DNA of 64,000 nt. It comes from Pseudacidovorax sp. (GTDB lineage Bacteria > Pseudomonadota > Gammaproteobacteria > Burkholderiales > Burkholderiaceae_C). The notes beneath the pieces were generated by a model that was not told the DNA's origin, did not search any database, and saw nothing but the letters and a program-made list of their open reading frames with translations. Shown in pieces: positions 1-64,000 of this stretch. The stretch is from NCBI RefSeq assembly GCF_017991995.1, contig NZ_JAGOPN010000009.1, forward strand, positions 62,001-126,000, given 5' to 3'. Numbering within the stretch: the stretch's first letter is position 1; each line of letters begins with the position of its first letter. Position numbers and translations under genes: made by a program.

Positions 1-1845
1 CTGTCCGAGCTCATCGCCGCACGCATGGCCGCGCGGCCGGGCGACGCCCCCGCCGGCATCAGCAACACGCAGGCCGCAACGTTCCGGCGCGTGTGCCAGT
101 TCATCGAAGGGGCGCTGAGCGACCCCGCGCTCTCGCTGGCGGCGGTGGCCGCCCAGGAGCGCGTCTCCGAGCGCCTGGTGCAGAAGCTCTTCGAAGGCCA
201 GGGCCTGACCTTCACCACCTACCTGCGCCAGCGCCGGCTGGAGCGCTGCCGCGCCGACCTGGCCAACCGCCAGTACGGCCACCTGTCGATCTCGGACATC
301 TGCTTCCGCTGGGGCTTCAACGACGCGGCCCATTTCAGCCATGCCTTCCGCGACCGCTACCGCATGTCGCCGCGGCAGTACCGGCAGCAGGCCAACGAGG
401 CCAGCCAGCAGAGCCTGCGCAAGCGCATCCAGCGCGGCTGGCCCTCGGGCTATTTCGAGTCGGGCGGCCGGTCCGAGCCGCAGGCCGATGCGCCACGCGG
501 CGCGCCCGGGGGCGCGGCGAGCGCGCAGGCACCGGCCCCCTCGGCCGCCGCCGGCCAGACCGGCCGCCACCACCACCTGCCGGCCACGCCCGAGACCATC
601 CACTGGGGCTACTTCAGCCGCACCATCCCGCCGGTGCTCACCGTGGCTTCGGGCGACATCGTGACCATCGAGACGCTGACCCAGCATGCGTACGACGACC
701 ACGAGCGCATGATCAAGGGCGACTCGGGCGCCGAGCGCGTCTTCCACTGGACGCGCGAGCACAAGGCGGTGGACCGGCGCGGCGCCGGCCCCACCGACGC
801 CTCCATCTACGGCCGCGGCAACGGCGAGGGTTTCGGCGTGCACATCTGCACCGGCCCCGTGGCCGTGCAGGGCGCGGAGCCGGGCGACGTGCTGGAGGTG
901 CGCATCCTCGACCTCGCGCCCCGCCTGGCCGCCAATGCGCGCTACGAAGGCCGTGCCTTCGGCAGCAATGCGGCCGCCTGGTGGGGTTTCCATTACGACG
1001 ACCTGATCGAGGAGCCCAGGCCGCGCGAGGTCATCACCATCTACGAGGTGGACTGCCACCCCGGGCGCATGTGTGCCCATGCCGTCTACAACTTCCGCTG
1101 GACGCCGCAGCGCGATCCGCACGGCGTGCTGCACACCACCATCGACTACCCCGGCGTGCCGATCGACCGCAGTGCCATCGTCGAGAACCACGGCGTGCTG
1201 GAGGGCGTGAAGATCCCGGTGCGGCCGCACTTCGGCGTCATCGCGCTGGCACCGGCCGAGACGGGGCTGGTGGATTCGATCCCGCCCTCCTCCTTCGGCG
1301 GCAACCTCGACAACTGGCGCATCGCCAAGGGCGCCACGGTGTACCTGCGGGTGGCGGTGGACGGCGGCCTGCTGTCGGTGGGCGATCCGCATGCGTCGCA
1401 GGGCGACAGCGAGCTGTGCGGCACCGCCATCGAATGCTCGCTGACCGGCGTGTTCCAGCTCGTCCTGCACAAGGCCAAGGACCTGCGCGATGAGCCCTAT
1501 GCCGACATCGACTACCCGCTGGTCGAGACGGCCGACGAATGGGTGCTGCACGGCTTCTCGCATCCCAACTACCTGCAGGAGTTCGGCGACCGGGCGCGCA
1601 GCCTGGTGTACGAGAAGTCCTCGCTGGACCCGGCCATGCGCGACGCCTTTCGCAAGACACGGCGCTTCCTCATGACGGCCATGGGGCTGACGGAGGACGA
1701 GGCCATCTCGCTGATGTCGGTCGCCGTGGATTTCGGCGTCACGCAGGTGGTGGACGGCAACTGGGGGGTGCATGCCGTGATCCGCAAGGCCCTGTTCGAG
1801 GAGCGGCTGGCGAAGGCCCGGGCCGGCGCCTCCTCCGGCGCCTGA
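1..1845 (+). CDS. AraC-type HTH regulator fused to acetamidase/formamidase (5' end outside window)
   Basis: The frame is open from base 1, so the real start lies upstream; residue numbers here count from the ATG at 25. Residues 18-122 form an AraC/XylS double helix-turn-helix (second HTH around ISDICFRWGFNDAAHFSHAF, ending SPRQYRQQ). Residues 123-180 are an Ala/Pro/Gln-rich linker. Residues 182-600 are a complete acetamidase/formamidase domain, beginning ETIHWGYF and containing GDVLEVRILDL and GDPHASQGDSELCGTAIE. The same enzyme domain occurs alone in the convergent neighbour ending at 1874. Such enzymes hydrolyse short amides (formamide, acetamide) to ammonia and the acid. Fusing one to a DNA-binding domain suggests a regulator that binds or turns over its own inducer; that role is inference. 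A ligand-binding AraC N-terminal domain may lie off the left edge. Frame use is smooth through the junction, so this is not a frameshift artefact. Confidence 0.85.
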   Translation: MSELIAARMAARPGDAPAGISNTQAATFRRVCQFIEGALSDPALSLAAVAAQERVSERLVQKLFEGQGLTFTTYLRQRRLERCRADLANRQYGHLSISDICFRWGFNDAAHFSHAFRDRYRMSPRQYRQQANEASQQSLRKRIQRGWPSGYFESGGRSEPQADAPRGAPGGAASAQAPAPSAAAGQTGRHHHLPATPETIHWGYFSRTIPPVLTVASGDIVTIETLTQHAYDDHERMIKGDSGAERVFHWTREHKAVDRRGAGPTDASIYGRGNGEGFGVHICTGPVAVQGAEPGDVLEVRILDLAPRLAANARYEGRAFGSNAAAWWGFHYDDLIEEPRPREVITIYEVDCHPGRMCAHAVYNFRWTPQRDPHGVLHTTIDYPGVPIDRSAIVENHGVLEGVKIPVRPHFGVIALAPAETGLVDSIPPSSFGGNLDNWRIAKGATVYLRVAVDGGLLSVGDPHASQGDSELCGTAIECSLTGVFQLVLHKAKDLRDEPYADIDYPLVETADEWVLHGFSHPNYLQEFGDRARSLVYEKSSLDPAMRDAFRKTRRFLMTAMGLTEDEAISLMSVAVDFGVTQVVDGNWGVHAVIRKALFEERLAKARAGASSGA

Positions 1846-1863
1846 CCCTGGCGGCACGTCGCC

Positions 1864-1884
1864 GGCCGCGCGCTCAGCGCGGCC
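1864..1884. terminator. Bidirectional hairpin between convergent genes
   Basis: GGCCGCGC at 1864-1871 and its exact complement GCGCGGCC at 1877-1884 leave a 5-nt loop. The hairpin lies in the 28-bp gap between two convergent genes and its loop includes the stop codon of the leftward acetamidase. No T-run follows, so it may be Rho-aided or a transcript-end stabiliser. Confidence 0.4.
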
Positions 1885-3112
1885 CGAAGACGCACTTGCG
1901 GATGGACCCGTGCACGCCCCAGTTGCCGTCCACCACCTGGGTCACGCCGAAGTCGGCCGCCACGGACATGAGGGCGATGGCCTCGTCCTCGCTGAGCTTG
2001 TGCACCGTCATCAGGAAGCGCCGCAGCTTGCGGAAGGCATCGCGCATGGCCGGGTCGAGCGAGGCGGTCTCCGCCACCGTGGTCTGGCCCTCGGGGCCCA
2101 GCGTCGCCAGGTAGTTGGCATAGGTGAAGCCATACACCGACCACAGCTCGTCGGTCTCCAGGAGCGGATGGTCCAGCCCTTCGAGCAAGGTGCCGGGCAG
2201 GTCGGCCTTCTTGTGCAGCACCAGCTCGAACTCGCCCGTCAGCGAGCATTCGATGGCGGTGCCGCCCAGCTCGCTGTCGCCCTGCGCCGCATGCGGATCG
2301 CCCACCGAGAAGTAGGCGCCGGCCACGGCCACGGGGTAGTACATGCGCGCGCCCTTGCCCACGCGCCAGTCGTCGATGTTGCCGCCGCTGTAGCTGGGCG
2401 GAATGGAGCTGACGAAGTCGGCCTCGGCCGGCGCCAGCCCCATGGTGCCGAAGTGCAGCCGGGCCGGAACCTGTACGTTGCGCAGGATGTCCTCGCGCCG
2501 GCGCACCGTGGCCGGGTCGACCTTCACGCCGGGATAGTCGATGGTCGGATGCACCACGCCGTCGGGGTCGGTCTGCGGCGTCCACACGTAGTTGTAGACG
2601 GCGCGTGCCGTGGGCTCGGCGGTGGTGTCCAGCTCGAAGATGGTGATCACCTCGCGCGGCTTCGGCTCTTCGATCAGGTCGCGGTACTGGAAGCCCCAGG
2701 AGGCCGCCGCGTTGGAGCCGAAGCTGCGGCCCAGGAAGGCATGGTTGCAGCTGGGGCGCGGCATCACGTCGAGGATGCGCACCTCCAGCACGTCGCCCGG
2801 CTCGGCGCCTTCCACCACCACCGGCCCGGTCAGCAGGTGCACGCCCACGCCCTCGCCCTCGCCATAGGTGAAGGGGCCGGTGGTGGGCCCAGCGCCGCGG
2901 CGCGGCACGGCCTTGTGCTCGCAGGTCCAGGCGAACACCGATTCGGCGCCCGGGTCGCCTGCCACCATGCGCTCGTGGTCGTCGTTTGCATGGTGGGTCA
3001 GCGTCTCGATGGTGACGCGGTCGCCCGAGCGCACGGTGAGCGCAGGCGCCACGGCCTTGCTGAAGTAACCCCAGTGCACCGTTTGGGGAGAGACACGGAG
3101 AAGGTGATGCAT
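1874..3112 (-). CDS. Acetamidase/formamidase family protein
   Basis: This 412-residue stand-alone FmdA/AmdA-type amidohydrolase has the usual length for the family. It starts HHLLRVSPQTVHWGYF and aligns throughout with the amidase half of the convergent fusion protein, including RGAGPTTGPFTYGEGEG, AEPGDVLEVRILDV and GDPHAAQGDSELGGTAIECS. The predicted reaction is hydrolysis of a small amide to ammonia and a carboxylate in the cytoplasm. It is the last gene of a leftward operon: 33 bp separates it from the fused permease-ATPase, preceded by an amino-acid-type binding protein, so the importer probably supplies the amide or an N-formyl precursor. Substrate is not determinable from sequence. Confidence 0.85.
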   Translation of the reverse strand: MHHLLRVSPQTVHWGYFSKAVAPALTVRSGDRVTIETLTHHANDDHERMVAGDPGAESVFAWTCEHKAVPRRGAGPTTGPFTYGEGEGVGVHLLTGPVVVEGAEPGDVLEVRILDVMPRPSCNHAFLGRSFGSNAAASWGFQYRDLIEEPKPREVITIFELDTTAEPTARAVYNYVWTPQTDPDGVVHPTIDYPGVKVDPATVRRREDILRNVQVPARLHFGTMGLAPAEADFVSSIPPSYSGGNIDDWRVGKGARMYYPVAVAGAYFSVGDPHAAQGDSELGGTAIECSLTGEFELVLHKKADLPGTLLEGLDHPLLETDELWSVYGFTYANYLATLGPEGQTTVAETASLDPAMRDAFRKLRRFLMTVHKLSEDEAIALMSVAADFGVTQVVDGNWGVHGSIRKCVFGPR

Positions 3113-3145
3113 CGTCGGTTCTGCAGGGAAGATGGGAATCGATGG

Positions 3146-4732
3146 TCAGCGCTCGGCCGCCATCACGTTGAGGAAGCGGGCCGTCTGCGGATGCTGCGGC
3201 CGGGTGAGGACGTCGCGCGCGGGCCCGCTCTCGACGATGCGGCCGCCCGCCAGGAAGACCACGCGGTCGGCCACGTCGGCCGCGAAATGCAGCTGGTGCG
3301 TGGAGATGACCAGCGCCAGCCCGCCGTCCTGCGCCAGGGTGCGGATCACCTCCAGCACCTCGTTGACCAGGGCCGGGTCGAGCGCGGAGGTGGGCTCGTC
3401 CATCAGCAGCACGCGCGGCCCGGGCGCGATGGCCCGTGCGATGGCGACGCGCTGCTGCTGGCCGCCCGACAGGTGCCGCGGCAGCGCATCGGCGCGGTGC
3501 GACAGGCCCACCCGCGCCAGCAGCGCGCGCGCCCGCTCCTCGGCCCGCTCGGCCGTCCAGCCATGCACCCAGCGCAGCGGTCCGGCGATGTTCTCGAGCG
3601 CCGACAGGTGCGCGAACAGGTTGAACTGCTGGAACACCATGCCCACGCCCACCCGCGCCCGCTCGCGCGCCAGGTCGGCCGGGCTCATGCGCTCGCCGCC
3701 GACCTGGTAGCCCAGGCGCTGGCCGTCGACCACGATGTGGCCGGCGTCCCAGTCCTCCAGGTGGCTGATGCAGCGCAGCAGCGTGCTCTTGCCCGAGCCG
3801 CTGGGCCCGAGCAGGGCCACCACCTCGCCCACGGCGACGTCGAGCGCCAGGTCCGCCAGCACCGTCTGGCCGCCGTAGGTCTTGCTGAGCCCGCTGACGC
3901 GGACCACGGTCGGCGCCTGGGCCAGCACGGCCGCGCGCTCGGCACGGGCGGCGTCCGAGGCGCCGGTGGTCGTGCGCGGACTCTCATCGTCATGCACGAC
4001 TGACAACTCCGGGGCCGGCGTGGCCGCCAGCACCGGTGCACGGCGCCAGGGCAGCCAGCGCGCCAGGCCCTGCAGCGTGGCCTGCCGGTCGAGGTCGAAG
4101 CGGGCCTCCAGGCACAGCTGCACCAGGCTGATGCCGCCGGTCAGCACCAGGTACAGCAGGCCCGAGGCGAAGAAGACGGAGAAGAAGTCGAAGGTGGACG
4201 AGGCCAGCTGCGTGCTGCGCAGCGTCAGCTCCTGCACCGCGATGACCGAGGCCAGCGACGAGTTCTTGAGCGTGCTCACCGCCTCGTTGCCCATGGCCGG
4301 CAGCATGGCGCGCAGGGCCTGCGGCGCGATGATGCGGCGCATGAGCATGCGCGGCGTCAGGCCCAGCGCCTGCCCGGCCAGCACCTGGCCGCGCTCCACG
4401 CCGAGCACGCCCGAGCGCACCATCTCGGCGATGAAGGTGGCCTCGTTGAAGGCCAGCGCCAGCCCGGCCGCCACCAGGCCCGGCATGCGGATGCCCACGT
4501 GCGGCAGCGCGTCGTAGAAGAACACCATCTGCAGGATCAGCGGCGTGCCGCGGAAGATCACCGCATAGGCGCGGGCGAAGGCGGCGAGCGGGCGGAACCG
4601 GCTGAGCTGCATCGCCGCCAGCAGCAGCCCGATCACGGCCCCGCCGGCCAGGCCGATGGCCGTTGCCGCGAGCGTGAATCCGATGCCCCACAGCAGGTAG
4701 GGCATCGTCAGGTAATGAAGAAACAGGTCCAT
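3146..4732 (-). CDS. Amino-acid ABC transporter, permease and ATP-binding protein fused in one chain
   Basis: This 528-residue protein joins two normally separate subunits. Residues 1-215 are a HisM/GlnP-type permease with several hydrophobic segments and the cytoplasmic coupling loop around ALGLTPRMLMRRIIAPQAL (122-140). Residues 216-275 are a linker. Residues 276-528 are a polar-amino-acid-type ATPase: Walker A GPSGSGKST (309-317), signature LSGGQQQR (421-428), Walker B VLLMDEP (441-447) and switch His in STHQLHF. It imports a solute together with the binding protein encoded just upstream (44 bp away). One chain would give a homodimeric permease-ATPase core. Such fusions are known in GlnQ/GlnP-type systems but are a minority. 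The following acetamidase gene suggests an amide-bearing substrate (inference). Confidence 0.88.
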   Translation of the reverse strand: MDLFLHYLTMPYLLWGIGFTLAATAIGLAGGAVIGLLLAAMQLSRFRPLAAFARAYAVIFRGTPLILQMVFFYDALPHVGIRMPGLVAAGLALAFNEATFIAEMVRSGVLGVERGQVLAGQALGLTPRMLMRRIIAPQALRAMLPAMGNEAVSTLKNSSLASVIAVQELTLRSTQLASSTFDFFSVFFASGLLYLVLTGGISLVQLCLEARFDLDRQATLQGLARWLPWRRAPVLAATPAPELSVVHDDESPRTTTGASDAARAERAAVLAQAPTVVRVSGLSKTYGGQTVLADLALDVAVGEVVALLGPSGSGKSTLLRCISHLEDWDAGHIVVDGQRLGYQVGGERMSPADLARERARVGVGMVFQQFNLFAHLSALENIAGPLRWVHGWTAERAEERARALLARVGLSHRADALPRHLSGGQQQRVAIARAIAPGPRVLLMDEPTSALDPALVNEVLEVIRTLAQDGGLALVISTHQLHFAADVADRVVFLAGGRIVESGPARDVLTRPQHPQTARFLNVMAAER

Positions 4733-4776
4733 CGGGCCACTCCCGGGCGGCCGGGGCCGCCCGGGACCAGGTCATC

Positions 4777-5709
4777 TCACTTGGCCAGGACCAGGCGCGG
4801 GGCTTCGAGGTTCTCGACCGGCAGGCCGTTCTTCTTGAGCATCTCGGCGTGCGCGCCGGACTTCTGCAGCGCCACCAGCGCGGCCATCACGGCATCGCGG
4901 AAGTCGGTCTTGCCCTTGGGCACGGCGATGCCCACCGAGTAGGGAATGGTCACGGCCAGGGCCTTCTCCAGCTTGTCCGGGTAGGCCTTGACGGCGCTGT
5001 CGACCGTGTTGACGTCGTTGATGTAGGTGTCGGCGCGGCCGGCCAGGATGGCCTGGATGCAGTTCTGGTTGTTGTCGTAGAGCTGGATCTGCGGCTCGGG
5101 CTTGCCGGCGGCCTTGCACTGCGCGGCCAGGGCCTGGATCAGCGGCACCTCCACATAGCCGGTGTTCTCGGCCGCGACGGTGCCGCACAGCGAGGTGTCG
5201 ATGCCGGTGATCTTCTTGGGGTTGCCCTTGGCCACCAGCACGCCGTCGAACACCTTGGAATAGGTGATGAAGTCGGCCGCCTTGGCGCGCTCCTCGGTGG
5301 CGTAGATGTCGGAGATGACGATGTCGGCCTGGCCCGACTGAAGCGTGGTGAGCAGCGCCGCGAAGGTCACGGGCTTGTAGCTCACCTTGAAGCCCAGGCA
5401 GGCACCGATCGTCTCGCCCAGGTCGATGTCGAAGCCGATGTAGCGCTCGGGGTTCTTGGGGTCGATGGTCTCGTAGCCGGGTGTGTGCGGATTGATGGCG
5501 TTGACCAGCGTCTTGCCCTTGAACTGCGGGTACTTGGCCTGCAACGCCGCGCATTCGCCGGGCGTGGGAAAGACCTCGGCATGGGCCGCGCCGGCGGCAC
5601 CCAGCGCCAGGGCGACGGTGCCCAGGGCAGTGGCCAGCAGCCGGCGCAGACGCACCGGCCAGGCAGGGCGGGACGGGCGCTGGCCCGGGACGACGAGGGG
5701 GCTGTTCAT
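4777..5709 (-). CDS. Amino-acid-type ABC transporter substrate-binding protein
   Basis: The 310-residue periplasmic binding protein belongs to the SBP_bac_3 fold. The start at 5709 was chosen over an upstream start at 5775 because AGGAG lies about ten bases before it. An arginine-containing signal peptide ends near AAGAAHAEV. The mature part contains the two typical stretches YIGFDIDLGETIGACLGF and GQADIVISDIYATEERAK. An unusual Cys-containing insertion precedes the first strand (PGECAALQAKY), and LYDNNQNCIQ adds more cysteines. It delivers its ligand to the fused permease-ATPase encoded next. Promoter signals lie in 5710-5860, including an 8-3-8 inverted repeat 30 bp before the start. Confidence 0.85.
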   Translation of the reverse strand: MNSPLVVPGQRPSRPAWPVRLRRLLATALGTVALALGAAGAAHAEVFPTPGECAALQAKYPQFKGKTLVNAINPHTPGYETIDPKNPERYIGFDIDLGETIGACLGFKVSYKPVTFAALLTTLQSGQADIVISDIYATEERAKAADFITYSKVFDGVLVAKGNPKKITGIDTSLCGTVAAENTGYVEVPLIQALAAQCKAAGKPEPQIQLYDNNQNCIQAILAGRADTYINDVNTVDSAVKAYPDKLEKALAVTIPYSVGIAVPKGKTDFRDAVMAALVALQKSGAHAEMLKKNGLPVENLEAPRLVLAK

Positions 5710-5738
5710 GGGACGGAAACTCCTGGTGAGGCGGCCCG

Positions 5739-5757
5739 GCCGGACACCATGTCCGGC
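5739..5757. promoter_or_regulatory. 8-3-8 perfect inverted repeat upstream of amino-acid ABC operon
   Basis: GCCGGACA at 5739-5746 and its exact complement TGTCCGGC at 5750-5757 flank CCA. It lies about 30 bp before the binding-protein start, next to its Shine-Dalgarno. It could be an operator or an mRNA leader hairpin. The rest of 5710-5860 shows an AAAC-CA-GTTT dyad near 5774-5786 but no convincing -35/-10 pair. Confidence 0.35.
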
Positions 5758-5860
5758 TTTGCTGCACCGCGTCAAACCAGTTTAGGAACGGCCTCCCGTG
5801 CGCACTTGTCTGGGAGCGCACGAGTCCTTGTGTGGCGCGTCGCGTCCCGTGCCTGAGACC

Positions 5861-6676
5861 CTACTGCAGCGCCGCCGGGCGCGCGTAGCCGGGGAAGTCG
5901 CGGTCCAGCACCTGCTTGAAGAACGGCGACCTGAAGGCCGCCTGCAGGTCGGCCACCCACGGCGCGCCCTTGTCGGGCGTGCGCACGGCCGCCACCAGCA
6001 GGTAGTAGTCGGGCGTCTTCTCCAGGGCCACCGCATCGGTGAGCTTGAGGCCGGAGGAGATGGCGAAGTTGCCGTTGATGACCGAGAAGTCGGTGTCGTC
6101 CAGCGCACGCGGCAGCTGGGCCGCTTCGAGCGGCACGAAGCGCAGCTTCTTCGGGTTGTCGGCGATGTCCTTCTCGGTCACCTTGAGCGGATCGACGCCG
6201 GCCTTGGTCTTGACCAGGCCGTACTGCTCCAGGAAGACGAAGGTGCGGGCCAGGTTGGTGGGGTCGTTGGGCACGGCGATGCGGGCGCCCTCCTTCACCT
6301 CGGCCACGGTCCTGAACTTGCGCGAGTACAGGCCCAGGGGCGCGATGGGGCCCTGCACCACCTCCGCGAGGTCGAGCTTGTTCTTCTCGGCGAAGTTCTT
6401 GAGGTAGATGATGTGCTGGAAGTAGTTGGCGTCCAGCGAGCCCTGCGCCAGCGCATGGTTGGGCTGCACGTAGTCGCTGAACTCGACGAGCTTGACCTTG
6501 TAGCCCTTCTGCTCGAGCTGCGGCTGGATGCCCCGGCGCAACACCTCGATGTTGGAGCCGGCGGTGGTGCCGATGACCAGCTCCTTCTTGGTGGCGGCAG
6601 GCTGCTGGGCCAGCACCGGCAGGGCCATGGAAGCGGCCAGACTGGCCAGGACGACGTGACGACGGAACAGGGACAT
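5861..6676 (-). CDS. metQ: MetQ-type (NlpA family) substrate-binding protein
   Basis: This 271-residue protein has a signal peptide (SLFRRHVVLASLAASMALPV, then LAQQ) and a full NLPA-lipoprotein-family fold, with SNIEVLRRGIQPQLEQKGY, LDANYFQHIIYLKNF, NDPTNLARTFVFLEQYGLV and FSVINGNFAISSGL. The ATG at 6676 is the start; the frame upstream is a shadow through the permease gene. No lipobox cysteine is present, so unlike E. coli MetQ it is probably a free periplasmic protein. It ends the leftward operon metN-metI-metQ, which starts from a promoter shared in architecture with other sulfur operons here. Methionine or another thioether or sulfur compound is the likely ligand; the exact substrate is uncertain. 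Confidence 0.85.
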   Translation of the reverse strand: MSLFRRHVVLASLAASMALPVLAQQPAATKKELVIGTTAGSNIEVLRRGIQPQLEQKGYKVKLVEFSDYVQPNHALAQGSLDANYFQHIIYLKNFAEKNKLDLAEVVQGPIAPLGLYSRKFRTVAEVKEGARIAVPNDPTNLARTFVFLEQYGLVKTKAGVDPLKVTEKDIADNPKKLRFVPLEAAQLPRALDDTDFSVINGNFAISSGLKLTDAVALEKTPDYYLLVAAVRTPDKGAPWVADLQAAFRSPFFKQVLDRDFPGYARPAALQ

Positions 6677-6717
6677 GGGAAAGAGCCGATGGGAAGAGAA
6701 GGACAGGAGAGAAGCGG

Positions 6718-7372
6718 TCAGCGCTTGTCCAGCCGATGGGCGATGGCATTGCCGCCGAACTGGATGATCTGCACCAGCACCACGAGCAACGCCACGGTCA
6801 GCAGCATCACGTCGGTCTGGAAGCGGTAGTAGCCGTAGCGGATGGCCAGGTCGCCGATGCCGCCGCCGCCCACCACGCCGGCCACGGCCGAGTACGACAG
6901 GAAGCTCACGGCCAGCACGGTGAGGGCCAGCACCAGGCCCGAGCGGGCCTCGCGCACCAGCACGCGCCAGACGATCTGCAGCTCGGAGGCGCCCATGGCA
7001 TGGGCCGCCTCGATCACGCCGCGCGGCACCTCGCGGATGCTCTGCTCCACCAGCCGCGCGAAGTACGGAATGGCCGCCACCGACAGCGGCACGGCCGCTG
7101 CCAGCGGCCCGATGGAGGTGCCCGCGATCACCCGCGTGAAGGGCACCAGCGCCACCAGCAGGATGATGAAGGGAAAGGAGCGCACCGTGTTCACCACCCA
7201 GCTCAGCACCAGGTAGGACGGCCGGTGGTCCAGCGACTGGCCGGGGCCGAGCAGAAAGAGCAGCACGCCCAGGGGGCCGCCGAGCACGATGGCCGCACCG
7301 AGGCCGATGGCCAGCATCAGCAGGGTCTGCTGCGTGGCGGTCCACAGCTCGGGAAGGATGGCAACGATGTTC

Positions 7373-7380
<8 letters not shown>
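6718..7380 (-). CDS. metI: MetI-type ABC transporter permease
   Basis: The 220-residue inner-membrane permease has about five hydrophobic segments and matches MetI/DL-methionine permeases: SFPFIILLVALVPFTR, GTSIGPLAAAVPLSVAAIPY, AHAMGASELQIVWRVL in the coupling loop and a C-terminal GGGGIGDLAIRYGYYRF motif. The ATG at 7380 is preferred; a TTG two codons upstream is also possible. The start overlaps the last eight bases of metN, indicating translational coupling, and metQ follows after 41 bp. It forms the membrane pore of the importer with MetN. Confidence 0.88.
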
Positions 7381-8308
<928 letters not shown>

Positions 8309-8370
8309 GGGGCTGGCAGGAAGGGCCGACGCGGCGAGGCACCGCATGGCACGGCATGGCGAAGGCCCCG

Positions 8371-8437
8371 ACTGTGGGTCGGCGCGGTTCCAGAACAAAC
8401 GAATGAATCCGGCGTTGCTCATGCGGAAAACGTCTTT
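8371..8437 (-). promoter_or_regulatory. Sulfur-regulon-type promoter of metN-metI-metQ
   Basis: On the minus strand, operator position 1 is 8437. AAAGACG occupies 1-7, AGCAA 19-23, G 28 and TTCGTT 35-40 (8403-8398). The last TT starts a -35 hexamer TTTGTT; after 17 bp the -10 is CACAGT (8376-8371). It lies about 62 bp before metN and is one of seven promoters with identical spacing in the window. Confidence 0.6.
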
Positions 8438-8476
8438 GGCGCGCCACCGCACGCCACGCCGCTCAACGCAGCGCCG

Positions 8477-8543
8477 TTATGCGCCGCCCGGCTAAGCAAT
8501 GGCGGAATGCTTCGTTCATGCCGGACGGCCGTCGACGCACAGT
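8477..8543 (+). promoter_or_regulatory. Sulfur-regulon-type promoter of the metQ2-flavoprotein operon
   Basis: TTATGCG at 8477-8483, AGCAA at 8495-8499, G at position 28, TTCGTT at 8511-8516, -35 TTCATG (8515-8520), 17-bp spacer and -10 CACAGT (8538-8543). The metQ2 start follows 45 bp later. It is back to back with the metN promoter within a 280-bp divergent region. Bases 8477-8494 match 28848-28865 at 16 of 18 positions. Confidence 0.62.
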
Positions 8544-8588
8544 GCGCCTCCCAGGCTGCTCCAGGCCGCATTCCCGACGATTCGCGCC

Positions 8589-9404
8589 ATGTCCTTTCCC
8601 CTCCGTCCCCGCCGCCTTGCGGCGCTCTCGCTCCTCGGCCTCGCGGCCTTCGCGACGCACGCGGCCGAACTGGCCGTGGGCTTCATGCCCGGCCCCTACC
8701 GCGACGCCTTCACCAAGGGCATTGCGCCCCAGCTCGAAAAGAAGGGCTACCAGATCCGCTACGTCGAGTTCAGCCAGGGCGTGCAGCCCAACGACGCGGT
8801 GCAGCGCGGCCAGATCGACGCCAACATCTTCCAGCACACCCTCTACCTGCAGGCCACCAACAAGAGCCAGGGCTTCGACCTGGTGCCGGTGGTGCATGTG
8901 CCGACCCCGCCCATGGGGCTGTATTCGCAGAAGCACAGGAAGCTGACCGATGTGCCCGACGGCGCGACCGTCACGCTGCCGGCCGATCCGGTCAATGCGG
9001 CGCGCGCGCTCAACATCCTGGCGGCGCTCGGCTGGGTGCAGCTCAAGCCGGGCGTGGACCCGATCAGCGTCTCCGAGCGCGACGTCGTCGCCAATCCCAA
9101 GCGGCTCAAGCTGGTGCCGCTGGACGCCGCGCAGGCGCCGCGCTCGCTGGCCGATGCCGACCTGGCGGCCGTGCAGGGCAACTTCGCCGTCGCCTCGGGG
9201 TTGAAGCTCACCGAGGCGCTCAAGCTCGAAGACATGACGCTGCCCTACGTGAACGTGGTCGCCGTGAAGCGCGGCAACGAGAACGCGGCCTTCGCCCGCG
9301 ACATCGCCGAGGCCTACCGCTCGGTCGAGTTCCAGCGCCTCTTCCGCGCTAACCCGGTGTGGGCCGGCTACCGGCTGCCCGACTACTTCACCGCGGCCCA
9401 ATGA
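8589..9404 (+). CDS. MetQ-type (NlpA family) substrate-binding protein, second copy
   Basis: The 271-residue secreted protein has a signal peptide ending near AAFATHAAE and no lipobox Cys. NLPA-family features include PYRDAFTKGIAPQLEKKGY, QIDANIFQHTLYLQATN, PADPVNAARALNILAALGW and LAAVQGNFAVASGL. No permease or ATPase is in its own operon; instead its stop overlaps (ATGA) the start of a DszC/SfnB-type flavoprotein, followed by another and an LLM monooxygenase. It probably uses the divergent MetN-MetI and delivers a sulfur compound that the downstream oxygenases cleave (inference). The start at 8589 suits the promoter at 8477-8543. Confidence 0.85.
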   Translation: MSFPLRPRRLAALSLLGLAAFATHAAELAVGFMPGPYRDAFTKGIAPQLEKKGYQIRYVEFSQGVQPNDAVQRGQIDANIFQHTLYLQATNKSQGFDLVPVVHVPTPPMGLYSQKHRKLTDVPDGATVTLPADPVNAARALNILAALGWVQLKPGVDPISVSERDVVANPKRLKLVPLDAAQAPRSLADADLAAVQGNFAVASGLKLTEALKLEDMTLPYVNVVAVKRGNENAAFARDIAEAYRSVEFQRLFRANPVWAGYRLPDYFTAAQ

Positions 9405-10684
9405 CCGCCCGCACCGAAGACGAAGCCCCGACCCGTTCGTCGAGCGCCAGCGCCCAGGCAGTGACCATGAGCACGCAAGCCTTCTTCGACGGGCCCACCG
9501 CCGACACCTGGCAGGCCCGCGCCCATGGGTTGCGACAGGCGCTGCAGGCGGACGCGCCCTTGCGCGACCGGGCCGGCGGCCGGCCCGTGGCCGCGCAGGC
9601 ACTGCTCAAGGGCAGCGGCCTGCTGCCGGCCCTGGTGCCCGTGCATCAGGGCGGCGGGGGCGCCGCGGTGTCCAGCCTGCTGCGCGCCGTGCGCGAGCTG
9701 GCCCGCACCGATGCCTCGGTCGCCTTGCTGCTGGGCCATCACATCGCGGCCGTGCTGGGCCTGGCGGTGCACGGCAGTGCACAGGCCCAGTCCCTGCTGG
9801 ACGCCACGGCCCGGCAGCGCTGGCTGTGGACGCATCCGCTGGACACCGACCTGCCCACGCTGGGCGCCCGGCGCATCGGCGCGGGCTGGCTGCTCGACGG
9901 CCAGTTGCATGCCACGGCCGGCCTGCATGCCGCCGATCGCCTGCTGCTGAGCTGGCCCGACGTGCGCGGATCGCGCGTGACGGCCAGCCTGCGGCTGGAC
10001 CATCCCGGCGTTGGCGAAGCCCTGCTGGACGATGGCTTCGGCCTGCGCCAGGCCGGCGGCGGCACGCTGCCCCTGTCGGCCGTGCAGTTGGGCGAGCCCG
10101 AACTGCTCGGCCCCGCGGTCCGTCCCACCTCGCCGCGCGCCGACCTGCCGGCCCTGCTGCAGCAGGCCGCCCAGCTGGAGGTCTTCATCGGCAGCGCCTG
10201 GGGTGCGCTGGACGAAGGCCGCGCCTACACCCTCACCGCCTCGCGGCCCTGGATCCATTCCGGCGTCGAGCGCCACGAGGACGATCCGTGGATCCAGCGC
10301 CGCTACGGCGAACTCGCGCTGCGCGTGCAGGCCGCCACCGAGCTGGCCGAGCGCGCAGCCCGGGACTTCGACCTGGCCCGGGCGGCCGGGGACGACCTGA
10401 ATGCCGCCGCCCGCGATGCGCTGGCCGTGCAGATCGCCACCGCCCACCTGGAAGCCGCCGAGGCCGCCGACGCCGCGGGCAGCGGCATCTTCGAGCTGAT
10501 GGGCGCCCGCTCGGCCACCGTGGCCAACGGCTACGACCGCTTCTGGCGCGACACGCGCACGCTGCGCCTGCCTCAGCGCACCGACGCACGCCAGCGCGCC
10601 CTGGGCCGCTGGCTGCTGGGGGGCGCCGTGCCCCTGTCCACGCCGGCCACGCCTACGGCCGTCTTCGCGGCCCCATCGCCATGA
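9401..10684 (+). CDS. Divergent acyl-CoA-dehydrogenase-fold flavoprotein (DszC/SfnB-like)
   Basis: This 427-residue protein is a distant member of the acyl-CoA dehydrogenase-like monooxygenase group: N-terminal helical region with DRAGGRP, a middle beta region and a C-terminal helical domain ending NGYDRFWRDTRTLRLP. The related proteins here end with an RN-x-RT-x3-H-[ND]-P motif; in this one the His-Asn-Pro segment is replaced (RTLRLPQRTDARQ), and the middle domain is shortened. It may therefore be a non-catalytic or differently acting partner of the next gene, to which it is joined by an ATGA overlap. It begins with an ATGA overlap with metQ2; an internal ATG at 9467 is an alternative start. 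Confidence 0.7.
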   Translation: MTARTEDEAPTRSSSASAQAVTMSTQAFFDGPTADTWQARAHGLRQALQADAPLRDRAGGRPVAAQALLKGSGLLPALVPVHQGGGGAAVSSLLRAVRELARTDASVALLLGHHIAAVLGLAVHGSAQAQSLLDATARQRWLWTHPLDTDLPTLGARRIGAGWLLDGQLHATAGLHAADRLLLSWPDVRGSRVTASLRLDHPGVGEALLDDGFGLRQAGGGTLPLSAVQLGEPELLGPAVRPTSPRADLPALLQQAAQLEVFIGSAWGALDEGRAYTLTASRPWIHSGVERHEDDPWIQRRYGELALRVQAATELAERAARDFDLARAAGDDLNAAARDALAVQIATAHLEAAEAADAAGSGIFELMGARSATVANGYDRFWRDTRTLRLPQRTDARQRALGRWLLGGAVPLSTPATPTAVFAAPSP

Positions 10685-11952
10685 GCGCCCGCCGCACAGC
10701 CCACGCCGGAGGTCTTCCCTTGAGCGCCGTCATCCTGCCCCACCCCACCTTGCAAGAACAGGCACCGCCCGCGCTCTTCGAGCCCGAAAGCGCCAACCGG
10801 TACATCACGCGCGCCGCCGCGCTGCGCCCGCTGTTCGCCCGCGACGCGGCCGAGCGCGACCGCGCCGGCGGCCGGCCCTCGGCGCAGGTCGCCCTGCTGC
10901 GCCAGGAAGGCCTGCTGGCCCTGCTGCTGCCCACGGCCGTGGGCGGCGAGGCCCAACCCTGGTCGACGGCCCTGCGCATCACACGCCTGCTGTCGCAGGT
11001 GGACAGCTCCGTCGGCCACCTCTACGGCTACCACTACGTCAGCCTGCTCGGCCTGGGGCTGCGCCAGGTGCCGGCCCAGGTCGAGCCGCTGTGGCGCCGC
11101 TCCGCGCAGGCCCAATGGTTCTGGGGCAACACGGCCAACAGCTTCTCCAAGAGCCTGTTCGGCCGGCGCGAGGGCGACCACTTCGTGCTCGACGGCTTCC
11201 GGCCCTTCACCTCGGGCTCGCACGTGGCCGACTGGCTCTCCATCGCCTGGGAAGATCCGGCCACCGGCGAGCGCCGCGCCGCCGCCATCGAGGCTGGCCG
11301 CGCGGGCGTGGTGATCGAGGACGACTGGGACGGCATCGGCCAGCGGCAGACCGGCAGCGGCCGGGTCAGCTTCCATGGCGTGCGCGTGCATGCCGACGAA
11401 GTGCTGGGCCCGCCCGCGCCGCTGGACCCGACCCGCGCGCCGGCCGAGCCCTGGCGCACCGTCACGCCGCTGCTGCAGCAGAGCGTGCTGCTCAACGTCT
11501 TCGTCGGCGTGGCCCAGGGCGCCCTGCGCACGTCCCGCGACACGCTGCTGGACGCGCCCGCGTCGCGCCGGCTGCAGCACGACCCCGGCGTGCAGCGCCT
11601 GCTGGGCGAACTCTGGAGCCGCACCCGCGCCGCCATCGCGCTGGCCGACCGCGCCCTGCGCGCCCTGGACGCCGCCGCCGCGCGCGGCGTGCATCTCACG
11701 GTCGAAGAGCGCGGCGAAGCCGCCGTCGCCATCGCCGCGGCCAACGTGCTGGCCGGCGAGGTCGCGCTGCAGACCGCGGCCGGCCTGCTCGAAGCGCTCG
11801 GGCCCCTGGCCGCCGACCGCGGCGCCGGCTTCGACCGCTTCTGGCGCAACGTGCGCATCCACACCCTGCACAACCCGGCCGAATACAAGGTCCGCAACGT
11901 CGGCCGCCACTTTCTTTCGGGCCAGCCGCCCGCCCCTGGAACCTTCCAATGA
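10681..11952 (+). CDS. Acyl-CoA-dehydrogenase-like flavin monooxygenase (DszC/SfnB family)
   Basis: The 423-residue cytosolic flavoprotein resembles DszC/SfnB: DRAGGRPSAQVALLRQEGLL near the N terminus, the middle-domain sequence WFWGNTANSFSKSLFGRREG followed by GFRPFTSGSHVADWL, DDWDGIGQRQTGSGRVSF and the C-terminal motif RFWRNVRIHTLHNPAEYK, His at about residue 397. The family uses reduced flavin and oxygen to oxygenate sulfur (dibenzothiophene, sulfones) or related substrates; the exact substrate is unknown. It overlaps the preceding divergent paralogue and the following LLM monooxygenase by 4 bp each, so the three are co-translated and may act in sequence. Confidence 0.82.
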   Translation: MSARRTAHAGGLPLSAVILPHPTLQEQAPPALFEPESANRYITRAAALRPLFARDAAERDRAGGRPSAQVALLRQEGLLALLLPTAVGGEAQPWSTALRITRLLSQVDSSVGHLYGYHYVSLLGLGLRQVPAQVEPLWRRSAQAQWFWGNTANSFSKSLFGRREGDHFVLDGFRPFTSGSHVADWLSIAWEDPATGERRAAAIEAGRAGVVIEDDWDGIGQRQTGSGRVSFHGVRVHADEVLGPPAPLDPTRAPAEPWRTVTPLLQQSVLLNVFVGVAQGALRTSRDTLLDAPASRRLQHDPGVQRLLGELWSRTRAAIALADRALRALDAAAARGVHLTVEERGEAAVAIAAANVLAGEVALQTAAGLLEALGPLAADRGAGFDRFWRNVRIHTLHNPAEYKVRNVGRHFLSGQPPAPGTFQ

Positions 11953-13292
11953 CCGCCCCACGTCCCCGTCAGCTGCACCTCAACATCAACGCCCTGCATT
12001 CGGGCTTCGTGCCCTCGGCCTGGCGCCTGCCCGAAAGCGCGCCCGACGCCTTCATCGACGTGCACCACTACGTGCGCCTCGCGCGCATCGCCGAGGCCGG
12101 CAAGCTCGACGCGATCTTCCTGGCCGACAACGCGGCCATCGTCGACCAGATCGACTTCCGCCCCATCACCGCGCTGGAGCCCACGGTGCTGCTCACCGCC
12201 GTGGCCGCCGCCACCACGCACCTGGGCGTGATCGGCACCGCCTCCACCAGCTACAACGAGCCCTACAACATCGCCCGCCGCTTCGCCTCGCTGGATCTGG
12301 TGAGCGGCGGCCGCGCAGGCTGGAACGTGGTGACCACCGCCGATCTGCCCTCGGCCCGCAATTTCGGCCTGGAGGCCGTGCCCGACCATGCCCAGCGCTA
12401 CCGCCGCGCCGACGAGTTCACCCAGCTGGTGAAGGACCTGTGGGACAGCTGGGAGGACGACGCCTTCATCGGCGACAAGGCCACCGGCCGCTTCGTGGAC
12501 CTGGCCAAGGTGCATCCGGTGCGGCATCGGGGCGAGTTCTTCTCGGTGCAGGGCCCGCTGAACCTGCCGCGCTCGCCCCAGGGCCGGCCGGTGCTGGTGC
12601 AGGCCGGCGCCTCGGCCGATGGCCGCGAACTGGCCGCGCGCCATGCCGAGGCCGTGTTCAGCGCCTCGCAGTCCTTCGAGGAATCGCTGGACTACGCCCG
12701 CGGCCTGAAGCAGCGGGCCGAAGCCCTGGGCCGCGGCCCCGACGCCGTCAAGGTGCTGGCCGGCCTGACCACCATCATCGGCAGCACCGAGGCCGAGGCC
12801 CGCCGCCGGCGCGACCAGCTGGTGGACCTGATCCCGTGGAACTACAGCCTGACCCGCCTGGCGGGGACGCTGGGCGTGCCGGTGGACCGGCTGAAGCTGG
12901 ACGAGCGCCTGCCCGAGGATCTGGCCCTGCCGGGCGGCGGCAATGGCAACCACACCTTCTTCCATGCCACCCTGGCGCATGCGCGCCGCGGCCAGTTCAC
13001 GGTGCGGCAGCTGATCCGCGAGCTGGCCGGCGGCGGCGGCCACCGCGTCATCGTCGGCACGCCCGAGCAGATCGCCGACGACATCGAGCACTGGTTCAGG
13101 GCCGGCGCGGCCGATGGCTTCAACCTGATGCCCGACCAGCTGCCGGGCGGACTGCAGGACTTCGTGGACGGCGTGGTGCCGATCCTGCAGCGCCGGGGCA
13201 TCTTCCGCACGGCCTACGAGGGCCGGACGCTGCGCGAGCACCTGGGGCTGGCGCGGCCCGCCGGGCGCGAGGCGACGCGGCAGGCGGCCTGA
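11949..13292 (+). CDS. LLM-class FMN-dependent monooxygenase (NtaA/SnaA/DszA family)
   Basis: The 447-residue TIM-barrel flavoenzyme shows the NtaA/DszA hallmarks: RQLHLNINALHSGFVPSAWR, NEPYNIARRFASLDLVSGGR followed by AGWNVVTT, the HRGEFFSVQGPLN segment, PVLVQAGASADGRELAARHA and the late GTPEQIADDIEHWF. Family members use FMNH2 supplied by a separate reductase to cleave C-S or C-N bonds (sulfones, alkanesulfonates, aminopolycarboxylates). It is the last gene of the operon beginning at 8589. No flavin reductase is encoded in the window, so one must come from elsewhere. Confidence 0.86.
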   Translation: MTAPRPRQLHLNINALHSGFVPSAWRLPESAPDAFIDVHHYVRLARIAEAGKLDAIFLADNAAIVDQIDFRPITALEPTVLLTAVAAATTHLGVIGTASTSYNEPYNIARRFASLDLVSGGRAGWNVVTTADLPSARNFGLEAVPDHAQRYRRADEFTQLVKDLWDSWEDDAFIGDKATGRFVDLAKVHPVRHRGEFFSVQGPLNLPRSPQGRPVLVQAGASADGRELAARHAEAVFSASQSFEESLDYARGLKQRAEALGRGPDAVKVLAGLTTIIGSTEAEARRRRDQLVDLIPWNYSLTRLAGTLGVPVDRLKLDERLPEDLALPGGGNGNHTFFHATLAHARRGQFTVRQLIRELAGGGGHRVIVGTPEQIADDIEHWFRAGAADGFNLMPDQLPGGLQDFVDGVVPILQRRGIFRTAYEGRTLREHLGLARPAGREATRQAA

Positions 13293-13480
13293 GCGCTGCA
13301 GACGCGGCGCACGCGCGGGACGGCGCCAGGCCAGGCCAGGACAGGCCATCGCCGGTGCCCGGACCCGGGCCGCGGCGAGGCCCTCAACTATCATCGACCG
13401 CACCGGGAAAGCAGCCTCCCGACCCTCTCGAAGGTAGACGGTGTCCCGTCCAAGTGCTGGGCTTGCCCTATGGAGTTTTC

Positions 13481-14851
13481 GTGGACACCGCTCTGCCCGA
13501 CGGCGCCGACCCGGCGCAACCCTCCCTCTCGCTCACCGAGGCACTGCGCTTCTGGCTGAAGCTCGGCTTCATCAGCTTCGGCGGTCCTGCCGGCCAGATC
13601 GCGCTGATGCACGCGGAGCTGGTCGACCGGCGCCGCTGGATCTCGGAGCGTCGCTTCCTGCATGCCCTGAACTACTGCATGCTGCTGCCCGGCCCGGAGG
13701 CCCAGCAGCTGGCGACGTACCTCGGCTGGCTGCTGCATCGCACCTGGGGCGGCATCCTCGCAGGAACCCTCTTCGTGCTGCCGTCGCTCTTGCTCATCAT
13801 CGGCCTGGCCTGGCTGTACATGGCCCATGGCGACATGCCCGCCGTGGCCGGCGCGTTCTACGGCATCAAGCCGGCCGTGACGGCGCTGGTGGCCCAGGCC
13901 GCCTACCGGGTGGGGTCCAGGTCACTGAAGAACCGTTGGCAATGGGGCATCGCCATCGCGGCCTTCTTCGCCATCTTCGCGCTCGACGTTCCGTTCCCGG
14001 CCATCGTGCTGGGGGCCGCGGCCATCGGGTTCGTGGGTGGCCGGCTGCGTCCGTCGGCCTTCGGGGGCGGCGGCGGCCACGGCCCCTCGTCTGGCCGGGA
14101 GCCGGCCCGGCGCGCGCTGATCGACGACGACACGCCGACACCGGCGCACGCCCGCTTCACCTGGCGGCGCTTTGCCGCGGTGCTGGTGGTGAGCCTCGGG
14201 CTCTGGCTTGTCGCGATGGGGGCGCTGGTGGCGCGCTACGGGCTGGATTCCGTGCTCGTCCAGATGGGCTGGTTCTTCACCAAGGCCGCGCTCATGACTT
14301 TCGGCGGCGCCTATGCGGTGCTGCCCTACGTCTACCAGGGCGCCGTGGAGCATTTCCACTGGCTGACGGCCACCCAGATGATCGACGGCCTCGCGCTGGG
14401 GGAGACCACGCCCGGGCCGCTCATCATGGTGGTGTCCTTCGTGGCCTTCGTCGGGGCGTGGACACACGCCATCTTCGGGTCGGATTCGCTCCTGCTGGCC
14501 GGTGCCGTCGCCGCCACCGTGGTGACCTTCTTCACCTTCCTGCCCTCCTTCTTCTTCATCCTGCTCGGGGGGCCCTTCATCGAGTCCACCCACGGCAACC
14601 TGAAGTTCACGGCGCCGCTGGCCGCCATCACCGCCGCCGTGGTGGGCGTCATCGTGAACCTGGCGGTGTTCTTCGCCTATCACGTGGTATGGCCCAGGGG
14701 CTTCGGCGGTGCGATGGACGGGTGGTCTGTCGCCATCGGCCTGGCGGCGGGCATTGCGTTGATCCGGTACAAGGCCGGCGTCATCCCGGTCATCGCCGCG
14801 GCAGGCGCGGCGGGGCTGGCGGTGCAGCTCCTGGTGGGCCACATCGCCTGA
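13481..14851 (+). CDS. chrA: Chromate efflux transporter ChrA, two-domain type
   Basis: The 456-residue membrane protein has the duplicated CHR fold. The first half carries FGGPAGQIALMHAELVDRRR and LLPGPEAQQLATYLGW; the second half carries FGGAYAVLPYVYQGAVEHFH and LGETTPGPLIMVVSFVAF. They are separated by a hydrophilic loop near residues 200-230. The family expels chromate, a sulfate analogue, at the inner membrane. The start is GTG at 13481, with GGAG at 13472-13475 at good spacing. No chrB regulator is adjacent. The 188 bp upstream contains a possible -10 (TATCAT at 13389) but no clear -35. Confidence 0.9.
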   Translation: MDTALPDGADPAQPSLSLTEALRFWLKLGFISFGGPAGQIALMHAELVDRRRWISERRFLHALNYCMLLPGPEAQQLATYLGWLLHRTWGGILAGTLFVLPSLLLIIGLAWLYMAHGDMPAVAGAFYGIKPAVTALVAQAAYRVGSRSLKNRWQWGIAIAAFFAIFALDVPFPAIVLGAAAIGFVGGRLRPSAFGGGGGHGPSSGREPARRALIDDDTPTPAHARFTWRRFAAVLVVSLGLWLVAMGALVARYGLDSVLVQMGWFFTKAALMTFGGAYAVLPYVYQGAVEHFHWLTATQMIDGLALGETTPGPLIMVVSFVAFVGAWTHAIFGSDSLLLAGAVAATVVTFFTFLPSFFFILLGGPFIESTHGNLKFTAPLAAITAAVVGVIVNLAVFFAYHVVWPRGFGGAMDGWSVAIGLAAGIALIRYKAGVIPVIAAAGAAGLAVQLLVGHIA

Positions 14852-14937
14852 GAAGGTGTGAAGGGGCGGGGCACCGGGCGGCACCGGACTCGCGCACCGC
14901 AGGGGGGGTCCGGCCCGCACCGGCGATCGGCCCTCCT

Positions 14938-15342
14938 TCAGGCCACCAGCGGCGGCGGCACCGCCGCCAGCAGGCTGCGCGTGTACGCATGCGCCGGCTG
15001 CGTCAGCACCTCGGCCACCGGCCCCTGCTCCACCACGCGGCCCTGGTCCAGCACCACCACGCGGTCGGCCACATGCCGCACCAGGTTGATGTCGTGCGAG
15101 ATGAACAGCAGCGCCGTGCCCAGGCGCGACTGCAGCTCGCCGATGAGGTCGATCACCTGGGCCTGGATGCTGACGTCGAGCGCGGAGACCGGCTCGTCGC
15201 ACACGATGAGCTGCGGCTCGGCGGCCAGCGCGCGGGCGCGCTGGCGCAGACCGCCGGACAGCTTGTGCGCATGCTGGCTCAGCCGCTGTTCGGGCTCGAG
15301 CATGCCCACCTGCGCCAGCGTGTCGATCACGCGGCGGCGCAC
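14938..15342 (-). pseudogene. 5'-truncated dipeptide/oligopeptide-type ABC ATPase (DppF/OppF remnant)
   Basis: The 134-codon frame contains only the C-terminal half of a DppF/OppF-like ATPase: signature HKLSGGLRQRARALA, Walker B LIVCDEPVSALD, switch LLFISHDINLVRHV and the tail QPAHAYTRSLLAAVPPP. Walker A and the N-terminal ~150 residues are missing. In frame, a stop lies six codons upstream of the GTG at 15342. Upstream DNA on the same strand (15376-15347) matches the operator half of the sulfur-regulon promoters and then switches directly into ATPase coding sequence. This looks like a deletion joining an operator to the middle of the ABC gene. It cannot hydrolyse ATP as it stands. Confidence 0.8.
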
Positions 15343-15346
15343 GGTC

Positions 15347-15376
15347 TTCGCGCTTGCTTATGCGCAGCGCGTCGAA
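15347..15376 (-). promoter_or_regulatory. Truncated sulfur-regulon operator at deletion scar
   Basis: On the minus strand, position 1 is 15376: TTCGACG at 1-7, AGCAA at 19-23 and G at 28, as in the complete promoters elsewhere. Thirteen bases (AAGCAAGCGCGAA, positions 18-30) are identical to the promoter at 18348. The TTCGTT box, -35 and -10 are absent; sequence of the truncated ABC ATPase begins instead. Confidence 0.5.
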
Positions 15377-15432
15377 GGCACGCGCCAGTCCGGCATCGGC
15401 CCATGCGTGCGAGGCCCCCGTCGACCGCCGCC

Positions 15433-18171
15433 CTACCCGGCGAGCGCCTGCCGCAGGTAGGCGGCCGTCGCGCTTCTGGTCGGGGTTGCGGCGACCTGCG
15501 CGGGCGTCCCCTGCGCCAAGACACGGCCGCCTTCTGCGCCCGCGCCGGGCCCCATGTCGATCACCCAGTCGGCCGCCGCCACGACGCGCATGTCGTGCTC
15601 GACGACCAGCACCGTGTTGCCGGCGTCCACCAGCGTCTGCAGCGGCGCCATCAGCCGCTCGACGTCCGCCGGGTGCAGGCCGGTCGTGGGTTCGTCCAGG
15701 ATGTAGAGGGTGCCCCCGCGCGGCACGCGCTGCAGTTCGGTGGCGAGCTTGATGCGCTGGGCCTCGCCGCCGGACAGTTCGGTGGCTGGCTGACCCAGGC
15801 GCAGGTAGTCCAGCCCGAGTTCGCCGAGCAGCTTCAGCGGCGCCGCGATGCGCGGCTGCGCGTCGAAGTGCACCCGCGCCTCCTCGACCGTCAGGTCGAG
15901 CACCTCGGCAATGTTCTTGCCGTTCCAGGTGATGGTCAGGGTGTCGGCGTTGTAGCGCGCGCCATGGCAGGCGGGACAGGGTGCATACACGCTCGGCATG
16001 AACAGCAGTTCCACGCTCACCGAGCCTTCACCCTCGCAGGTGTCGCAACGCCCCTTGGCGACGTTGAAGGAGAAGCGCCCCGCGTCGTAGCGCCTTCGGC
16101 GAGCCGATGGCGTGGAGGCGAAGAGCTGCCGGACGGCGTCGAACAGCCCGGTGTAGGTCGCGAGGTTGGAGCGGGGCGTGCGGCCGATCGGCTTCTGGTC
16201 GACTTGCACGAGCCGGCGCACCGCCTCGGCACCGGCCCCCAGCTTGCCGGCCATGGGGGTCGACCAGGCTTCGTCGCCGCCCTCCGGCAGGTCTTCGTCA
16301 GGCGCGGCGCCTCGGCCGAGCCGCTGGTGCAGCAGTTCGGCCAGCACCTGGCTGACGAGCGTGGATTTGCCGGAGCCGGACCGGCCGGTGACGGCACACA
16401 GTACGCCGAGCGGAATGCGGACGTCGAGCCCGCTCAGGTTGTTGCGGCTGATCCCTTCCAGCGCCAGCCACTGGCCGGGCGAGCGGCCACGGCCGGCCGG
16501 GGGAAGCCGGTCCGCGCGAAGGAAGCGCGCGGTGACCGAGCGCTCGACCACCGCGAGCCCTTCGGGCGGTCCGCTGTAGAGCACCTCGCCGCCGCGGCTG
16601 CCGGCCCCGGGCCCGACGTCGACGATCCAGTCGGCGCGCCGCATCGTCTCCAGGTCGTGCTCCACCACGAACACCGAATTGCCGTTGCACCGGAGTTGCG
16701 CCAGCGCATCCAGCAAGGCTTCGCCGTCGGCCGGGTGCAGGCCGGCGGAAGGCTCGTCGAGTACGTAGACCACGCCGAACAGGCTCGAGCGGATCTGCGC
16801 CCCGAGGCGCAGGCGCTGCAATTCGCCGGGCGACAGCGTCGGCGTCGAGCGGTCAATGGTCAGGTAGCCCAGGCCGAGCCCGAGCAGGGTCTGGATGCGC
16901 TCGCGAATCTCCGTGGCCAGGCGTTGAGCGGCCAGGCGCTTCTCCTCCGAGCCTTCGGGTGTACGGCGCACGTCGGGCGCCGCGGCGTGGGACGCCCGGC
17001 CCTTCGCAGATCGCAGGGCGCGCGCCGTGCGGGACTGCGCCGCGCCTAGCGTCTGCGAGGGGGGCGCTGTCGCCTCGGACCGCCCCTGCGCGGCCCCGGC
17101 CAGCAGCGCATGCACGGCCGCCAGCGGCAAGGCGGCGACCTCGCCGATGTCGTGCCCTTCGAAGGTCACCGACAGCGCCTCGGCCTTGAGGCGCTTGCCC
17201 TGGCATGCCGGACACAGCCCGCCCACCATGAAGCGCGACACGCGCCGTTTCATCAGCTCGCTCTGGCTGGTGGCGTAGGTGTGGAGCACATAGCGGCGCG
17301 CGCTGGTGAAGGTGCCCTGGTAACTCGGCGCCAGCTTGCGGCGCAGCGCCTGTCGGGCTTCGGCCGGCGTGAATCCGGCATAGACCGGCACCGTGGGCTG
17401 CTCGTCGGTGAACAGGATCCAGTCGCGGACCTTCTTCGGCAGTCGGTGCCAGGGCGTGTCGACGTCATGGCCGAGCGTCACCAGAATGTCGCGCAGGTTC
17501 TGGCCCTGCCAGGCCGTGGGCCATGCGGCCACCGCGCGCTCGCGGATCGTCAGGGACGGGTCGGGCACCATCGACGCCTCGGTGACGTCGAAGACGCGGC
17601 CAAGACCGTGGCAAGTCGGGCAGGCGCCCTGGGGCGTGTTGGGCGAGAAGTCCTCGGCATAGAGCATCGGCTGGTCGGACGGGTAATGCCCCGCGCGGGA
17701 AAACAGCAGGCGCAGCAGGCTCGACAGCGTGGTCAGGCTCCCGACCGTGGAGCGCGAGCCCGGCGTGCCGCGCGACTGCTGCAGCGCCACGGCCGGCGGC
17801 AGGCCGTCGATGCGGTCGACCTCGGGCACGCCCACCTGGTCGATCAGGCGGCGGGCATAGGGCGCCACGGAGTCGAGGTAGCGCCGCTGCGACTCGGCGA
17901 AGATCGTGCCGAACGCCAGCGACGACTTCCCCGAGCCGGAAATGCCTGTGAACACCACGAGGGCGTCGCGCGGAATGTCCACGTCGACGTCCCGCAGGTT
18001 GTGCTCGCGTGCGCCGCGCACGCGCACGAAGCGCTCGATGTCCGCGTGCTCTGGCATGCCGGCACGTGCCGACGTCTTCGCCGCGCCTGCGGCTGCGGCC
18101 GGCGCTGGGCCGGCGGTGGATTTACGGCTTGCGGGTCTTGGCATGCGCCGACTGTGCACGCGCTCCGCCAT
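15433..18171 (-). CDS. UvrA-like ABC ATPase lacking the UvrB-binding domain (class II UvrA)
   Basis: The 912-residue frame (starts at 18144 or 18057 also possible; none has a clear Shine-Dalgarno) has both UvrA nucleotide-binding halves: Walker [10 protein letters not shown] and GRSGSGKST, signatures [13 protein letters not shown] and [13 protein letters not shown], and CxxC zinc modules CPTCHG, CPACQG, CDTCEG and CPACHG. Between [13 protein letters not shown] and the first CPTCHG only about 25 residues occur, where canonical UvrA carries the roughly 115-residue UvrB-binding domain and a CxxC pair. It also has an Ala/Ser-rich insertion ([15 protein letters not shown] onward). UvrA2-type proteins are linked to tolerance of DNA-damaging or intercalating compounds; that function is inferred. 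It has no operon partner. Confidence 0.85.
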
Positions 18172-18499
18172 GGCAGGGACGGAACATGCCGGCTCCTGCT
18201 ATAGGAAACGGCGCGGAATTCGCCCTGGTGGAGCTGGCGGATGGAAATGCTCACGGAAGTACCTGTGATGCAGATGGAAGGAAGCGCCATGGAGCGCAGC
18301 GCGGCCGGGCCGTGCATGCGCCCGCGCACGCGCAGGGGCCGCCGCGCTTATGCGCACCCACAGCAAGCAAGCGCGAAAAACGTCGTTGGCGGCGCAGGCC
18401 GCCCCGCCTAGGCTTCGACGCTTTCCGCACTGCACGGATGCGCCGCACGCCGCCCACGGGCCTAGCGTCCGCGGCCACGCCGGCCCCCCCTGCCTTCCC
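18172..18499. other. Intergenic region between uvrA-like gene and flavoprotein operon
   Basis: This 328-bp divergent region contains the sulfur-regulon-type promoter at 18348-18414 firing rightward. The left 170 bp must hold the leftward promoter of the uvrA-like gene, but I see no convincing -35/-10 there, and no small gene or repeat. Confidence 0.5.
18348..18414 (+). promoter_or_regulatory. Sulfur-regulon-type promoter of the 18500-28806 operon
   Basis: TTATGCG at 18348-18354, AGCAA at 18366-18370, G at position 28 (18375), GTCGTT at 18382-18387, -35 TTGGCG (18386-18391), 17-bp spacer and -10 TAGGCT (18409-18414). The first gene starts 86 bp downstream. Confidence 0.58.
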
Positions 18500-19714
18500 A
18501 TGTCTTCAAACCGTTCTGACGCCGAGTCCCTGACGCAGCGCTTTCGCCCCCTCTTCCAGCAAATCGCCGAGGCCGCGCCGCAGCGCGAACATGAGCGCAG
18601 GCTGGCGCACGACGCCATCGATGCGCTCAGGCAGGCCGGCTTCGGCGCCCTGCGCGTGCCGCGTGCCCACGGCGGCCTGGGCGCCACGCCCGAGCAGCTG
18701 TTCGACCTGCTCATCGAATTGGCCGAGGCCGACTCGAATCTGCCGCAGGCACTGCGCGCGCACTTCGGCTTCGTCGAACGGCTGCAGGCCGAGATCGATG
18801 CCGAGCGGCGCGTGCCCTGGCTGCGACGCGTGGCCGACGGCGCCCTCTTCGGCAATGCCACCACCGAAGCCGGCGAGGGCACGCTGGGCCGGCTGCAGAC
18901 CCGGCTGTTCCGCGAGAACGGACGCTGGCTGCTCGAAGGCGAGAAGTTCTACAGCACCGGCACGCTCTACGCCGACTGGGTCAGCGTGACGGCGCAGCGC
19001 GAGGGCAACGAACCCGGCGCGTCCCGCACGCTGGCCGTGGTGCGCACCGACGCGGCGGGCGTTGAGCGGCTCGACGACTGGCGCGGCTTCGGCCAGCGGC
19101 TGACGGCCTCGGGCACCACACGGCTGCACCGCGTCGAAGTGCCGGAAGAGAACATCCTCGAGTTCCCCGCGCGCGAGGCGACCTCGCTGCCCGCCGTGTT
19201 CCAGCTCTTCCACGTGGCCACGATGGCCGGCATCGCCCGGGCCATCGTGCGCGACGCGACCACCTTCGTGCAGGGCCGCAAGCGCGTCTTCAGCCACGGC
19301 AGCGGCACTGCGCCGCGCGAAGACCCGCTGGTGCAGCAGGTGATCGGCCAGCTCGAAGCCACGGCCTACCTCGCGCAGCTGGGCGTGCAGGACGTGGCGC
19401 GTGCGCTGGGTGACATCGACCGCCTGCGTCAGGCCGGCCAGCCCGTACCTGAGGCCGCGCTGGTGGACGTCGAGTTGCGCGCCACCAAGGCGCAGGTGGT
19501 GACGACCGATGCGGTGCTGCAGGCCGCCACGCGGCTCTTCGATGTCGGCGGTGCCACCGCGCTTCAGGAAGACCGCCGCCTGGACCGCCACTGGCGCAAT
19601 GCGCGCACGCTCGCCTCGCACAACCCGGTGATCTACAAGGCCCGCGTGCTGGGCGACCACACCCTCAACGCCAGCCGGCCCACCTTCTACTGGGCCGTCG
19701 GCACCACGGCCTGA
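18500..19714 (+). CDS. Acyl-CoA-dehydrogenase-like flavin monooxygenase (SfnB/DszC family)
   Basis: The 404-residue flavoprotein has the ACAD-fold layout of SfnB: ALRVPRAHGGLGATPEQLFD, FGNATTEAGEGTLGRLQTRL, GEKFYSTGTLYADWVSV, DDWRGFGQRLTASGTTRL and the C-terminal LDRHWRNARTLASHNP motif (His ~374). SfnB-type proteins belong to sulfone and organosulfur utilisation; the substrate here is unknown. The start at 18500 is used because the in-frame upstream extension overlaps the promoter. It is the first gene of a long operon; a TauD-type dioxygenase starts 9 bp after its stop. Confidence 0.83.
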   Translation: MSSNRSDAESLTQRFRPLFQQIAEAAPQREHERRLAHDAIDALRQAGFGALRVPRAHGGLGATPEQLFDLLIELAEADSNLPQALRAHFGFVERLQAEIDAERRVPWLRRVADGALFGNATTEAGEGTLGRLQTRLFRENGRWLLEGEKFYSTGTLYADWVSVTAQREGNEPGASRTLAVVRTDAAGVERLDDWRGFGQRLTASGTTRLHRVEVPEENILEFPAREATSLPAVFQLFHVATMAGIARAIVRDATTFVQGRKRVFSHGSGTAPREDPLVQQVIGQLEATAYLAQLGVQDVARALGDIDRLRQAGQPVPEAALVDVELRATKAQVVTTDAVLQAATRLFDVGGATALQEDRRLDRHWRNARTLASHNPVIYKARVLGDHTLNASRPTFYWAVGTTA

Positions 19715-19723
19715 ACACGCGCC

Positions 19724-20635
19724 ATGACCAACCTTGCCATCGCCCCCTCACCCGCCCGAACCGCCGCTGCCAGCACCTGGCGGATCACGCCCCTGGATGC
19801 GCCGCTGGGCGCGCGCGTCGAGGGCCTGGACGTGCGCCAGCCCTTGCGCGGCGAGCAGGTGTTCGCGCTCAAGGCTGCCCTGCGCGAGCACCGCATCCTG
19901 CTGCTGCCCGGCCAGTGGCCGGACGACGCGCAATACCTGCGCTTCGCGAGCCATTTCGGCACCGTGTTCGCCCCGCCGCCCAATGCACCGGTGCTGGGCT
20001 CGGACGCGCAGGGCATCCCGCCCGACATCGTGTGGGTCTCCAATGCCGACGAAGGCGGCGTGCTGGGCCATGCCGAGCTCAGCGCCCATGCCGATCACCA
20101 CTGGACGCCGCAACCCTCCTCGGGGTCGATGCTGCACGCGCTGGAAGTGCCCTCCGTGGGCGGCGACACCACCTGGATCGACCTGGTGGCCGCCTACGAG
20201 GCGCTCGACGAGGCCACACGGCGCGAGATCGACGGCCTGCAGCTGATCACCTACAACCCCTTCCTGCGCCGCCTGCATCCGCTGCCCGGCACGGCACGCA
20301 TTCCGCGCTACCGCACGCCCGACATCGAGCCGCTGACGCCATGGGAGGCCCATCCGCTGGTGCGCACCCATCCCGACACCGGCCGGCGGCTGATCTACCT
20401 GGGCGAGAGCACCGAGGTCGAGGTCGTCGGCTGGGGCCCGATCGAGGGCCAGGCGCTGGTGGAGCGGCTGCGCGCGCACATCCTGCAGCCGCGCTTCGCC
20501 TACACCCACCGCTGGCAGCCCGGCGACATCGTGTACTGGGACAACCAGGCCACCCTGCACAGCCGCACCGGCTTCGATGCGGCGCAGCGCCGCCGCCTGC
20601 GCCGCATCAGCCTGGCCGGCAGCCGTCCGTTTTGA
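19724..20635 (+). CDS. TauD/TfdA-family Fe(II)/2-oxoglutarate dioxygenase
   Basis: The 303-residue cytosolic oxygenase shows the 2-His-1-carboxylate facial triad: H122-A-D124 in LSAHADHHW and the distal H279 in WDNQATLHSRTGF, with Arg residues at 290-294 placed to bind 2-oxoglutarate. The family hydroxylates sulfonates or sulfate esters next to the sulfur group so that sulfite or sulfate is lost. The segment AHADHHW is richer in His than the usual WHTD motif, so substrate may differ from taurine. It is cotranscribed with a SfnB-like flavoprotein (9 bp upstream) and an LLM oxygenase (198 bp downstream, with a dispersed repeat between). Confidence 0.85.
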   Translation: MTNLAIAPSPARTAAASTWRITPLDAPLGARVEGLDVRQPLRGEQVFALKAALREHRILLLPGQWPDDAQYLRFASHFGTVFAPPPNAPVLGSDAQGIPPDIVWVSNADEGGVLGHAELSAHADHHWTPQPSSGSMLHALEVPSVGGDTTWIDLVAAYEALDEATRREIDGLQLITYNPFLRRLHPLPGTARIPRYRTPDIEPLTPWEAHPLVRTHPDTGRRLIYLGESTEVEVVGWGPIEGQALVERLRAHILQPRFAYTHRWQPGDIVYWDNQATLHSRTGFDAAQRRRLRRISLAGSRPF

Positions 20636-20642
20636 AGTGAAA

Positions 20643-20771
20643 CACCCCCCATGCCGCTTCGCGGCTCCCCCCTCTCTGACGCCTGCGGCTTGGAGGGGGG
20701 CGCACCCCCCGGCCCGGCAAAGCCGGTTCCGCGGGTGCACTGGCGTGGCCTGCTCCGCGGCCATTCGATCC
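20643..20771 (+). repeat. Dispersed intergenic repeat, copy 1
   Basis: About 129 bp, beginning CACCCCCCATGCCGCTTCGC and ending GCGGCCATTCGATCC, occur again at 31957-32086. Inside, a C-run/CTC arm pairs with GAGGGGGG across an 18-nt loop, and GGCAAAGCC forms a second small dyad. It starts 7 bp after the dioxygenase stop, in mid-operon, and has no coding potential. Confidence 0.75.
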
Positions 20772-20833
20772 GTGTTGCCGCTTCGGTTTCATGCCACGCA
20801 GGTGCCGCAGCGGCGTTCTGAAAAACTGACATC

Positions 20834-22249
20834 GTGAGTGATTCCCCGCCAACGCACGAGCCCCGGCAGCAGCACCTGCAGATCAACGCCTTCGAGATGA
20901 ATGCCGTGGGCCACCTGGCCCACGGCCTGTGGCGCCATCCGCGCGACCAGGCCCGCCGGCACAACGACGTCCACTACTGGCAGCAGCTGGCGCGCACGCT
21001 GGAGGAATGCCTGTTCGACGGCCTGTTCCTGGCCGACGTGACCGGCGTGTACGACGTGTTCGGCGGCAGCGCCGACGCGGCCGTTCGGCATGCGGTCCAG
21101 GTGCCGGTGGGCGATCCGGCGGTGCTGCTGCCGGCCATGGCCGCCGTCACGCGGCACCTGGGCTTCGGCCTCACCGTCAACCTGAGCGAGGAGCAGCCCC
21201 ACCTGTTCGCGCGGCGCATGTCGACGCTGGACCACCTGTGCGGCGGCCGGCTGGGCTGGAACATCGTCACCGGCTTCCTGGACAGCGCGGCACGCGCCAC
21301 GGGCGCCGCGGCGCAGACCGGCCACGACGAGCGCTACGACCGCGCCGAGGACTTCATGGCGGCCGTCTATCAGCTGTGGGAGGCCGGCTGGGATGATGGC
21401 GCCGTACTCGCCGACGCCGCGCACGGTGTCTATGCCGATCCCGCACGGGTACACCGCATCCGCCATGACGGGCCCTACTACCGCGTCGATGCGCTGCACC
21501 TGAGCGCGCCTTCGCCGCAGCGCACGCCGGTGCTGTTCCAGGCCGGCGCCTCGGCCCGCGGCATGGACTTCGCGGCCCGGCATGCCGAGGCCATCTTCAT
21601 CCCCAACCTGGGCCTGCAGGCCACCGCCGCGCTGGTGCGCCGGCTGCGCGAACGGCTGTCGGCCGCAGGCCGGGCCGAGGCCCGGGTGCGCATCCTCACC
21701 ACGGCGCAGGTCGTGGTGGCGGCCACCGAGCGCGAGGCGCATGCCCGCCTGGAGGAATACGCCCGCCATGCCCAGCCCGAGGCGGCCCTGGTGCAGCTGG
21801 CCAGCGCCACCGGCATCGACTTCGCCCGCTACGGCCCGGACGAGCCCATCGCCACCGAAGGCACGGCCGGCAACGGCATCCGCTCGATCCAGGAAGGGCT
21901 GGCACGCGGCGGCCCGCCCACCGTGCGCGGACTGCTGCAGGGCATGCGCCTGGGCGGCAACTTCACGCCCACCGTGGGCAGTGGTGCGCAGGTGGCGCAG
22001 GCGCTGATCGACTTTGCAGACGCTACCGGCGTCGACGGCTTCAACCTGGCACGCACCGTGACGCCCGAGTGCTTCGAGGACTTCGCCCGCTGGGTGGTGC
22101 CCGAGCTGCAGGCCCGCGGGCGCTTCAAGACCGCCCATGCCCCGGGCACGCTGCGCGCGCGGCTGCGCGGCGACGGCCGGGACCATCTTCCTGCCGGCCA
22201 CCCCGGCGCCGCGTGGCGCCGCACCGCCCCACCCACGACCCAGGCCTGA
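20834..22249 (+). CDS. LLM-class FMN-dependent monooxygenase (NtaA/DmoA family)
   Basis: The 471-residue TIM-barrel flavoenzyme starts with GTG at 20834. It shows LQINAFEMNAVGHLAHGLWR, EEQPHLFARRMSTLDHLCGG followed by RLGWNIVTGFL, RYDRAEDFMAAVYQLWEAGW, TPVLFQAGASARGMDFAARH and a late GSGAQVAQALIDFADATGVD. It resembles NtaA and dimethylsulfide or sulfone monooxygenases, which need FMNH2 from a separate reductase. The next flavoprotein gene starts 3 bp after its stop, so it shares the operon driven from 18348. The exact C-S or C-N substrate is unknown. Confidence 0.85.
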   Translation: MSDSPPTHEPRQQHLQINAFEMNAVGHLAHGLWRHPRDQARRHNDVHYWQQLARTLEECLFDGLFLADVTGVYDVFGGSADAAVRHAVQVPVGDPAVLLPAMAAVTRHLGFGLTVNLSEEQPHLFARRMSTLDHLCGGRLGWNIVTGFLDSAARATGAAAQTGHDERYDRAEDFMAAVYQLWEAGWDDGAVLADAAHGVYADPARVHRIRHDGPYYRVDALHLSAPSPQRTPVLFQAGASARGMDFAARHAEAIFIPNLGLQATAALVRRLRERLSAAGRAEARVRILTTAQVVVAATEREAHARLEEYARHAQPEAALVQLASATGIDFARYGPDEPIATEGTAGNGIRSIQEGLARGGPPTVRGLLQGMRLGGNFTPTVGSGAQVAQALIDFADATGVDGFNLARTVTPECFEDFARWVVPELQARGRFKTAHAPGTLRARLRGDGRDHLPAGHPGAAWRRTAPPTTQA

Positions 22250-22252
22250 CCG

Positions 22253-23470
22253 ATGAGCGCCGTACCGACCGACCTTCCGTCCTCCACCACCTCCACCGAC
22301 CGCATCCGCGACGACGCGCATGCCCTGGAGGTGGCCCGTGCCCTGGCCACCGAGTTCGCGGCCGGCGCCGCCGCGCGCGACCGCGAGCGCCGCCTGCCCG
22401 TGCAGGAGGTCGAGCGCTACTCGCGCAGCGGCCTCTGGGGCCTGACCGTGCCGCGCGCGTTCGGCGGGCCGGACGTCTCGCACGCCACGCTGTCGGAGGT
22501 CACGGCCCTGATCGCCCAAGCCGACCCCTCGCTCGCCCAGATCCCGCAGAACCACCACTGCCTGGTGGATGCGCTGCGGCTCATCGGCTCGCCCGAGCAG
22601 CAGCGCTTCTTCTATGCCGAGGTGCTGGCCGGCCGGCGCTTCGGCAATGCCGTGTCCGAGCTGGGCACGCCCAACGCCAAGACGGTGACCACCCGCCTGT
22701 CGCGCACGCCACGCGGGTTGCGCCTGAACGGGCGCAAGGCCTATGCGACGGGCGCGCTGTTCGCCCACTGGGTGCCCGTGGCCGCCGTCGACGACGGCGG
22801 CCGGGCGGTGCTGGTCTACGTGGAACGCGATGCGCCCGGACTGGCCGTGGTGGACGACTGGGAGGGCTTCGGCCAGCGCACCACCGCCAGCGGCACCGTG
22901 GTGGCCGAGGACGTGGAGGTGACCACGCTGCAGGTGCTGCCGCGCCACCGCCTGTTCGAGCCGCCCACCATCCACGGCGCCTTCGCTCAGCTGCTGCATT
23001 CGGCCATCGACCTGGGCATCGCCCGCGCCGCGCTGGCCGAGCTGCGCCAGTGGCTGCGCGAGCGCACCCGCCCCTGGGCCGACAGCGGCGTGGACCATGC
23101 CGCGCGCGATCCGCTCACCCTGGCCCGCGTGGGCGAGCTGGTGATCCGCCTGCACGCTGCCGAGGCCCTGCAGACGCGCGCCGCCGGCTTTCTGGACGCG
23201 GCGCGCGACCGGCCAGGCCCCGAGGCGGTGACGGCGGCCTCCATCGCCAATGCGGAGGCCAAGGTGCTGACCACGCAACTGAGCCTGGATGCGGCCAGCA
23301 GCCTGATCGAGCTGGCCGGCACGCAGTCCACGCTGGAGCGGCACAACCTCGACCGCCACTGGCGCAACGCCCGCACGCACACCGTGCACGACCCCCTGCG
23401 CTGGAAGTTCCACGCCATCGGCGACCACTGGCTCAACGGCACCGCGCCGCGACGCCATGCCTCCCTGTAA
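22253..23470 (+). CDS. Acyl-CoA-dehydrogenase-like flavin monooxygenase (SfnB/DszC family)
   Basis: The 405-residue protein carries LWGLTVPRAFGGPDVSHATL, QNHHCLVDALRLIGSPEQQR, FGNAVSELGTPNAKTVTTRL, DDWEGFGQRTTASGTVV and the C-terminal LDRHWRNARTHTVHDP motif (His ~379). Of the five paralogues here this one looks closest to textbook SfnB. Predicted cytosolic flavin-dependent oxygenation of an organosulfur compound. It follows the LLM gene by 3 bp and precedes the peptide-type ABC importer by 12 bp, linking import and oxidation in one operon. Confidence 0.84.
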   Translation: MSAVPTDLPSSTTSTDRIRDDAHALEVARALATEFAAGAAARDRERRLPVQEVERYSRSGLWGLTVPRAFGGPDVSHATLSEVTALIAQADPSLAQIPQNHHCLVDALRLIGSPEQQRFFYAEVLAGRRFGNAVSELGTPNAKTVTTRLSRTPRGLRLNGRKAYATGALFAHWVPVAAVDDGGRAVLVYVERDAPGLAVVDDWEGFGQRTTASGTVVAEDVEVTTLQVLPRHRLFEPPTIHGAFAQLLHSAIDLGIARAALAELRQWLRERTRPWADSGVDHAARDPLTLARVGELVIRLHAAEALQTRAAGFLDAARDRPGPEAVTAASIANAEAKVLTTQLSLDAASSLIELAGTQSTLERHNLDRHWRNARTHTVHDPLRWKFHAIGDHWLNGTAPRRHASL

Positions 23471-23482
23471 GGACAGCTCACC

Positions 23483-25093
23483 ATGCAACGACGACATCTC
23501 TTCCAGGCCGGCGCCGCTGCCGGCCTGCTGGGCGGCCTGCCCGGCATGCTGCCCACGGCCGGTGCGCAGGCGCGCAAGGACGCCCTGCGCGTGCTGGCCG
23601 AAGGCGCGCCCAACTCGCGCGACCCGCACGGCGAGGGCGTGAGCCGCGAGTCGCTGGGCGTGTTCACCAATGTCTACGACCGCCTGATCGCCTTCGAGCG
23701 CCAGCCGCTGCCGGGCGGCATCTTCCGCTACGACTATTCGCGCTTCCAGGGCGAGCTGGCCGAGCGCTTCGAGGCCACCGAGGGCGGCCGCGTGCTGACC
23801 TTCCACCTGCGCCGCGACGCGACCTTCCACGAAGGCCGGCCGGTGACGGCGGCCGACGTCAAGTGGTCGCTCGACCGGGGGGTGTCGCTGCCGGCCTCGA
23901 AGCGGCAGCTGGCCACCGGCTCGCTCACCGATCCCGCGCAGTTCGTGGTGGTGGATCCGCACACGCTGCGCATCACGCTGCCGCGCGCCGACCGCTACAC
24001 CCTGCCCAACCTGGCCCTCACCTTCGCCTCGATCCTCGATGCCGAACTGGTCAAGCGCCATGCCACCGAGCAGGACCCCTGGGGCGCGCAATGGGTGCGC
24101 AACAACGCGGCCGGCGGCGGGGCCTACCAGATCGAATCGTGGACGCCGGGCCAGCAGGTGGTCTACACCCGCTTCGACGCCTGGAAGAGCGGCCCGCTGC
24201 CCGCGCTGCGACGCGCGGTGTTCCAGACCGTGCCCTCGCCCGCCACCCGCGCCGCGGCGCTGCAGCGGGGCGATGCCGACGTGGCCCTGCAGCTGCCCCC
24301 GCGCGAGATCGATGCGCTGGCCGAGCGCAAGACGCTGCAGGTGCATTCCGTGCCGGTGACCAACGCCTTCCGCTTCGTGGCCTTCAACACGCGCACCAAA
24401 CCCTTCGACGACGTGCGGGTGCGCCAGGCCATCGCCTATGCCCTGCCCTACACCAGCCTGTTCCGGGGCGCGAGCCTGGGCCATGGCCAGCCGCTGTTCG
24501 GTGCGGCCTCGGCGACGCCGTCGCGCAGCACCTTCCCGCAGCCCTATCCCTACGAGACGCAGCTGCAGAAGGCGCGCGAGCTGCTGGCCCAGGCCGGACA
24601 TCCCGAGGGCTTCGAGACCCGCTTCAGCTTCAACGTGGGCGACGCCACCATCGGCGAGCCGGCGGCGCTGCTGATCCAGGAGTCGCTGGCGCGCATCGGC
24701 GTTCGCGTGACCATCGACAAGGTGGCCGGCGCCCAGTGGGGCACGCTGCAGACCGAGCGGCGGCTGCCCTTCTACATCGACAGCTCCAGCGCCTGGTTCA
24801 ACGACCCCGACTACTTCTTCCGCATCTTCTTCCAGGGCGACTGGCGCTGGAACTTCGGCGCCTACGACAACCCCGAGCTGAATGCCCTGGTCGAGGCCGC
24901 CCGCTGGGAAAGCGACAAGGCCCGCTACGACGCATCGATCCGCCGTGCCATCGCCATCGCCTTCCGCGACGTGCCGCTGGTGCCGCTGTGGCTGCCTTCC
25001 TTCGACATCGCCCTGCAGCCGGACGTGGCCGGCTTCACCTACTACATCCACGGCCAGGTGGACTTCCGCCCTCTGGCGCGCACGGCCGCATGA
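23483..25093 (+). CDS. Peptide/nickel-type ABC transporter substrate-binding protein (SBP_bac_5)
   Basis: The 536-residue exported protein has a Tat-like leader (QRRHLFQAGAAAGLLGGLPG) ending near TAGAQA. SBP_bac_5 features include YDRLIAFERQPLPGG, LTFHLRRDATFHEGRPVTAA followed by DVKWSLDR, FNTRTKPFDDVRVRQAIAYA and WFNDPDYFFRIFFQGDW. It should bind the solute imported by the next four gene products. Given the oxygenase genes upstream, the ligand may be an organosulfur compound or glutathione-like peptide rather than a simple dipeptide (inference). Its stop overlaps the first permease (ATGA). Confidence 0.87.
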   Translation: MQRRHLFQAGAAAGLLGGLPGMLPTAGAQARKDALRVLAEGAPNSRDPHGEGVSRESLGVFTNVYDRLIAFERQPLPGGIFRYDYSRFQGELAERFEATEGGRVLTFHLRRDATFHEGRPVTAADVKWSLDRGVSLPASKRQLATGSLTDPAQFVVVDPHTLRITLPRADRYTLPNLALTFASILDAELVKRHATEQDPWGAQWVRNNAAGGGAYQIESWTPGQQVVYTRFDAWKSGPLPALRRAVFQTVPSPATRAAALQRGDADVALQLPPREIDALAERKTLQVHSVPVTNAFRFVAFNTRTKPFDDVRVRQAIAYALPYTSLFRGASLGHGQPLFGAASATPSRSTFPQPYPYETQLQKARELLAQAGHPEGFETRFSFNVGDATIGEPAALLIQESLARIGVRVTIDKVAGAQWGTLQTERRLPFYIDSSSAWFNDPDYFFRIFFQGDWRWNFGAYDNPELNALVEAARWESDKARYDASIRRAIAIAFRDVPLVPLWLPSFDIALQPDVAGFTYYIHGQVDFRPLARTAA

Positions 25094-26115
25094 GCGGACG
25101 CCGGGGTGCGCTGCTGCTGCGGCGGCTGGCCGCCGCGCCGCCGGTGCTGCTGGCCGCGGCGGTCTTCACCTTCCTGCTGATGCGCTGGCTGCCGGGCGAC
25201 CCCGCCGCGGTGCTGGCCTCCGGACAGGCGACACCGCAGGAGCTGGCGGCGCTGCGCACCCAGCTGGGCCTGGACCGGCCGCTGGCCGAGCAGCTGCTGC
25301 ACTACCTGGCGGACCTGGCGCGGGGCGACTGGGGCCAGTCGCTGCTGACGGGGCAGCCGGTGCTGTCGGACCTGCTGGCGCGCCTGCCCGCCACGCTGGA
25401 GCTGACGGGCTTCGCCTTCGCCATCACCGTCGTCTTCGGCCTGCCCCTGGGCGTGGCCGCGGCGCTGCGGCCGCAGGGCTGGCCCGACCGGCTGTGCCGC
25501 TGGGTCACCACGGCCGGCGGATGCGCCCCCACCTTCGTCGTCGGCCTGCTGCTGATCCAGCTGTTCTACGTGCTGGCGGGATGGGCAGCCGAGCCCATCG
25601 GCCGCATCGACCCCGCCCTGGAGCTGCCGCCGCTGCGCAGCGGGCTGCTGCTGGTCGACGCGGCTTTGGCGGGCGACGCGGCGGCCTGGCGCTCGGCCCT
25701 GGGGCATCTGCTGCTGCCGGGCGTGTCGATGGCGCTGTTCTCGCTGGCCCCGCTGGCCCGCATCACGCGCTCGGCCATGCTCACGGCCCTGGCCAGCGAC
25801 TATCTGCGCAGCGCCCGGGCGCTGGGCCTGCCCGCGCGGCAGGTGGTGCTGGACTATGCGCTGCGCGGTGCGCTGCTGCCGGTGCTCACCACGCTGGGCA
25901 TGGTGTTCTCGTACATGCTGGGTGCCAACGTGGTGGTGGAGAAGCTCTTCGCCTGGCCCGGCATCGGCAGCTACGCCCTGGACGCCCTCATGGCCGCCGA
26001 CCGCGCACCGCTGCAGGGCTTCGTGCTGCTGGTCGCGCTGCTGTTCACCGCGGTGAACCTGGCGGTCGATCTGCTGGCCCTGGCCGTCGACCCGCGCGCA
26101 CGGGGGCTGGCATGA
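25090..26115 (+). CDS. DppB-type ABC transporter permease
   Basis: The 341-residue inner-membrane protein follows the DppB/OppB pattern: N-terminal helix ending LLMRWLPGDPAAVL, LGLDRPLAEQLLHYLADLAR, about six membrane segments, the coupling loop SDYLRSARALGLPARQVVLD and the late ANVVVEKLFAWPGIGSYALD. It overlaps the binding protein upstream and the DppC-type permease downstream by 4 bp each. Together the two permeases form the import channel. Confidence 0.9.
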   Translation: MSGRRGALLLRRLAAAPPVLLAAAVFTFLLMRWLPGDPAAVLASGQATPQELAALRTQLGLDRPLAEQLLHYLADLARGDWGQSLLTGQPVLSDLLARLPATLELTGFAFAITVVFGLPLGVAAALRPQGWPDRLCRWVTTAGGCAPTFVVGLLLIQLFYVLAGWAAEPIGRIDPALELPPLRSGLLLVDAALAGDAAAWRSALGHLLLPGVSMALFSLAPLARITRSAMLTALASDYLRSARALGLPARQVVLDYALRGALLPVLTTLGMVFSYMLGANVVVEKLFAWPGIGSYALDALMAADRAPLQGFVLLVALLFTAVNLAVDLLALAVDPRARGLA

Positions 26116-26960
26116 ACACCCGCACCGGCAGCATCGGGCCGGGCATCCGTCTGCGCCTTCGTCTGCCACCTGCGCCGCTGCTGCCGTTGATCCTGCTGCT
26201 GGCCGTGGCGGCGCTGGGGCCGGCGCTGCTGCCCCACGACCCCCTGGCCACCGACGTGGCCCGGGCCCTGGCGCCGCCCTCGGCGTCGCACTGGTTCGGC
26301 ACCGACGCGCTGGGCCGCGACGTCTTCAGCCGGGTGGTCGTGGCCGCGCGGCTGGACCTGGGCATCGCCGCTGCGGCCGTGGCGCTCTCGGCCACGGCGG
26401 GGTCGCTGCTCGGCTCGGTCTGCGGCTACGCGGGCGGCGCGCTCGACCGCTGGGTCGGCCGGGTGGTGGACGTGCTCATGGCCTTCCCGCTCTTCGTCGT
26501 CGCCATGGCACTGGTGGCGGTGCTCGGCAACTCGGTGGGCAGCGTGGTGTGGGCCACGGCGCTCATCAACCTGCCCTTCTACATCCGCCTCGCCCGGGGC
26601 GAAGTGGCCATCCGCCGGCACGCCCCCTATGTGCAGGCGGCGCAACTGGCGGGCGCCGGGCCCGCGGCGCTGCTGCTGCGCGTGCTGCTGCCCAATGCGC
26701 TGCCGGTGCTGGCGGTGCAGGCCTCCATCAACCTGGGCTGGGCCATGCTCAACGGCGCGGGCCTGTCCTTCCTGGGCCTGGGCGTGCGTCCGCCCACGGC
26801 CGAATGGGGCGTGCTGGTCAACGAAGGGGCGCAGCACATCCTGGGCGGGCAATGGTGGGTGGCGCTGTTTCCGGGGCTGGCGCTGTTCGGCGCCGTGTAT
26901 GCCTTCACCCTGGCCGGCGACGCCCTGCGCGACCGGCTCGATCCACGTCGTCGGGCATGA
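26112..26960 (+). CDS. DppC-type ABC transporter permease
   Basis: The 282-residue partner permease has a typical DppC N terminus with HWFGTDALGRDVFSRVVVAA, about six hydrophobic segments, the coupling loop APYVQAAQLAGAGPAALLLR and GAGLSFLGLGVRPPTAEWG near the C terminus. ATGA overlaps at both ends bind it to the DppB-type gene and the first ATPase gene. Confidence 0.9.
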   Translation: MNTRTGSIGPGIRLRLRLPPAPLLPLILLLAVAALGPALLPHDPLATDVARALAPPSASHWFGTDALGRDVFSRVVVAARLDLGIAAAAVALSATAGSLLGSVCGYAGGALDRWVGRVVDVLMAFPLFVVAMALVAVLGNSVGSVVWATALINLPFYIRLARGEVAIRRHAPYVQAAQLAGAGPAALLLRVLLPNALPVLAVQASINLGWAMLNGAGLSFLGLGVRPPTAEWGVLVNEGAQHILGGQWWVALFPGLALFGAVYAFTLAGDALRDRLDPRRRA

Positions 26961-27979
26961 GCAGTTCGGCCTCTCCCTTGCCCACGGCGGCTGGGTCAGC
27001 GGGTGCGACTACCGCGCCGCTGCTGGACGTCGACGGCCTCAACGTGGAGTTCCGGCGCCGCGGCGCGCCGCCGGTGAAGGTGCTCGACGGCCTGAGCCTG
27101 CAGCTGCAGGCGGGCGAATCGGTGGCGCTGGTGGGCGAGTCCGGCTCGGGCAAGTCGGTGGCCGCGCTGGCGCTGCTCGGCCTGCTGCCGCCCACGGCCC
27201 ACATCGACGCCGGCAGCCTGCGCCTGGACGGGCGGGAACTGCGCGGCGCGCCGGCCGCGCAGTGGCAGGCCCTGCGCGGCAGCAGCCTGTCCATGATCTT
27301 CCAGAACCCGCGCCGCGCCCTGCACCCGCTGCTGCCGGTGGGCCGCCAGCTGGAGCATGCGCTGCAGGCCCGCCGTGCCCGCCCCGCGGCGCAGGCGCGG
27401 CGCGATGCCCTGGCCCTGCTGGCGCAGGTCGGCATCGCCGATGCAGAGCAGCGCTGGCGCGCCCTGCCGGGTGAACTCTCGGGCGGCCTGTGCCAGCGGG
27501 TGATGATCGCGCTGGCCCTCAGCGGCGAGCCGCGGCTGCTGGTGGCCGACGAGCCCACCACCGGCCTGGACGTGCGCACGCAGGCCGGCGTGATGGACCT
27601 GCTGGGCCGCCTCGTGCGCGAACGTGGCATGGCGCTGCTGCTCATCACGCACGACCTGGCCCTGGCGGCCTCGCGCTGCGACCGCATCGCCGTCCTGCAT
27701 GCCGGCCAGCTGCTGGAAGACGCGCCGGTGCCACGGCTGCTGGCGGCCGCCGCCCACCCCTACACCCGGCACCTCATCGCCGCCACCCCGCGGCCTGGCG
27801 TGACCCTGGCCGGGCTGCAGGCGGTGCCCGGCCGCGTGCCGGACCTGGACCGCGCCGACCTGCCCGCCTGCCGCTTCGCCGACCGCTGCGAGCGGCGCCT
27901 GGCGCAGCGCTGCGATGCCCGGCCGCCGCTCGCGCTGCGCGGGGACGAGCAGCGCGTGGCCTGCTGGAACCCATGCTGA
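26957..27979 (+). CDS. DppD-type ABC transporter ATP-binding protein
   Basis: The 340-residue ATPase shows Walker A GESGSGKS, FQNPRRALHPLLPVGRQ (Q-loop), signature ELSGGLCQRVMIALAL, Walker B LLVADEPTTGLD and switch [12 protein letters not shown], followed by the oligopeptide-ABC C-terminal region with CRFADRCERRLAQRC, whose cysteines can hold an iron-sulfur cluster in DppD-like proteins. Signature glutamine is replaced (LSGGLCQ rather than LSGGMRQ/LSGGQRQ). It overlaps the second ATPase by 7 bp. Confidence 0.88.
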   Translation: MSSSASPLPTAAGSAGATTAPLLDVDGLNVEFRRRGAPPVKVLDGLSLQLQAGESVALVGESGSGKSVAALALLGLLPPTAHIDAGSLRLDGRELRGAPAAQWQALRGSSLSMIFQNPRRALHPLLPVGRQLEHALQARRARPAAQARRDALALLAQVGIADAEQRWRALPGELSGGLCQRVMIALALSGEPRLLVADEPTTGLDVRTQAGVMDLLGRLVRERGMALLLITHDLALAASRCDRIAVLHAGQLLEDAPVPRLLAAAAHPYTRHLIAATPRPGVTLAGLQAVPGRVPDLDRADLPACRFADRCERRLAQRCDARPPLALRGDEQRVACWNPC

Positions 27980-28806
27980 GCGAGACGCCGCCGCTGCTGC
28001 AGGTCCAAGGCCTGACCAAGCGCTTCGACGTGCCGGGCCGGGCGGCCCGCGTGGCCGTGGACGCGCTGGACTTCAGCCTCGGCGCCGGCGAGGCGTTGGG
28101 TCTGGTGGGCGAGTCCGGCTCGGGCAAGTCGACCACGGCGGCGCTGGTGGCCCGGCTCGCCGATGCCGACGCGGGCCGCATCCTGCTGCGCGGCACCGAC
28201 ATCGCCGCCGTGCCCGCACACTCCGCCGCCCGCGCGCCCTGGCGCCGCGAGATCCAGATGGTCTTCCAGGACCCGCTGGACAGCCTGGACCCCCGCGCCA
28301 CCGCGCGCGAAGCCATCGCCGACCCGCTGCGCCGGCTGCGCGGCCTGCGCGGCGCGGCGCTGGCCGCGGCGGTGCGCGATGCCGCCGACCGCAGCCAGAT
28401 CGCCTCGGCCCTGCTGGGCCGCCGGCCGCACGAGCTCTCCGGCGGCCAGGCCGCGCGCGTGGGCATCGCCCGGGCCATTGCGCCGGCGCCCGCGCTGCTG
28501 ATCCTGGACGAACCCACCAGCGCCCTCGACGTCTCGGTGCAGGTCGGCGTGCTGCAGCTGCTGGAGCAGCTGCGCCGCGACAGCGGCATGGCCTACCTCT
28601 TCATCTCGCACGACCTGCAGGTGGTGCGGCTGCTGTGCGAGCGGGTGCTGGTGATGCGCGAAGCCCGCATCGTGGAGCAGGGCCCCACCGAGCAGGTGCT
28701 GGCGCGGCCCGCCCATCCCTACACCGCGGCCCTGGCGGCGGCGCTGCCGAAGCTGCCGCTACTGCCGGAGCACGCGCCCGCGCACCGCGTATCGGCCGTC
28801 CCCTGA
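27973..28806 (+). CDS. DppF-type ABC transporter ATP-binding protein
   Basis: The 277-residue ATPase carries Walker A GESGSGKST, MVFQDPLDSLDPRATAREA, signature ELSGGQAARVGIARAI, Walker B LLILDEPTSALD and switch [14 protein letters not shown]. It lacks the usual long C-terminal oligopeptide extension and ends soon after HPYTAALAAALP, which makes it shorter than DppF (~330 residues). It is the last gene of the operon from 18500; the next promoter begins 41 bp later. Confidence 0.87.
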   Translation: MLSETPPLLQVQGLTKRFDVPGRAARVAVDALDFSLGAGEALGLVGESGSGKSTTAALVARLADADAGRILLRGTDIAAVPAHSAARAPWRREIQMVFQDPLDSLDPRATAREAIADPLRRLRGLRGAALAAAVRDAADRSQIASALLGRRPHELSGGQAARVGIARAIAPAPALLILDEPTSALDVSVQVGVLQLLEQLRRDSGMAYLFISHDLQVVRLLCERVLVMREARIVEQGPTEQVLARPAHPYTAALAAALPKLPLLPEHAPAHRVSAVP

Positions 28807-28847
28807 ACGACGCAGGCACGCCGGTGCCCGGCTCGTCCTTGCCGGCC

Positions 28848-28914
28848 TTATGCAGCGCCCGGCTATCGATGGACGCACAACTTCGTTCCCCGCCGCAGCC
28901 GCGCGCGCCATAGT
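28848..28914 (+). promoter_or_regulatory. Sulfur-regulon-type promoter of the 28992-38718 operon
   Basis: TTATGC at 28848-28853, TATCGA at 28864-28869 (where other sites have AGCAA), G at position 28, TTCGTT at 28882-28887, -35 TTCCCC (28886-28891), 17-bp spacer and -10 CATAGT (28909-28914). The flavoprotein start is 77 bp downstream. Confidence 0.62.
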
Positions 28915-28991
28915 CGCCGGCTGCCTGCGCTGGGCGATGTCCGCGCCGACCCCGGCGGACCTGCACCCGCGCCCTCTTCTGATCCACGCCC

Positions 28992-30248
28992 ATGAGCACT
29001 GCCGCGACTCTCTCGCCCCCTCCACGCACCGCCCCGGTCCCCAGCCCCCACCCCGCCCCGCTGGGCCGCGCCCAGCCGCCCGCACGCGACGTGGCCGAGC
29101 TCTTCGCCCGCGCGCAGGCCCTGCTTCCCGACATCGCCGAAGGCGCGGCCCAGCGCGAGCTGCGGCGCGAACTGCCCTTTGCGCTGGTGCGCCGCATCGC
29201 CGAGGCTGGGCTGCTGACCTTCCGCATTCCCGCGGCCTACGGCGGTCCCGGTGGATCGGTGCGCGACCTCACCCGCTTCCTGATCGACCTGGCGGCGGTG
29301 GACTCCAACATCGCGCAGGCGCTGCGGCCCAACTTCGGCTTCATCGAGAGCCTTCTTTCCGGCCAGGACGAGGCCGCCCGCAAGCGCTGGTTCGACCGGC
29401 TGCTGGCCGGTCACATCCTGGGCAACGGCGGGCTGGAGCGCGGCGGCGCGCACGGCGCCACAGCCGCGCGCATCCTGCCCGAGGGCGACCATTTCCGCGT
29501 CAACGGTACCAAGTACTACAGCACCGGCGCGCTGTTCGCCGACTGGATCACCTCGCTCGCGCTGGACGAGAACGGCAAGGAGACCGCCTTCATCGTGCCC
29601 CGCGAGCGCGCTGGCGTCGAGCTGATCGACGACTTCGACAGCAGCGGCCAGCGCCTGACGGCCAGCGGCACCACCCGCTTCGTGGACACCGAGGTCGCCG
29701 CCGAGGAGGTGCGCGCCAGCCACTTCGCGCGCGACCGCCGCAACCCCGTGACGCCGCTCTACCAGCTGGTGCTGGCAGCGGTGGAGGCCGGCATCGCCCG
29801 CAACGCCCTGGACGACGCGGTGCACTACGCGCGCCACCATGCGCGCCCCATCCGCCACAGCAGCGCACAGGCCTCGGTGGACGACCCCTATGTGCGCGAG
29901 GCCGTGGGCCAGATCGCGGCCCAGGCCTTCGCCGCGGAGGCGGTGGTGCTGCGCGGTGCCGAGGCGCTGGACGCGGCCTGGGCCGCGCAGCTGGACGACG
30001 CGGCACTCAACCGCGCCTCGGTAGAGATCGCCCAGGCGCAGCACTTCGCCGTGGAGGCGGCACTCAAGGCCGCGGAACTGGCCTTCGATGTCGGCGGCGC
30101 CTCGGCCGCCGACCGCCGCTTCAACCTCGACCGCCACTGGCGCAACGCACGCACGGTGGCCAACCACAACCCGCGCCAATGGAAGGCCGCGGCGGTGGGA
30201 GCCTGGCTCCTCAAGGGCGAAGCACCGCCGACCACCGGCCTGTTCTGA
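28992..30248 (+). CDS. Acyl-CoA-dehydrogenase-like flavin monooxygenase (SfnB/DszC family)
   Basis: The 418-residue flavoprotein has a Pro-rich N-terminal tail, then LLTFRIPAAYGGPGGSVRDL, FGFIESLLSGQDEAARKRWF, GTKYYSTGALFADWITSLAL, SSGQRLTASGTTRFVDTEV and the C-terminal LDRHWRNARTVANHNP motif (His ~392). It is closest by eye to the paralogue at 18500. It heads an operon of two binding proteins and a complete dipeptide-type importer, so it probably oxidises what that importer brings in. Its regulation is inferred from the promoter at 28848-28914. Confidence 0.83.
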   Translation: MSTAATLSPPPRTAPVPSPHPAPLGRAQPPARDVAELFARAQALLPDIAEGAAQRELRRELPFALVRRIAEAGLLTFRIPAAYGGPGGSVRDLTRFLIDLAAVDSNIAQALRPNFGFIESLLSGQDEAARKRWFDRLLAGHILGNGGLERGGAHGATAARILPEGDHFRVNGTKYYSTGALFADWITSLALDENGKETAFIVPRERAGVELIDDFDSSGQRLTASGTTRFVDTEVAAEEVRASHFARDRRNPVTPLYQLVLAAVEAGIARNALDDAVHYARHHARPIRHSSAQASVDDPYVREAVGQIAAQAFAAEAVVLRGAEALDAAWAAQLDDAALNRASVEIAQAQHFAVEAALKAAELAFDVGGASAADRRFNLDRHWRNARTVANHNPRQWKAAAVGAWLLKGEAPPTTGLF

Positions 30249-30340
30249 GGACAGCCCCCGCGCAGCGCCGCACACACCCAGCCGCCCCGCCCATCGGCGC
30301 GCGGGCATTCATCCAGACACCATCCGTTCTTTACGCTTCC

Positions 30341-31954
30341 ATGTCCTCTCCCCTTTCCTCGCGCCGCCGCACCCTGCTGCAGGGCGGCCTTGCGCTGGGC
30401 GCACTGCCGCTGGCCGCGCCCTGGGCCGCAGCCCAGACCGGCGCCACGCCGAAGCGCGGCGGCACGCCGTCGATTTCGCTGGCGCCCGAGCCGCAGATCA
30501 TCTCCGCCGCCTTCCTCACCACCATGCAGACCACCATGGTGGCCGGCAAGATCAGCGAGGGGCTGGTCTGGTTCGACGACAAGCTGCAGCCGCAGCCCGA
30601 GCTGGCCGAATCCTGGTCCTTCGCGCCCGACGGCCTGTCGCTCACGCTGAACCTGCGCCGCGGCGTGAAGTGGCATGACGGCCAGCCCTTCACCTCCGCC
30701 GACGTGGCCTTCTCGCTGCTGAACGTGTGGCAGAAGTTCCACCCGGGCGGACGCTTGGCCTATGCCTCGGTGACGGCCGTCGACACGCCCGATGCACACA
30801 CGGCGGTGCTGCGCTTCTCGCGTCCCACGCCCTACCTGCTGAGCTTCATGAACGTGTACGGCGCCCAGGTGCTGCCGCGCCACATCTACGAAGGCACCGA
30901 CCTGCAGAAGAACCCGGCCAACAACGCGCCCATCGGCACCGGCCCCTTCCGCTTCAAGGAATGGGTCAAGGGCAGCCACATCGCGCTGGAGCGCAATCCC
31001 GACTACTGGAAGCCCGGTCTGCCCTACCTGGACGGCGTCGTGTTCCGCTTCATCCCCGAGGCGGCGGCGCGCAGCGTGGTGCTGGCCAGCGGCGAGGTGC
31101 AGGTGGCGCTGGCTTCCAACATCCCGGTGTCCAACCTGAACCAGTTCTCCGATGCGAAGAAGTGGCGCATCAACACCACCGACGGCAACTACCTGGCGTC
31201 GATCAAGCTGATCCAGGTGAACACCCGCCGGCCGGCGCTGGCCGACCGCCGCGTGCGCCAGGCCCTGCTGTATGCGCTGGACCGCGAGGCGCTGCTGCGG
31301 GTGGTGTTCCGCGGCATCGGCCGCGTGGCGACCAGCCCCATCCCCTCCACCGTGCCGGCCTTCCACAGCAAGTCGGGTCGGCAGTACCGCCACGACCCGA
31401 AGCAGGCCGAGGCGCTGCTGGATGCGGCCGGCTTTGCGCGCAAGGGCAGCGCGCCGCGTCTGTCGCTCAACCTCGACCTGGGCGCCGGCTCGCTGGAGGA
31501 CGTGCGCACGGCCGAGTTCTTCAAGCAGTCGCTGGCGCGTGTGGGCGTGGACGTGACACTGCGCGTCTCGGACGCCGGGGTCTACCTCAAGCGCGTGTTC
31601 GGCGACGCCGACTTCGACCTCTTCCTCACCAGCCTGCACAACCTGCCGGACCCCACGCTGGGCGTACAGCGCTGGTACTGGAGCAAGAACATCGCCAAGG
31701 GCGTGCCCTGGAGCAACGGCTCGGGCTATGCCAACCCGGAGCTGGACCGCCTGATGGAGGCCGCCTCGGTCGAGGCCGATCCGGCCAAGCGCCGCGCGCT
31801 CATCGACCAGTGGCAGGTCTTCGTGCAGGAGGAGGTGCCCATCCTCGACCTGATCGAGATCGACTGGACCACCGTGTCGAGCACGCGCTTCCACAAGAAG
31901 ACGCCGCAGGGCGATGGCCTCTATGCCTCCCTGGCTGACGCATGGCTGGAGTGA
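30341..31954 (+). CDS. Peptide-type ABC transporter substrate-binding protein (SBP_bac_5), first of pair
   Basis: The 537-residue exported protein has a Tat-like leader (SSRRRTLLQGGLALGALPLA) cleaved near AAAQTG. SBP_bac_5 landmarks are LRRGVKWHDGQPFTSADVAF, NNAPIGTGPFRFKEWVKGSH, VNTRRPALADRRVRQALLYA and LHNLPDPTLGVQRWYWSKNI. It is clearly a paralogue of the next gene (shared HIYEGTD, NNAPIGTGPF, NGSGY). The start at 30341 follows a 92-bp gap after the flavoprotein. Confidence 0.87.
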   Translation: MSSPLSSRRRTLLQGGLALGALPLAAPWAAAQTGATPKRGGTPSISLAPEPQIISAAFLTTMQTTMVAGKISEGLVWFDDKLQPQPELAESWSFAPDGLSLTLNLRRGVKWHDGQPFTSADVAFSLLNVWQKFHPGGRLAYASVTAVDTPDAHTAVLRFSRPTPYLLSFMNVYGAQVLPRHIYEGTDLQKNPANNAPIGTGPFRFKEWVKGSHIALERNPDYWKPGLPYLDGVVFRFIPEAAARSVVLASGEVQVALASNIPVSNLNQFSDAKKWRINTTDGNYLASIKLIQVNTRRPALADRRVRQALLYALDREALLRVVFRGIGRVATSPIPSTVPAFHSKSGRQYRHDPKQAEALLDAAGFARKGSAPRLSLNLDLGAGSLEDVRTAEFFKQSLARVGVDVTLRVSDAGVYLKRVFGDADFDLFLTSLHNLPDPTLGVQRWYWSKNIAKGVPWSNGSGYANPELDRLMEAASVEADPAKRRALIDQWQVFVQEEVPILDLIEIDWTTVSSTRFHKKTPQGDGLYASLADAWLE

Positions 31955-31956
31955 GG

Positions 31957-32086
31957 CACCCCCCATGCCGCTTCGCGGCTCCCCCCCTCTCTGTCGCCTT
32001 CGGCTCGGAGGGGGGCGCACCCAGAGGCCTGGCAAAGCCAGTTCCTCGGGTGCCCTGGCATGGCCTGCTCCGCGGCCATTCGATCC
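31957..32086 (+). repeat. Dispersed intergenic repeat, copy 2
   Basis: About 130 bp closely matching 20643-20771, with the same ends and the same C-run/G-run hairpin. It starts 2 bp after the first binding-protein stop and ends 38 bp before the second binding-protein start, so it separates two genes of one operon as copy 1 does. Confidence 0.75.
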
Positions 32087-32124
32087 TCTTCCGGCGCATC
32101 GCGCGCCTGTGACCCAACATCACC

Positions 32125-33756
32125 ATGAACCGACGCGACCTGATCACCTCCGCCGGCGCCCTGGGCGCCTTGTTCTCGCTCGACTTCGCGCTGGCGCCGA
32201 CGGCCTATGCCCAGACCGTGGGCAAGACGCCCGTGCGCGGCGGCGTGCTCAACGTGGCCGTGGCGCCCGAGCCCACGCAGCTCACCTCGGCCAACCTCAC
32301 CACCATGAACGTGGGCATGGTCTCCAGCAAGGTGCTGGAGGGTCTGGTGAGCTATGACCTGGACCTCAAGCCGGTGCCGGCGCTGGCCGAGTCCTGGCAG
32401 GTCGCGCCGGATGGCCTGGCGCTCACCTTCCGCCTGCGGTCCAACGTCAAGTGGCATGACGGCAAGCCCTTCACCTCGGCCGACGTGGCATGGACGCTGG
32501 AAGAGGTATGGCGCAAGCTGCATCCCTTCGGCCGCGCCGCCTTCGCCAACGTGGAGAAGGTGGAGACGCCGGACAAGCTCACCGTGGTGATCCGGCTGTC
32601 CTCGCCGGCGCCCTACATCCTCAACTACATCAACACCTACGGCGCGCAGATCCTGCCGAAGCACATCTACGAAGGGACGGATGTGCTCAAGAACCCCGCC
32701 AACAACGCGCCCATCGGCACCGGCCCCTTCGTCTTCAAGGAATGGGTGCGCGGCAGCCATGTGCGGCTGGAGCGCAACCCCGATTACTGGGGCCGCGGCC
32801 CGGGCGGCGAGCGCCAGCCCTACCTGGACGGCCTGCTCATCAAGTTCATTCCCGATTCGGCCGCACGCACCGTGGCCATCGAGGCCGGCGAGGTCGACGT
32901 GGCCCCGGGCTCGATCGTGCCGCTGACCAACCTCAACCGCTTCGCCGACAAGAAGAAGTACACGATCAACCTGGACGACGGCCGCTACCTCTCGACCATC
33001 TTCCTGCTGCAGTTCAACGTGCGCCGGCCGCAGTTCCAGGACAAGCGGGTGCGGCAGGCCTTCGCCCATGCCATCGACAAGAACGCGCTGCTCAAGGTGG
33101 TGTTCCTGGGCTACGGCAAGGCCGCGACGGGCCCGATCCCGTCCTCGGTCGTCAACTACTACAGCGACGACGTGCGCAAGTACCCCTACGACCCCAAGCG
33201 GGCCGAGGCGCTGCTGGAGGAGGCCGGCTTCAGGAAGGGTGCCGACGGAAAGCGCCTGAAGGTCACGCTGGACTACGACGGCTCGGGCGGGCCCATCGGC
33301 TCGCGCTCGTCCGAGTTCCTCAAGCAGTCGCTGGCGCGCGTCGGCGTGGACCTGGAACTGCGCTCGGGCGACACGGCCACCTACCTGCGCCGCATCTTCA
33401 CCGACCAGGACTACGACCTGATGACCTCCAGCCTGCACCGCCTGCCCGACCCCACGCTGGGCGTGCAGCGGCTGTACTGGACCAAGAACATCGTCAAGGG
33501 CGCGCCCTGGACCAACGGCTCGGGCTATTCCAACCCGGTGCTCGACAAGGTGATGGAAGCCGCCGCCGCCGAACCCGACGAGACCAGGCGCAAGGCACTC
33601 ATCAAGCAGTGGCAGCAGATCGTGCAGGAGGACGTGCCGCTGATCGAGCTGATCGAGCAGACCTGGGTCACCGTCTCCACCGCCCGCCTGCGCAAGCAGG
33701 CGCTGCAGGGCGACGGGCTGTTCGCGTCCTACGCCGACGCCTGGCTGGAGAAATGA
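32125..33756 (+). CDS. Peptide-type ABC transporter substrate-binding protein (SBP_bac_5), second of pair
   Basis: The 543-residue exported protein has a Tat-like leader (MNRRDLITSAGALGALFSLD) ending near AYAQT. It shares the landmarks of its neighbour: LRSNVKWHDGKPFTSADVAW, HIYEGTDVLKNPANNAPIGT, FNVRRPQFQDKRVRQAFAHA and LPDPTLGVQRLYWTKN. Having two binding proteins for one permease set suggests two related ligands. Its stop overlaps the DppB-type permease (ATGA). Confidence 0.88.
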   Translation: MNRRDLITSAGALGALFSLDFALAPTAYAQTVGKTPVRGGVLNVAVAPEPTQLTSANLTTMNVGMVSSKVLEGLVSYDLDLKPVPALAESWQVAPDGLALTFRLRSNVKWHDGKPFTSADVAWTLEEVWRKLHPFGRAAFANVEKVETPDKLTVVIRLSSPAPYILNYINTYGAQILPKHIYEGTDVLKNPANNAPIGTGPFVFKEWVRGSHVRLERNPDYWGRGPGGERQPYLDGLLIKFIPDSAARTVAIEAGEVDVAPGSIVPLTNLNRFADKKKYTINLDDGRYLSTIFLLQFNVRRPQFQDKRVRQAFAHAIDKNALLKVVFLGYGKAATGPIPSSVVNYYSDDVRKYPYDPKRAEALLEEAGFRKGADGKRLKVTLDYDGSGGPIGSRSSEFLKQSLARVGVDLELRSGDTATYLRRIFTDQDYDLMTSSLHRLPDPTLGVQRLYWTKNIVKGAPWTNGSGYSNPVLDKVMEAAAAEPDETRRKALIKQWQQIVQEDVPLIELIEQTWVTVSTARLRKQALQGDGLFASYADAWLEK

Positions 33757-34751
33757 GGGCGCTTCCCTTCCTGCGCTTCCTGCGCCGCCGGCTGCTGCTG
33801 GCGGTGCCGGTGGTGGTGGGCATCGCGCTGCTGAACTTCCTGATCCTGCAGGCCGCGCCCGGCGACGTGGTGGACGTGATGGCCGGCGAGGCCGGCGCGG
33901 CCACGCCCGAGTACATGGCGCAGTTGCGCCAGAGCTTCGGCCTGGACCAGCCGCTGGCCGTGCAGTTCTGGCACTACATGGTCCGGCTCGCGACGCTGGA
34001 CCTGGGCTGGTCCTTCCGCCAGAACCTGCCGGTGTTCGACCTGATCGCCGAGCGCATTCCGGCCACGCTGCTGCTGATGGGCGCGGCCATCGCCGTCGCG
34101 CTGCTGCTCGGCGTGGTGTTGGGCGTGCTCTCGGCCCTGCGCGTGCATGGCTGGCTGGACGATGCGATCTCGGTGCTGGTGCTGGTGAGCTATGCCATGC
34201 CCACCTTCTGGCTCGGGCTGATGGCCATCGTCATGTTCTCGGCGCGGCTGGGCTGGCTGCCCTCGGGCGGCATGGTCGACCTGGGCGTGCGCCACGAAGG
34301 GCTGGCCCTGGCCTGGGACGTGGCACGCCATGCCCTCATGCCGGCGCTCACGCTGTCCACCTTCTACCTGGCGGTCTACACCAAGCTCGTGCGCACGGCC
34401 ATGCTGGAGCTCTACGGCGCCGACTTCATCCGCACCGCCCGGGCCAAGGGCGCGGGCGAATGGCGCATCAACCTGGCCCATGCGCTGCGCAACGCGCTGC
34501 TGCCGCTGGTCACCATGGTGGGCTACCAGGTGGCCTCGCTGCTGTCGGGCGCGGTGCTGGTGGAATCGGTCTTCAACTGGCCGGGCATCGGCAGGCTCGC
34601 CTTCGAGGCAGTGATGGCCCGCGACTTCAACCTGCTGCTGGGCATCCTGCTGCTCAGCTCCATCCTGGTGACGCTGATCAACGTGGGGGTGGACCTGCTC
34701 TACGCCTGGCTGGACCCGCGGGTGCAGCTCGCCGGCGGGAGGCCCGCATGA
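33753..34751 (+). CDS. DppB-type ABC transporter permease
   Basis: The 332-residue permease shows the family order: N-terminal helix ending ILQAAPGDVVDVMAG, FGLDQPLAVQFWHYMVRLAT, about six membrane helices, coupling loop GADFIRTARAKGAGEWRINL and the late AVLVESVFNWPGIGRLAFEA. ATGA overlaps on both sides place it firmly in the operon from 28992. Confidence 0.9.
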   Translation: MRALPFLRFLRRRLLLAVPVVVGIALLNFLILQAAPGDVVDVMAGEAGAATPEYMAQLRQSFGLDQPLAVQFWHYMVRLATLDLGWSFRQNLPVFDLIAERIPATLLLMGAAIAVALLLGVVLGVLSALRVHGWLDDAISVLVLVSYAMPTFWLGLMAIVMFSARLGWLPSGGMVDLGVRHEGLALAWDVARHALMPALTLSTFYLAVYTKLVRTAMLELYGADFIRTARAKGAGEWRINLAHALRNALLPLVTMVGYQVASLLSGAVLVESVFNWPGIGRLAFEAVMARDFNLLLGILLLSSILVTLINVGVDLLYAWLDPRVQLAGGRPA

Positions 34752-35647
34752 CCGCCGCCGCCTCGCTGCTGCGCCGCCTGCGCCCCGCGCCGCGCACGGG
34801 TGCCGCCGCGCTGCAGCCCTCCTTCGCACGGCGGGTGCTGCACAGCCGTGCATCGGTGCTGGGACTTGTGCTGCTGCTGCTCGTGGTCGCGGCCGGCACG
34901 CTGGGCCGGCTGTGGTTCCCCGGCGATCCCTGGGAGATGAGCGGCCCGCCCATGCTGTGGCCGGGCGAGGACCGCGCCTTCCCGCTGGGCACCGACTTCA
35001 TGGGCCGCGACCTGGCCACCGGCCTCGTCGCCGGTGCCGGCGTCTCGCTGCTGATCGGGCTGGTCAGCACGCTGCTGTCGGCCACCCTGGGGGTGGCGAT
35101 CGGTGCGCTGGCCGGCTACTTCCGCGGCGGCGTCGATGCGGTGCTGCTGCGGCTGATCGAGCTGTTCCAGACCGTGCCCAGCTTCGTGCTGGCCGTGGTG
35201 CTGGTGTCGCTGTTCAAGCCCTCGGTGGCCACGGCCGTGTTCGCCATCGGCATCGTCTCGTGGCCGCCCACGGCGCGGCTGGTGCGCTCCGAGTTCCTGC
35301 AGCTGCGCGAACGCGAGTTCGTGCTGGCCGGCCGCACGCTCGGCATGGGCCACGCCCGGCTGATCCTCACCCAGATCCTGCCCAACGCGCTGCCGCCGGT
35401 GGTGGTGGTCTCCACGCTCTCGGTGGCCCATGCCATCCAGACCGAGGCCGCCCTCGCCTTCCTGGGCCTGGGCGACCCCAACGTGATGAGCTGGGGCACG
35501 CTGATCGGCATCGGCCGCGAGCAGGTGGTGGACGCCTGGTACATCTGCGGCCTGCCGGGCCTGGCCATCATCGTCACGGTGCTGGGCTTCAGCCTGCTGG
35601 GCGAAGGCCTGAACGACGCGCTCAACCCCCACCTGCGCAAGAGATAA
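34748..35647 (+). CDS. DppC-type ABC transporter permease
   Basis: The 299-residue permease has the N-terminal helix LGLVLLLLVVAAGTLGRLWF, then RAFPLGTDFMGRDLATGLVA, about six membrane segments, coupling loop REFVLAGRTLGMGHARLILT and EAALAFLGLGDPNVMSWG. It partners the DppB-type gene and is followed after 3 bp by the first ATPase. Confidence 0.9.
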   Translation: MTAAASLLRRLRPAPRTGAAALQPSFARRVLHSRASVLGLVLLLLVVAAGTLGRLWFPGDPWEMSGPPMLWPGEDRAFPLGTDFMGRDLATGLVAGAGVSLLIGLVSTLLSATLGVAIGALAGYFRGGVDAVLLRLIELFQTVPSFVLAVVLVSLFKPSVATAVFAIGIVSWPPTARLVRSEFLQLREREFVLAGRTLGMGHARLILTQILPNALPPVVVVSTLSVAHAIQTEAALAFLGLGDPNVMSWGTLIGIGREQVVDAWYICGLPGLAIIVTVLGFSLLGEGLNDALNPHLRKR

Positions 35648-35650
35648 GCC

Positions 35651-37629
<1,979 letters not shown>

Positions 37630-37677
37630 GGCACAGCCCTCGCGCCGTGCCGCCCTTGTTCTTAGACCCGCCCGACC

Positions 37678-38718
37678 ATGACCTACCTCGCCAAGCCCGA
37701 CCGCTACGAACGCATCCCCTACCGCCGGGTGGGCCGCAGCGGCCTCGTCCTGCCCGCCCTGTCCCTGGGCCTGTGGCACAACTTCGGCGACAGCACGCCG
37801 CTCACGCTGCAGCGAGCGCTGCTGCACACCGCCTTCGACCTGGGCATCACCCACTTCGACCTGGCCAACAACTACGGCCCGCCCTACGGCAGCGCCGAGA
37901 TCAACTTCGGGCGGCTGCTGCGTGAGGACTTCAAGGCCCACCGCGACGAGCTCGTCATCTCCACCAAGGCCGGGTGGGACATGTGGCCGGGGCCCTATGG
38001 CCGTGGGGGCGGCTCGCGCAAGCATGTGCTCGCCAGCCTCGACCAGAGCCTGCAGCGCCTGGGGCTGGACCATGTGGACATCTTCTATTCGCACCGCTTC
38101 GATGCCGATACGCCGCTGGAAGAAACGGCGGGTGCGCTCGCCCAGGCCGTGCGCCAGGGCAAGGCGCTCTACGTGGGCATCTCGTCGTACTCCGCCCGCA
38201 AGACGCGCGAGATCGCGGACCTGCTGGCGGCGTGGAAGGTGCCGCTGCTGATCCACCAGCCGGCCTACAACCTGTTCAATCGCTGGATCGAGCCGGAGCT
38301 TCTGACGACCACCGAAGCCCTGGGCGCGGGCGTCATCGCCTTCACGCCGCTGGCCCAGGGCCTGCTGACGGACAAGTACCTGGACGGCGCGGCGGCCGAT
38401 GCGCGCATCCACCGGCCCGGCGGCGGCTCGCTCAAGGCGGAGCACCTTTCCGAGGCCAACCTCGCGCGGGCGCGGGCGCTGCGCGAGATCGCCCGCCAGC
38501 GCGGGCAGAGCCTGGCGCAGCTCGCGCTGGCCTGGACGCTGCGGGATCCGCGGGTGAGCTCGGCGCTCGTCGGCGCCAGCCGGCCCGAGCAGCTGGTCGA
38601 GAACGTGCAAGCGCTGCAGCGGCTCGACTTCCAGCCCGAGGAGCTGGCCGAGATCGACCGTCACGCGGTGGACGGCGGCATCGACCTGTGGCGCAGGCCT
38701 GCGACGGACTGGCAGTAA
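37678..38718 (+). CDS. Aldo-keto reductase, YghZ/Gpr-like
   Basis: The 346-residue TIM-barrel NADP(H) oxidoreductase keeps the aldo-keto reductase tetrad D61, Y66, K97 and H139 ([21 protein letters not shown]). It has the WDMWPGPYG insertion and [11 protein letters not shown] of the L-glyceraldehyde-3-phosphate reductase (YghZ) group, and a late [20 protein letters not shown]. It reduces small aldehydes or ketones in the cytosol. It follows the ABC ATPase by 48 bp, so it may reduce an aldehyde released by oxygenation of the imported compound (inference). Confidence 0.87.
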
Positions 38719-38766
38719 GGACGGGCATGCGCGGTGCCGCAAGGGCGTCGCAACTGCAGGCCCTGG

Positions 38767-38833
38767 ACATGCGGACACCGGATATCGACATGCGCCATGC
38801 TTCGTTGTGGTGCAGCGGCTGGCCCGGCACAGT
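38767..38833 (+). promoter_or_regulatory. Sulfur-regulon-type promoter of the third metQ-type gene
   Basis: ACATGCG at 38767-38773, TATCGA at 38783-38788 (as in the 28848 promoter), G at position 28, TTCGTT at 38801-38806, -35 TTGTGG (38805-38810), 17-bp spacer and -10 CACAGT (38828-38833). The gene start is 39 bp further on. Confidence 0.58.
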
Positions 38834-38872
38834 GGCGACCCCGTGTTCGCACACTCTGCTTTCCACTGCTTC

Positions 38873-39688
38873 ATGCCTCTCCTCCTCCGCCGCCGTGTCG
38901 CCATCGCCGCGCTCTCGCTCCTCTCCCTCGGCGCCCTCGTGCCTGCCGCACATGCCCAGGACAAGGCGGCCATCAAGGTCGGCATCTCGATCGGCAACGC
39001 CGAGAAGATCTTCGAAGTGGTCAAGAAGGTCGCGGCCCGTGACGGCCTCGACGTGCAGGTGGTGGTGTTCAGCGACTACCAGCTGCCCAATGCGGCACTG
39101 GCCGCCGGCGACCTGGACGCCAACGCCTTCCAGCACCAGCCTTTCCTGGACAACCAGATCAAGTCGCGCGGCTACGACATCGTGCCCGTCGGCCTGACGA
39201 TCACCGCGCCGCTGGGCTTCTACTCGCGCAAGATCAAGTCGGTGCAGGAACTGCCCGAGGGCGCCTCGGTGGGCATCCAGAACGACCCGTCCAACGGCAA
39301 CCGCGCGCTGCTGCTGCTGCAGTCCGCCGGCCTGCTCACACTCAAGCCCGAAGCCGTCAAGAACAACACCGCCACCCCGCTGGACGTGACGGCCAACCCC
39401 AGGAAGCTCAAGCTGGTGCCGCTGGACGCCGCCCAGCTGCCGCGTTCCCTGGACGACCTGACCATCGCCTCGATCAACAACGACTACGCCGAAAAGGCGG
39501 GCCTGTCCTTCGTGCGCGATGCGGTCATCAAGGAGTCGCCGCGGAGCCCCTATGCCAACCTGATCGCGGTGCGCCGTGCCGACAAGGACAAGCCCTGGAC
39601 GAAGAAGCTGGTCGCGGCCTACCAGTCGGCCGAGGTCCGGCAGTTCATCGAGACGACCTTCAAGGGTGCGCTGATCCCGGCGTTCTGA
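38873..39688 (+). CDS. MetQ-type (NlpA family) substrate-binding protein, third copy
   Basis: The 271-residue exported protein has a signal peptide ([20 protein letters not shown], cut near AHAQD) with no lipobox Cys. NLPA-family signatures include [59 protein letters not shown] and [14 protein letters not shown]. No permease or ATPase accompanies it, so it presumably works with MetN-MetI encoded 30 kb away or with an unlinked system. The start at 38873 fits the promoter at 38767-38833. Confidence 0.86.
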
Positions 39689-39690
39689 CG

Positions 39691-39712
39691 GCGGCAGGAC
39701 AGCACCTGCCGC
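39691..39712 (+). terminator. Hairpin after third metQ-type gene
   Basis: GCGGCAGG (39691-39698) and CCTGCCGC (39705-39712) pair exactly around ACAGCA, starting 2 bp after the stop codon. No T-run follows, so intrinsic termination is uncertain. A second small dyad, CCTCGCC/GGCGAGG, follows near 39726-39741. Confidence 0.4.
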
Positions 39713-39743
39713 GCCGGACGCGGGCCTCGCCCCGGCGAGGGCG

Positions 39744-39785
39744 CGCGCACCGCGCACCGCGCACCGCGCACCGCGCACCGCGCAC
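39744..39785 (+). repeat. Six perfect tandem copies of a heptamer
   Basis: CGCGCAC is repeated six times without mismatch (42 bp). It lies 18 bp before the TauE-type gene start, within its leader or promoter region. Such arrays can change copy number by slippage. Confidence 0.9.
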
Positions 39786-39803
39786 AGAGCCGGAATTCGT
39801 CGC

Positions 39804-40559
39804 ATGAGCTCCACGCTGTTCATCGTGGCCGTGGGCGCCGCTGCAGGCGGCTTCGTACAGGGCTTGTCCGGCTTCGCCTTCGGCCTGGTGGCCATGAGCG
39901 TCTGGGCCTGGACGCTGCCACCTCCGCTGGCTGCGGTGCTGGCGGTCTTCGGCTCCCTCACCGGCCAGTTGATCGCGGCCACCGCGGCCGGCCGACGGCC
40001 GGTCGACCTGCCGAGGCTGTGGCCCCTGCTGGCCGGCGGCCTGGCGGGCGTCCCGCTGGGCATGTGGTTGCTGCCCCGCATCGACGCGCCCCTCTTCAAG
40101 GCCGGGCTCGGCATGCTGCTCGTGGTCTGGTGCCCCGCGATGCTCATGGCCCGCCGCCTGCCGCGCGTGCGTGGCGGCCGCGCCGCAGATGGCCTGGTGG
40201 GACTGGCCGGCGGCGCCCTCGGCGCGCTGGGTGGCCTCACGGGCACGCTGCCGACGCTCTGGTGCCAGTTGCGTGGCATGGACCGCCAGGCGCAGCGTGC
40301 GCTGATCCAGAACTTCAACCTCATCATGCTGGCGGTCGCGGCCGCAGGATACGCAGCGCGGGGCGCCGTGACGGCTCCGATGCTGCCGCTGCTGGGTGTC
40401 GCCGCGGTGTCCATGCTCCTGCCGTCGCTGATCGGCGCGCGTCTCTATCACCGGCTGGACGAGGCACAGTTCCGCCGACTCGTGTTGGGCCTGCTGACGC
40501 TCTCGGGGCTCGCGTTGCTCGCGGGCGGCCTGCCTTCCCTGCTGGCGCGCTGGCACTGA
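39804..40559 (+). CDS. TauE/SafE-family anion exporter
   Basis: The 251-residue membrane protein has about eight hydrophobic segments and the duplicated TauE/SafE pattern: GGFVQGLSGFAFGLVAMSVW in the first half, GLAGGALGALGGLTGTLPTL in the second. The family exports sulfite, sulfoacetate or related organosulfur anions. Next to sulfonate- and sulfatase-type operons it plausibly removes excess sulfite. No clear Shine-Dalgarno is seen; the six-copy heptamer array stands directly upstream. It converges with the sulfatase gene. Confidence 0.82.
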   Translation: MSSTLFIVAVGAAAGGFVQGLSGFAFGLVAMSVWAWTLPPPLAAVLAVFGSLTGQLIAATAAGRRPVDLPRLWPLLAGGLAGVPLGMWLLPRIDAPLFKAGLGMLLVVWCPAMLMARRLPRVRGGRAADGLVGLAGGALGALGGLTGTLPTLWCQLRGMDRQAQRALIQNFNLIMLAVAAAGYAARGAVTAPMLPLLGVAAVSMLLPSLIGARLYHRLDEAQFRRLVLGLLTLSGLALLAGGLPSLLARWH

Positions 40560-40621
40560 GCGGGCTGCGTCCGGCGCCGGCTCGCTCTGGCAAAGGCCCC
40601 CGTGCATGGCCCGTCAGGCGC

Positions 40622-41953
40622 TCACAGCGCCCGCGTGGCCCGCTCCGGTACGTAGCGGTCCGCCTGCACGTCGGGCGTCACGCCGTGGGTGAACACCTCT
40701 TCGGTGATCGGCAGGAAGCCTTCGTTCCAGTCCAGCCACTGCTGCCGCAGCCGCGCGAACACCTCAGGCTGGCGCTCGCGCAGGTTGGCACGCTCGCGCG
40801 GGTCGATCGCCACGTCGAACAGAAACTCGTTGTCGTTGATCTTGAGGTACTTCCAGTCGCCATCGCGCACCGCGCGCTGGGCCTGCGCCTTGTAGCGCCA
40901 GTACAGCGTGCGCGGATGCGCGGGCGCCTGGCCTTCGAGCACCGGCAGCAGGTTCTCGCCGTCGCTTGGATAGTCGGGATGCGGCGCAGCGCCGGCGGCG
41001 GCCAGCAGGGTCGGCAGCCAGTCGGCGGTGATGGCCACCTGGTCCTGCACCTGCGGCGCGATGCGGGCCGGCCAGCGCAGCAGCGTGGGCACGCGCAGAC
41101 CTCCTTCGAGCAGCTCGGTCTTCTGGCCCACCAGCGGCCAGGTCTTGGAGAAGCGCTCGCCGCCGTTGTCGCTGGTGAAGACGACGATCGTGTCGCGCGC
41201 CTGGCCCGTCTGCTCCAGCGCCGCCAGCACCTGGCCGATGGCGGCGTCCAGCGCCTCGACGATCTCGCCGTACTTGCGCAGGCTGCCGCCGTCGTAGTGG
41301 AAGAGGTCGCGCAGCTCGCGCGACACCGCTTCGTCGCCCGGTCCTTCCCAGGGCCAGTGCGGGGCGGTGAAGTGCAGCGAGAGGAAGAAGGGCCGCGCCT
41401 GGCCGGCCCGGCCGCGCACATAGGCCTCGGCCTCGTCGGCCAGCACCTGGGTGTAGTAGCCCACGCGCTCGACCGGCACCTCGCCCTCCCACAGGTCGGT
41501 GGGCACGGCGTCGCCCACGCCCGGCTTGTGGGTGAAGTAGTCCACCGCGCCGCCCAGGTTGCCGAAGAAGCGGTCGTAGCCGCTGCGCAGCGGCCCGAAG
41601 GCCGGCGGATGGCCCAGGTGCCACTTGCCGATGAGCGCCGTGTCGTAGCCCTGGCCCTTGAGCAGCGAGGGCAGCGTGGGGTGCTCGGGCGGCAGCCCAT
41701 GCACATGGCCGCTGCGGGCGATGGGCTCCTCAAGGCCGCCGCGCAGCCGGTACTGGTAGCGCCCCGTGATCAGCGCGAAGCGCGTCGCCGAGCACACGGC
41801 CGAGTTGGCATAGGCCTGGGTGAAGCGCACGCCCTCGCCAGCCAGGGCGTCCAGGTGCGGCGTGGCGAAGTCGGTGGCGCCATAGACGCCGAGGTCCGCC
41901 CAGCCCAGGTCGTCGGCCAGGATGAACAGGATGTTGGGCGCGGCGCGGCTCAT
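40622..41953 (-). CDS. Type I sulfatase (FGly-dependent), cytosolic
   Basis: The 443-residue enzyme has the sulfatase fold: metal-binding D14-D15 (ILADDLGW), the C54-S-A-T-R58 motif whose Cys is converted to formylglycine, GKWHLG (K110, H112), APHW (H199) and TSDNGGE (D262, N263). No signal peptide is present, so it acts in the cytoplasm and requires a formylglycine-generating system from elsewhere. It hydrolyses sulfate esters to free sulfate; the aryl or alkyl group is unknown. It is the last gene of the leftward operon and overlaps the upstream binding-protein gene (ATGA). Confidence 0.9.
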   Translation of the reverse strand: MSRAAPNILFILADDLGWADLGVYGATDFATPHLDALAGEGVRFTQAYANSAVCSATRFALITGRYQYRLRGGLEEPIARSGHVHGLPPEHPTLPSLLKGQGYDTALIGKWHLGHPPAFGPLRSGYDRFFGNLGGAVDYFTHKPGVGDAVPTDLWEGEVPVERVGYYTQVLADEAEAYVRGRAGQARPFFLSLHFTAPHWPWEGPGDEAVSRELRDLFHYDGGSLRKYGEIVEALDAAIGQVLAALEQTGQARDTIVVFTSDNGGERFSKTWPLVGQKTELLEGGLRVPTLLRWPARIAPQVQDQVAITADWLPTLLAAAGAAPHPDYPSDGENLLPVLEGQAPAHPRTLYWRYKAQAQRAVRDGDWKYLKINDNEFLFDVAIDPRERANLRERQPEVFARLRQQWLDWNEGFLPITEEVFTHGVTPDVQADRYVPERATRAL

Positions 41954-43059
41954 CGGGACGCGGTCGTGGCAGCGCGCGCGCTGGCGGCGCTGGTGGGCGT
42001 CCAGAAGCCTTCGAGCTTCAGTTCCTTGAGTGCCTGGTTGACGAAACGCGCATCGGCCCAGGTCTTGGGGTCGAAGCTCTGGCGCACGATGCCGGCGGCC
42101 TTGGCGCCCTCGATCACGTCGTCGAAGTGCGCCACGTAGCCTTCGTCCAGCAGCGGCGAATAGCGGGACTTGACGTCGGTGCCCTCGAACTCGCTCGAGA
42201 AGAGCTGCACCGGCAGCCCGCTGATGTCGGCGAAGCGCTGGAACAGCGCGTCGCGGGCGATGGCGCCGCTGCTGGCCGCATGCGCCTGCTGCACCAGCAC
42301 CTTGACGATGCGGGTCAGCGCCTCGGGATGCTGGGTGGCGAAGGCGTCCGTGGCGATCACGGTCGAATGGATGGCGTACAGGTCGCCCCGGCCCTTGGTG
42401 CTGACCGGGATGTCGGCCGTGCCCGCCAGCTTGAGCAACTGCAGGTCCGAGCCGCCGAAAGTGGCGTCGATGTCCTTGCTCACCAGGGCGGCCTTGGAGG
42501 TGGGCCAGTCGAGGTTGGTGAAGCGCACGTCCTTCTCGGTCAGGCCTTCGGCCTTGAGCAGCCGGTCGAAGGGCAGCTGGTAGGCGGTGCCGCGCAGCAC
42601 GGCCACGCGCTTGCCCTTCAGGTCCTTGAAGCCCTGGATGTTGCTGCCCAGCGCCGTCGCCAGGTAGCTGTTGGCGCCGCGGCCGGAGGCGGCCACCAGC
42701 CGGGTCTTGAGGCCGCTGGCGCGGCCGATGACGGCCGCCAGGTCGCCCAGGAACACCACGTCGAGCTGGCCGGTGGCGATGCCCTCGTTGATGGCGGGAC
42801 CGGCGCCCTTGAAGAACTTCCACTCCACCTGCACGCCGTCCCTGGCGAATTCGGCCTCGATGGCCTTGGCCGCATAGGCGAGCGAAACCGGGCCGGCGCC
42901 CGCGAAGGACTTGCCCTGGCTGCCCTGCTCGGGCGCAGCCAGGCGGATGACCTTGGGCAGGGCCGCGTTCTGGGCGTGGGCGAAGGGCAGCGCCGTGGCG
43001 GCGATGGCGAGGGCGCTGGCGGCCACGAGTCGGCGGCGGCGGAGGGAGGCAGTGGTCAT
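41950..43059 (-). CDS. Sulfonate/nitrate-type ABC transporter substrate-binding protein
   Basis: The 369-residue exported protein has a positively charged signal peptide (TTASLRRRRLVAASALAIAA) cut near AHAQNA. SsuA/TauA-like stretches are FFKGAGPAINEGIATGQLDV, DLKGKRVAVLRGTAYQLPF and FTNLDWPTSKAALVSKDIDA. It is the second binding protein of this operon and directly precedes the sulfatase. It may therefore bind a sulfate ester, while the SsuA-like protein encoded first binds a sulfonate, both feeding the same permeases (inference). Confidence 0.85.
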   Translation of the reverse strand: MTTASLRRRRLVAASALAIAATALPFAHAQNAALPKVIRLAAPEQGSQGKSFAGAGPVSLAYAAKAIEAEFARDGVQVEWKFFKGAGPAINEGIATGQLDVVFLGDLAAVIGRASGLKTRLVAASGRGANSYLATALGSNIQGFKDLKGKRVAVLRGTAYQLPFDRLLKAEGLTEKDVRFTNLDWPTSKAALVSKDIDATFGGSDLQLLKLAGTADIPVSTKGRGDLYAIHSTVIATDAFATQHPEALTRIVKVLVQQAHAASSGAIARDALFQRFADISGLPVQLFSSEFEGTDVKSRYSPLLDEGYVAHFDDVIEGAKAAGIVRQSFDPKTWADARFVNQALKELKLEGFWTPTSAASARAATTASR

Positions 43060-43107
43060 GCGGATGCGATCTGCGGGAGCGATGAGGAAGGAAGGAGCAA
43101 CAAGCGC

Positions 43108-44049
43108 TCAGGCGGTGGCCGTGGCCTCGTCGACCACGGCGGCGCGGGTGGTCTGCGTGGTGGGCGTGGTGCCGAAGGCATTGAAGGTCACGCGCTGCGT
43201 CACCCGGCGGTGCGGCCAGTAGTCGGTCAGGGCGTAGTGCTGGGTGCTGCGGTTGTCCCACACGGCGATGCCGTGGGGCTCCCACTTGTGCTGGTAGACG
43301 AATTCGGGCTGCACGATCCATTCGCGCAGGAATTCGAGCAGCCCGCGCCCTTCGCGGAAGTGCACGCCATCGATGTGCCGGGTGAAGTTCTCGTTGACGA
43401 ACAGCACCTTGCGCCCCGATTCGGGATGCACCTGCACCACCGGCCGCGACACCGGCGGGTACTTGCGCAGCGCATCGGTCAGGCCCTGCAGGCCGGCGTA
43501 CTTCTCCAGCGCCTGGCGCCAGCCGCTGATCTCCCAGGTGTGGGTGGCCGTCAGGCCTTCGAGATAGGCCTGCAGGCCGGGCGACAGGGCCGCGAAGGCC
43601 TTGCTCAGGCTGGCCCAGGCGGTATTGCCACCCTGGGCCGGCAGCTCGGTGATCTGGATCACCGTGCCGTTGGGCGGCTGCGGCAGCCAGGTGAGGTCGC
43701 TGTGCCAGATGTTGATCTCGGGCGGGCGCTTCTCGTCGAACTCGATCACCTCGACGAAGGGATGGCCGTCCTTGCGCGGGAAGAAGGCGCCGGGCGCCAG
43801 CTCGCCGAAGACGGCGGCCAGTGCCACGTGCTGCTCGGGCGTGAGCGGCTGGGCGGGGAAGAACAGCACCTCGAAGTCCAGCAGCGCCTGCTGCAGCTCG
43901 GCGCGCACCTCGGGGCCGATGGGCTGCGTCAGGTCCACGCCCTCGATGCGCGCCGCGAAGTTGGGCTGCTGCGGCTGCGGCCGGATGTGGCGGTAGCGGC
44001 CGGCGATGTCGACGGGCTCGATGCGGACGGGAAATTTCTGGACGGACAT
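43108..44049 (-). CDS. TauD/TfdA-family Fe(II)/2-oxoglutarate dioxygenase
   Basis: The 313-residue dioxygenase shows H116-S-D118 (NIWHSDLTW), distal H271 (WDNRSTQHYALTDY) and Arg 282/286 for 2-oxoglutarate. It is close to TauD/AtsK-type enzymes that oxidise the carbon next to a sulfonate or sulfate ester group and release sulfite or sulfate. The start at 44049 follows AGGAGAGG; an upstream ATG frame is a shadow. It sits between the ATPase and the second binding protein in the leftward operon. Confidence 0.88.
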   Translation of the reverse strand: MSVQKFPVRIEPVDIAGRYRHIRPQPQQPNFAARIEGVDLTQPIGPEVRAELQQALLDFEVLFFPAQPLTPEQHVALAAVFGELAPGAFFPRKDGHPFVEVIEFDEKRPPEINIWHSDLTWLPQPPNGTVIQITELPAQGGNTAWASLSKAFAALSPGLQAYLEGLTATHTWEISGWRQALEKYAGLQGLTDALRKYPPVSRPVVQVHPESGRKVLFVNENFTRHIDGVHFREGRGLLEFLREWIVQPEFVYQHKWEPHGIAVWDNRSTQHYALTDYWPHRRVTQRVTFNAFGTTPTTQTTRAAVVDEATATA

Positions 44050-44074
44050 GGACCTCTCCTGTTGACGAAACGAA

Positions 44075-44869
44075 TCAGGCCGCGAGAGCGACTTCGCCTT
44101 CGGCCTCGGCGGGACCGGCGAACTCGGCCAGCACGGCATCCTTGATCTGCACGAAGGCCAGGTCGGCGCGGCGCCGCGGATGGGCCAGCGGCACCGGCAC
44201 CACGCGCTGGATGCGCCCGGGCCGCGGCGCCATCACCACCACGCGGTCGCCGAGGAAGACGGCTTCTTCCACGTCGTGCGTGACGAGCACCGTGGTGATG
44301 CCCTCGGCCTGCCAGATGCGCTGCAGCTCCTGCTGCAGGTGCGCGCGGGTCATGGCGTCGAGCGCGCCGAAGGGCTCGTCCAGCAGCAGCACCTCGGGCC
44401 GGCTCACCAGGGCGCGCGCAATGGCCACGCGCTGCGACATGCCGCCCGACAGCTGGTGCGGCCAGGCGCGCTCGAAGCCGCGCAAGCCCACCAGGGCGAT
44501 GTGGTCGGCCACCTGCCGCGCCTTCTGCGATTCGGTCAGCGGGGCGTTGATCAAGCCCAGCGCCACGTTGTCCTGCACCGTGAGCCAGGGAAAGAGCCGG
44601 TGCTCCTGGAACACGATGCCGCACTCCAGGCCCGTGCCGGCGATGGGGCGGCCGTCGAGCAGAAGCTCGCCGTCGAAGCCGGCCTCCAGCACCACGATGA
44701 GCCGCAGCAGCGTGGACTTGCCGCAGCCGCTGGTGCCGACGATGCTGACGAATTCGCCGGGCGCGATGTCCAGCGAGATGTCCTGCAGCACGGGCAGCGG
44801 CTGGCCCTCGACCTCGTACTGCTTGGAGAGATGGCGGATGGCCAGCGTGCCGGCCTCGGAATGGCTCAT
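44075..44869 (-). CDS. Sulfonate/taurine-type ABC transporter ATP-binding protein
   Basis: The 264-residue ATPase matches SsuB/TauB: Walker A GTSGCGKST (45-53), FQEHRLFPWLTVQDNVALGL, signature LSGGMSQR (140-147), Walker B VLLLDEPFGALD and switch TVLVTHDVEEAVFLGDRVVV. It energises import through the two TauC/SsuC-type permeases encoded upstream. The gap to the preceding permease gene is 40 bp. Confidence 0.88.
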   Translation of the reverse strand: MSHSEAGTLAIRHLSKQYEVEGQPLPVLQDISLDIAPGEFVSIVGTSGCGKSTLLRLIVVLEAGFDGELLLDGRPIAGTGLECGIVFQEHRLFPWLTVQDNVALGLINAPLTESQKARQVADHIALVGLRGFERAWPHQLSGGMSQRVAIARALVSRPEVLLLDEPFGALDAMTRAHLQQELQRIWQAEGITTVLVTHDVEEAVFLGDRVVVMAPRPGRIQRVVPVPLAHPRRRADLAFVQIKDAVLAEFAGPAEAEGEVALAA

Positions 44870-44909
44870 GGGGAACCCGGATCGAAGAAGAGGAAGGGAA
44901 TGGACGCCG

Positions 44910-45734
44910 TCACTGGAAGCGCGCGACGGACTGCCCGCGCCAGGCGAGCAGGCGCCGCTCGATGCGGGTGGCGATCCAGTTCAGCGCAAAGCCGACCAGG
45001 CCGACCACCACGACGCCGAAGAGCACCAGGTCCATCTTGAAATGCTCGCGGCCGTCGATCATGGTGTTGCCGATGCCCTGGCCCGACACGAGCAGGTACT
45101 CGGCGCCCAGCGTGGCCAGCCACGCATAGATGAGCGCCAGGTGGATGCCCGCGAAGATCGACGGCGTCGCGCCCGGCAGCACCACCCGCCACAGCAGCTG
45201 CCAGCGCGTGAAGCCCAGCACCCGCGCCACCTCCACCAGCTCGCGCGGCACGCTGCGGATGCCCTCGTAGGTGTTGAGCACCACCGGGAAGAAGGCCGCC
45301 AGCGACAGGAAGGCCACCTTGGCGGCGTCGCCCAGGCCGAACCAGACGGAGATCAGCGGAATCCACGCGAACAGCGAGATCTGCTTGAGCGTGTGGAAGC
45401 TGGGGCCCAGGGCCCGTTCGGCCGGCCGCGAGAGGCCCAGCAGCAGGCCGAAGACCAGCCCGCCACCGGCGCCGATGGCAAAGCCCACCAGGTCGCGCCA
45501 CAGGCTCGCGCCCAGCGCCACGCGCAGCTCGCCGCTGGCGGTGTAGTCGACCGCGCGCTGCCACACGGCCTGCGGCGACACCAGCAGCGGCGAGTCGATC
45601 CATTTGAACTGCACGGCCGCCCACCAGATCAGCAGCAGCGCCAGGGGCAGCACCCAGCCGCGCAATGCGGCGGGCACGGGATGGCCGTCGACACGCGTGG
45701 CGACGGGAACGTTGTTGTCGGTCGGTCGTGCCAT
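44910..45734 (-). CDS. Sulfonate/taurine-type ABC transporter permease
   Basis: The 274-residue permease has about six hydrophobic segments and SsuC/TauC signatures: GPSFHTLKQISLFAWIPLIS, FFPVVLNTYEGIRSVPRELV, the coupling loop VARVLGFTRWQLLWRVVLPG and GAEYLLVSGQGIGNTMIDGR. It is a paralogue of the adjacent upstream permease, so the channel may be a heterodimer. It starts 2 bp after that gene's stop. Confidence 0.87.
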   Translation of the reverse strand: MARPTDNNVPVATRVDGHPVPAALRGWVLPLALLLIWWAAVQFKWIDSPLLVSPQAVWQRAVDYTASGELRVALGASLWRDLVGFAIGAGGGLVFGLLLGLSRPAERALGPSFHTLKQISLFAWIPLISVWFGLGDAAKVAFLSLAAFFPVVLNTYEGIRSVPRELVEVARVLGFTRWQLLWRVVLPGATPSIFAGIHLALIYAWLATLGAEYLLVSGQGIGNTMIDGREHFKMDLVLFGVVVVGLVGFALNWIATRIERRLLAWRGQSVARFQ

Positions 45735-45736
45735 GC

Positions 45737-46603
45737 TCAGAACCCTGGACGGCGCCAGCGTGTCAGGCGCGATTCCACCGCCGCCAGCAGCCGGTCGAGC
45801 GCAAAGCCCACCACACCGACCACCACCACGGCCGCCAGCACCACGTCGAGCTGGAACAGCTGCCGCCCATAGACGATGAGGAAGCCGATGCCCTCGCTCG
45901 ATGCCAGCAGCTCCACCACGACCAGCGCCAGCCAGGCATGGGTGAAGCCGTAGCGGATGCCATTCCAGATGGGCGCGAAGGCCGCCGGGAACACCACCTT
46001 GGACAGCAACTGCCAGCGGGTGAAGCGAAGCACGCGCGCCACCTCGATGTAGCGGGTGGGCACGCCCTGGATGCCCTTGAAGGTGTTGAGCGCCACCGGC
46101 ACCAGCGCCGCCTTGGCGATCAGCAGCACCTTGAGCGTCTCGTCGATGCCCACCAGCAGCATCAAGAGCGGCAGCCAGCCCAGCACCGGAATCTGGCTGA
46201 AGGCCTTGAAGAAGGGGTAGACGTAATCCTTGAAGCGCGGCGACAGGCCCATCGCCACGCCCAGCGGCAGGCCGATGGCCGTGCCGGCCGCGAAGCCGGC
46301 CAGCACGCGGGCCAGGCTCACGCCCAGGTGCGGCCACAGCTCGCCGGTGCGAACCAGGCCGACCAGCGTGACCCAGACCGCGGCGGGCGCCGGCAGCACC
46401 TGCGGGGCCACCCAGGCCCGGTCGGCCGCCACCCACCAGAGCAGCAGGACCGCGAGCGGAAAGGGCCAGCCGGCGAGGCGCAGCGCCAGGGCCTTCAGCC
46501 GCTGGCGCCACACCGACGTCGCCGGCACGGGCGGCGCTGCCAGGGGAAGCTGAAGGGCAGGCGTGCTCATGGCAGGCAAAGGTGCAGGAAGGCCATCGCT
46601 CAC
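45737..46603 (-). CDS. Sulfonate/taurine-type ABC transporter permease (second)
   Basis: The 288-residue permease shows FSQIPVLGWLPLLMLLVGID, LVPVALNTFKGIQGVPTRYI, coupling loop VARVLRFTRWQLLSKVVFPA and ASSEGIGFLIVYGRQLFQLD. The GTG at 46603 overlaps the binding-protein stop (GTGA); an ATG at 46570 is an equally reasonable start, and neither has a clear Shine-Dalgarno. Two different permease genes in one sulfonate operon are less common than the usual single SsuC. Confidence 0.86.
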   Translation of the reverse strand: MSDGLPAPLPAMSTPALQLPLAAPPVPATSVWRQRLKALALRLAGWPFPLAVLLLWWVAADRAWVAPQVLPAPAAVWVTLVGLVRTGELWPHLGVSLARVLAGFAAGTAIGLPLGVAMGLSPRFKDYVYPFFKAFSQIPVLGWLPLLMLLVGIDETLKVLLIAKAALVPVALNTFKGIQGVPTRYIEVARVLRFTRWQLLSKVVFPAAFAPIWNGIRYGFTHAWLALVVVELLASSEGIGFLIVYGRQLFQLDVVLAAVVVVGVVGFALDRLLAAVESRLTRWRRPGF

Positions 46604-47568
46604 GCGAGCCCCGATGCCGCGGCCTCCTGCACCTTGATGGGCTTCGGAATGAGCTTGAGCGCGTAGAAGGTGTCGGCGATCTGCTGCTGCTCGGCCAGGA
46701 TGGCGCGGGTGATGGGGCCGGTGCCGAACTGCACGCGAGCAAAGGTGGTGTCCACCACCGGCTTGGGCAGGCCCCAGATGGCCGCCAGCTCGGCCGAGAA
46801 GGCATCGCGGTTGGCCGCGCCCCAGCTGTCGATGCGGGAGATCTCCTCGATCAGCACCTTGGTGATGTCGCGGTTCTTCTCGGCATAGGGCAACGACGAG
46901 AAGTAGTAGGCCCGGTTGCCCACCACGCCCGTGGCATCGGCCAGGATCCGGCCGCCCAGCGTCTTTTCGGCGGCGGCGAGGAAGGGGTCCCAGATCACCC
47001 AGGCGTCGATGGAGCCCTTCTCGAAGGCCGCCCGCGCATCGGCCGGCGGCAGGAAGACCGACTGCACGTCGCCGTAGGCCAGGCCGTTCTTCTCGAGCAG
47101 CTTGACCAGGAAGTAGTGGACGTTGCTGCCCTTGTTGTAGCCCACGCGTTTGCCCTTGAGGTCCGCCACGCTGCGGATGGGCGAATCCTTGGGCACCAGC
47201 ACGGCCTCCGACGCGGGCCGCGGCACCGTGGCCGCCACATAGGCCAGCGGCGCACCAGCGGCCTGGGCAAAGATCGGCGGCGCCTCGCCGACATCGCCGA
47301 AGTCGATGGAGCCGACGTTGAGCGCCTCCAGTTGCACCGAGCCGGCCGTGAATTCGGTCCAGCTCACCTTGACGCCCAGCGGCGCGAGCCGCTGCTCCAG
47401 CGTGCCGCGGGCCTTGAGCAGGCTGAGGATGCCCTTCTGGTTGCCGATGCGCAGCGCGCGCGACGCGGACTGGGCGAAGGCGGGTGCACCCGCGAAGGCC
47501 ACGCCGCCCGCAGCGGCAGTGCCCACCTGCAGCAGGCGACGGCGGGAAAGGGGAAGCGGGAAAGTCAT
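46600..47568 (-). CDS. Aliphatic-sulfonate-type ABC transporter substrate-binding protein (SsuA-like)
   Basis: The 322-residue exported protein has a Tat-like leader (LSRRRLLQVGTAAAGGVAFA, cut near AFAQSA). SsuA-family stretches are LRIGNQKGILSLLKARGTLE, WTEFTAGSVQLEALNVGSID, FGDVGEAPPIFAQAAGAPL, GKRVGYNKGSNVHYFLVKLL and DAWVIWDPFLAAAEK. It is the first gene of the leftward sulfonate operon. The start at 47568 is favoured because the promoter at 47605-47671 lies just upstream. Confidence 0.89.
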   Translation of the reverse strand: MTFPLPLSRRRLLQVGTAAAGGVAFAGAPAFAQSASRALRIGNQKGILSLLKARGTLEQRLAPLGVKVSWTEFTAGSVQLEALNVGSIDFGDVGEAPPIFAQAAGAPLAYVAATVPRPASEAVLVPKDSPIRSVADLKGKRVGYNKGSNVHYFLVKLLEKNGLAYGDVQSVFLPPADARAAFEKGSIDAWVIWDPFLAAAEKTLGGRILADATGVVGNRAYYFSSLPYAEKNRDITKVLIEEISRIDSWGAANRDAFSAELAAIWGLPKPVVDTTFARVQFGTGPITRAILAEQQQIADTFYALKLIPKPIKVQEAAASGLA

Positions 47569-47604
47569 GTCGGAACAGGCGCTCGCAGCAAGGAAGGGAT
47601 GCGG

Positions 47605-47671
47605 ATTCTTGGGCCGCCTGCCCTGCATGGGAAACGCGCAGTTCTCAGGTCCTTATTCGCAAAGCGAGCAA
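47605..47671 (-). promoter_or_regulatory. Sulfur-regulon-type promoter of the leftward sulfonate operon
   Basis: On the minus strand from 47671: TTGCTCG at 1-7, AG at 19-20, G at 28, GCGTTT at 35-40, -35 TTCCCA (47633-47628), 17-bp spacer and -10 AAGAAT (47610-47605). The SsuA-like start is 36 bp on. The 24 bases 47652-47675 match 52353-52376 in inverted orientation at 21 positions. Confidence 0.55.
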
Positions 47672-47715
47672 GGGCCGGTCAATCCCTCCCAAGCCGATGT
47701 GCCGACCCGACGCCT

Positions 47716-48465
47716 CTACGCGCGGAACACGTCTTCAGCCATCTCGTCGAGCCTTTCCTTCACCGCTCGCCAGTTCGGCATGTGCCGGTCCAGCGTTCGG
47801 TAGAACCTGGCGCTGTGGTTATGGTGCAGCAGGTGGCACAGCTCATGGAGCAGCACGTAGTCGATGCACTCCCGTGGCGTCTTCACCAGCAGGGGGTTCA
47901 GCGTGATGCGGCCAGACGGTGAACAGCTTCCCCATTGCACCGTCATGAACTGCAGGCGTGTCTGTGGAAGCTGCCTGACCCATCGGAGGGGATCGGCGAC
48001 CGCTGCCAACCGCTCAGCGAACACCTCCCGCGCGCGCTGCCGATACCAGGCGTCCAGCGCGGCCCTGATCCGGGCCGGCACAGGCTCGGGCGTCGTTACG
48101 GCGATGAACGCGCCGCGCATCCGGGCCTCTGCTTTGGCCTCTGCATCGACCACCACCTTCAGGCGATAGCGTCGCCCCAGATAGTGCAGCGATTCACCGC
48201 TCACGTACTCGCGGGGCAGAACATGGGCCAACCGTGCCCTCGCGGCATGCACATGCTGGCTGATCCAGCGCGCCCGCTTCTTCACCGCCGTCAGCACATC
48301 CGCTAGAGCGGCGCTGTCCGGTGCATCCACCAGCACGCGGGCGTCCGGCTCTACATGGATGGCAACCCGCGTCACGGCGCGCGACGGTTGACGGCGCAGA
48401 CTGAAGTCGATGATCTCGTCGCCGTAGGGGATGCGGTGCTGCGAGACGCGTTCCGTTACTTGCAT
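47716..48465 (-). CDS. YgjP-like (DUF45, SprT-type) zinc metallopeptidase
   Basis: The 249-residue cytosolic protein has the YgjP layout: an N-terminal beta region containing HYLGRRYRLKV, then WYRQRAREVFAERL, QWGSCSPSGRITLNPLLVKT and the zinc site H207-E208-L-C-H211 (LLHELCHLLHHNHSARFY), third ligand probably H217. Genes of this family commonly sit next to type I hsdR genes; their role there is not established. It starts 2 bp after the rhuM-hsdR fusion stop. Base composition of 47.7-52.3 kb looks less GC-rich than its surroundings, consistent with transfer. Confidence 0.87.
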   Translation of the reverse strand: MQVTERVSQHRIPYGDEIIDFSLRRQPSRAVTRVAIHVEPDARVLVDAPDSAALADVLTAVKKRARWISQHVHAARARLAHVLPREYVSGESLHYLGRRYRLKVVVDAEAKAEARMRGAFIAVTTPEPVPARIRAALDAWYRQRAREVFAERLAAVADPLRWVRQLPQTRLQFMTVQWGSCSPSGRITLNPLLVKTPRECIDYVLLHELCHLLHHNHSARFYRTLDRHMPNWRAVKERLDEMAEDVFRA

Positions 48466-48467
48466 GT

Positions 48468-50108
48468 TCAAGGCTTGCTCAATCCGACACGCGTGATCTG
48501 GATGACTTGTTCGACCACCTGTTTGGCGTTGTCCAGGCCGAGCGCGTCGAACAACAGCGGCAGCAGGCCCTTGCGGATGGCCGCCTCGATGTTCTGGGGA
48601 TTGAGCGAGTTCTCGGCCACGGCATCGCGCACGATGGTGTCCATGGTGATCGCGTGTTGCACCCGCATGTCCTGGGCCTCGGCGCTCATCGCGGCAAAGG
48701 CCTCCTCCCCCTCGACCAGGCGCATCGCGCCGAAGTAGGCCCTGGCATGCGGCTTGTCTGCCAGCGCGTCGGGCATGTCCGGGGTTGCACGCGCCTCCAG
48801 CTTGTCCTCGAAGGACTTGAACAGCGCGTACTGCTTCAGCGGATGGTCGAACATGGCCTCCGCTTCGGCGATGGCCTGGCGCAGCAGTTCGCCGAACACC
48901 TTCTGCGCATAGGGGTCGTCCGCCAGCTCCTGCTCGATGGTCTTGCGCAGTCGGGTGCGGATCATGTCCGTCTCGTTGCGCGTCTTGTCCGCGGACCAGT
49001 CCTGTGGGTCTTCTGCTTGCCCCAACTGGTGCACCAGATAGACGCCTTCCGGTTCGCGCACTTCGGTGCCGATGACCTGTCTGTCCACCAGCTTGCGGAT
49101 CTGCTCTTCGTAGACGCTGTAATCGACCGTCTCCATGGCATCGCGGCGGGCGGTCTGGCGCAGCTCGGCGAAGAAGCGCAGGTCGGCCTTGTACCGGGCG
49201 ATCTGCGCCTCGGAAAAGCGCGGGTCCTCGAAGAAGCTGCGGGACGAGAGCGCCGTCTGCAAGCAAAGCCCGAAGGCGGTCACTGCGGCATAGTAGTCGT
49301 CCCGCAGCTTCTGTCGCTCGTCGTACTCTTCGCCGCCGCCGTCCTTCACGAATTTCGGTGCCAGCAGCTGCCGGTACTGCTCGCGGTCGAGCTTGTTGGT
49401 CAGCCCCATGTGGTCCTTGCTCGCATCGGCGCGGCTGTAGATCACCTCGGCCGCGGTCTGCCCGTGGATGGCCCAATGCAGCTTGTTCTGCACGGTGGCA
49501 AAGAAGCGCTGGGTGGCCTGGGACTGGCGGTCGTAGTCGACGGCCGTGGCGTAGATGTCGGTGATCTTCTGATAGAACTTGCGCTCGGAAAGACGGATCT
49601 CCCGGATGCGCTGCAGCTGCTCTTCGAAGTACTGCTTCGTCAGGATGGAGCCGTCGTTCTTCAGGCGCTCGTCGTCCATCGCGAAGCCCTTGATGGTGAA
49701 GGACTCGACGATGCCACTGGCCCACTTGCGGAACTGCACCGCGCGCTCGGAGTTGACCTTGTAGCCCACGGCGATGATGGCGCCCAGGCTGTAGTGCAGG
49801 GTGTCGTAGTTCTTGCCGTCGGAGGCAGTTATCCGGAATTTCCGGATAACTGCCTCTTCCTGCAGCTCGCGGTCGGCAAAGACTTTCTTCAGGTGCTCGT
49901 TGATCGTGCGGACGTTCACGTCGTAGAGCTGCGCCATCATCTTCTGGGTCAACCAGACGTTTTCATCCGCATAGAGGGCCTCGACGCCGCCCTGGCCCGC
50001 CGCGGCCACGAAGGTCAGGTACTCCGCCGCCGATGAACGCGTGATGGCAGGCAGCGACTTCGCGAGCCTGGCCTTCGCCTTGCCGGCGGCGCCGGCTGGC
50101 TTATTCAT
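48468..50108 (-). CDS. RhuM-family protein fused to the C-terminal part of type I restriction subunit HsdR
   Basis: The 546-residue frame is a chimera. Residues ~45-237 are RhuM: ENVWLTQKMMAQLYDVNVRT, EEAVIRKFRITASDGKNYDT, GYKVNSERAVQFRKWA, FFATVQNKLHWAIHGQTAAE. From about residue 240 it reads as the HsdR C-terminal region: LLAPKFVKDGGGEEYDERQK, VDYSVYEEQIRKLVDRQVIG, ELADDPYAQKVFGELLRQAI, LNPQNIEAAIRKGLLPLLFD and VEQVIQITRVGLSKP. The HsdR nuclease and helicase motor domains are absent, so it cannot restrict DNA by the normal mechanism. The C-terminal part could still dock on HsdM/HsdS. The start overlaps hsdM by 8 bp. The joint lies near 49,395. A 35-bp palindrome lies at codons 85-96. Confidence 0.78.
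   Translation of the reverse strand: MNKPAGAAGKAKARLAKSLPAITRSSAAEYLTFVAAAGQGGVEALYADENVWLTQKMMAQLYDVNVRTINEHLKKVFADRELQEEAVIRKFRITASDGKNYDTLHYSLGAIIAVGYKVNSERAVQFRKWASGIVESFTIKGFAMDDERLKNDGSILTKQYFEEQLQRIREIRLSERKFYQKITDIYATAVDYDRQSQATQRFFATVQNKLHWAIHGQTAAEVIYSRADASKDHMGLTNKLDREQYRQLLAPKFVKDGGGEEYDERQKLRDDYYAAVTAFGLCLQTALSSRSFFEDPRFSEAQIARYKADLRFFAELRQTARRDAMETVDYSVYEEQIRKLVDRQVIGTEVREPEGVYLVHQLGQAEDPQDWSADKTRNETDMIRTRLRKTIEQELADDPYAQKVFGELLRQAIAEAEAMFDHPLKQYALFKSFEDKLEARATPDMPDALADKPHARAYFGAMRLVEGEEAFAAMSAEAQDMRVQHAITMDTIVRDAVAENSLNPQNIEAAIRKGLLPLLFDALGLDNAKQVVEQVIQITRVGLSKP
49822..49856. repeat. 35-bp perfect palindrome inside the rhuM reading frame
   Basis: GAGGCAGTTATCCGGAA (49822-49838) and its exact complement TTCCGGATAACTGCCTC (49840-49856) surround a single T. 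It encodes RhuM residues E85 to A95 (EEAVIRKFRIT). A 17-bp perfect arm within coding sequence is far beyond chance and suggests the DNA itself is recognised. Confidence 0.9.
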
Positions 50109-51627
50109 AGCCCAGCTCCTTCAGGTAGACGCTCATCTGCGCTTCCAGCCGGGCCAGCTCGCCCTTGAGCTGCTCGCGCTCCCTGCGCACGGCCATCAGG
50201 TCGATTTCGGCCTCTTCCTCGAAGGTGTCCACGTAGCGTGGGATGTTGAGATTGAAGTCGTTCTCGGCGATTTCGGCCGGCGAGGCAAGGTAGGCGTACT
50301 TGTCCACGCTCTGCCTTGCAGCAGCCGTGGTCAGGATGCGCTGCAGATCGGCTTCGCGCAGCAGGTTCTGGTTCTTCCCCGCCTCGAAGTCACGGCTAGC
50401 GTCGATGAACAGCACCTTGTCGTCGGCCTTGTTCTTGCGGAACACCAGCACGGCGGCGGGGATGCCGGTGCCGTAGAACAGCTTTTCGGGCAGGCCGATC
50501 ACCACGTCGAGCAGGTTCTCTTCGATCAGTCGCTGGCGAATGCGGCCCTCGGCCGCACCACGGAACAGCACGCCATGCGGCACCACCACCGCCATGCGGC
50601 CGGTACCGGTTTTCATGGTCTCGATCATGTGCAGGATGAAGGCGTAGTCGCCCTTGGTACGCGGCGGCACGCCCCGGCGGAAGCGGCTGAACTTGTCGGC
50701 ATCGGCCCCGTCGAAGCCCCACTTCTCCAGGCTGAACGGCGGGTTGGCCACCACGATGTCGAAGTGCTTGAGGCTGGCCTTGCCGTCGAGCAGCTTGGGA
50801 TTGCGGATGGTGTCGCCCCATTCGATGCGGTGGTTGTCCTCGCCATGCAGGAACATGTTCATCTTGGCCAGCGCCCAGGTGCTGCCGATGGCTTCCTGCC
50901 CATAGAGCGCGTACTTGCGTGAGCCGGTGTTCTGGCGGATCAGGCGGCCGCACTTCATCAGCAACGAGCCGGAGCCGCAGGTGGGGTCGCAGATTTCATC
51001 GCCTTCTTGCGGCGCCATCAGCCGCGCCATGAGCGTGGAGACTTCGGGCGGGGTGTAGAACTCCCCCGCCTTCTTGCCGCTGGTGGAGGCGAAGTTCTTG
51101 ATGAGGAACTCGTAGGCATTGCCGATCACGTCGAGCTGGCCGACGCGGCTGGGGCGCAGGTCCAGCGCCGGCTTGGCGAAGTCTTCCAGCAGGTGGCGCA
51201 GGATGTCGTTCTTCTGCTGTTCGTCGCCCAGCTTGTTGGAGTTGAAGCTGATGTCCTGGAACACATCGCGCAGCTTGGTGATGTTGGCGTCTTCGATGGC
51301 GTCGAGGGCCTTGTCGATGCGCTCGCCGTTGCCCGGACTGTGACGCCGGTTGTAGAGGGCATAGAAGCTGGCGCGGGCCGGCAGCACGAAGCGCTCGTTC
51401 TTGAGCATTTCCTCGATCAGCTCGGGGTGGTCGCCATACTGCTTCTTGTAGTCGTCGTAATGGTCTTGCCAGACATCCGACACGTACTTGAGGAAGAGCA
51501 TGGTCAGGACGAAGTCCTTGTAGATGCTCGGATCCACCGTGCCGCGGAAGGTGTCGCAGGCTGCCCAGACGGCGGCGTTGATGTCGTCCTGGCTGACCGG
51601 GGCGATGGTGCTGAGGGTGTCGTTCAC
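50101..51627 (-). CDS. hsdM: Type I restriction-modification DNA methyltransferase subunit HsdM
   Basis: The 508-residue adenine methyltransferase has the HsdM N-terminal helical domain (VWAACDTFRGTVDPSIYKDF), the SAM-binding motif D214-P-T-C-G-S-G220, the catalytic N-P-P-F (295-298), GVPPRTKGDYAFILHMIETM and a C-terminal coiled coil near EIDLMAVRREREQLKGELAR. It appears intact. The start is GTG at 51627 with GGAAAG upstream; hsdS lies 20 bp before and the rhuM-hsdR fusion overlaps its end by 8 bp. With the half-size HsdS it should methylate a specific DNA site. Confidence 0.92.
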   Translation of the reverse strand: MNDTLSTIAPVSQDDINAAVWAACDTFRGTVDPSIYKDFVLTMLFLKYVSDVWQDHYDDYKKQYGDHPELIEEMLKNERFVLPARASFYALYNRRHSPGNGERIDKALDAIEDANITKLRDVFQDISFNSNKLGDEQQKNDILRHLLEDFAKPALDLRPSRVGQLDVIGNAYEFLIKNFASTSGKKAGEFYTPPEVSTLMARLMAPQEGDEICDPTCGSGSLLMKCGRLIRQNTGSRKYALYGQEAIGSTWALAKMNMFLHGEDNHRIEWGDTIRNPKLLDGKASLKHFDIVVANPPFSLEKWGFDGADADKFSRFRRGVPPRTKGDYAFILHMIETMKTGTGRMAVVVPHGVLFRGAAEGRIRQRLIEENLLDVVIGLPEKLFYGTGIPAAVLVFRKNKADDKVLFIDASRDFEAGKNQNLLREADLQRILTTAAARQSVDKYAYLASPAEIAENDFNLNIPRYVDTFEEEAEIDLMAVRREREQLKGELARLEAQMSVYLKELGYE

Positions 51628-51647
51628 AAGATGGCTTTCCGGGGTGT

Positions 51648-52253
51648 TCAGTGAGCGGGCTGGGCGGCTTGCGCCAGACCTTCTGCAAGCGCATGGAGTT
51701 GCCGCTCGCGATTGCGGATGAGTTGGTGAAGGGTGCGGCGCTCTTGGCGGGCCAGGTCTGCCAGCGCCACGATGCGTTGTTGGTCTGCCATCGGCGGCAC
51801 GCTCAGCGCGAGCGATTCCAGCACGGGGCGGCGGATGCTCAGCTGGCTGCTGCCCTCGGCGGCTTGTTGCAGCTGACGCTGGAACGGCGGCTGGTTGATC
51901 TGCCATGCCAGGAAGGCCGGCAGCAGTGCGGCCCCACGCAGCACCTGAAGCAGAAAGAAGTGCGGGCTGCACACGGCGGCGCCTGGCGGCTCCTCGATGC
52001 AGACGGCATAGAACCGTGCACCCCTGGCGACGAAGAGGACGTCGCCGGCCTTGAGCCAGCCCGGCTGCTTGCGTCCGGCGAGGGAGGTGCGGATGACGCC
52101 CGACCAGTTCACGCCGTGGTCGGGATCGACGTCTTTCATCTGCACAGCCAGGGTGCCGCCGTTCGCCGACTCCTCGATGGAGCCACGGAAGGGGTACCCG
52201 CCTTGCAGCGAGGCCAACCCGCCAACGGTTGAAAGATTTGCATCAATCGGCAT
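51648..52253 (-). CDS. hsdS: Half-length type I specificity subunit HsdS (single target-recognition domain)
   Basis: The 201-residue protein contains one target-recognition domain (LASLQGGYPFRGSIEE, CSPHFFLLQVLRGAALLPAF, LSIRRPVLESLALSVPPMAD) and one helical spacer (QQRIVALADLARQERRTLHQ), half of a usual HsdS (~400-450). Half-size HsdS proteins can dimerise to recognise a symmetric site. The ATG at 52253 is chosen over a longer frame from 52379, because the extension overlaps the promoter and operators. It lies exactly 8 bases past a good -10, implying a leaderless mRNA. An in-frame TTG about 12 codons downstream is another possible start. The gene precedes hsdM, an inverted order compared with most hsd loci. 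Confidence 0.78.
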   Translation of the reverse strand: MPIDANLSTVGGLASLQGGYPFRGSIEESANGGTLAVQMKDVDPDHGVNWSGVIRTSLAGRKQPGWLKAGDVLFVARGARFYAVCIEEPPGAAVCSPHFFLLQVLRGAALLPAFLAWQINQPPFQRQLQQAAEGSSQLSIRRPVLESLALSVPPMADQQRIVALADLARQERRTLHQLIRNRERQLHALAEGLAQAAQPAH

Positions 52254-52259
52254 GATGCA
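52239..52259. promoter_or_regulatory. Operator copy 1 before hsdS (7-7-7 inverted repeat)
   Basis: TGCATCA (52239-52245), 7-bp spacer, TGATGCA (52253-52259). Arms are identical to those of copy 2 and the spacer length is the same. It abuts the -10 element and covers the predicted transcription and translation start. Confidence 0.75.
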
Positions 52260-52260
52260 G

Positions 52261-52290
52261 ATCATAGGTCCATTCGCTGAGCCCCGGGAA
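52261..52290 (-). promoter_or_regulatory. hsdS promoter, apparently leaderless
   Basis: On the minus strand: -35 TTCCCG (52290-52285), 18-bp spacer, -10 TATGAT (52266-52261), then 7 bases to the A of the ATG at 52253. The promoter is bracketed by the two identical operators. Confidence 0.55.
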
Positions 52291-52292
52291 TT

Positions 52293-52313
52293 TGCATCAC
52301 CGCCAATGATGCA
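52293..52313. promoter_or_regulatory. Operator copy 2 before hsdS (7-7-7 inverted repeat)
   Basis: TGCATCA (52293-52299), 7-bp spacer, TGATGCA (52307-52313). It lies just upstream of the hsdS -35, 54 bp centre to centre from copy 1, close to five helical turns, so both can be bound on one DNA face. Confidence 0.75.
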
Positions 52314-52356
52314 TTTTCCACCGTGGCTGCGCGCTGCCCGGTGCCACCCTGCGCCC

Positions 52357-52384
52357 TTGCTCGCTTCGCGCATGAGCAAACTCG
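52357..52384 (+). promoter_or_regulatory. Additional sulfur-regulon operator without promoter core
   Basis: TTGCTCG (52357-52363), AGCAA (52375-52379) and G at position 28 (52384) reproduce the operator pattern, but no TTCGTT box follows. It lies 37 bp upstream of the operator of the tauD promoter and may be an auxiliary site. Confidence 0.45.
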
Positions 52385-52393
52385 CTTTCCGCC

Positions 52394-52460
52394 TTAGACG
52401 ATTCCCTTGTTAGCAAGCGAGAACTCTGTCGTTCCCGCATCGAAGGTGCGTCCCTAGAGT
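52394..52460 (+). promoter_or_regulatory. Sulfur-regulon-type promoter of the 52508-57383 operon
   Basis: TTAGACG (52394-52400), AGCAA (52412-52416), G at position 28, GTCGTT (52428-52433), -35 TTCCCG (52432-52437), 17-bp spacer and -10 TAGAGT (52455-52460). The dioxygenase start is 47 bp downstream. Confidence 0.6.
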
Positions 52461-52507
52461 CATGCCCATCGCCACCGCACCGGTGGCCCCGACCTGACAC
52501 CCTGGCC

Positions 52508-53401
52508 ATGACCGCCCACGCCCTTCTCGACGACGCCCATTCGCTTCTCCAGGAATTCGACATCCGGCCGCTGCCCGGCAGTTTTGCCGCCGAGGTGGTC
52601 GGACTCGATCTCGGCCGGCCAATCCTGGACGAGGACTTCGCCCGCCTGCGGCGCGCCCATCTGGCGCATCCGGTGCTCGTCTTCCGCGACCAGCGCATCA
52701 CGCCGGCCCAGCACGTGGCGTTCAGCCGCCGCTTCGGGCCGCTGCAGATCCATGTGCAGAAGAAGTTCCAGCTCGCCGGCCATCCCGAGGTGCTGATCGT
52801 CTCCAACATCAAGGAGAACGGCGCGCCCATCGGGCTGGGCGATGCCGGCCACTTCTGGCACTCGGACCTGTCGTACAAGGAAAAGCCCAGCCTCGGCTCG
52901 CTGCTGCATGCGCAGGTGCTTCCGGCCGAAGGTGGCGACACGCTCTTCGCCGACCAGCATGCCGCCTGGGACACGCTGCCCGAGGCGCTGAAGGCCCGCG
53001 TGGCCACGCTGCAGGCCGAGCACAGCTACCTGGCCAAGTACGAGGAGCTGCGGGCCCGCAGCCCCTGGCGTCCGGCCCTCACGGCCGCGCAGCTCGACGA
53101 GGTCAGGCCCGTCGTGCATCCAGTGGTGCGCACCCACCCCGAGACGGGCCGCAAGGCGCTCTTCGTCAGCGAGCACTTCACGACCCGCATCGTGGGCCTG
53201 CCCGAGGACGAGAGCCAGGCCCTGCTGGCCGAGCTGTTCACCCACAGCACGCAGCCCGCGTTGCAGTACCGCCATCAATGGCAGCCGCACGACATGGTGT
53301 TCTGGGACAACCGCTCGGTCACGCACCTGGCCGCCGGCACCCCCGACCACCTGCCGCGCAAGCTCTACCGCACCACGATCGAGGGCGACCAGCCCTTCTG
53401 A
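52508..53401 (+). CDS. TauD/TfdA-family Fe(II)/2-oxoglutarate dioxygenase
   Basis: The 297-residue dioxygenase shows H118-S-D120 (HFWHSDLSYKEKPS), distal H273 (WDNRSVTHLAAGTP) and Arg 284/288 for 2-oxoglutarate; GGDTLFADQHAAWDTLP is typical of the TauD fold. Family members desulfonate taurine-like or sulfate-ester substrates, giving sulfite or sulfate, succinate and an aldehyde. It is the first gene of an operon with two sulfonate-type binding proteins, an ATPase and a permease, and is preceded by the promoter at 52394-52460. Confidence 0.88.
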   Translation: MTAHALLDDAHSLLQEFDIRPLPGSFAAEVVGLDLGRPILDEDFARLRRAHLAHPVLVFRDQRITPAQHVAFSRRFGPLQIHVQKKFQLAGHPEVLIVSNIKENGAPIGLGDAGHFWHSDLSYKEKPSLGSLLHAQVLPAEGGDTLFADQHAAWDTLPEALKARVATLQAEHSYLAKYEELRARSPWRPALTAAQLDEVRPVVHPVVRTHPETGRKALFVSEHFTTRIVGLPEDESQALLAELFTHSTQPALQYRHQWQPHDMVFWDNRSVTHLAAGTPDHLPRKLYRTTIEGDQPF

Positions 53402-53512
53402 TCACCCTGGCGGCCCGACGGCCGCCTCGCCCGGGCGACACGGACAGGAAGACGACCACGGGTCCGGCTTCCGCAGAAATCCCGCGCCCACCACATCCTG
53501 GAGAGGAAGCCC

Positions 53513-54523
53513 ATGACACCCATCACCCGCCGCCTGGCCGCCCTGCTCACCGCTGCCGGCCTGGCCACCGCCTCGCTGGCCGCCCATGCCGAGGGCCAGA
53601 TCCGCATCGCCCAGCAGTTCGGCATCGTCTACCTGCTGCTGAACGTGGCGCAAGAGCAGAAGCTCATCGAGAAGCACGCGAAGGCCGCAGGCATCGACGC
53701 CAAGGTCGAGTTCCTGCAGCTGTCGGGCGGCTCGGCGGTCAATGACGCGCTGCTGTCGGGCAGCATCGACGTCGCGGGCGCCGGCGTCGGCCCGCTCTTC
53801 ACGCTGTGGGACCGCACCAAGGGCCGCCAGAACGTCAAGGGCGTGGCCTCGCTGGGCAACTTTCCCTACTACCTGGTCACCAACAATCCGAACGTGAAGT
53901 CCATTGCCGACTTCACCGACAAGGACCGCATCGCGCTGCCGGCCGTCGGCGTGTCGGTGCAGTCGCGCGTGCTGCAGCTGGCCTCGGCCAAGCTGTGGGG
54001 CGACAAGGACTTCGCGCGGCTGGACAAGATCAGCGTCGCGCTGCCGCACCCGGATGCCGCCGCGGCCATCATCAAGGGTGGCACCGAGATCACGGGCCAC
54101 TTCGGCAACCCGCCCTTCCAGGAGCAGGAACTGGCCGGCAACCCCAACGCCCGCATCGTGCTCAATTCCTACGACGTGCTCGGCGGCCCCTCGTCGGCCA
54201 CGGTGCTGTACGCCACCGAGAAATTTAGGGCCGAGAACCCCAAGACCTACAAGGCCTTCGTCGCCGCGCTGGACGAGGCGGCCCAGTTCATCCGCAGCCA
54301 GCCCGAGCAGGCGGCCGACATCTACCTGAAGGCCAGCGGCACCAAGACCGACCGCGCGCTGCTGCTGAAGATCATCAGGAACCCCGAGGTGCAGTTCAAG
54401 ACCGAGCCGCAGAACACGCTGGCGCTGGGCCAGTTCATGCACCGCGTGGGCGCCATCAAGAACCAGCCGCAGTCGGTGAAGGACTATTTCTTCGACGACG
54501 TGCTGAACGCGCAATCGAACTGA
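53513..54523 (+). CDS. Sulfonate/nitrate-type ABC transporter substrate-binding protein, first of pair
   Basis: The 336-residue exported protein has a Sec signal peptide (TRRLAALLTAAGLATASLAA, cut near AHAEG). SsuA/NMT1-like features are IRIAQQFGIVYLLLNVAQEQ, LQLSGGSAVNDALLSGSIDV, LWDRTKGRQNVKGVASLG and LPHPDAAAAIIKGGTEITGH. It follows the dioxygenase by 111 bp; GAGAGGAAG lies just before the start. Its C-terminal YFFDDVLNAQSN resembles that of the next gene, a tandem paralogue. Confidence 0.87.
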   Translation: MTPITRRLAALLTAAGLATASLAAHAEGQIRIAQQFGIVYLLLNVAQEQKLIEKHAKAAGIDAKVEFLQLSGGSAVNDALLSGSIDVAGAGVGPLFTLWDRTKGRQNVKGVASLGNFPYYLVTNNPNVKSIADFTDKDRIALPAVGVSVQSRVLQLASAKLWGDKDFARLDKISVALPHPDAAAAIIKGGTEITGHFGNPPFQEQELAGNPNARIVLNSYDVLGGPSSATVLYATEKFRAENPKTYKAFVAALDEAAQFIRSQPEQAADIYLKASGTKTDRALLLKIIRNPEVQFKTEPQNTLALGQFMHRVGAIKNQPQSVKDYFFDDVLNAQSN

Positions 54524-54524
54524 G

Positions 54525-55541
54525 ATGGCCGTGCTGAATCGACGCGACATCCTGAAGACGGGCGCCGCCGCTGCGCTCGGCCTGGGCGCCATGGCGGCCC
54601 GCGCCGAAGGGCGCATCCGCATCGCGCAGCAGTTCGGCATCGGCTACCTGCTGCTGGACGTGGTGCGTGACCGCAAGCTGATCGAGAAACACGCCAAGGC
54701 ACTGGGTGTGCCCGTGGTCGAGGTGGAGTGGTCCTCCATCTCCGGCGCCACGGCCATGAACGAGGCCCTGCTGGCCGGCTCGCTCGACATCGTCTCGGCC
54801 GGCGTGCCGCCCATGCTCACGATGTGGGACCGCACGAAGGGCCGCCAGAACGTCAAGGCCGTGGCCGCGCTGGGCGCGTTGCCCAACTACCTGCTGAGCA
54901 ACAACCCGCAGGTGCGCACGCTGAAGGACCTGGGTCCCAAGGACCGTATCGCGGTGCCTGCGGCCGGCGTGGGCTTCCAGTCGCGCGTGCTGCAGATCGA
55001 GGCCGCGCGCGTCTTCGGCCGCGAGAACTTCAAGCGCCTGGACGACATCTCCGTGAGCCTGCCGCATCCGGATGCGACGGCCGCGCTCATCAAGGGCGGC
55101 TCGGAGATCAACACGCATTTCTCCAGCGCGCCCTTCTACTACCAAGCCCTGGCCGCCAACCCGGCGGTGCACAAGGTGATCAGCAGCTACGAGATCCTCG
55201 GCGGGCCGGCCACCTTCAACGTGCTCTACACCACGCAGAAGTACCGCGACGAGAACCGCCTGGTCTACAAGGCCTTCTACAACGCGCTGGTGGAGGCCGA
55301 GCAGATCGTGAAGGCCGACAAGGCCGCCGCGGCCGACATCTTCATCCGCGTGCAGAACTCCCGGCTCGACCCGGCCCTGGTGCGCCGCATCGTGCAGGAC
55401 CCGGAGAACGACTTCACCGTCTCGCCGCAGCGCAGCCAGGTCTATGCCGACGCGCTGTTCAAGCTGGGCGTGCTGCGCAACCAGGCGGCCTCGTGGAAGG
55501 ACTTCTTCTTCGAGGAAGCGTGGAGCCGGCCGGGCAGTTGA
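54525..55541 (+). CDS. Sulfonate/nitrate-type ABC transporter substrate-binding protein, second of pair
   Basis: The 338-residue exported protein has a Tat-like leader (MAVLNRRDILKTGAAAALGL) instead of the Sec signal of its upstream paralogue. It shares IRIAQQFGIGYLLLDVVRDR, WDRTKGRQNVKAVAALGALP, LPHPDATAALIKGGSEINTH and a similar C terminus (DFFFEEAW). The start lies 1 bp after the preceding stop. Duplicated binding proteins with different export routes may widen ligand range. Confidence 0.87.
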   Translation: MAVLNRRDILKTGAAAALGLGAMAARAEGRIRIAQQFGIGYLLLDVVRDRKLIEKHAKALGVPVVEVEWSSISGATAMNEALLAGSLDIVSAGVPPMLTMWDRTKGRQNVKAVAALGALPNYLLSNNPQVRTLKDLGPKDRIAVPAAGVGFQSRVLQIEAARVFGRENFKRLDDISVSLPHPDATAALIKGGSEINTHFSSAPFYYQALAANPAVHKVISSYEILGGPATFNVLYTTQKYRDENRLVYKAFYNALVEAEQIVKADKAAAADIFIRVQNSRLDPALVRRIVQDPENDFTVSPQRSQVYADALFKLGVLRNQAASWKDFFFEEAWSRPGS

Positions 55542-55611
55542 TGCTGCTGCCCACCCTGCCACCCACCCGCCCCCGGACGACCCGCGCCACCCTTTTCTCT
55601 TCGCCTCTGCC

Positions 55612-56504
<893 letters not shown>

Positions 56505-56508
<4 letters not shown>

Positions 56509-57383
56509 GTGCCATCCTTCCCCCGCTGCCGCCCGTGCGGCCCGAGTACGAACACGCACTCGAACCCTTCACCGCCAGCGCCGTCGAACGGCCCCTGCCC
56601 TGGTCCACGCGGCTGTGGCGCCAGACCTGGCTGCGCAAGGGCCTGATCCTGCTGGCGCTGGCGCTGCTGTGGGAACTGCTGGCACGCTGGCAGGACAACG
56701 ACCTGCTGCTGCCCACGGCCAGCGCCACCGCCCGCGCGCTCTTCGATGGGCTGGCCAGCGGCGAACTGATCGCCAAGACCGCCATCTCGCTGGGCGTGCT
56801 GGTGCAGGGCTATGCACTCGGGGTCGGGCTGGCCTTCCTGCTGACCTCGCTGGCGGTCTCCACCCAGCTGGGCCGCGACCTGCTGGGCACGCTCACCTCG
56901 ATGTTCAACCCGTTGCCGGCCATCGCCCTGCTGCCGCTGGCGCTGCTGTGGTTCGGCCTGGGCCAGGGCAGCCTGATCTTCGTGCTGGTGCATTCGGTCC
57001 TCTGGCCGCTGGCGCTCAACACTTATGCCGGCTTCCAGGCCGTGCCCGAGACGCTGCGCATGGCGGGTCGCAACTACGGCCTGGGCGGGCTGCGCTACGT
57101 GCTGCAGATCCTGGTGCCGGCCGCGCTGCCGGCCATCCTGTCGGGCCTGAAGATCGGCTGGGCCTTCGCCTGGCGCACGCTGATCGCGGCCGAACTGGTG
57201 TTCGGCGCCAGCTCGGGCAAGGGCGGGCTTGGCTGGTACATCTTCCAGAACCGCAACGAGCTCTACACCGACCGCGTGTTCGCCGGCCTGGCGCTGGTGG
57301 TGATCATCGGGCTGCTGGTGGAAGGGCTGGGCTTCGCCACCCTGGAGCGCCTGACGGTGCGCAAGTGGGGGCAGCAGCGCTGA
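56505..57383 (+). CDS. Sulfonate/nitrate-type ABC transporter permease
   Basis: The 292-residue permease has a polar N terminus of ~45 residues, about six hydrophobic segments and SsuC/TauC motifs: LTSMFNPLPAIALLPLALLW, VHSVLWPLALNTYAGFQAVP, coupling loop MAGRNYGLGGLRYVLQILVP and ASSGKGGLGWYIFQNRNELY. It ends the operon begun at 52508; a 9-3-9 hairpin lies 62 bp downstream. Confidence 0.88.
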
Positions 57384-57445
57384 TGACGGGCGCACGCGCC
57401 GAACCGTCGGCAACCGGGCGGGACGACCGCGTTGTCGGCCTGCGT

Positions 57446-57466
57446 GCCGCGGGCCCGGCCCGCGGC
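57446..57466 (+). terminator. 9-3-9 GC hairpin after sulfonate ABC operon
   Basis: GCCGCGGGC (57446-57454), CCG loop, GCCCGCGGC (57458-57466): a perfect strong stem between the permease and the MarR gene. No T-run follows; it may act with Rho. Confidence 0.45.
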
Positions 57467-57483
57467 GAAGACCGCCTCACGGA

Positions 57484-57499
57484 CAAGGGTTAACCCTTG
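57484..57499. promoter_or_regulatory. 16-bp perfect palindrome upstream of marR-type gene
   Basis: CAAGGGTTAACCCTTG is fully self-complementary with no loop, the geometry of a dimer-bound operator. It lies 42 bp before the MarR start and 12 bp before a second palindrome. Confidence 0.55.
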
Positions 57500-57510
57500 C
57501 TCGTGGGCAA

Positions 57511-57530
57511 ATAGATAGCTAGCTAACTAT
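57511..57530. promoter_or_regulatory. 20-bp MarR-type operator palindrome
   Basis: ATAGATAGCTAGCTAACTAT is self-complementary at 18 of 20 positions (9 of 10 base pairs). AT-rich TAGCTAGCTA dyads are typical MarR-family operators. It ends 10 bp before the start codon, so binding would block transcription or initiation; autorepression is likely. Confidence 0.65.
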
Positions 57531-57540
57531 ATTGGAGGGC

Positions 57541-58032
57541 ATGTCCGATGCCGCCCTCCCCGCTTCCGCCGCCGATCCCGCCGAGCTGCGCAACCTCACC
57601 TTCACGCTCAGCCTGCTGCAGCGCGCCTATCGCGCCGCAGCCGACCGGGCGGTGGCGCACCTGGGCATCTCGCAGGCGGCCGGCTGGGCGCTGGTGACCA
57701 TTGGCCGGCAGGGCGACGGCACCCGCCAGGGCGTGATCGCCGACCTGCTGGGCATCGAAGGCCCCACGCTGATCCGCACGCTGGACCAACTGGTGGGCGC
57801 CGGCCTGGTGGAGCGGCGCGAGGACCCGACCGACCGCCGCGCCCGCACGCTGCACCTGACCGAGTCCGGCGCCGAGATCCAGGCCCGCATCGAGGAAGCG
57901 CTCAATGCCCTGCGCACCGAGCTGTTCCAGGACATCCCCGCCGAGGACGTGCGCGCCTGCCTGCGCGTGTTCGGCACGCTCTGGACCCGCCTGGGCAAGG
58001 CCGACCGGGGCGGCGTCGCCTCGGAGTCCTGA
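57541..58032 (+). CDS. MarR-family transcriptional regulator
   Basis: The 163-residue protein has a winged helix-turn-helix of the MarR family: LGISQAAGWALVTIGRQGDG, GVIADLLGIEGPTLIRTLDQ, LVERREDPTDRRARTLHLTE and a C-terminal dimerisation helix. The ATG at 57541 has GGAGGG unusually close (1 base); a TTG at 57532 is an alternative start. Aromatic carboxylates or phenolics are typical ligands. It is the first gene of the efflux operon and probably represses it through the palindromes at 57484-57530. The efflux gene begins 1 bp after its stop. Confidence 0.87.
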   Translation: MSDAALPASAADPAELRNLTFTLSLLQRAYRAAADRAVAHLGISQAAGWALVTIGRQGDGTRQGVIADLLGIEGPTLIRTLDQLVGAGLVERREDPTDRRARTLHLTESGAEIQARIEEALNALRTELFQDIPAEDVRACLRVFGTLWTRLGKADRGGVASES

Positions 58033-58033
58033 C

Positions 58034-60193
58034 ATGCGCCTGCCCCGCCAGTTGCCGCGCTTCAGCGCGGCCGAGATGCTTTTTTCCGCGAAATGCTTCG
58101 GCGCCGCCATGCTCGCGATGACGGTGGCGAGCTGGGCCGGCCTGCCCCGGCCCTTCTGGGCGCTGATGACCACCTACATCGTGGCCAATCCGCTGGCCGG
58201 CGCGGTGCGCTCCAAGGCGGTGTTCCGCCTGCTCGGCACCCTGCTCGGCTGCGCGGCCACGCTGCTGCTGGTGCCGGCCCTGGTCGACGCGCCCGAGCTG
58301 CTCACGCTGGCGCTGGCCCTGTGGGTGGCGCTGTGTCTGTTCGTCTCGCTGCTCGACCGCACGCCCCGCTCCTACCTCTTCATGCTGGCCGGCTATTCGG
58401 CGGCGCTGATCGGCTTTCCGTCGGTGGGCGCGCCGCTGGGCGTGTTCGACACGGCCTCGGCCCGCGTGCAGGAGATCGCCATCGGCATCGTCTGCGGCAC
58501 GCTGGTGCACAGCCTGGTGTGGCCGGTGAGCATGGCGCCCACGCTGGTCGGGCTGATGGACCGCACGCTGGCCGATGCCGGCGCCTGGCTGCGCGGCATG
58601 GTGCAGGCCGCGCCGAATGCCGACGCCGGCCGGCAGGCCGCGCGCCGCAAGCTGGCGGGCGATATCTCGCAGCTGCGCGTGATGGCCACGCATGTGCCCT
58701 TCGACACCAGCCACCTCAAGTGGACGGCGTCCGCCGTGCGGGCCCTGCAGCACGAGGTGGCGGCGCTCACGCCCTTCGCCTCGGCCGTGGACGACCGGCT
58801 GCAGGCCCTGCGCGATGCCGACGGGCGCCTGCCGGCCGACGTGGAACGCACCGTGGGCGAGGTGCTCGCCCGCCTGGCCGACAGCGGCCGCACGGCGCCC
58901 GGCAGCACGCCCACGCCCCTGCCCGACGCTGCGTTGGCCGAACTCCACGCCGCCGCCCGGAGCCTGGGCGCAACCGCAACCGCGGCCGAGCCCGATGCCT
59001 GGGGGCTGGCCCTGCGCACCGGCCTGGCCGTGCGGCTGGAAGCCCTGATCGACGCCTGGGCCGCCTGCGTGCAGTTGCGCCAGCAGATCGACGCCGGCCT
59101 GGCCGGCCGCCCGGTGCCGCTGCCTGCGACCACCGGCCGCGCCGCACCGGCGGCGCGCGACGTGCTGCACCGCGACGTGGGCATGGCCGCCTGGTCCGCG
59201 CTGGCGGCGGCGCTGGCCATCTGCCTGTGCTCCGCCTTCTGGATCTTCACCGGCTGGCCCGGCGGCTCCGCCATGGCCATGATGGCGGCCGTCTTCTGCT
59301 CCTTCTTCGCGGGCATGGACGACCCGGCGCCGTCGATCTACGCCTTCCTCAAGGTGCTGCTGCTGTCGCTGCCGCTGGCGGCCCTGTACGTGCTGGTGCT
59401 GATGCCCCTGGTGGTGGACCTGCCCACGCTGGCCCTGGTGTGCGCCCCGGCCTTCCTGGTGCTGGGCGTCTACCTGGGCCGGCCGGCCACCTTCATGAAG
59501 GCGATGGCGCTGCTGCTGTCGGGCGTGATCGGCACGCTTTCGCTGCACGACACCGGCCAGGCCGACTTCGCCAGCTTCGTCAACGCCATGATCGGCCAGG
59601 TGCTGGGCGTGGCCGCGGCGGCCGTGGTGACGGCGCTGGTGCGTTCGGTGAGCGCCGACTGGGGCGCACGCCGCATCCAGCGCATGACCTGGCGCGAACT
59701 GGGCCGCCTGCCGCGGCAGGCCGACGACGCGCAGGCGCGGCTGCATGCGGCACGCGTGCTCGACCGCATCGGCCTGCTGGCGCCGCGCATCGCGCAGGCC
59801 GGCGGCACGGTGGACGGCGTGAATGCCGACGACGCGCTGGTGGACCTGCGCATCGGCACCGACCTGCATGCGCTGCGCCGCCATGCCGCGCTGCTGCCGG
59901 GCCGGCTGGGGCCGGACATCCTGGCGCAGGTGGCGCGGCTGTTCCGCGAGCATCCCGCCGGCCTGACCACCGGCCAGGCCGCGCAGGACCGCCCGGCCCT
60001 GGCCCGGCGCATCGACGAAGGCCTGCAGGCGCTGCTGCCTTCCGGCACGTCGCCCCCTGGGCCCGACCTGGCAGCCGATGCCGCCGACGGGCGCCGCGCG
60101 CTGCTGGCCGCCCTCGTCGGCCTGCGCCGCAACCTCTATCCCACGCGGCCCTGGCCGGCCGCGCCTTCAACCCTCCAGGAAGTCCCCGCATGA
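58034..60193 (+). CDS. FUSC-family inner-membrane efflux protein (AaeB-like)
   Basis: The 719-residue protein has two membrane blocks of about six helices each (residues ~20-165 and ~385-530), each followed by a cytosolic helical region. Typical stretches are LPRPFWALMTTYIVANPLAG and AFWIFTGWPGGSAMAMMAAV, matching fusaric-acid-resistance/AaeB proteins. They export aromatic carboxylic acids with a periplasmic adaptor. ATGA overlap with the DUF1656 gene and the downstream adaptor and outer-membrane genes complete the system. Confidence 0.88.
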   Translation: MRLPRQLPRFSAAEMLFSAKCFGAAMLAMTVASWAGLPRPFWALMTTYIVANPLAGAVRSKAVFRLLGTLLGCAATLLLVPALVDAPELLTLALALWVALCLFVSLLDRTPRSYLFMLAGYSAALIGFPSVGAPLGVFDTASARVQEIAIGIVCGTLVHSLVWPVSMAPTLVGLMDRTLADAGAWLRGMVQAAPNADAGRQAARRKLAGDISQLRVMATHVPFDTSHLKWTASAVRALQHEVAALTPFASAVDDRLQALRDADGRLPADVERTVGEVLARLADSGRTAPGSTPTPLPDAALAELHAAARSLGATATAAEPDAWGLALRTGLAVRLEALIDAWAACVQLRQQIDAGLAGRPVPLPATTGRAAPAARDVLHRDVGMAAWSALAAALAICLCSAFWIFTGWPGGSAMAMMAAVFCSFFAGMDDPAPSIYAFLKVLLLSLPLAALYVLVLMPLVVDLPTLALVCAPAFLVLGVYLGRPATFMKAMALLLSGVIGTLSLHDTGQADFASFVNAMIGQVLGVAAAAVVTALVRSVSADWGARRIQRMTWRELGRLPRQADDAQARLHAARVLDRIGLLAPRIAQAGGTVDGVNADDALVDLRIGTDLHALRRHAALLPGRLGPDILAQVARLFREHPAGLTTGQAAQDRPALARRIDEGLQALLPSGTSPPGPDLAADAADGRRALLAALVGLRRNLYPTRPWPAAPSTLQEVPA

Positions 60194-60405
60194 CCGGCGA
60201 AGCCACGTTCTATGGCGTCTACGTCCCCTGGCTGCTGGTGCTGGCCGTGGTGGCCTGGGGCCTGTGCTGGGGCGCACGCCGCCTGCTCGGCGCCCTGGGC
60301 GTCTACCGCTGGGTCTGGCATGCCGCCCTGTTCGACACCGCGCTCTATGTGCTGATCCTCTTTCTGCTGAGCCGACTGACGGCCGCCCAAGGATTCCTCT
60401 CATGA
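60190..60405 (+). CDS. DUF1656 small membrane protein (AaeX-like)
   Basis: The 71-residue protein has two hydrophobic helices (VPWLLVLAVVAWGLCWGARR and HAALFDTALYVLILFLLSRL) and the YGVYVP start typical of DUF1656/AaeX. It lies between the FUSC and adaptor genes with 4-bp overlaps on both sides, the standard position in aae-type operons. Its precise function is unknown; it probably assists the FUSC protein in the inner membrane. Confidence 0.88.
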   Translation: MTGEATFYGVYVPWLLVLAVVAWGLCWGARRLLGALGVYRWVWHAALFDTALYVLILFLLSRLTAAQGFLS

Positions 60406-61454
60406 CAACGACTTCAACGACAACGACGACACGCAGCCGCGCCCTGGCGGCCCAATCCGCCCGGGTGCTACTGACGCTCGGCATGGTGGCCCTGGCCGTC
60501 TGGGCCGGCCTGCGCCTGTGGGACCACTACGAACTCGCGCCCTGGACGCGCGACGGCCGCGTGCGCGCCAACGTCGTGCAGGTGGCGCCCGACGTGTCGG
60601 GCCTGGTGAGTGCCGTGCGCGTGCAGGACAACCAGGCCGTCAAGGCCGGCGAGGTGCTGTTCGAGATCGACCCGGCGCGCTTCGCCCTCGCCGTGCAGCA
60701 GGCGCGCGTGGGCGTGCAGTCGGCGCAGGTGAGCCTGGCGCAGGCCCGCCGCGAGGACGCCCGCAATGCCAGCCTGTCGGACCTGGTGCCGCGCGAGCTG
60801 CGCGAGCAGTCCCGCACCCGGGTCGATGCGGCGGCCGCTACCCTGGCACGCGCCGAGGTCGAGCTGCACACGGCCGAGCTCAACCTGCAGCGCGCCACGG
60901 TGCGGGCGCCGGTCGATGGCTGGGTCACCAACCTGGAGTTGCGCACCGGCGCCTACGCCGCCGCCGGCCGCGGCGCCATGGCCGTGGTGGACCGCGGCTC
61001 CTTCTACGTCGAAGGCTATTTCGAGGAGACCAAGCTGGCCCGCATCCACCCCGGCGACGCCGTGCGCGTGACGCCCATGGGCAGCCGCGTGCCGCTGGCC
61101 GGCCGGGTGCAGAGCATTGCCGCCGGCATCGCCGACCGCGACCGCTCCACCGGCGCCAACCTGCTGCCCAGCGTCAACCCCACCTTCAACTGGGTGCGGC
61201 TGGCGCAGCGTGTGCCGGTACGGGTGCAGCTGGACGCGCAGCCGGACGCAACGGGCCTGGTGGCGGGCCAGACCGTGCTGGTCGAGGTGGTGGCGCAAGG
61301 CGATGCCGCGGCGGCGCACGGCACGGCGACCCACGCGCGCGAACACGCCCCTGCGGCCGACGCCGGGGCCGCCCTGGCCGCCCCGCAGGACCAGGGCCAT
61401 GCCGCTCCGGCCACGGCGGGCCACGGTGATCGCGCCCAAGGGGGACGGGCATGA
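60402..61454 (+). CDS. HlyD-family periplasmic adaptor (AaeA-like)
   Basis: The 350-residue adaptor starts with a Thr-rich segment, one N-terminal membrane anchor (LLTLGMVALAVWAGLRLW), then the beta-barrel/lipoyl half DGRVRANVVQVAPDVSGLVS, a coiled-coil hairpin and the second lipoyl half ATVRAPVDGWVTNLELRTGA, with YVEGYFEETKLARIHPGDAV after it. A His/Ala-rich C-terminal tail of about 50 residues (AHGTATHAREHAPAADAG) is unusual. It bridges the FUSC pump and the outer-membrane channel encoded next (ATGA overlap). Confidence 0.88.
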   Translation: MTTTSTTTTTRSRALAAQSARVLLTLGMVALAVWAGLRLWDHYELAPWTRDGRVRANVVQVAPDVSGLVSAVRVQDNQAVKAGEVLFEIDPARFALAVQQARVGVQSAQVSLAQARREDARNASLSDLVPRELREQSRTRVDAAAATLARAEVELHTAELNLQRATVRAPVDGWVTNLELRTGAYAAAGRGAMAVVDRGSFYVEGYFEETKLARIHPGDAVRVTPMGSRVPLAGRVQSIAAGIADRDRSTGANLLPSVNPTFNWVRLAQRVPVRVQLDAQPDATGLVAGQTVLVEVVAQGDAAAAHGTATHAREHAPAADAGAALAAPQDQGHAAPATAGHGDRAQGGRA

Positions 61455-62917
61455 CCCGGCGCCCCGACCGTACGGCCGCCGCCTTCGGCCGACGCGCACC
61501 CGCCCTGCTGGGTGCGCTGCTGCTGGCCGGCTGCGGCAGCCTGGCCGTGGGCCCCGACTATCAAGTGCCGCCACAGGCCGCAGTGCAAAACCCGGCCGCG
61601 GCCCAGCCTTTCCAGGAGGCGCAGGCCCCGGGCGCCCAGGCCGCCGTCTCGGCCGAGCCGTTGCCGGCACGCTGGTGGCACCTGTTCCGCGACCCGACGC
61701 TCGACACGCTGGTGCAGGAAGCGCTCGCCCACAACACTGACCTGCGCGTGGCCGCCGCCAATCTGGAACGCCAGCAGGCCACCCTGGCCCAGGTGCGCGC
61801 CGAGGAACAGCCGCAGCTGTCGGTGTCCGGCGGGCCGGCCTTCGGCCATGTCTCGGGACTGTCGGAACTGGCGCCCGGCGTCAGCCCACCCGACCAGTTC
61901 GCCTACAGCCTGGGCGCGGGCCTGTCGTACCAGGTCGACGTGGTCGGCGAGCTGCGCCGCGCGGCCGAGGCGGCGCACGCCGACACCGCGGCCGCCGCAG
62001 CCGCGGTGGACCTGGCCCGCGTCAATGCCGCGGCCGGTACCGCGCGCGCCTATGCGACCGCCTGCGCCACCGGCCAGCAGCTGAAGGTGGCCGAGCACTC
62101 CGTCGCCCTGCAGAAGGAACAGCTGGCCGTGGTGCAGCGGCTGCACGACGCCGGTCGTGCGGGCGCCACCGACCTCGCCCGCTCGCGCGCGCTGCTGGCC
62201 CAACTGCAGGCCGCGCCCCCCGCGCTGCGCGCGCAGCGCCAAGCCGCGCTGTACCAGCTGGCTGCCTGGCTGGGCCGCACGCCCGGTGCGCTGCCGGCCG
62301 AGGTGCAGCAGTGCGCCACCGTGCCCCAGGTGGCCGGCGCGCTGCCGGTGGGCGACGGCGCCGCCCTGCTGCGGCGCCGGCCCGACATCCGGCGCAGCGA
62401 ACGGCAACTGGCCGCCGCCACGGCCCGCATCGGCGTGGCCACGGCCCAGCTCTATCCCAAGGTGTCGCTGGGCCTGTCGGCCAGCTCGTCCGGGCCGGCC
62501 GACGACTTCCTGGGCCGGGACACCTTCGCCTGGAACATCGGCCCGCTGATCCGCTGGAGCCTGCCCAACACCGGCGCCGCGCGCGCCCGCATCGCCGGGG
62601 CCGAGGCCTCGGCCCGGATGGCGCTGGCAAGCTTCGACGGCACCGTGCTGCAGGCGCTTCGCGAAACGGAGACCGCCCTGTCGGCCTACCGGCAGGAGCT
62701 GGTCGGCGTGGAGGCGCTCCAGCGGGCGCGCGACGACAGCGCGCAGGTCGCCAGCCAGGCACAGCGCCTGTACGTAGGCGGGCGCAGCGCCTACCTGGAC
62801 ACGCTGGATGCCCAGCGCTCGCTGGCCAGCGCCGAAGCCAGCCTGGCCGCCGCGCAGACGCGCGTGGCGCAGGAGCAGGTCGCCGTCTTCATGGCGCTGG
62901 GCGGTGGCTGGGAATGA
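61451..62917 (+). CDS. NodT-type outer-membrane efflux lipoprotein
   Basis: The 488-residue TolC-like factor has a lipobox LLLAGC with lipidated Cys28, then VGPDYQVP, PARWWHLFRDPTLDTLVQEA and LAHNTDLRVAAANLERQQAT, plus the repeat half with LLRRRPDIRRSERQLAAATA and IGVATAQLYPKVSLGLS. It is the outer-membrane channel of the MarR-regulated efflux system and the last gene of the operon. Confidence 0.9.
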   Translation: MTRRPDRTAAAFGRRAPALLGALLLAGCGSLAVGPDYQVPPQAAVQNPAAAQPFQEAQAPGAQAAVSAEPLPARWWHLFRDPTLDTLVQEALAHNTDLRVAAANLERQQATLAQVRAEEQPQLSVSGGPAFGHVSGLSELAPGVSPPDQFAYSLGAGLSYQVDVVGELRRAAEAAHADTAAAAAAVDLARVNAAAGTARAYATACATGQQLKVAEHSVALQKEQLAVVQRLHDAGRAGATDLARSRALLAQLQAAPPALRAQRQAALYQLAAWLGRTPGALPAEVQQCATVPQVAGALPVGDGAALLRRRPDIRRSERQLAAATARIGVATAQLYPKVSLGLSASSSGPADDFLGRDTFAWNIGPLIRWSLPNTGAARARIAGAEASARMALASFDGTVLQALRETETALSAYRQELVGVEALQRARDDSAQVASQAQRLYVGGRSAYLDTLDAQRSLASAEASLAAAQTRVAQEQVAVFMALGGGWE

Positions 62918-62932
62918 GCCGGCCGGCGCCGC

Positions 62933-63286
62933 TCAGCGGACCGCCGCCATTTCCACGCCCAGGCGACGCATCGGGGAAGGAGCCAGCGGGGCAGTCCCGC
63001 CGGCCTGCGCAGAAGTACCCATGGCCAACGGTGCCCCGGAGGATGGGCCAACGGACCGATCCGACGTCGGCGCCCCCATGGGCGAGGGCCGCGGGTCGGC
63101 CGTGAACAAGGGGATGCGAACCGCGTCGCCAGCGGCGGCCTGAGGCGATTGCGCCGTCGGCGCCTGCGCCAAGGCCGCCGCGCTCACGCCCAGGGCCAGG
63201 GCGGCCAGCACACCGCTGCGCCATCGGACCGGCGACGCCCGCTCGCGCAGCAATGCAGTGCAGTGGGTGGGAATGTCGAAGTGCAT
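62933..63286 (-). CDS. Small secreted protein of unknown function
   Basis: The 117-residue protein is unrecognised. A hydrophobic segment (SGVLAALALGVSAAALAQA) after a charged N terminus looks like a signal peptide or a membrane anchor; the rest is low-complexity, rich in Pro, Ser, Ala and Gly. The start at 63286 was chosen because an excellent Shine-Dalgarno, AGGAGGT, precedes it; the longer frame from 63547 has no such site. It is monocistronic and converges on the efflux operon. No function can be assigned. Confidence 0.55.
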   Translation of the reverse strand: MHFDIPTHCTALLRERASPVRWRSGVLAALALGVSAAALAQAPTAQSPQAAAGDAVRIPLFTADPRPSPMGAPTSDRSVGPSSGAPLAMGTSAQAGGTAPLAPSPMRRLGVEMAAVR

Positions 63287-63516
63287 GGCGACCTCCTGAG
63301 GCATGGCTGCGGAAATCGGGATGGGCCCTTTTGCGGCCGTCCAGGCACTGTCGAGCGCATCCAGGCACGCCCATGTCGGCAGCCCCAGTGGCACCCTGTA
63401 GGCCGCCGGGAGACACACCCTGTCGCCAAGTGCCAGGGCCGACGCCGGTCGCCAGGCATTTAGACTCGCCAGCTTCCCCTCACAACAAGGCGCCCCCGAG
63501 GCGCCCGTACTCCTCC

Positions 63517-63981
63517 ATGACAGCACGTGCCTCGAGCGTCGAAGCACTGGAAGCCGAAATCGCGCGCCTCACCCAGGAGCGCCGCGACCTCGAACGCCAG
63601 CAGCGGCAATTGCGGGTCGACGAACTCAAGGCCCTGGTCGACCACTTCGCCCAGCAGTTGGGCGCCGCCGGTTTCGGCCTGCAGGATGGCATCGACGCCC
63701 TGCAGGCGCGCGCCCGGCCGGCACCCCCGCCCGTCGAACAACCCGTGCGGCACTCGGTCATCAAGCCGGCACCCTTCGTGACGGCACCCAAGTCGCAGCC
63801 GCGCCCGCCGATGGACGCCGTGCACCTGCGCGCCCAAAGCGTGCTGGGCAGCGATGCCATCGACTGGCTCCAGCGGGCGCATCCGCTGCTGGGCGGCATG
63901 ACACCGGCACAGATGGCCGCCACGCCGCGCGGCGAGGAAAAGGTGCTGGCCCTGCTGGCTGCCTACGCACGCGGCGCCTGA
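63517..63981 (+). CDS. Coiled-coil protein with H-NS-like N terminus and MbcA/ParS-like C-terminal domain
   Basis: The 154-residue protein starts with a coiled coil, residues ~6-50 (EALEAEIARLTQERRDLERQ, then LRVDELKALVDHF), similar in pattern to the H-NS oligomerisation region. A Pro-rich linker follows (~68-100). Residues ~108-152 (LRAQSVLGSDAIDWLQRAHP, LLGGMTPAQMAATPRGEEKV) resemble the Xre/MbcA/ParS toxin-binding domain (DUF2384). No RES-type toxin gene is visible, but only 19 bp remain before the window ends. The region 63287-63516 is a divergent promoter region; TAGACT at 63461 is a possible -10. Function is uncertain. Confidence 0.65.
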   Translation: MTARASSVEALEAEIARLTQERRDLERQQRQLRVDELKALVDHFAQQLGAAGFGLQDGIDALQARARPAPPPVEQPVRHSVIKPAPFVTAPKSQPRPPMDAVHLRAQSVLGSDAIDWLQRAHPLLGGMTPAQMAATPRGEEKVLALLAAYARGA

Positions 63982-64000
63982 GGCACGCGTTTCGGCTTCC

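Follow-up and report, generated by a model that had tools for sequence, protein, structure and literature searches.

The window analysed here is a 64,000-nucleotide stretch of a Pseudacidovorax sp. genome (NZ_JAGOPN010000009.1 of assembly GCF_017991995.1, positions 62,001-126,000), to which all coordinates below refer. Direct extraction showed that seven sulfur-scavenging gene sets in it have one 67-bp operator-promoter in common, with an operator at positions 1-40 and a -10 element at positions 62-67. The first (8371..8437, minus strand) precedes a metN-metI-metQ unit, which encodes a MetN-like ABC ATPase (Pfam ABC_tran; 7373..8370, minus strand) and a protein with an NlpA/MetQ-type binding domain (5873..6580, minus strand; C29:67873-68580, 252.7 bits); the open reading frame of the ATPase extends further upstream, and its start must fall below the site. 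Back to back with this site stands a second (8477..8543, plus strand), followed by genes for the NlpA lipoprotein MetQ2 (8544..9404, plus strand; approximate start, set downstream of the -10) and an acyl-CoA-dehydrogenase-fold flavoprotein. The third (18348..18414, plus strand) precedes genes for a flavoprotein of the same fold (18452..19681), a TauD-family dioxygenase (19724..20635) and a luciferase-like monooxygenase (20834..22249), all on the plus strand, and an SBP_bac_5 protein, and the fourth (28848..28914, plus strand) precedes a second such flavoprotein (28992..30248, plus strand) with SBP_bac_5, permease and ATPase genes.

The fifth site (38767..38833, plus strand) lies ahead of MetQ3, another NlpA lipoprotein (38834..39688, plus strand; start approximate), and a sulfite exporter of the TauE/SafE family (39804..40559, plus strand). 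The sixth (47605..47671, minus strand) serves a leftward sulfonate unit comprising an SsuA-family sulfonate-binding protein (46600..47604, minus strand; TIGR01728 at 227 bits, above the cut-off, with the open reading frame extending to 47628), a permease, an ATPase, a TauD-family dioxygenase (43108..44139, minus strand) and an NMT1 protein. The seventh (52394..52460, plus strand) precedes a TauD-family dioxygenase (52508..53401, plus strand), two NMT1 proteins and an ABC ATPase. All four TauD-family genes and all three NlpA genes found in the genome are held by site-bearing units. The preliminary description counted seven separate transcription units, which is how they stand in this genome, but in three relatives the sulfonate and tauD units form a divergent pair, the aligned flanks being 35, 35 and 62 bp apart; here the two promoters are split by an insertion of approximately 4.7 kb (47674..52351, edges approximate, being the ends of BLAST alignments) that contains a RhuM-family gene (48468-50108).

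The base pattern reported in that description was reproduced from the extracted 67-mers. Position 6 is C and position 28 is G in all seven, and position 7 is G in six, the exception being the fourth site, with A. AGCAA occupies positions 19-23 in four sites and TATCGA positions 17-22 in two; the box at positions 35-40 reads TTCGTT (four sites), GTCGTT (two) or GCGTTT (one), and the -10 reads CACAGT (three), CATAGT, TAGAGT, TAGGCT or AAGAAT. An alignment made by eye from seven short promoter regions could in principle reflect no more than the reader's free choice of registers, an explanation whose probability is practically nil, being already refuted by the controls that follow here and by those from orthologues and from sites outside the window. 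With leave-one-out matrices, each of the seven sites ranks first among approximately 128,000 window positions and no non-training position scores above the left-out site, although these ranks are not strict probabilities because the reader had picked the register to fit. At a threshold of 12 bits the full seven-site matrix finds 7 matches in the window, whereas 20 column-permuted versions of it average 0.05. Searching the whole 6.24-Mb genome for TTCGTT-N21-CAYAGT gives four exact occurrences, each of them one of the seven sites; tolerating one mismatch raises the number to 14, while a reversed-pattern control yields 2. Ten of the 14 lie outside the window and were rejected as sites, as none of these ten loci has a matrix score above 1.7 bits.

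The operator can be resolved further. Within positions 1-61, the best two inverted repeats of the form 7-5-7 fall exactly at 1-19 and 22-40 (idealised as TTATGCG-N5-CGCATAA and AAnnGCG-N5-CnTCGTT), a ranking that is not a blind test because this form was picked after the axis result had been seen. That result concerned the 40-bp site as a single simple palindrome, whose highest-scoring axis overall is at 20.5; this idea was refined, since the elements 1-19 and 22-40 top the 7-5-7 list. In a scan of 945 repeats with any gap, element 1-19 comes first and element 22-40 fourth. Complementarity between the arms is about what the column frequencies lead one to expect, which fits protein contacts and would not suggest RNA pairing. 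At its right edge the operator takes in the two leading bases of a degenerate -35, with the -10 coming 17 bp later. A transcription start approximately 7 bp beyond the -10 would centre the operator at about -54 and make it span about -73 to -34. The pattern first described holds, with the refinement that its operator is 40 bp long and comprises two inverted repeats of 19 bp each.

Conservation was assessed in 22 comparisons with orthologous promoters, the pairs being picked by coding DNA. Identity is 90% (792/880) in the 40-bp box and 98.5% (130/132) in the -10, but 77% (354/462) in the spacer and 60% (527/880) in upstream DNA; DNA downstream of the -10 is also highly similar (87.6%), so the border of conservation is sharp on the upstream side alone. 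By site, in the order given above, box and -10 identities are 94% and 94% for metN (3 orthologues; upstream 60%), 83% and 94% for metQ2 (3), 96% and 100% for the first flavoprotein unit (5), 84% and 100% for metQ3 (4), 86% and 100% for the sulfonate unit (4), and 96% and 100% for the tauD unit (3); no orthologue of the second flavoprotein unit's site was found by coding DNA among the relatives fetched. The box and the -10 therefore appear, from these comparisons, to be under selective constraint. The window has several NlpA, TauD and flavoprotein genes, so the sites might resemble each other merely through duplication of operons, which we consider very improbable: the box is kept where spacer and upstream DNA drift, an identity cut-off of 72% over 67 bp does not merge any of the seven sites, and the first genes of units bearing the motif include such unrelated ones as a regulator, a peroxiredoxin, a cysH-like gene and ssuE.

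A matrix built from 47 sites outside this genome recovers all seven window sites at 33-47 bits, a test that is not fully independent because those sites had been recruited with the window's own matrix. The matrix scan covered 2,091,300 bp of the 6.24-Mb genome (1.69 Mb plus a final 0.4 Mb, part of which was picked for its sulfur genes) and gave 15 oriented matches of at least 31.5 bits at 14 places. Permuted matrices peak at 24.8 bits in the 1.69 Mb (ten matrices) and at 26.5 bits in the other 0.4 Mb (ten matrices). Eight oriented matches, at seven places above these controls, lie outside the window. Every one of the 14 places is upstream of sulfur-linked genes or of a regulator gene of the CysB family (ssuR counted), among them a cysH-like gene (31.5 bits) and two sulfate-binding-protein units, and an arbitrary 1.2 Mb of the genome contains no strong match; a site before cysI, at 23.3 bits, is within the permuted range. 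Strong matches in the 2.09 Mb are thus placed before sulfur genes or the regulator, not scattered at random, and the "window-wide sulfur regulon" first proposed is supported as a shared regulon, one that extends outside the window.

At the cut-off used, the genome has two CysB-family genes. One, here called the island regulator (C29:54643), lies approximately 6 kb to the left of the window; it scores 455 bits with NF009327 (cut-off 402), falls below the cut-offs of the Cbl equivalog NF009324 (375.7 against 491) and the CysB equivalog NF009326 (366.4 against 436), and has CysB structures as its best solved relatives. The other is a core CysB paralogue (C5:223479). A tree of 108 regulators (midpoint-rooted for drawing only) parts island from core copies, each with different Burkholderia copies. 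In Burkholderia catarinensis (L255), the island-type copy comes after cysT and cysA, and ssuR of B. cenocepacia is likewise placed behind cysT and cysA in the available part of PMC7970998. On the basis of the tree and the gene order, the island regulator is the orthologue of SsuR and the core regulator is CysB.

The motif is found 76-142 bp ahead of the island-type regulator gene in 13 of 13 same-genus copies and ahead of the core-type gene in none of 15. Among 80 named CysB-family loci, 43 have a match of at least 8 bits and 37 have none, and in 15 a site lies within 200 bp upstream of the regulator; the motif adjoins the same regulator clade in other Burkholderiales. That core CysB is the main activator and SsuR merely one of its targets, as cbl is of CysB in E. 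coli, is rather unlikely, albeit the most serious of the alternatives. The same register precedes the cysH-like gene, the two sulfate-binding-protein units and, weakly, cysI, all classically CysB-controlled, but it accompanies the SsuR-type gene or its operon rather than the CysB-type gene, and organosulfur units dominate the matches. Taurine genes, moreover, are reportedly SsuR targets in B. cenocepacia (Lochowska 2011). SsuR remains the more likely binder. Another LysR protein, or a sigma-54 activator resembling SfnR, is an improbable user of the sites: the genome has 126 LysR substrate-domain matches, and the flavoproteins of the window have the acyl-CoA-dehydrogenase fold of SfnB, said to be an SfnR/sigma-54 target in pseudomonads, yet the conservation of the -10 fits sigma-70, the two 19-bp elements fit CysB, and the motif adjoins a CysB-family gene even in distant Burkholderiales.

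The matrix was also applied to 155 kb of E. coli DNA (309,388 positions, 500 permuted matrices). The best match (17.1 bits, reached by none of the 500 permuted matrices) lies upstream of cysK, a CysB target, which is a point for CysB as the activator; its lead is small, the second-best match, between cysK and ptsH, scoring 16.0 bits. The ssuE site ranks 26th, with a score that 37 of the 500 permuted matrices reach, and cysP (118th), tauA (161st), cysD (554th), cysJ (850th) and cbl (1369th) match poorly among the 309,388 positions. In the accessible text of PMC11329422, CysB activation sites are described as consisting of two 19-bp elements, with a centre 50-60 bp upstream and, as suggested from the structure, two half-sites per element, and Cbl as a CysB paralogue needed for alkanesulfonate use whose gene is regulated by CysB, a precedent for the CysB alternative. 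The operator described here agrees with this layout, in that its two 19-bp elements converge, lie upstream of the -35 and are centred 50-60 bp from the assumed start, and resembles the enterobacterial sites CBS-K1, -J1 and -P1 in its 19-bp pair and similar centre. It differs in that enterobacterial CysB sites vary in number and position whereas here the spacing to the -10 is fixed, and most CysB-type sites tested in E. coli (cysP, cysJ, cysD, tauA and cbl) do not match; of the Cbl targets, ssuE matches weakly and tauA not at all.

A close likeness is also seen to the SsuR regulon of B. cenocepacia, which has a regulator of orthologous type by the tree and tauD-type genes and organosulfur transport among its targets. 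Studies of that protein (Iwanicka-Nowicka 2007, Lochowska 2011) are said to have found approximately 44 bp preceding or overlapping the -35 to be enough for binding, and to have termed the recognition sequences only weakly alike. Here, by comparison, the consensus is strong, and in this genus the site stands directly before the regulator gene, which lies close to an organosulfur gene cluster.

Each site is very probably an activator-dependent promoter of sigma-70 type, whose 40-bp operator would be bound by a tetrameric LysR protein of the CysB family, SsuR being the most likely binder and CysB probably using the same or an overlapping site. The earlier proposal of an activator-type layout for a CysB/Cbl/SsuR-type protein gains support, at the level of sequence, from the regulon, the regulator clade and, by a small margin, the best match in the E. 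coli DNA scanned, before cysK. As each 19-bp element consists of two 7-bp arms, the four winged-helix domains of the tetramer could each take one arm. With the binder, start sites, activation and effector as we infer them, the effector-loaded regulator would bind the operator under sulfur limitation and engage RNA polymerase at the poor -35, and so switch on organosulfur uptake (NlpA/MetNI, SsuA-type and SBP_bac_5 transporters) and oxidation (TauD, flavoprotein and luciferase-like oxygenases); the sulfate system (the cysH-like gene and sulfate-binding proteins) and ssuR itself would be switched on likewise.

The literature searched lists no title on a CysB or SsuR site consensus for Comamonadaceae, and the portions consulted of PMC5343134, PMC4239095, PMC10179380, PMC4501297 and PMC5002191 give none. 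The 59 non-redundant Burkholderiales sites now yield a sharp one, with two half-site pairs at a fixed distance from the -10, that is testable by mutation. The matrix may also serve as a finder of organosulfur-scavenging genes in environmental Burkholderiales, many of which have no known substrate; organosulfur-mobilising bacteria matter to the sulfur supply of plants (PMC9694294).

Tentatively, and with somewhat less than even confidence, the regulon may extend to a structured RNA (C29:60658-60780, minus strand), either a small RNA made in sulfur starvation or a leader that acts by attenuation; on this reading, too, the 59-site consensus would clearly portray, in sequence, how a tetramer of the CysB family reads four arms of 7 bp. 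The RNA's candidate promoter is a minus-strand site that lies immediately beyond the 3' end of a further LysR gene, at approximately 5 kb from ssuR, with an apparently conserved operator, a drifting spacer and a -10 fixed as TAGATT. The predicted transcript would be a highly conserved, structured RNA of approximately 120 nt with a strong intrinsic terminator, ending just ahead of a small cysteine-containing reading frame. Against Rfam it gives matches below the gathering score only. Among 150 genomes of the family, full-length similarity is confined to this genome, and in the 13 further genomes with matches the shared stretch is no longer than 40 nt and falls mostly in the terminator; among the matches listed, this genome and G006 alone bear the name of the genus.

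The sequence ATAA between the -35 and -10 was considered as a mark of cys-type sites but is not relied upon; it occurs in 8 of the 59 sites, one of which (L187) precedes the regulator gene, and the following gene is annotated for only one of the eight (L214, cysT). By eye, ATAA was also seen in the cysI and cysH sites.

The seven 67-bp sites of the window (operator at positions 1-40, spacer at 41-61, -10 element at 62-67) represent a constrained operator-plus-minus-10 element that is common to sulfur genes and to ssuR, a regulatory gene of the CysB family. They precede metN (8437-8371, minus strand), metQ2 (8477), two flavoprotein operons (18348 and 28848), metQ3 (38767), the sulfonate operon (47671-47605, minus strand) and the tauD operon (52394). 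The preliminary description, which perceived one fixed-spacing activator-type promoter before seven sulfur units, had the pattern right and very probably also its suggested CysB/SsuR kind, and its base-level statements match the window sequence as read out. When weight matrices of six sites were run over both strands of the window, the left-out site ranked first in all seven cases; the seven-site matrix matched 7 window positions at 12 bits or more, whereas 20 matrices with permuted columns averaged 0.05. Because the site register was chosen in that same description, independent tests weigh more.

The Pseudacidovorax sp. genome (6.24 Mb, 38 contigs) was compared with same-genus relatives, of which there were 14. 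Syntenic stretches of five relatives (335,445 bp) contained 33 matches of at least 12 bits (permuted mean, 0.05). Orthologues were identified from the coding sequence that follows each site, and the DNA upstream of it was then aligned, which avoids score-based choice; this yielded three to five orthologues for each of six units (22 comparisons in all), and none for the 28848 unit among the fetched relatives. Identity to the window was 90.0% for positions 1-40 (792/880), 76.6% for the spacer (354/462) and 98.5% for the -10 element (130/132), as against 59.9% for the 40 bases upstream of the site (527/880), so that the upstream border proposed initially is sharp. The 40 bases downstream of the -10 element are also highly identical (771/880, 87.6%), and hence that border proves less. 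The sulfonate and tauD operons diverge in three relatives, where the aligned flanks are 35, 35 and 62 bp apart; in the window an insertion of approximately 4.7 kb (47674-52351) carrying a RhuM-family gene parts the two promoters, its left edge lying about 2 bp outside the sulfonate operator in two of the three alignments, and both operators are intact.

Stretches of the genome totalling 2,091,300 bp, window included, were scanned for further sites. Beyond the window, the first 427,300 bp yielded five oriented matches of at least 12 bits, scored ahead of gene annotation: one precedes the CysB-family gene, one heads a unit of TctC-family and TauD genes, one belongs to a candidate RNA on contig C29, and two constitute a single near-palindromic divergent site between a flavoprotein gene of the acyl-CoA dehydrogenase fold (SfnB/desulfinase-like, far under model cut-offs) and SsuA/SsuD-like genes, likewise under cut-off. 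Another 1.2 Mb, picked regardless of sulfur genes, had none at 8 bits or more (best 7.7). A second matrix of 47 sites outside this genome, not fully independent since its sites were recruited with the window matrix, gave 15 oriented matches at 14 places with at least 31.5 bits; the permuted maximum was 24.8 over 1.69 Mb and 26.5 over the final 0.4 Mb, part of which had been picked for already located sulfur genes. All 14 precede sulfur-linked genes or the regulator. Seven are the window sites; of the other seven, one lies before the regulator gene, one is the divergent pair and one heads the TctC/TauD unit. The remaining four stand before a cysH-like gene (122 bits against a cut-off of 154) that has cysD behind it, a peroxiredoxin gene with a sulfate-binding protein and cysT downstream, the gene of a second sulfate-binding protein with a serine acetyltransferase-like gene behind it, and ssuE, which has ssuC and ssuA at some distance downstream. 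Lower scores came from cysI (23.3 bits), the RNA candidate (22.6), the reverse strand at the second sulfate-binding site (22.5) and two AT-rich regions (20.1 and 18.1). A site stands at the head of every unit that contains one of the four TauD-family or three NlpA genes found in the genome.

The site before the peroxiredoxin gene (L307:247-939 and L306:18648-19658, contig C38) suggests a link between antioxidant defence and sulfur starvation. The serine O-acetyltransferase-like enzyme (L307:6834-8159, contig C38) would supply the precursor of the CysB inducer. The cysI and cysH-like sites (L308:12109 and L308:14583, contig C5) have in common TTCATAAGG between -35 and -10, which is absent from the seven window sites, and possibly form a subclass.

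At the cut-off applied, this genome has two genes that match the CysB-family model, an island type (C29:54643-55659, some 6 kb to the left of the window) and a core type (C5:223479); in two relatives (G005 and G009) the core type alone showed up. Among 15 genomes of the genus, all 13 island-type copies have a site 76-142 bp ahead of them, and none of the 15 core-type copies has one nearby. In a regulator tree, midpoint-rooted for drawing, core copies are on a long branch grouped with Burkholderia copies such as that of B. seminalis, and island copies fall in a larger clade with Variovorax (source of the closest named regulator, 79% identity), Acidovorax, Cupriavidus, Oxalobacteraceae and Burkholderia copies such as that of B. 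catarinensis. Since CysT and CysA genes lie upstream of the regulator in the catarinensis locus (L255), and the B. cenocepacia order is given as sbp, cysT, cysW, cysA, ssuR in PMC7970998, this gene order together with the tree grouping led us to call the island gene ssuR and its core paralogue cysB. Of 589 loci, 80 named CysB-family loci were retained; 43 have a match of at least 8 bits (56 matches, versus 0-4 for each of ten permuted matrices). In 15 loci, including one of the CysB clade (L243) at 8.8 bits only, a match stands no more than 200 bp ahead of the regulator. In 18 loci a match is 2.9-3.4 kb upstream, the next gene being cysT in the two of these that were annotated (L244 and L214). 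That ssuR itself has a site suggests either positive feedback or regulation by CysB.

From 105 matches, 59 sites non-redundant below 72% identity gave the consensus (at least 50%).TA..CG.T...CGCATAAGCA...GCG.AAT..TTCGTT..C.................C.A.AAT. When every inverted repeat of 7-5-7 form within positions 1-61 is scored, precisely 1-19 and 22-40 come out as the best two, whether for the 59 sites, the 47 from other genomes or the seven alone. A transcription start 7 bp after the -10 element would place the 40-bp operator at -73 to -34, centred at -54; CysB activation sites are described, in a 2024 structure paper (PMC11329422), as two convergent 19-bp elements centred 50-60 bp upstream, with very weak likeness among sites. 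The same paper holds two half-sites per 19-bp element more likely, with which the consensus agrees. When the 40-bp consensus part was scanned over 155 kb of E. coli K-12 (NC_000913; 309,388 positions), the best position was upstream of cysK (2532304 onwards, L342:2305; 17.1 bits, reached there by 0 of 500 permuted matrices) and the second-best between cysK and ptsH (16.0 bits); ssuE ranked 26th, its score reached by 37 of 500, and none of tauA, cysP, cysJ, cysD and cbl stood out. At the sequence level, kinship with CysB sites would thus be supported by cysK as one clear case, not by the other E. coli genes tested. During sulfur limitation, a tetramer of the CysB family (most likely SsuR, with an overlapping role for CysB) would bind the operator and activate a promoter with a poor -35. 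This mechanism is of a known kind, that of a CysB/SsuR regulon; what is new is how strong the consensus is, how it is built and how far the regulon extends. An additional element that looks like the central box, possibly an accessory site, was noted by eye immediately upstream of the tauD operator (52355-52393, CGCGCATGAGCAAA; CCGCATAAGCAAAG at the equivalent place in the relative G004).

The candidate RNA near ssuR and the site before it lie on the minus strand at C29:60658-60853 (L070:18658-18853), reading from C29:60853 downwards. The predicted transcript of about 120 nt closes with a GC-rich hairpin followed by eight T, a strong intrinsic terminator. Operator, -10 element and transcript are kept in four genomes and the spacer drifts, most clearly in the relative G012; no counterpart was found in the stretches of G011 and G005 that were compared, and the candidate gave nothing above threshold against Rfam. 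It folds somewhat better than shuffled controls do (z -2.36; 3 of 200 shuffles did as well), and is a candidate for a sulfur-controlled small RNA or an attenuating leader. Just past the terminator is a small reading frame that includes Cys.
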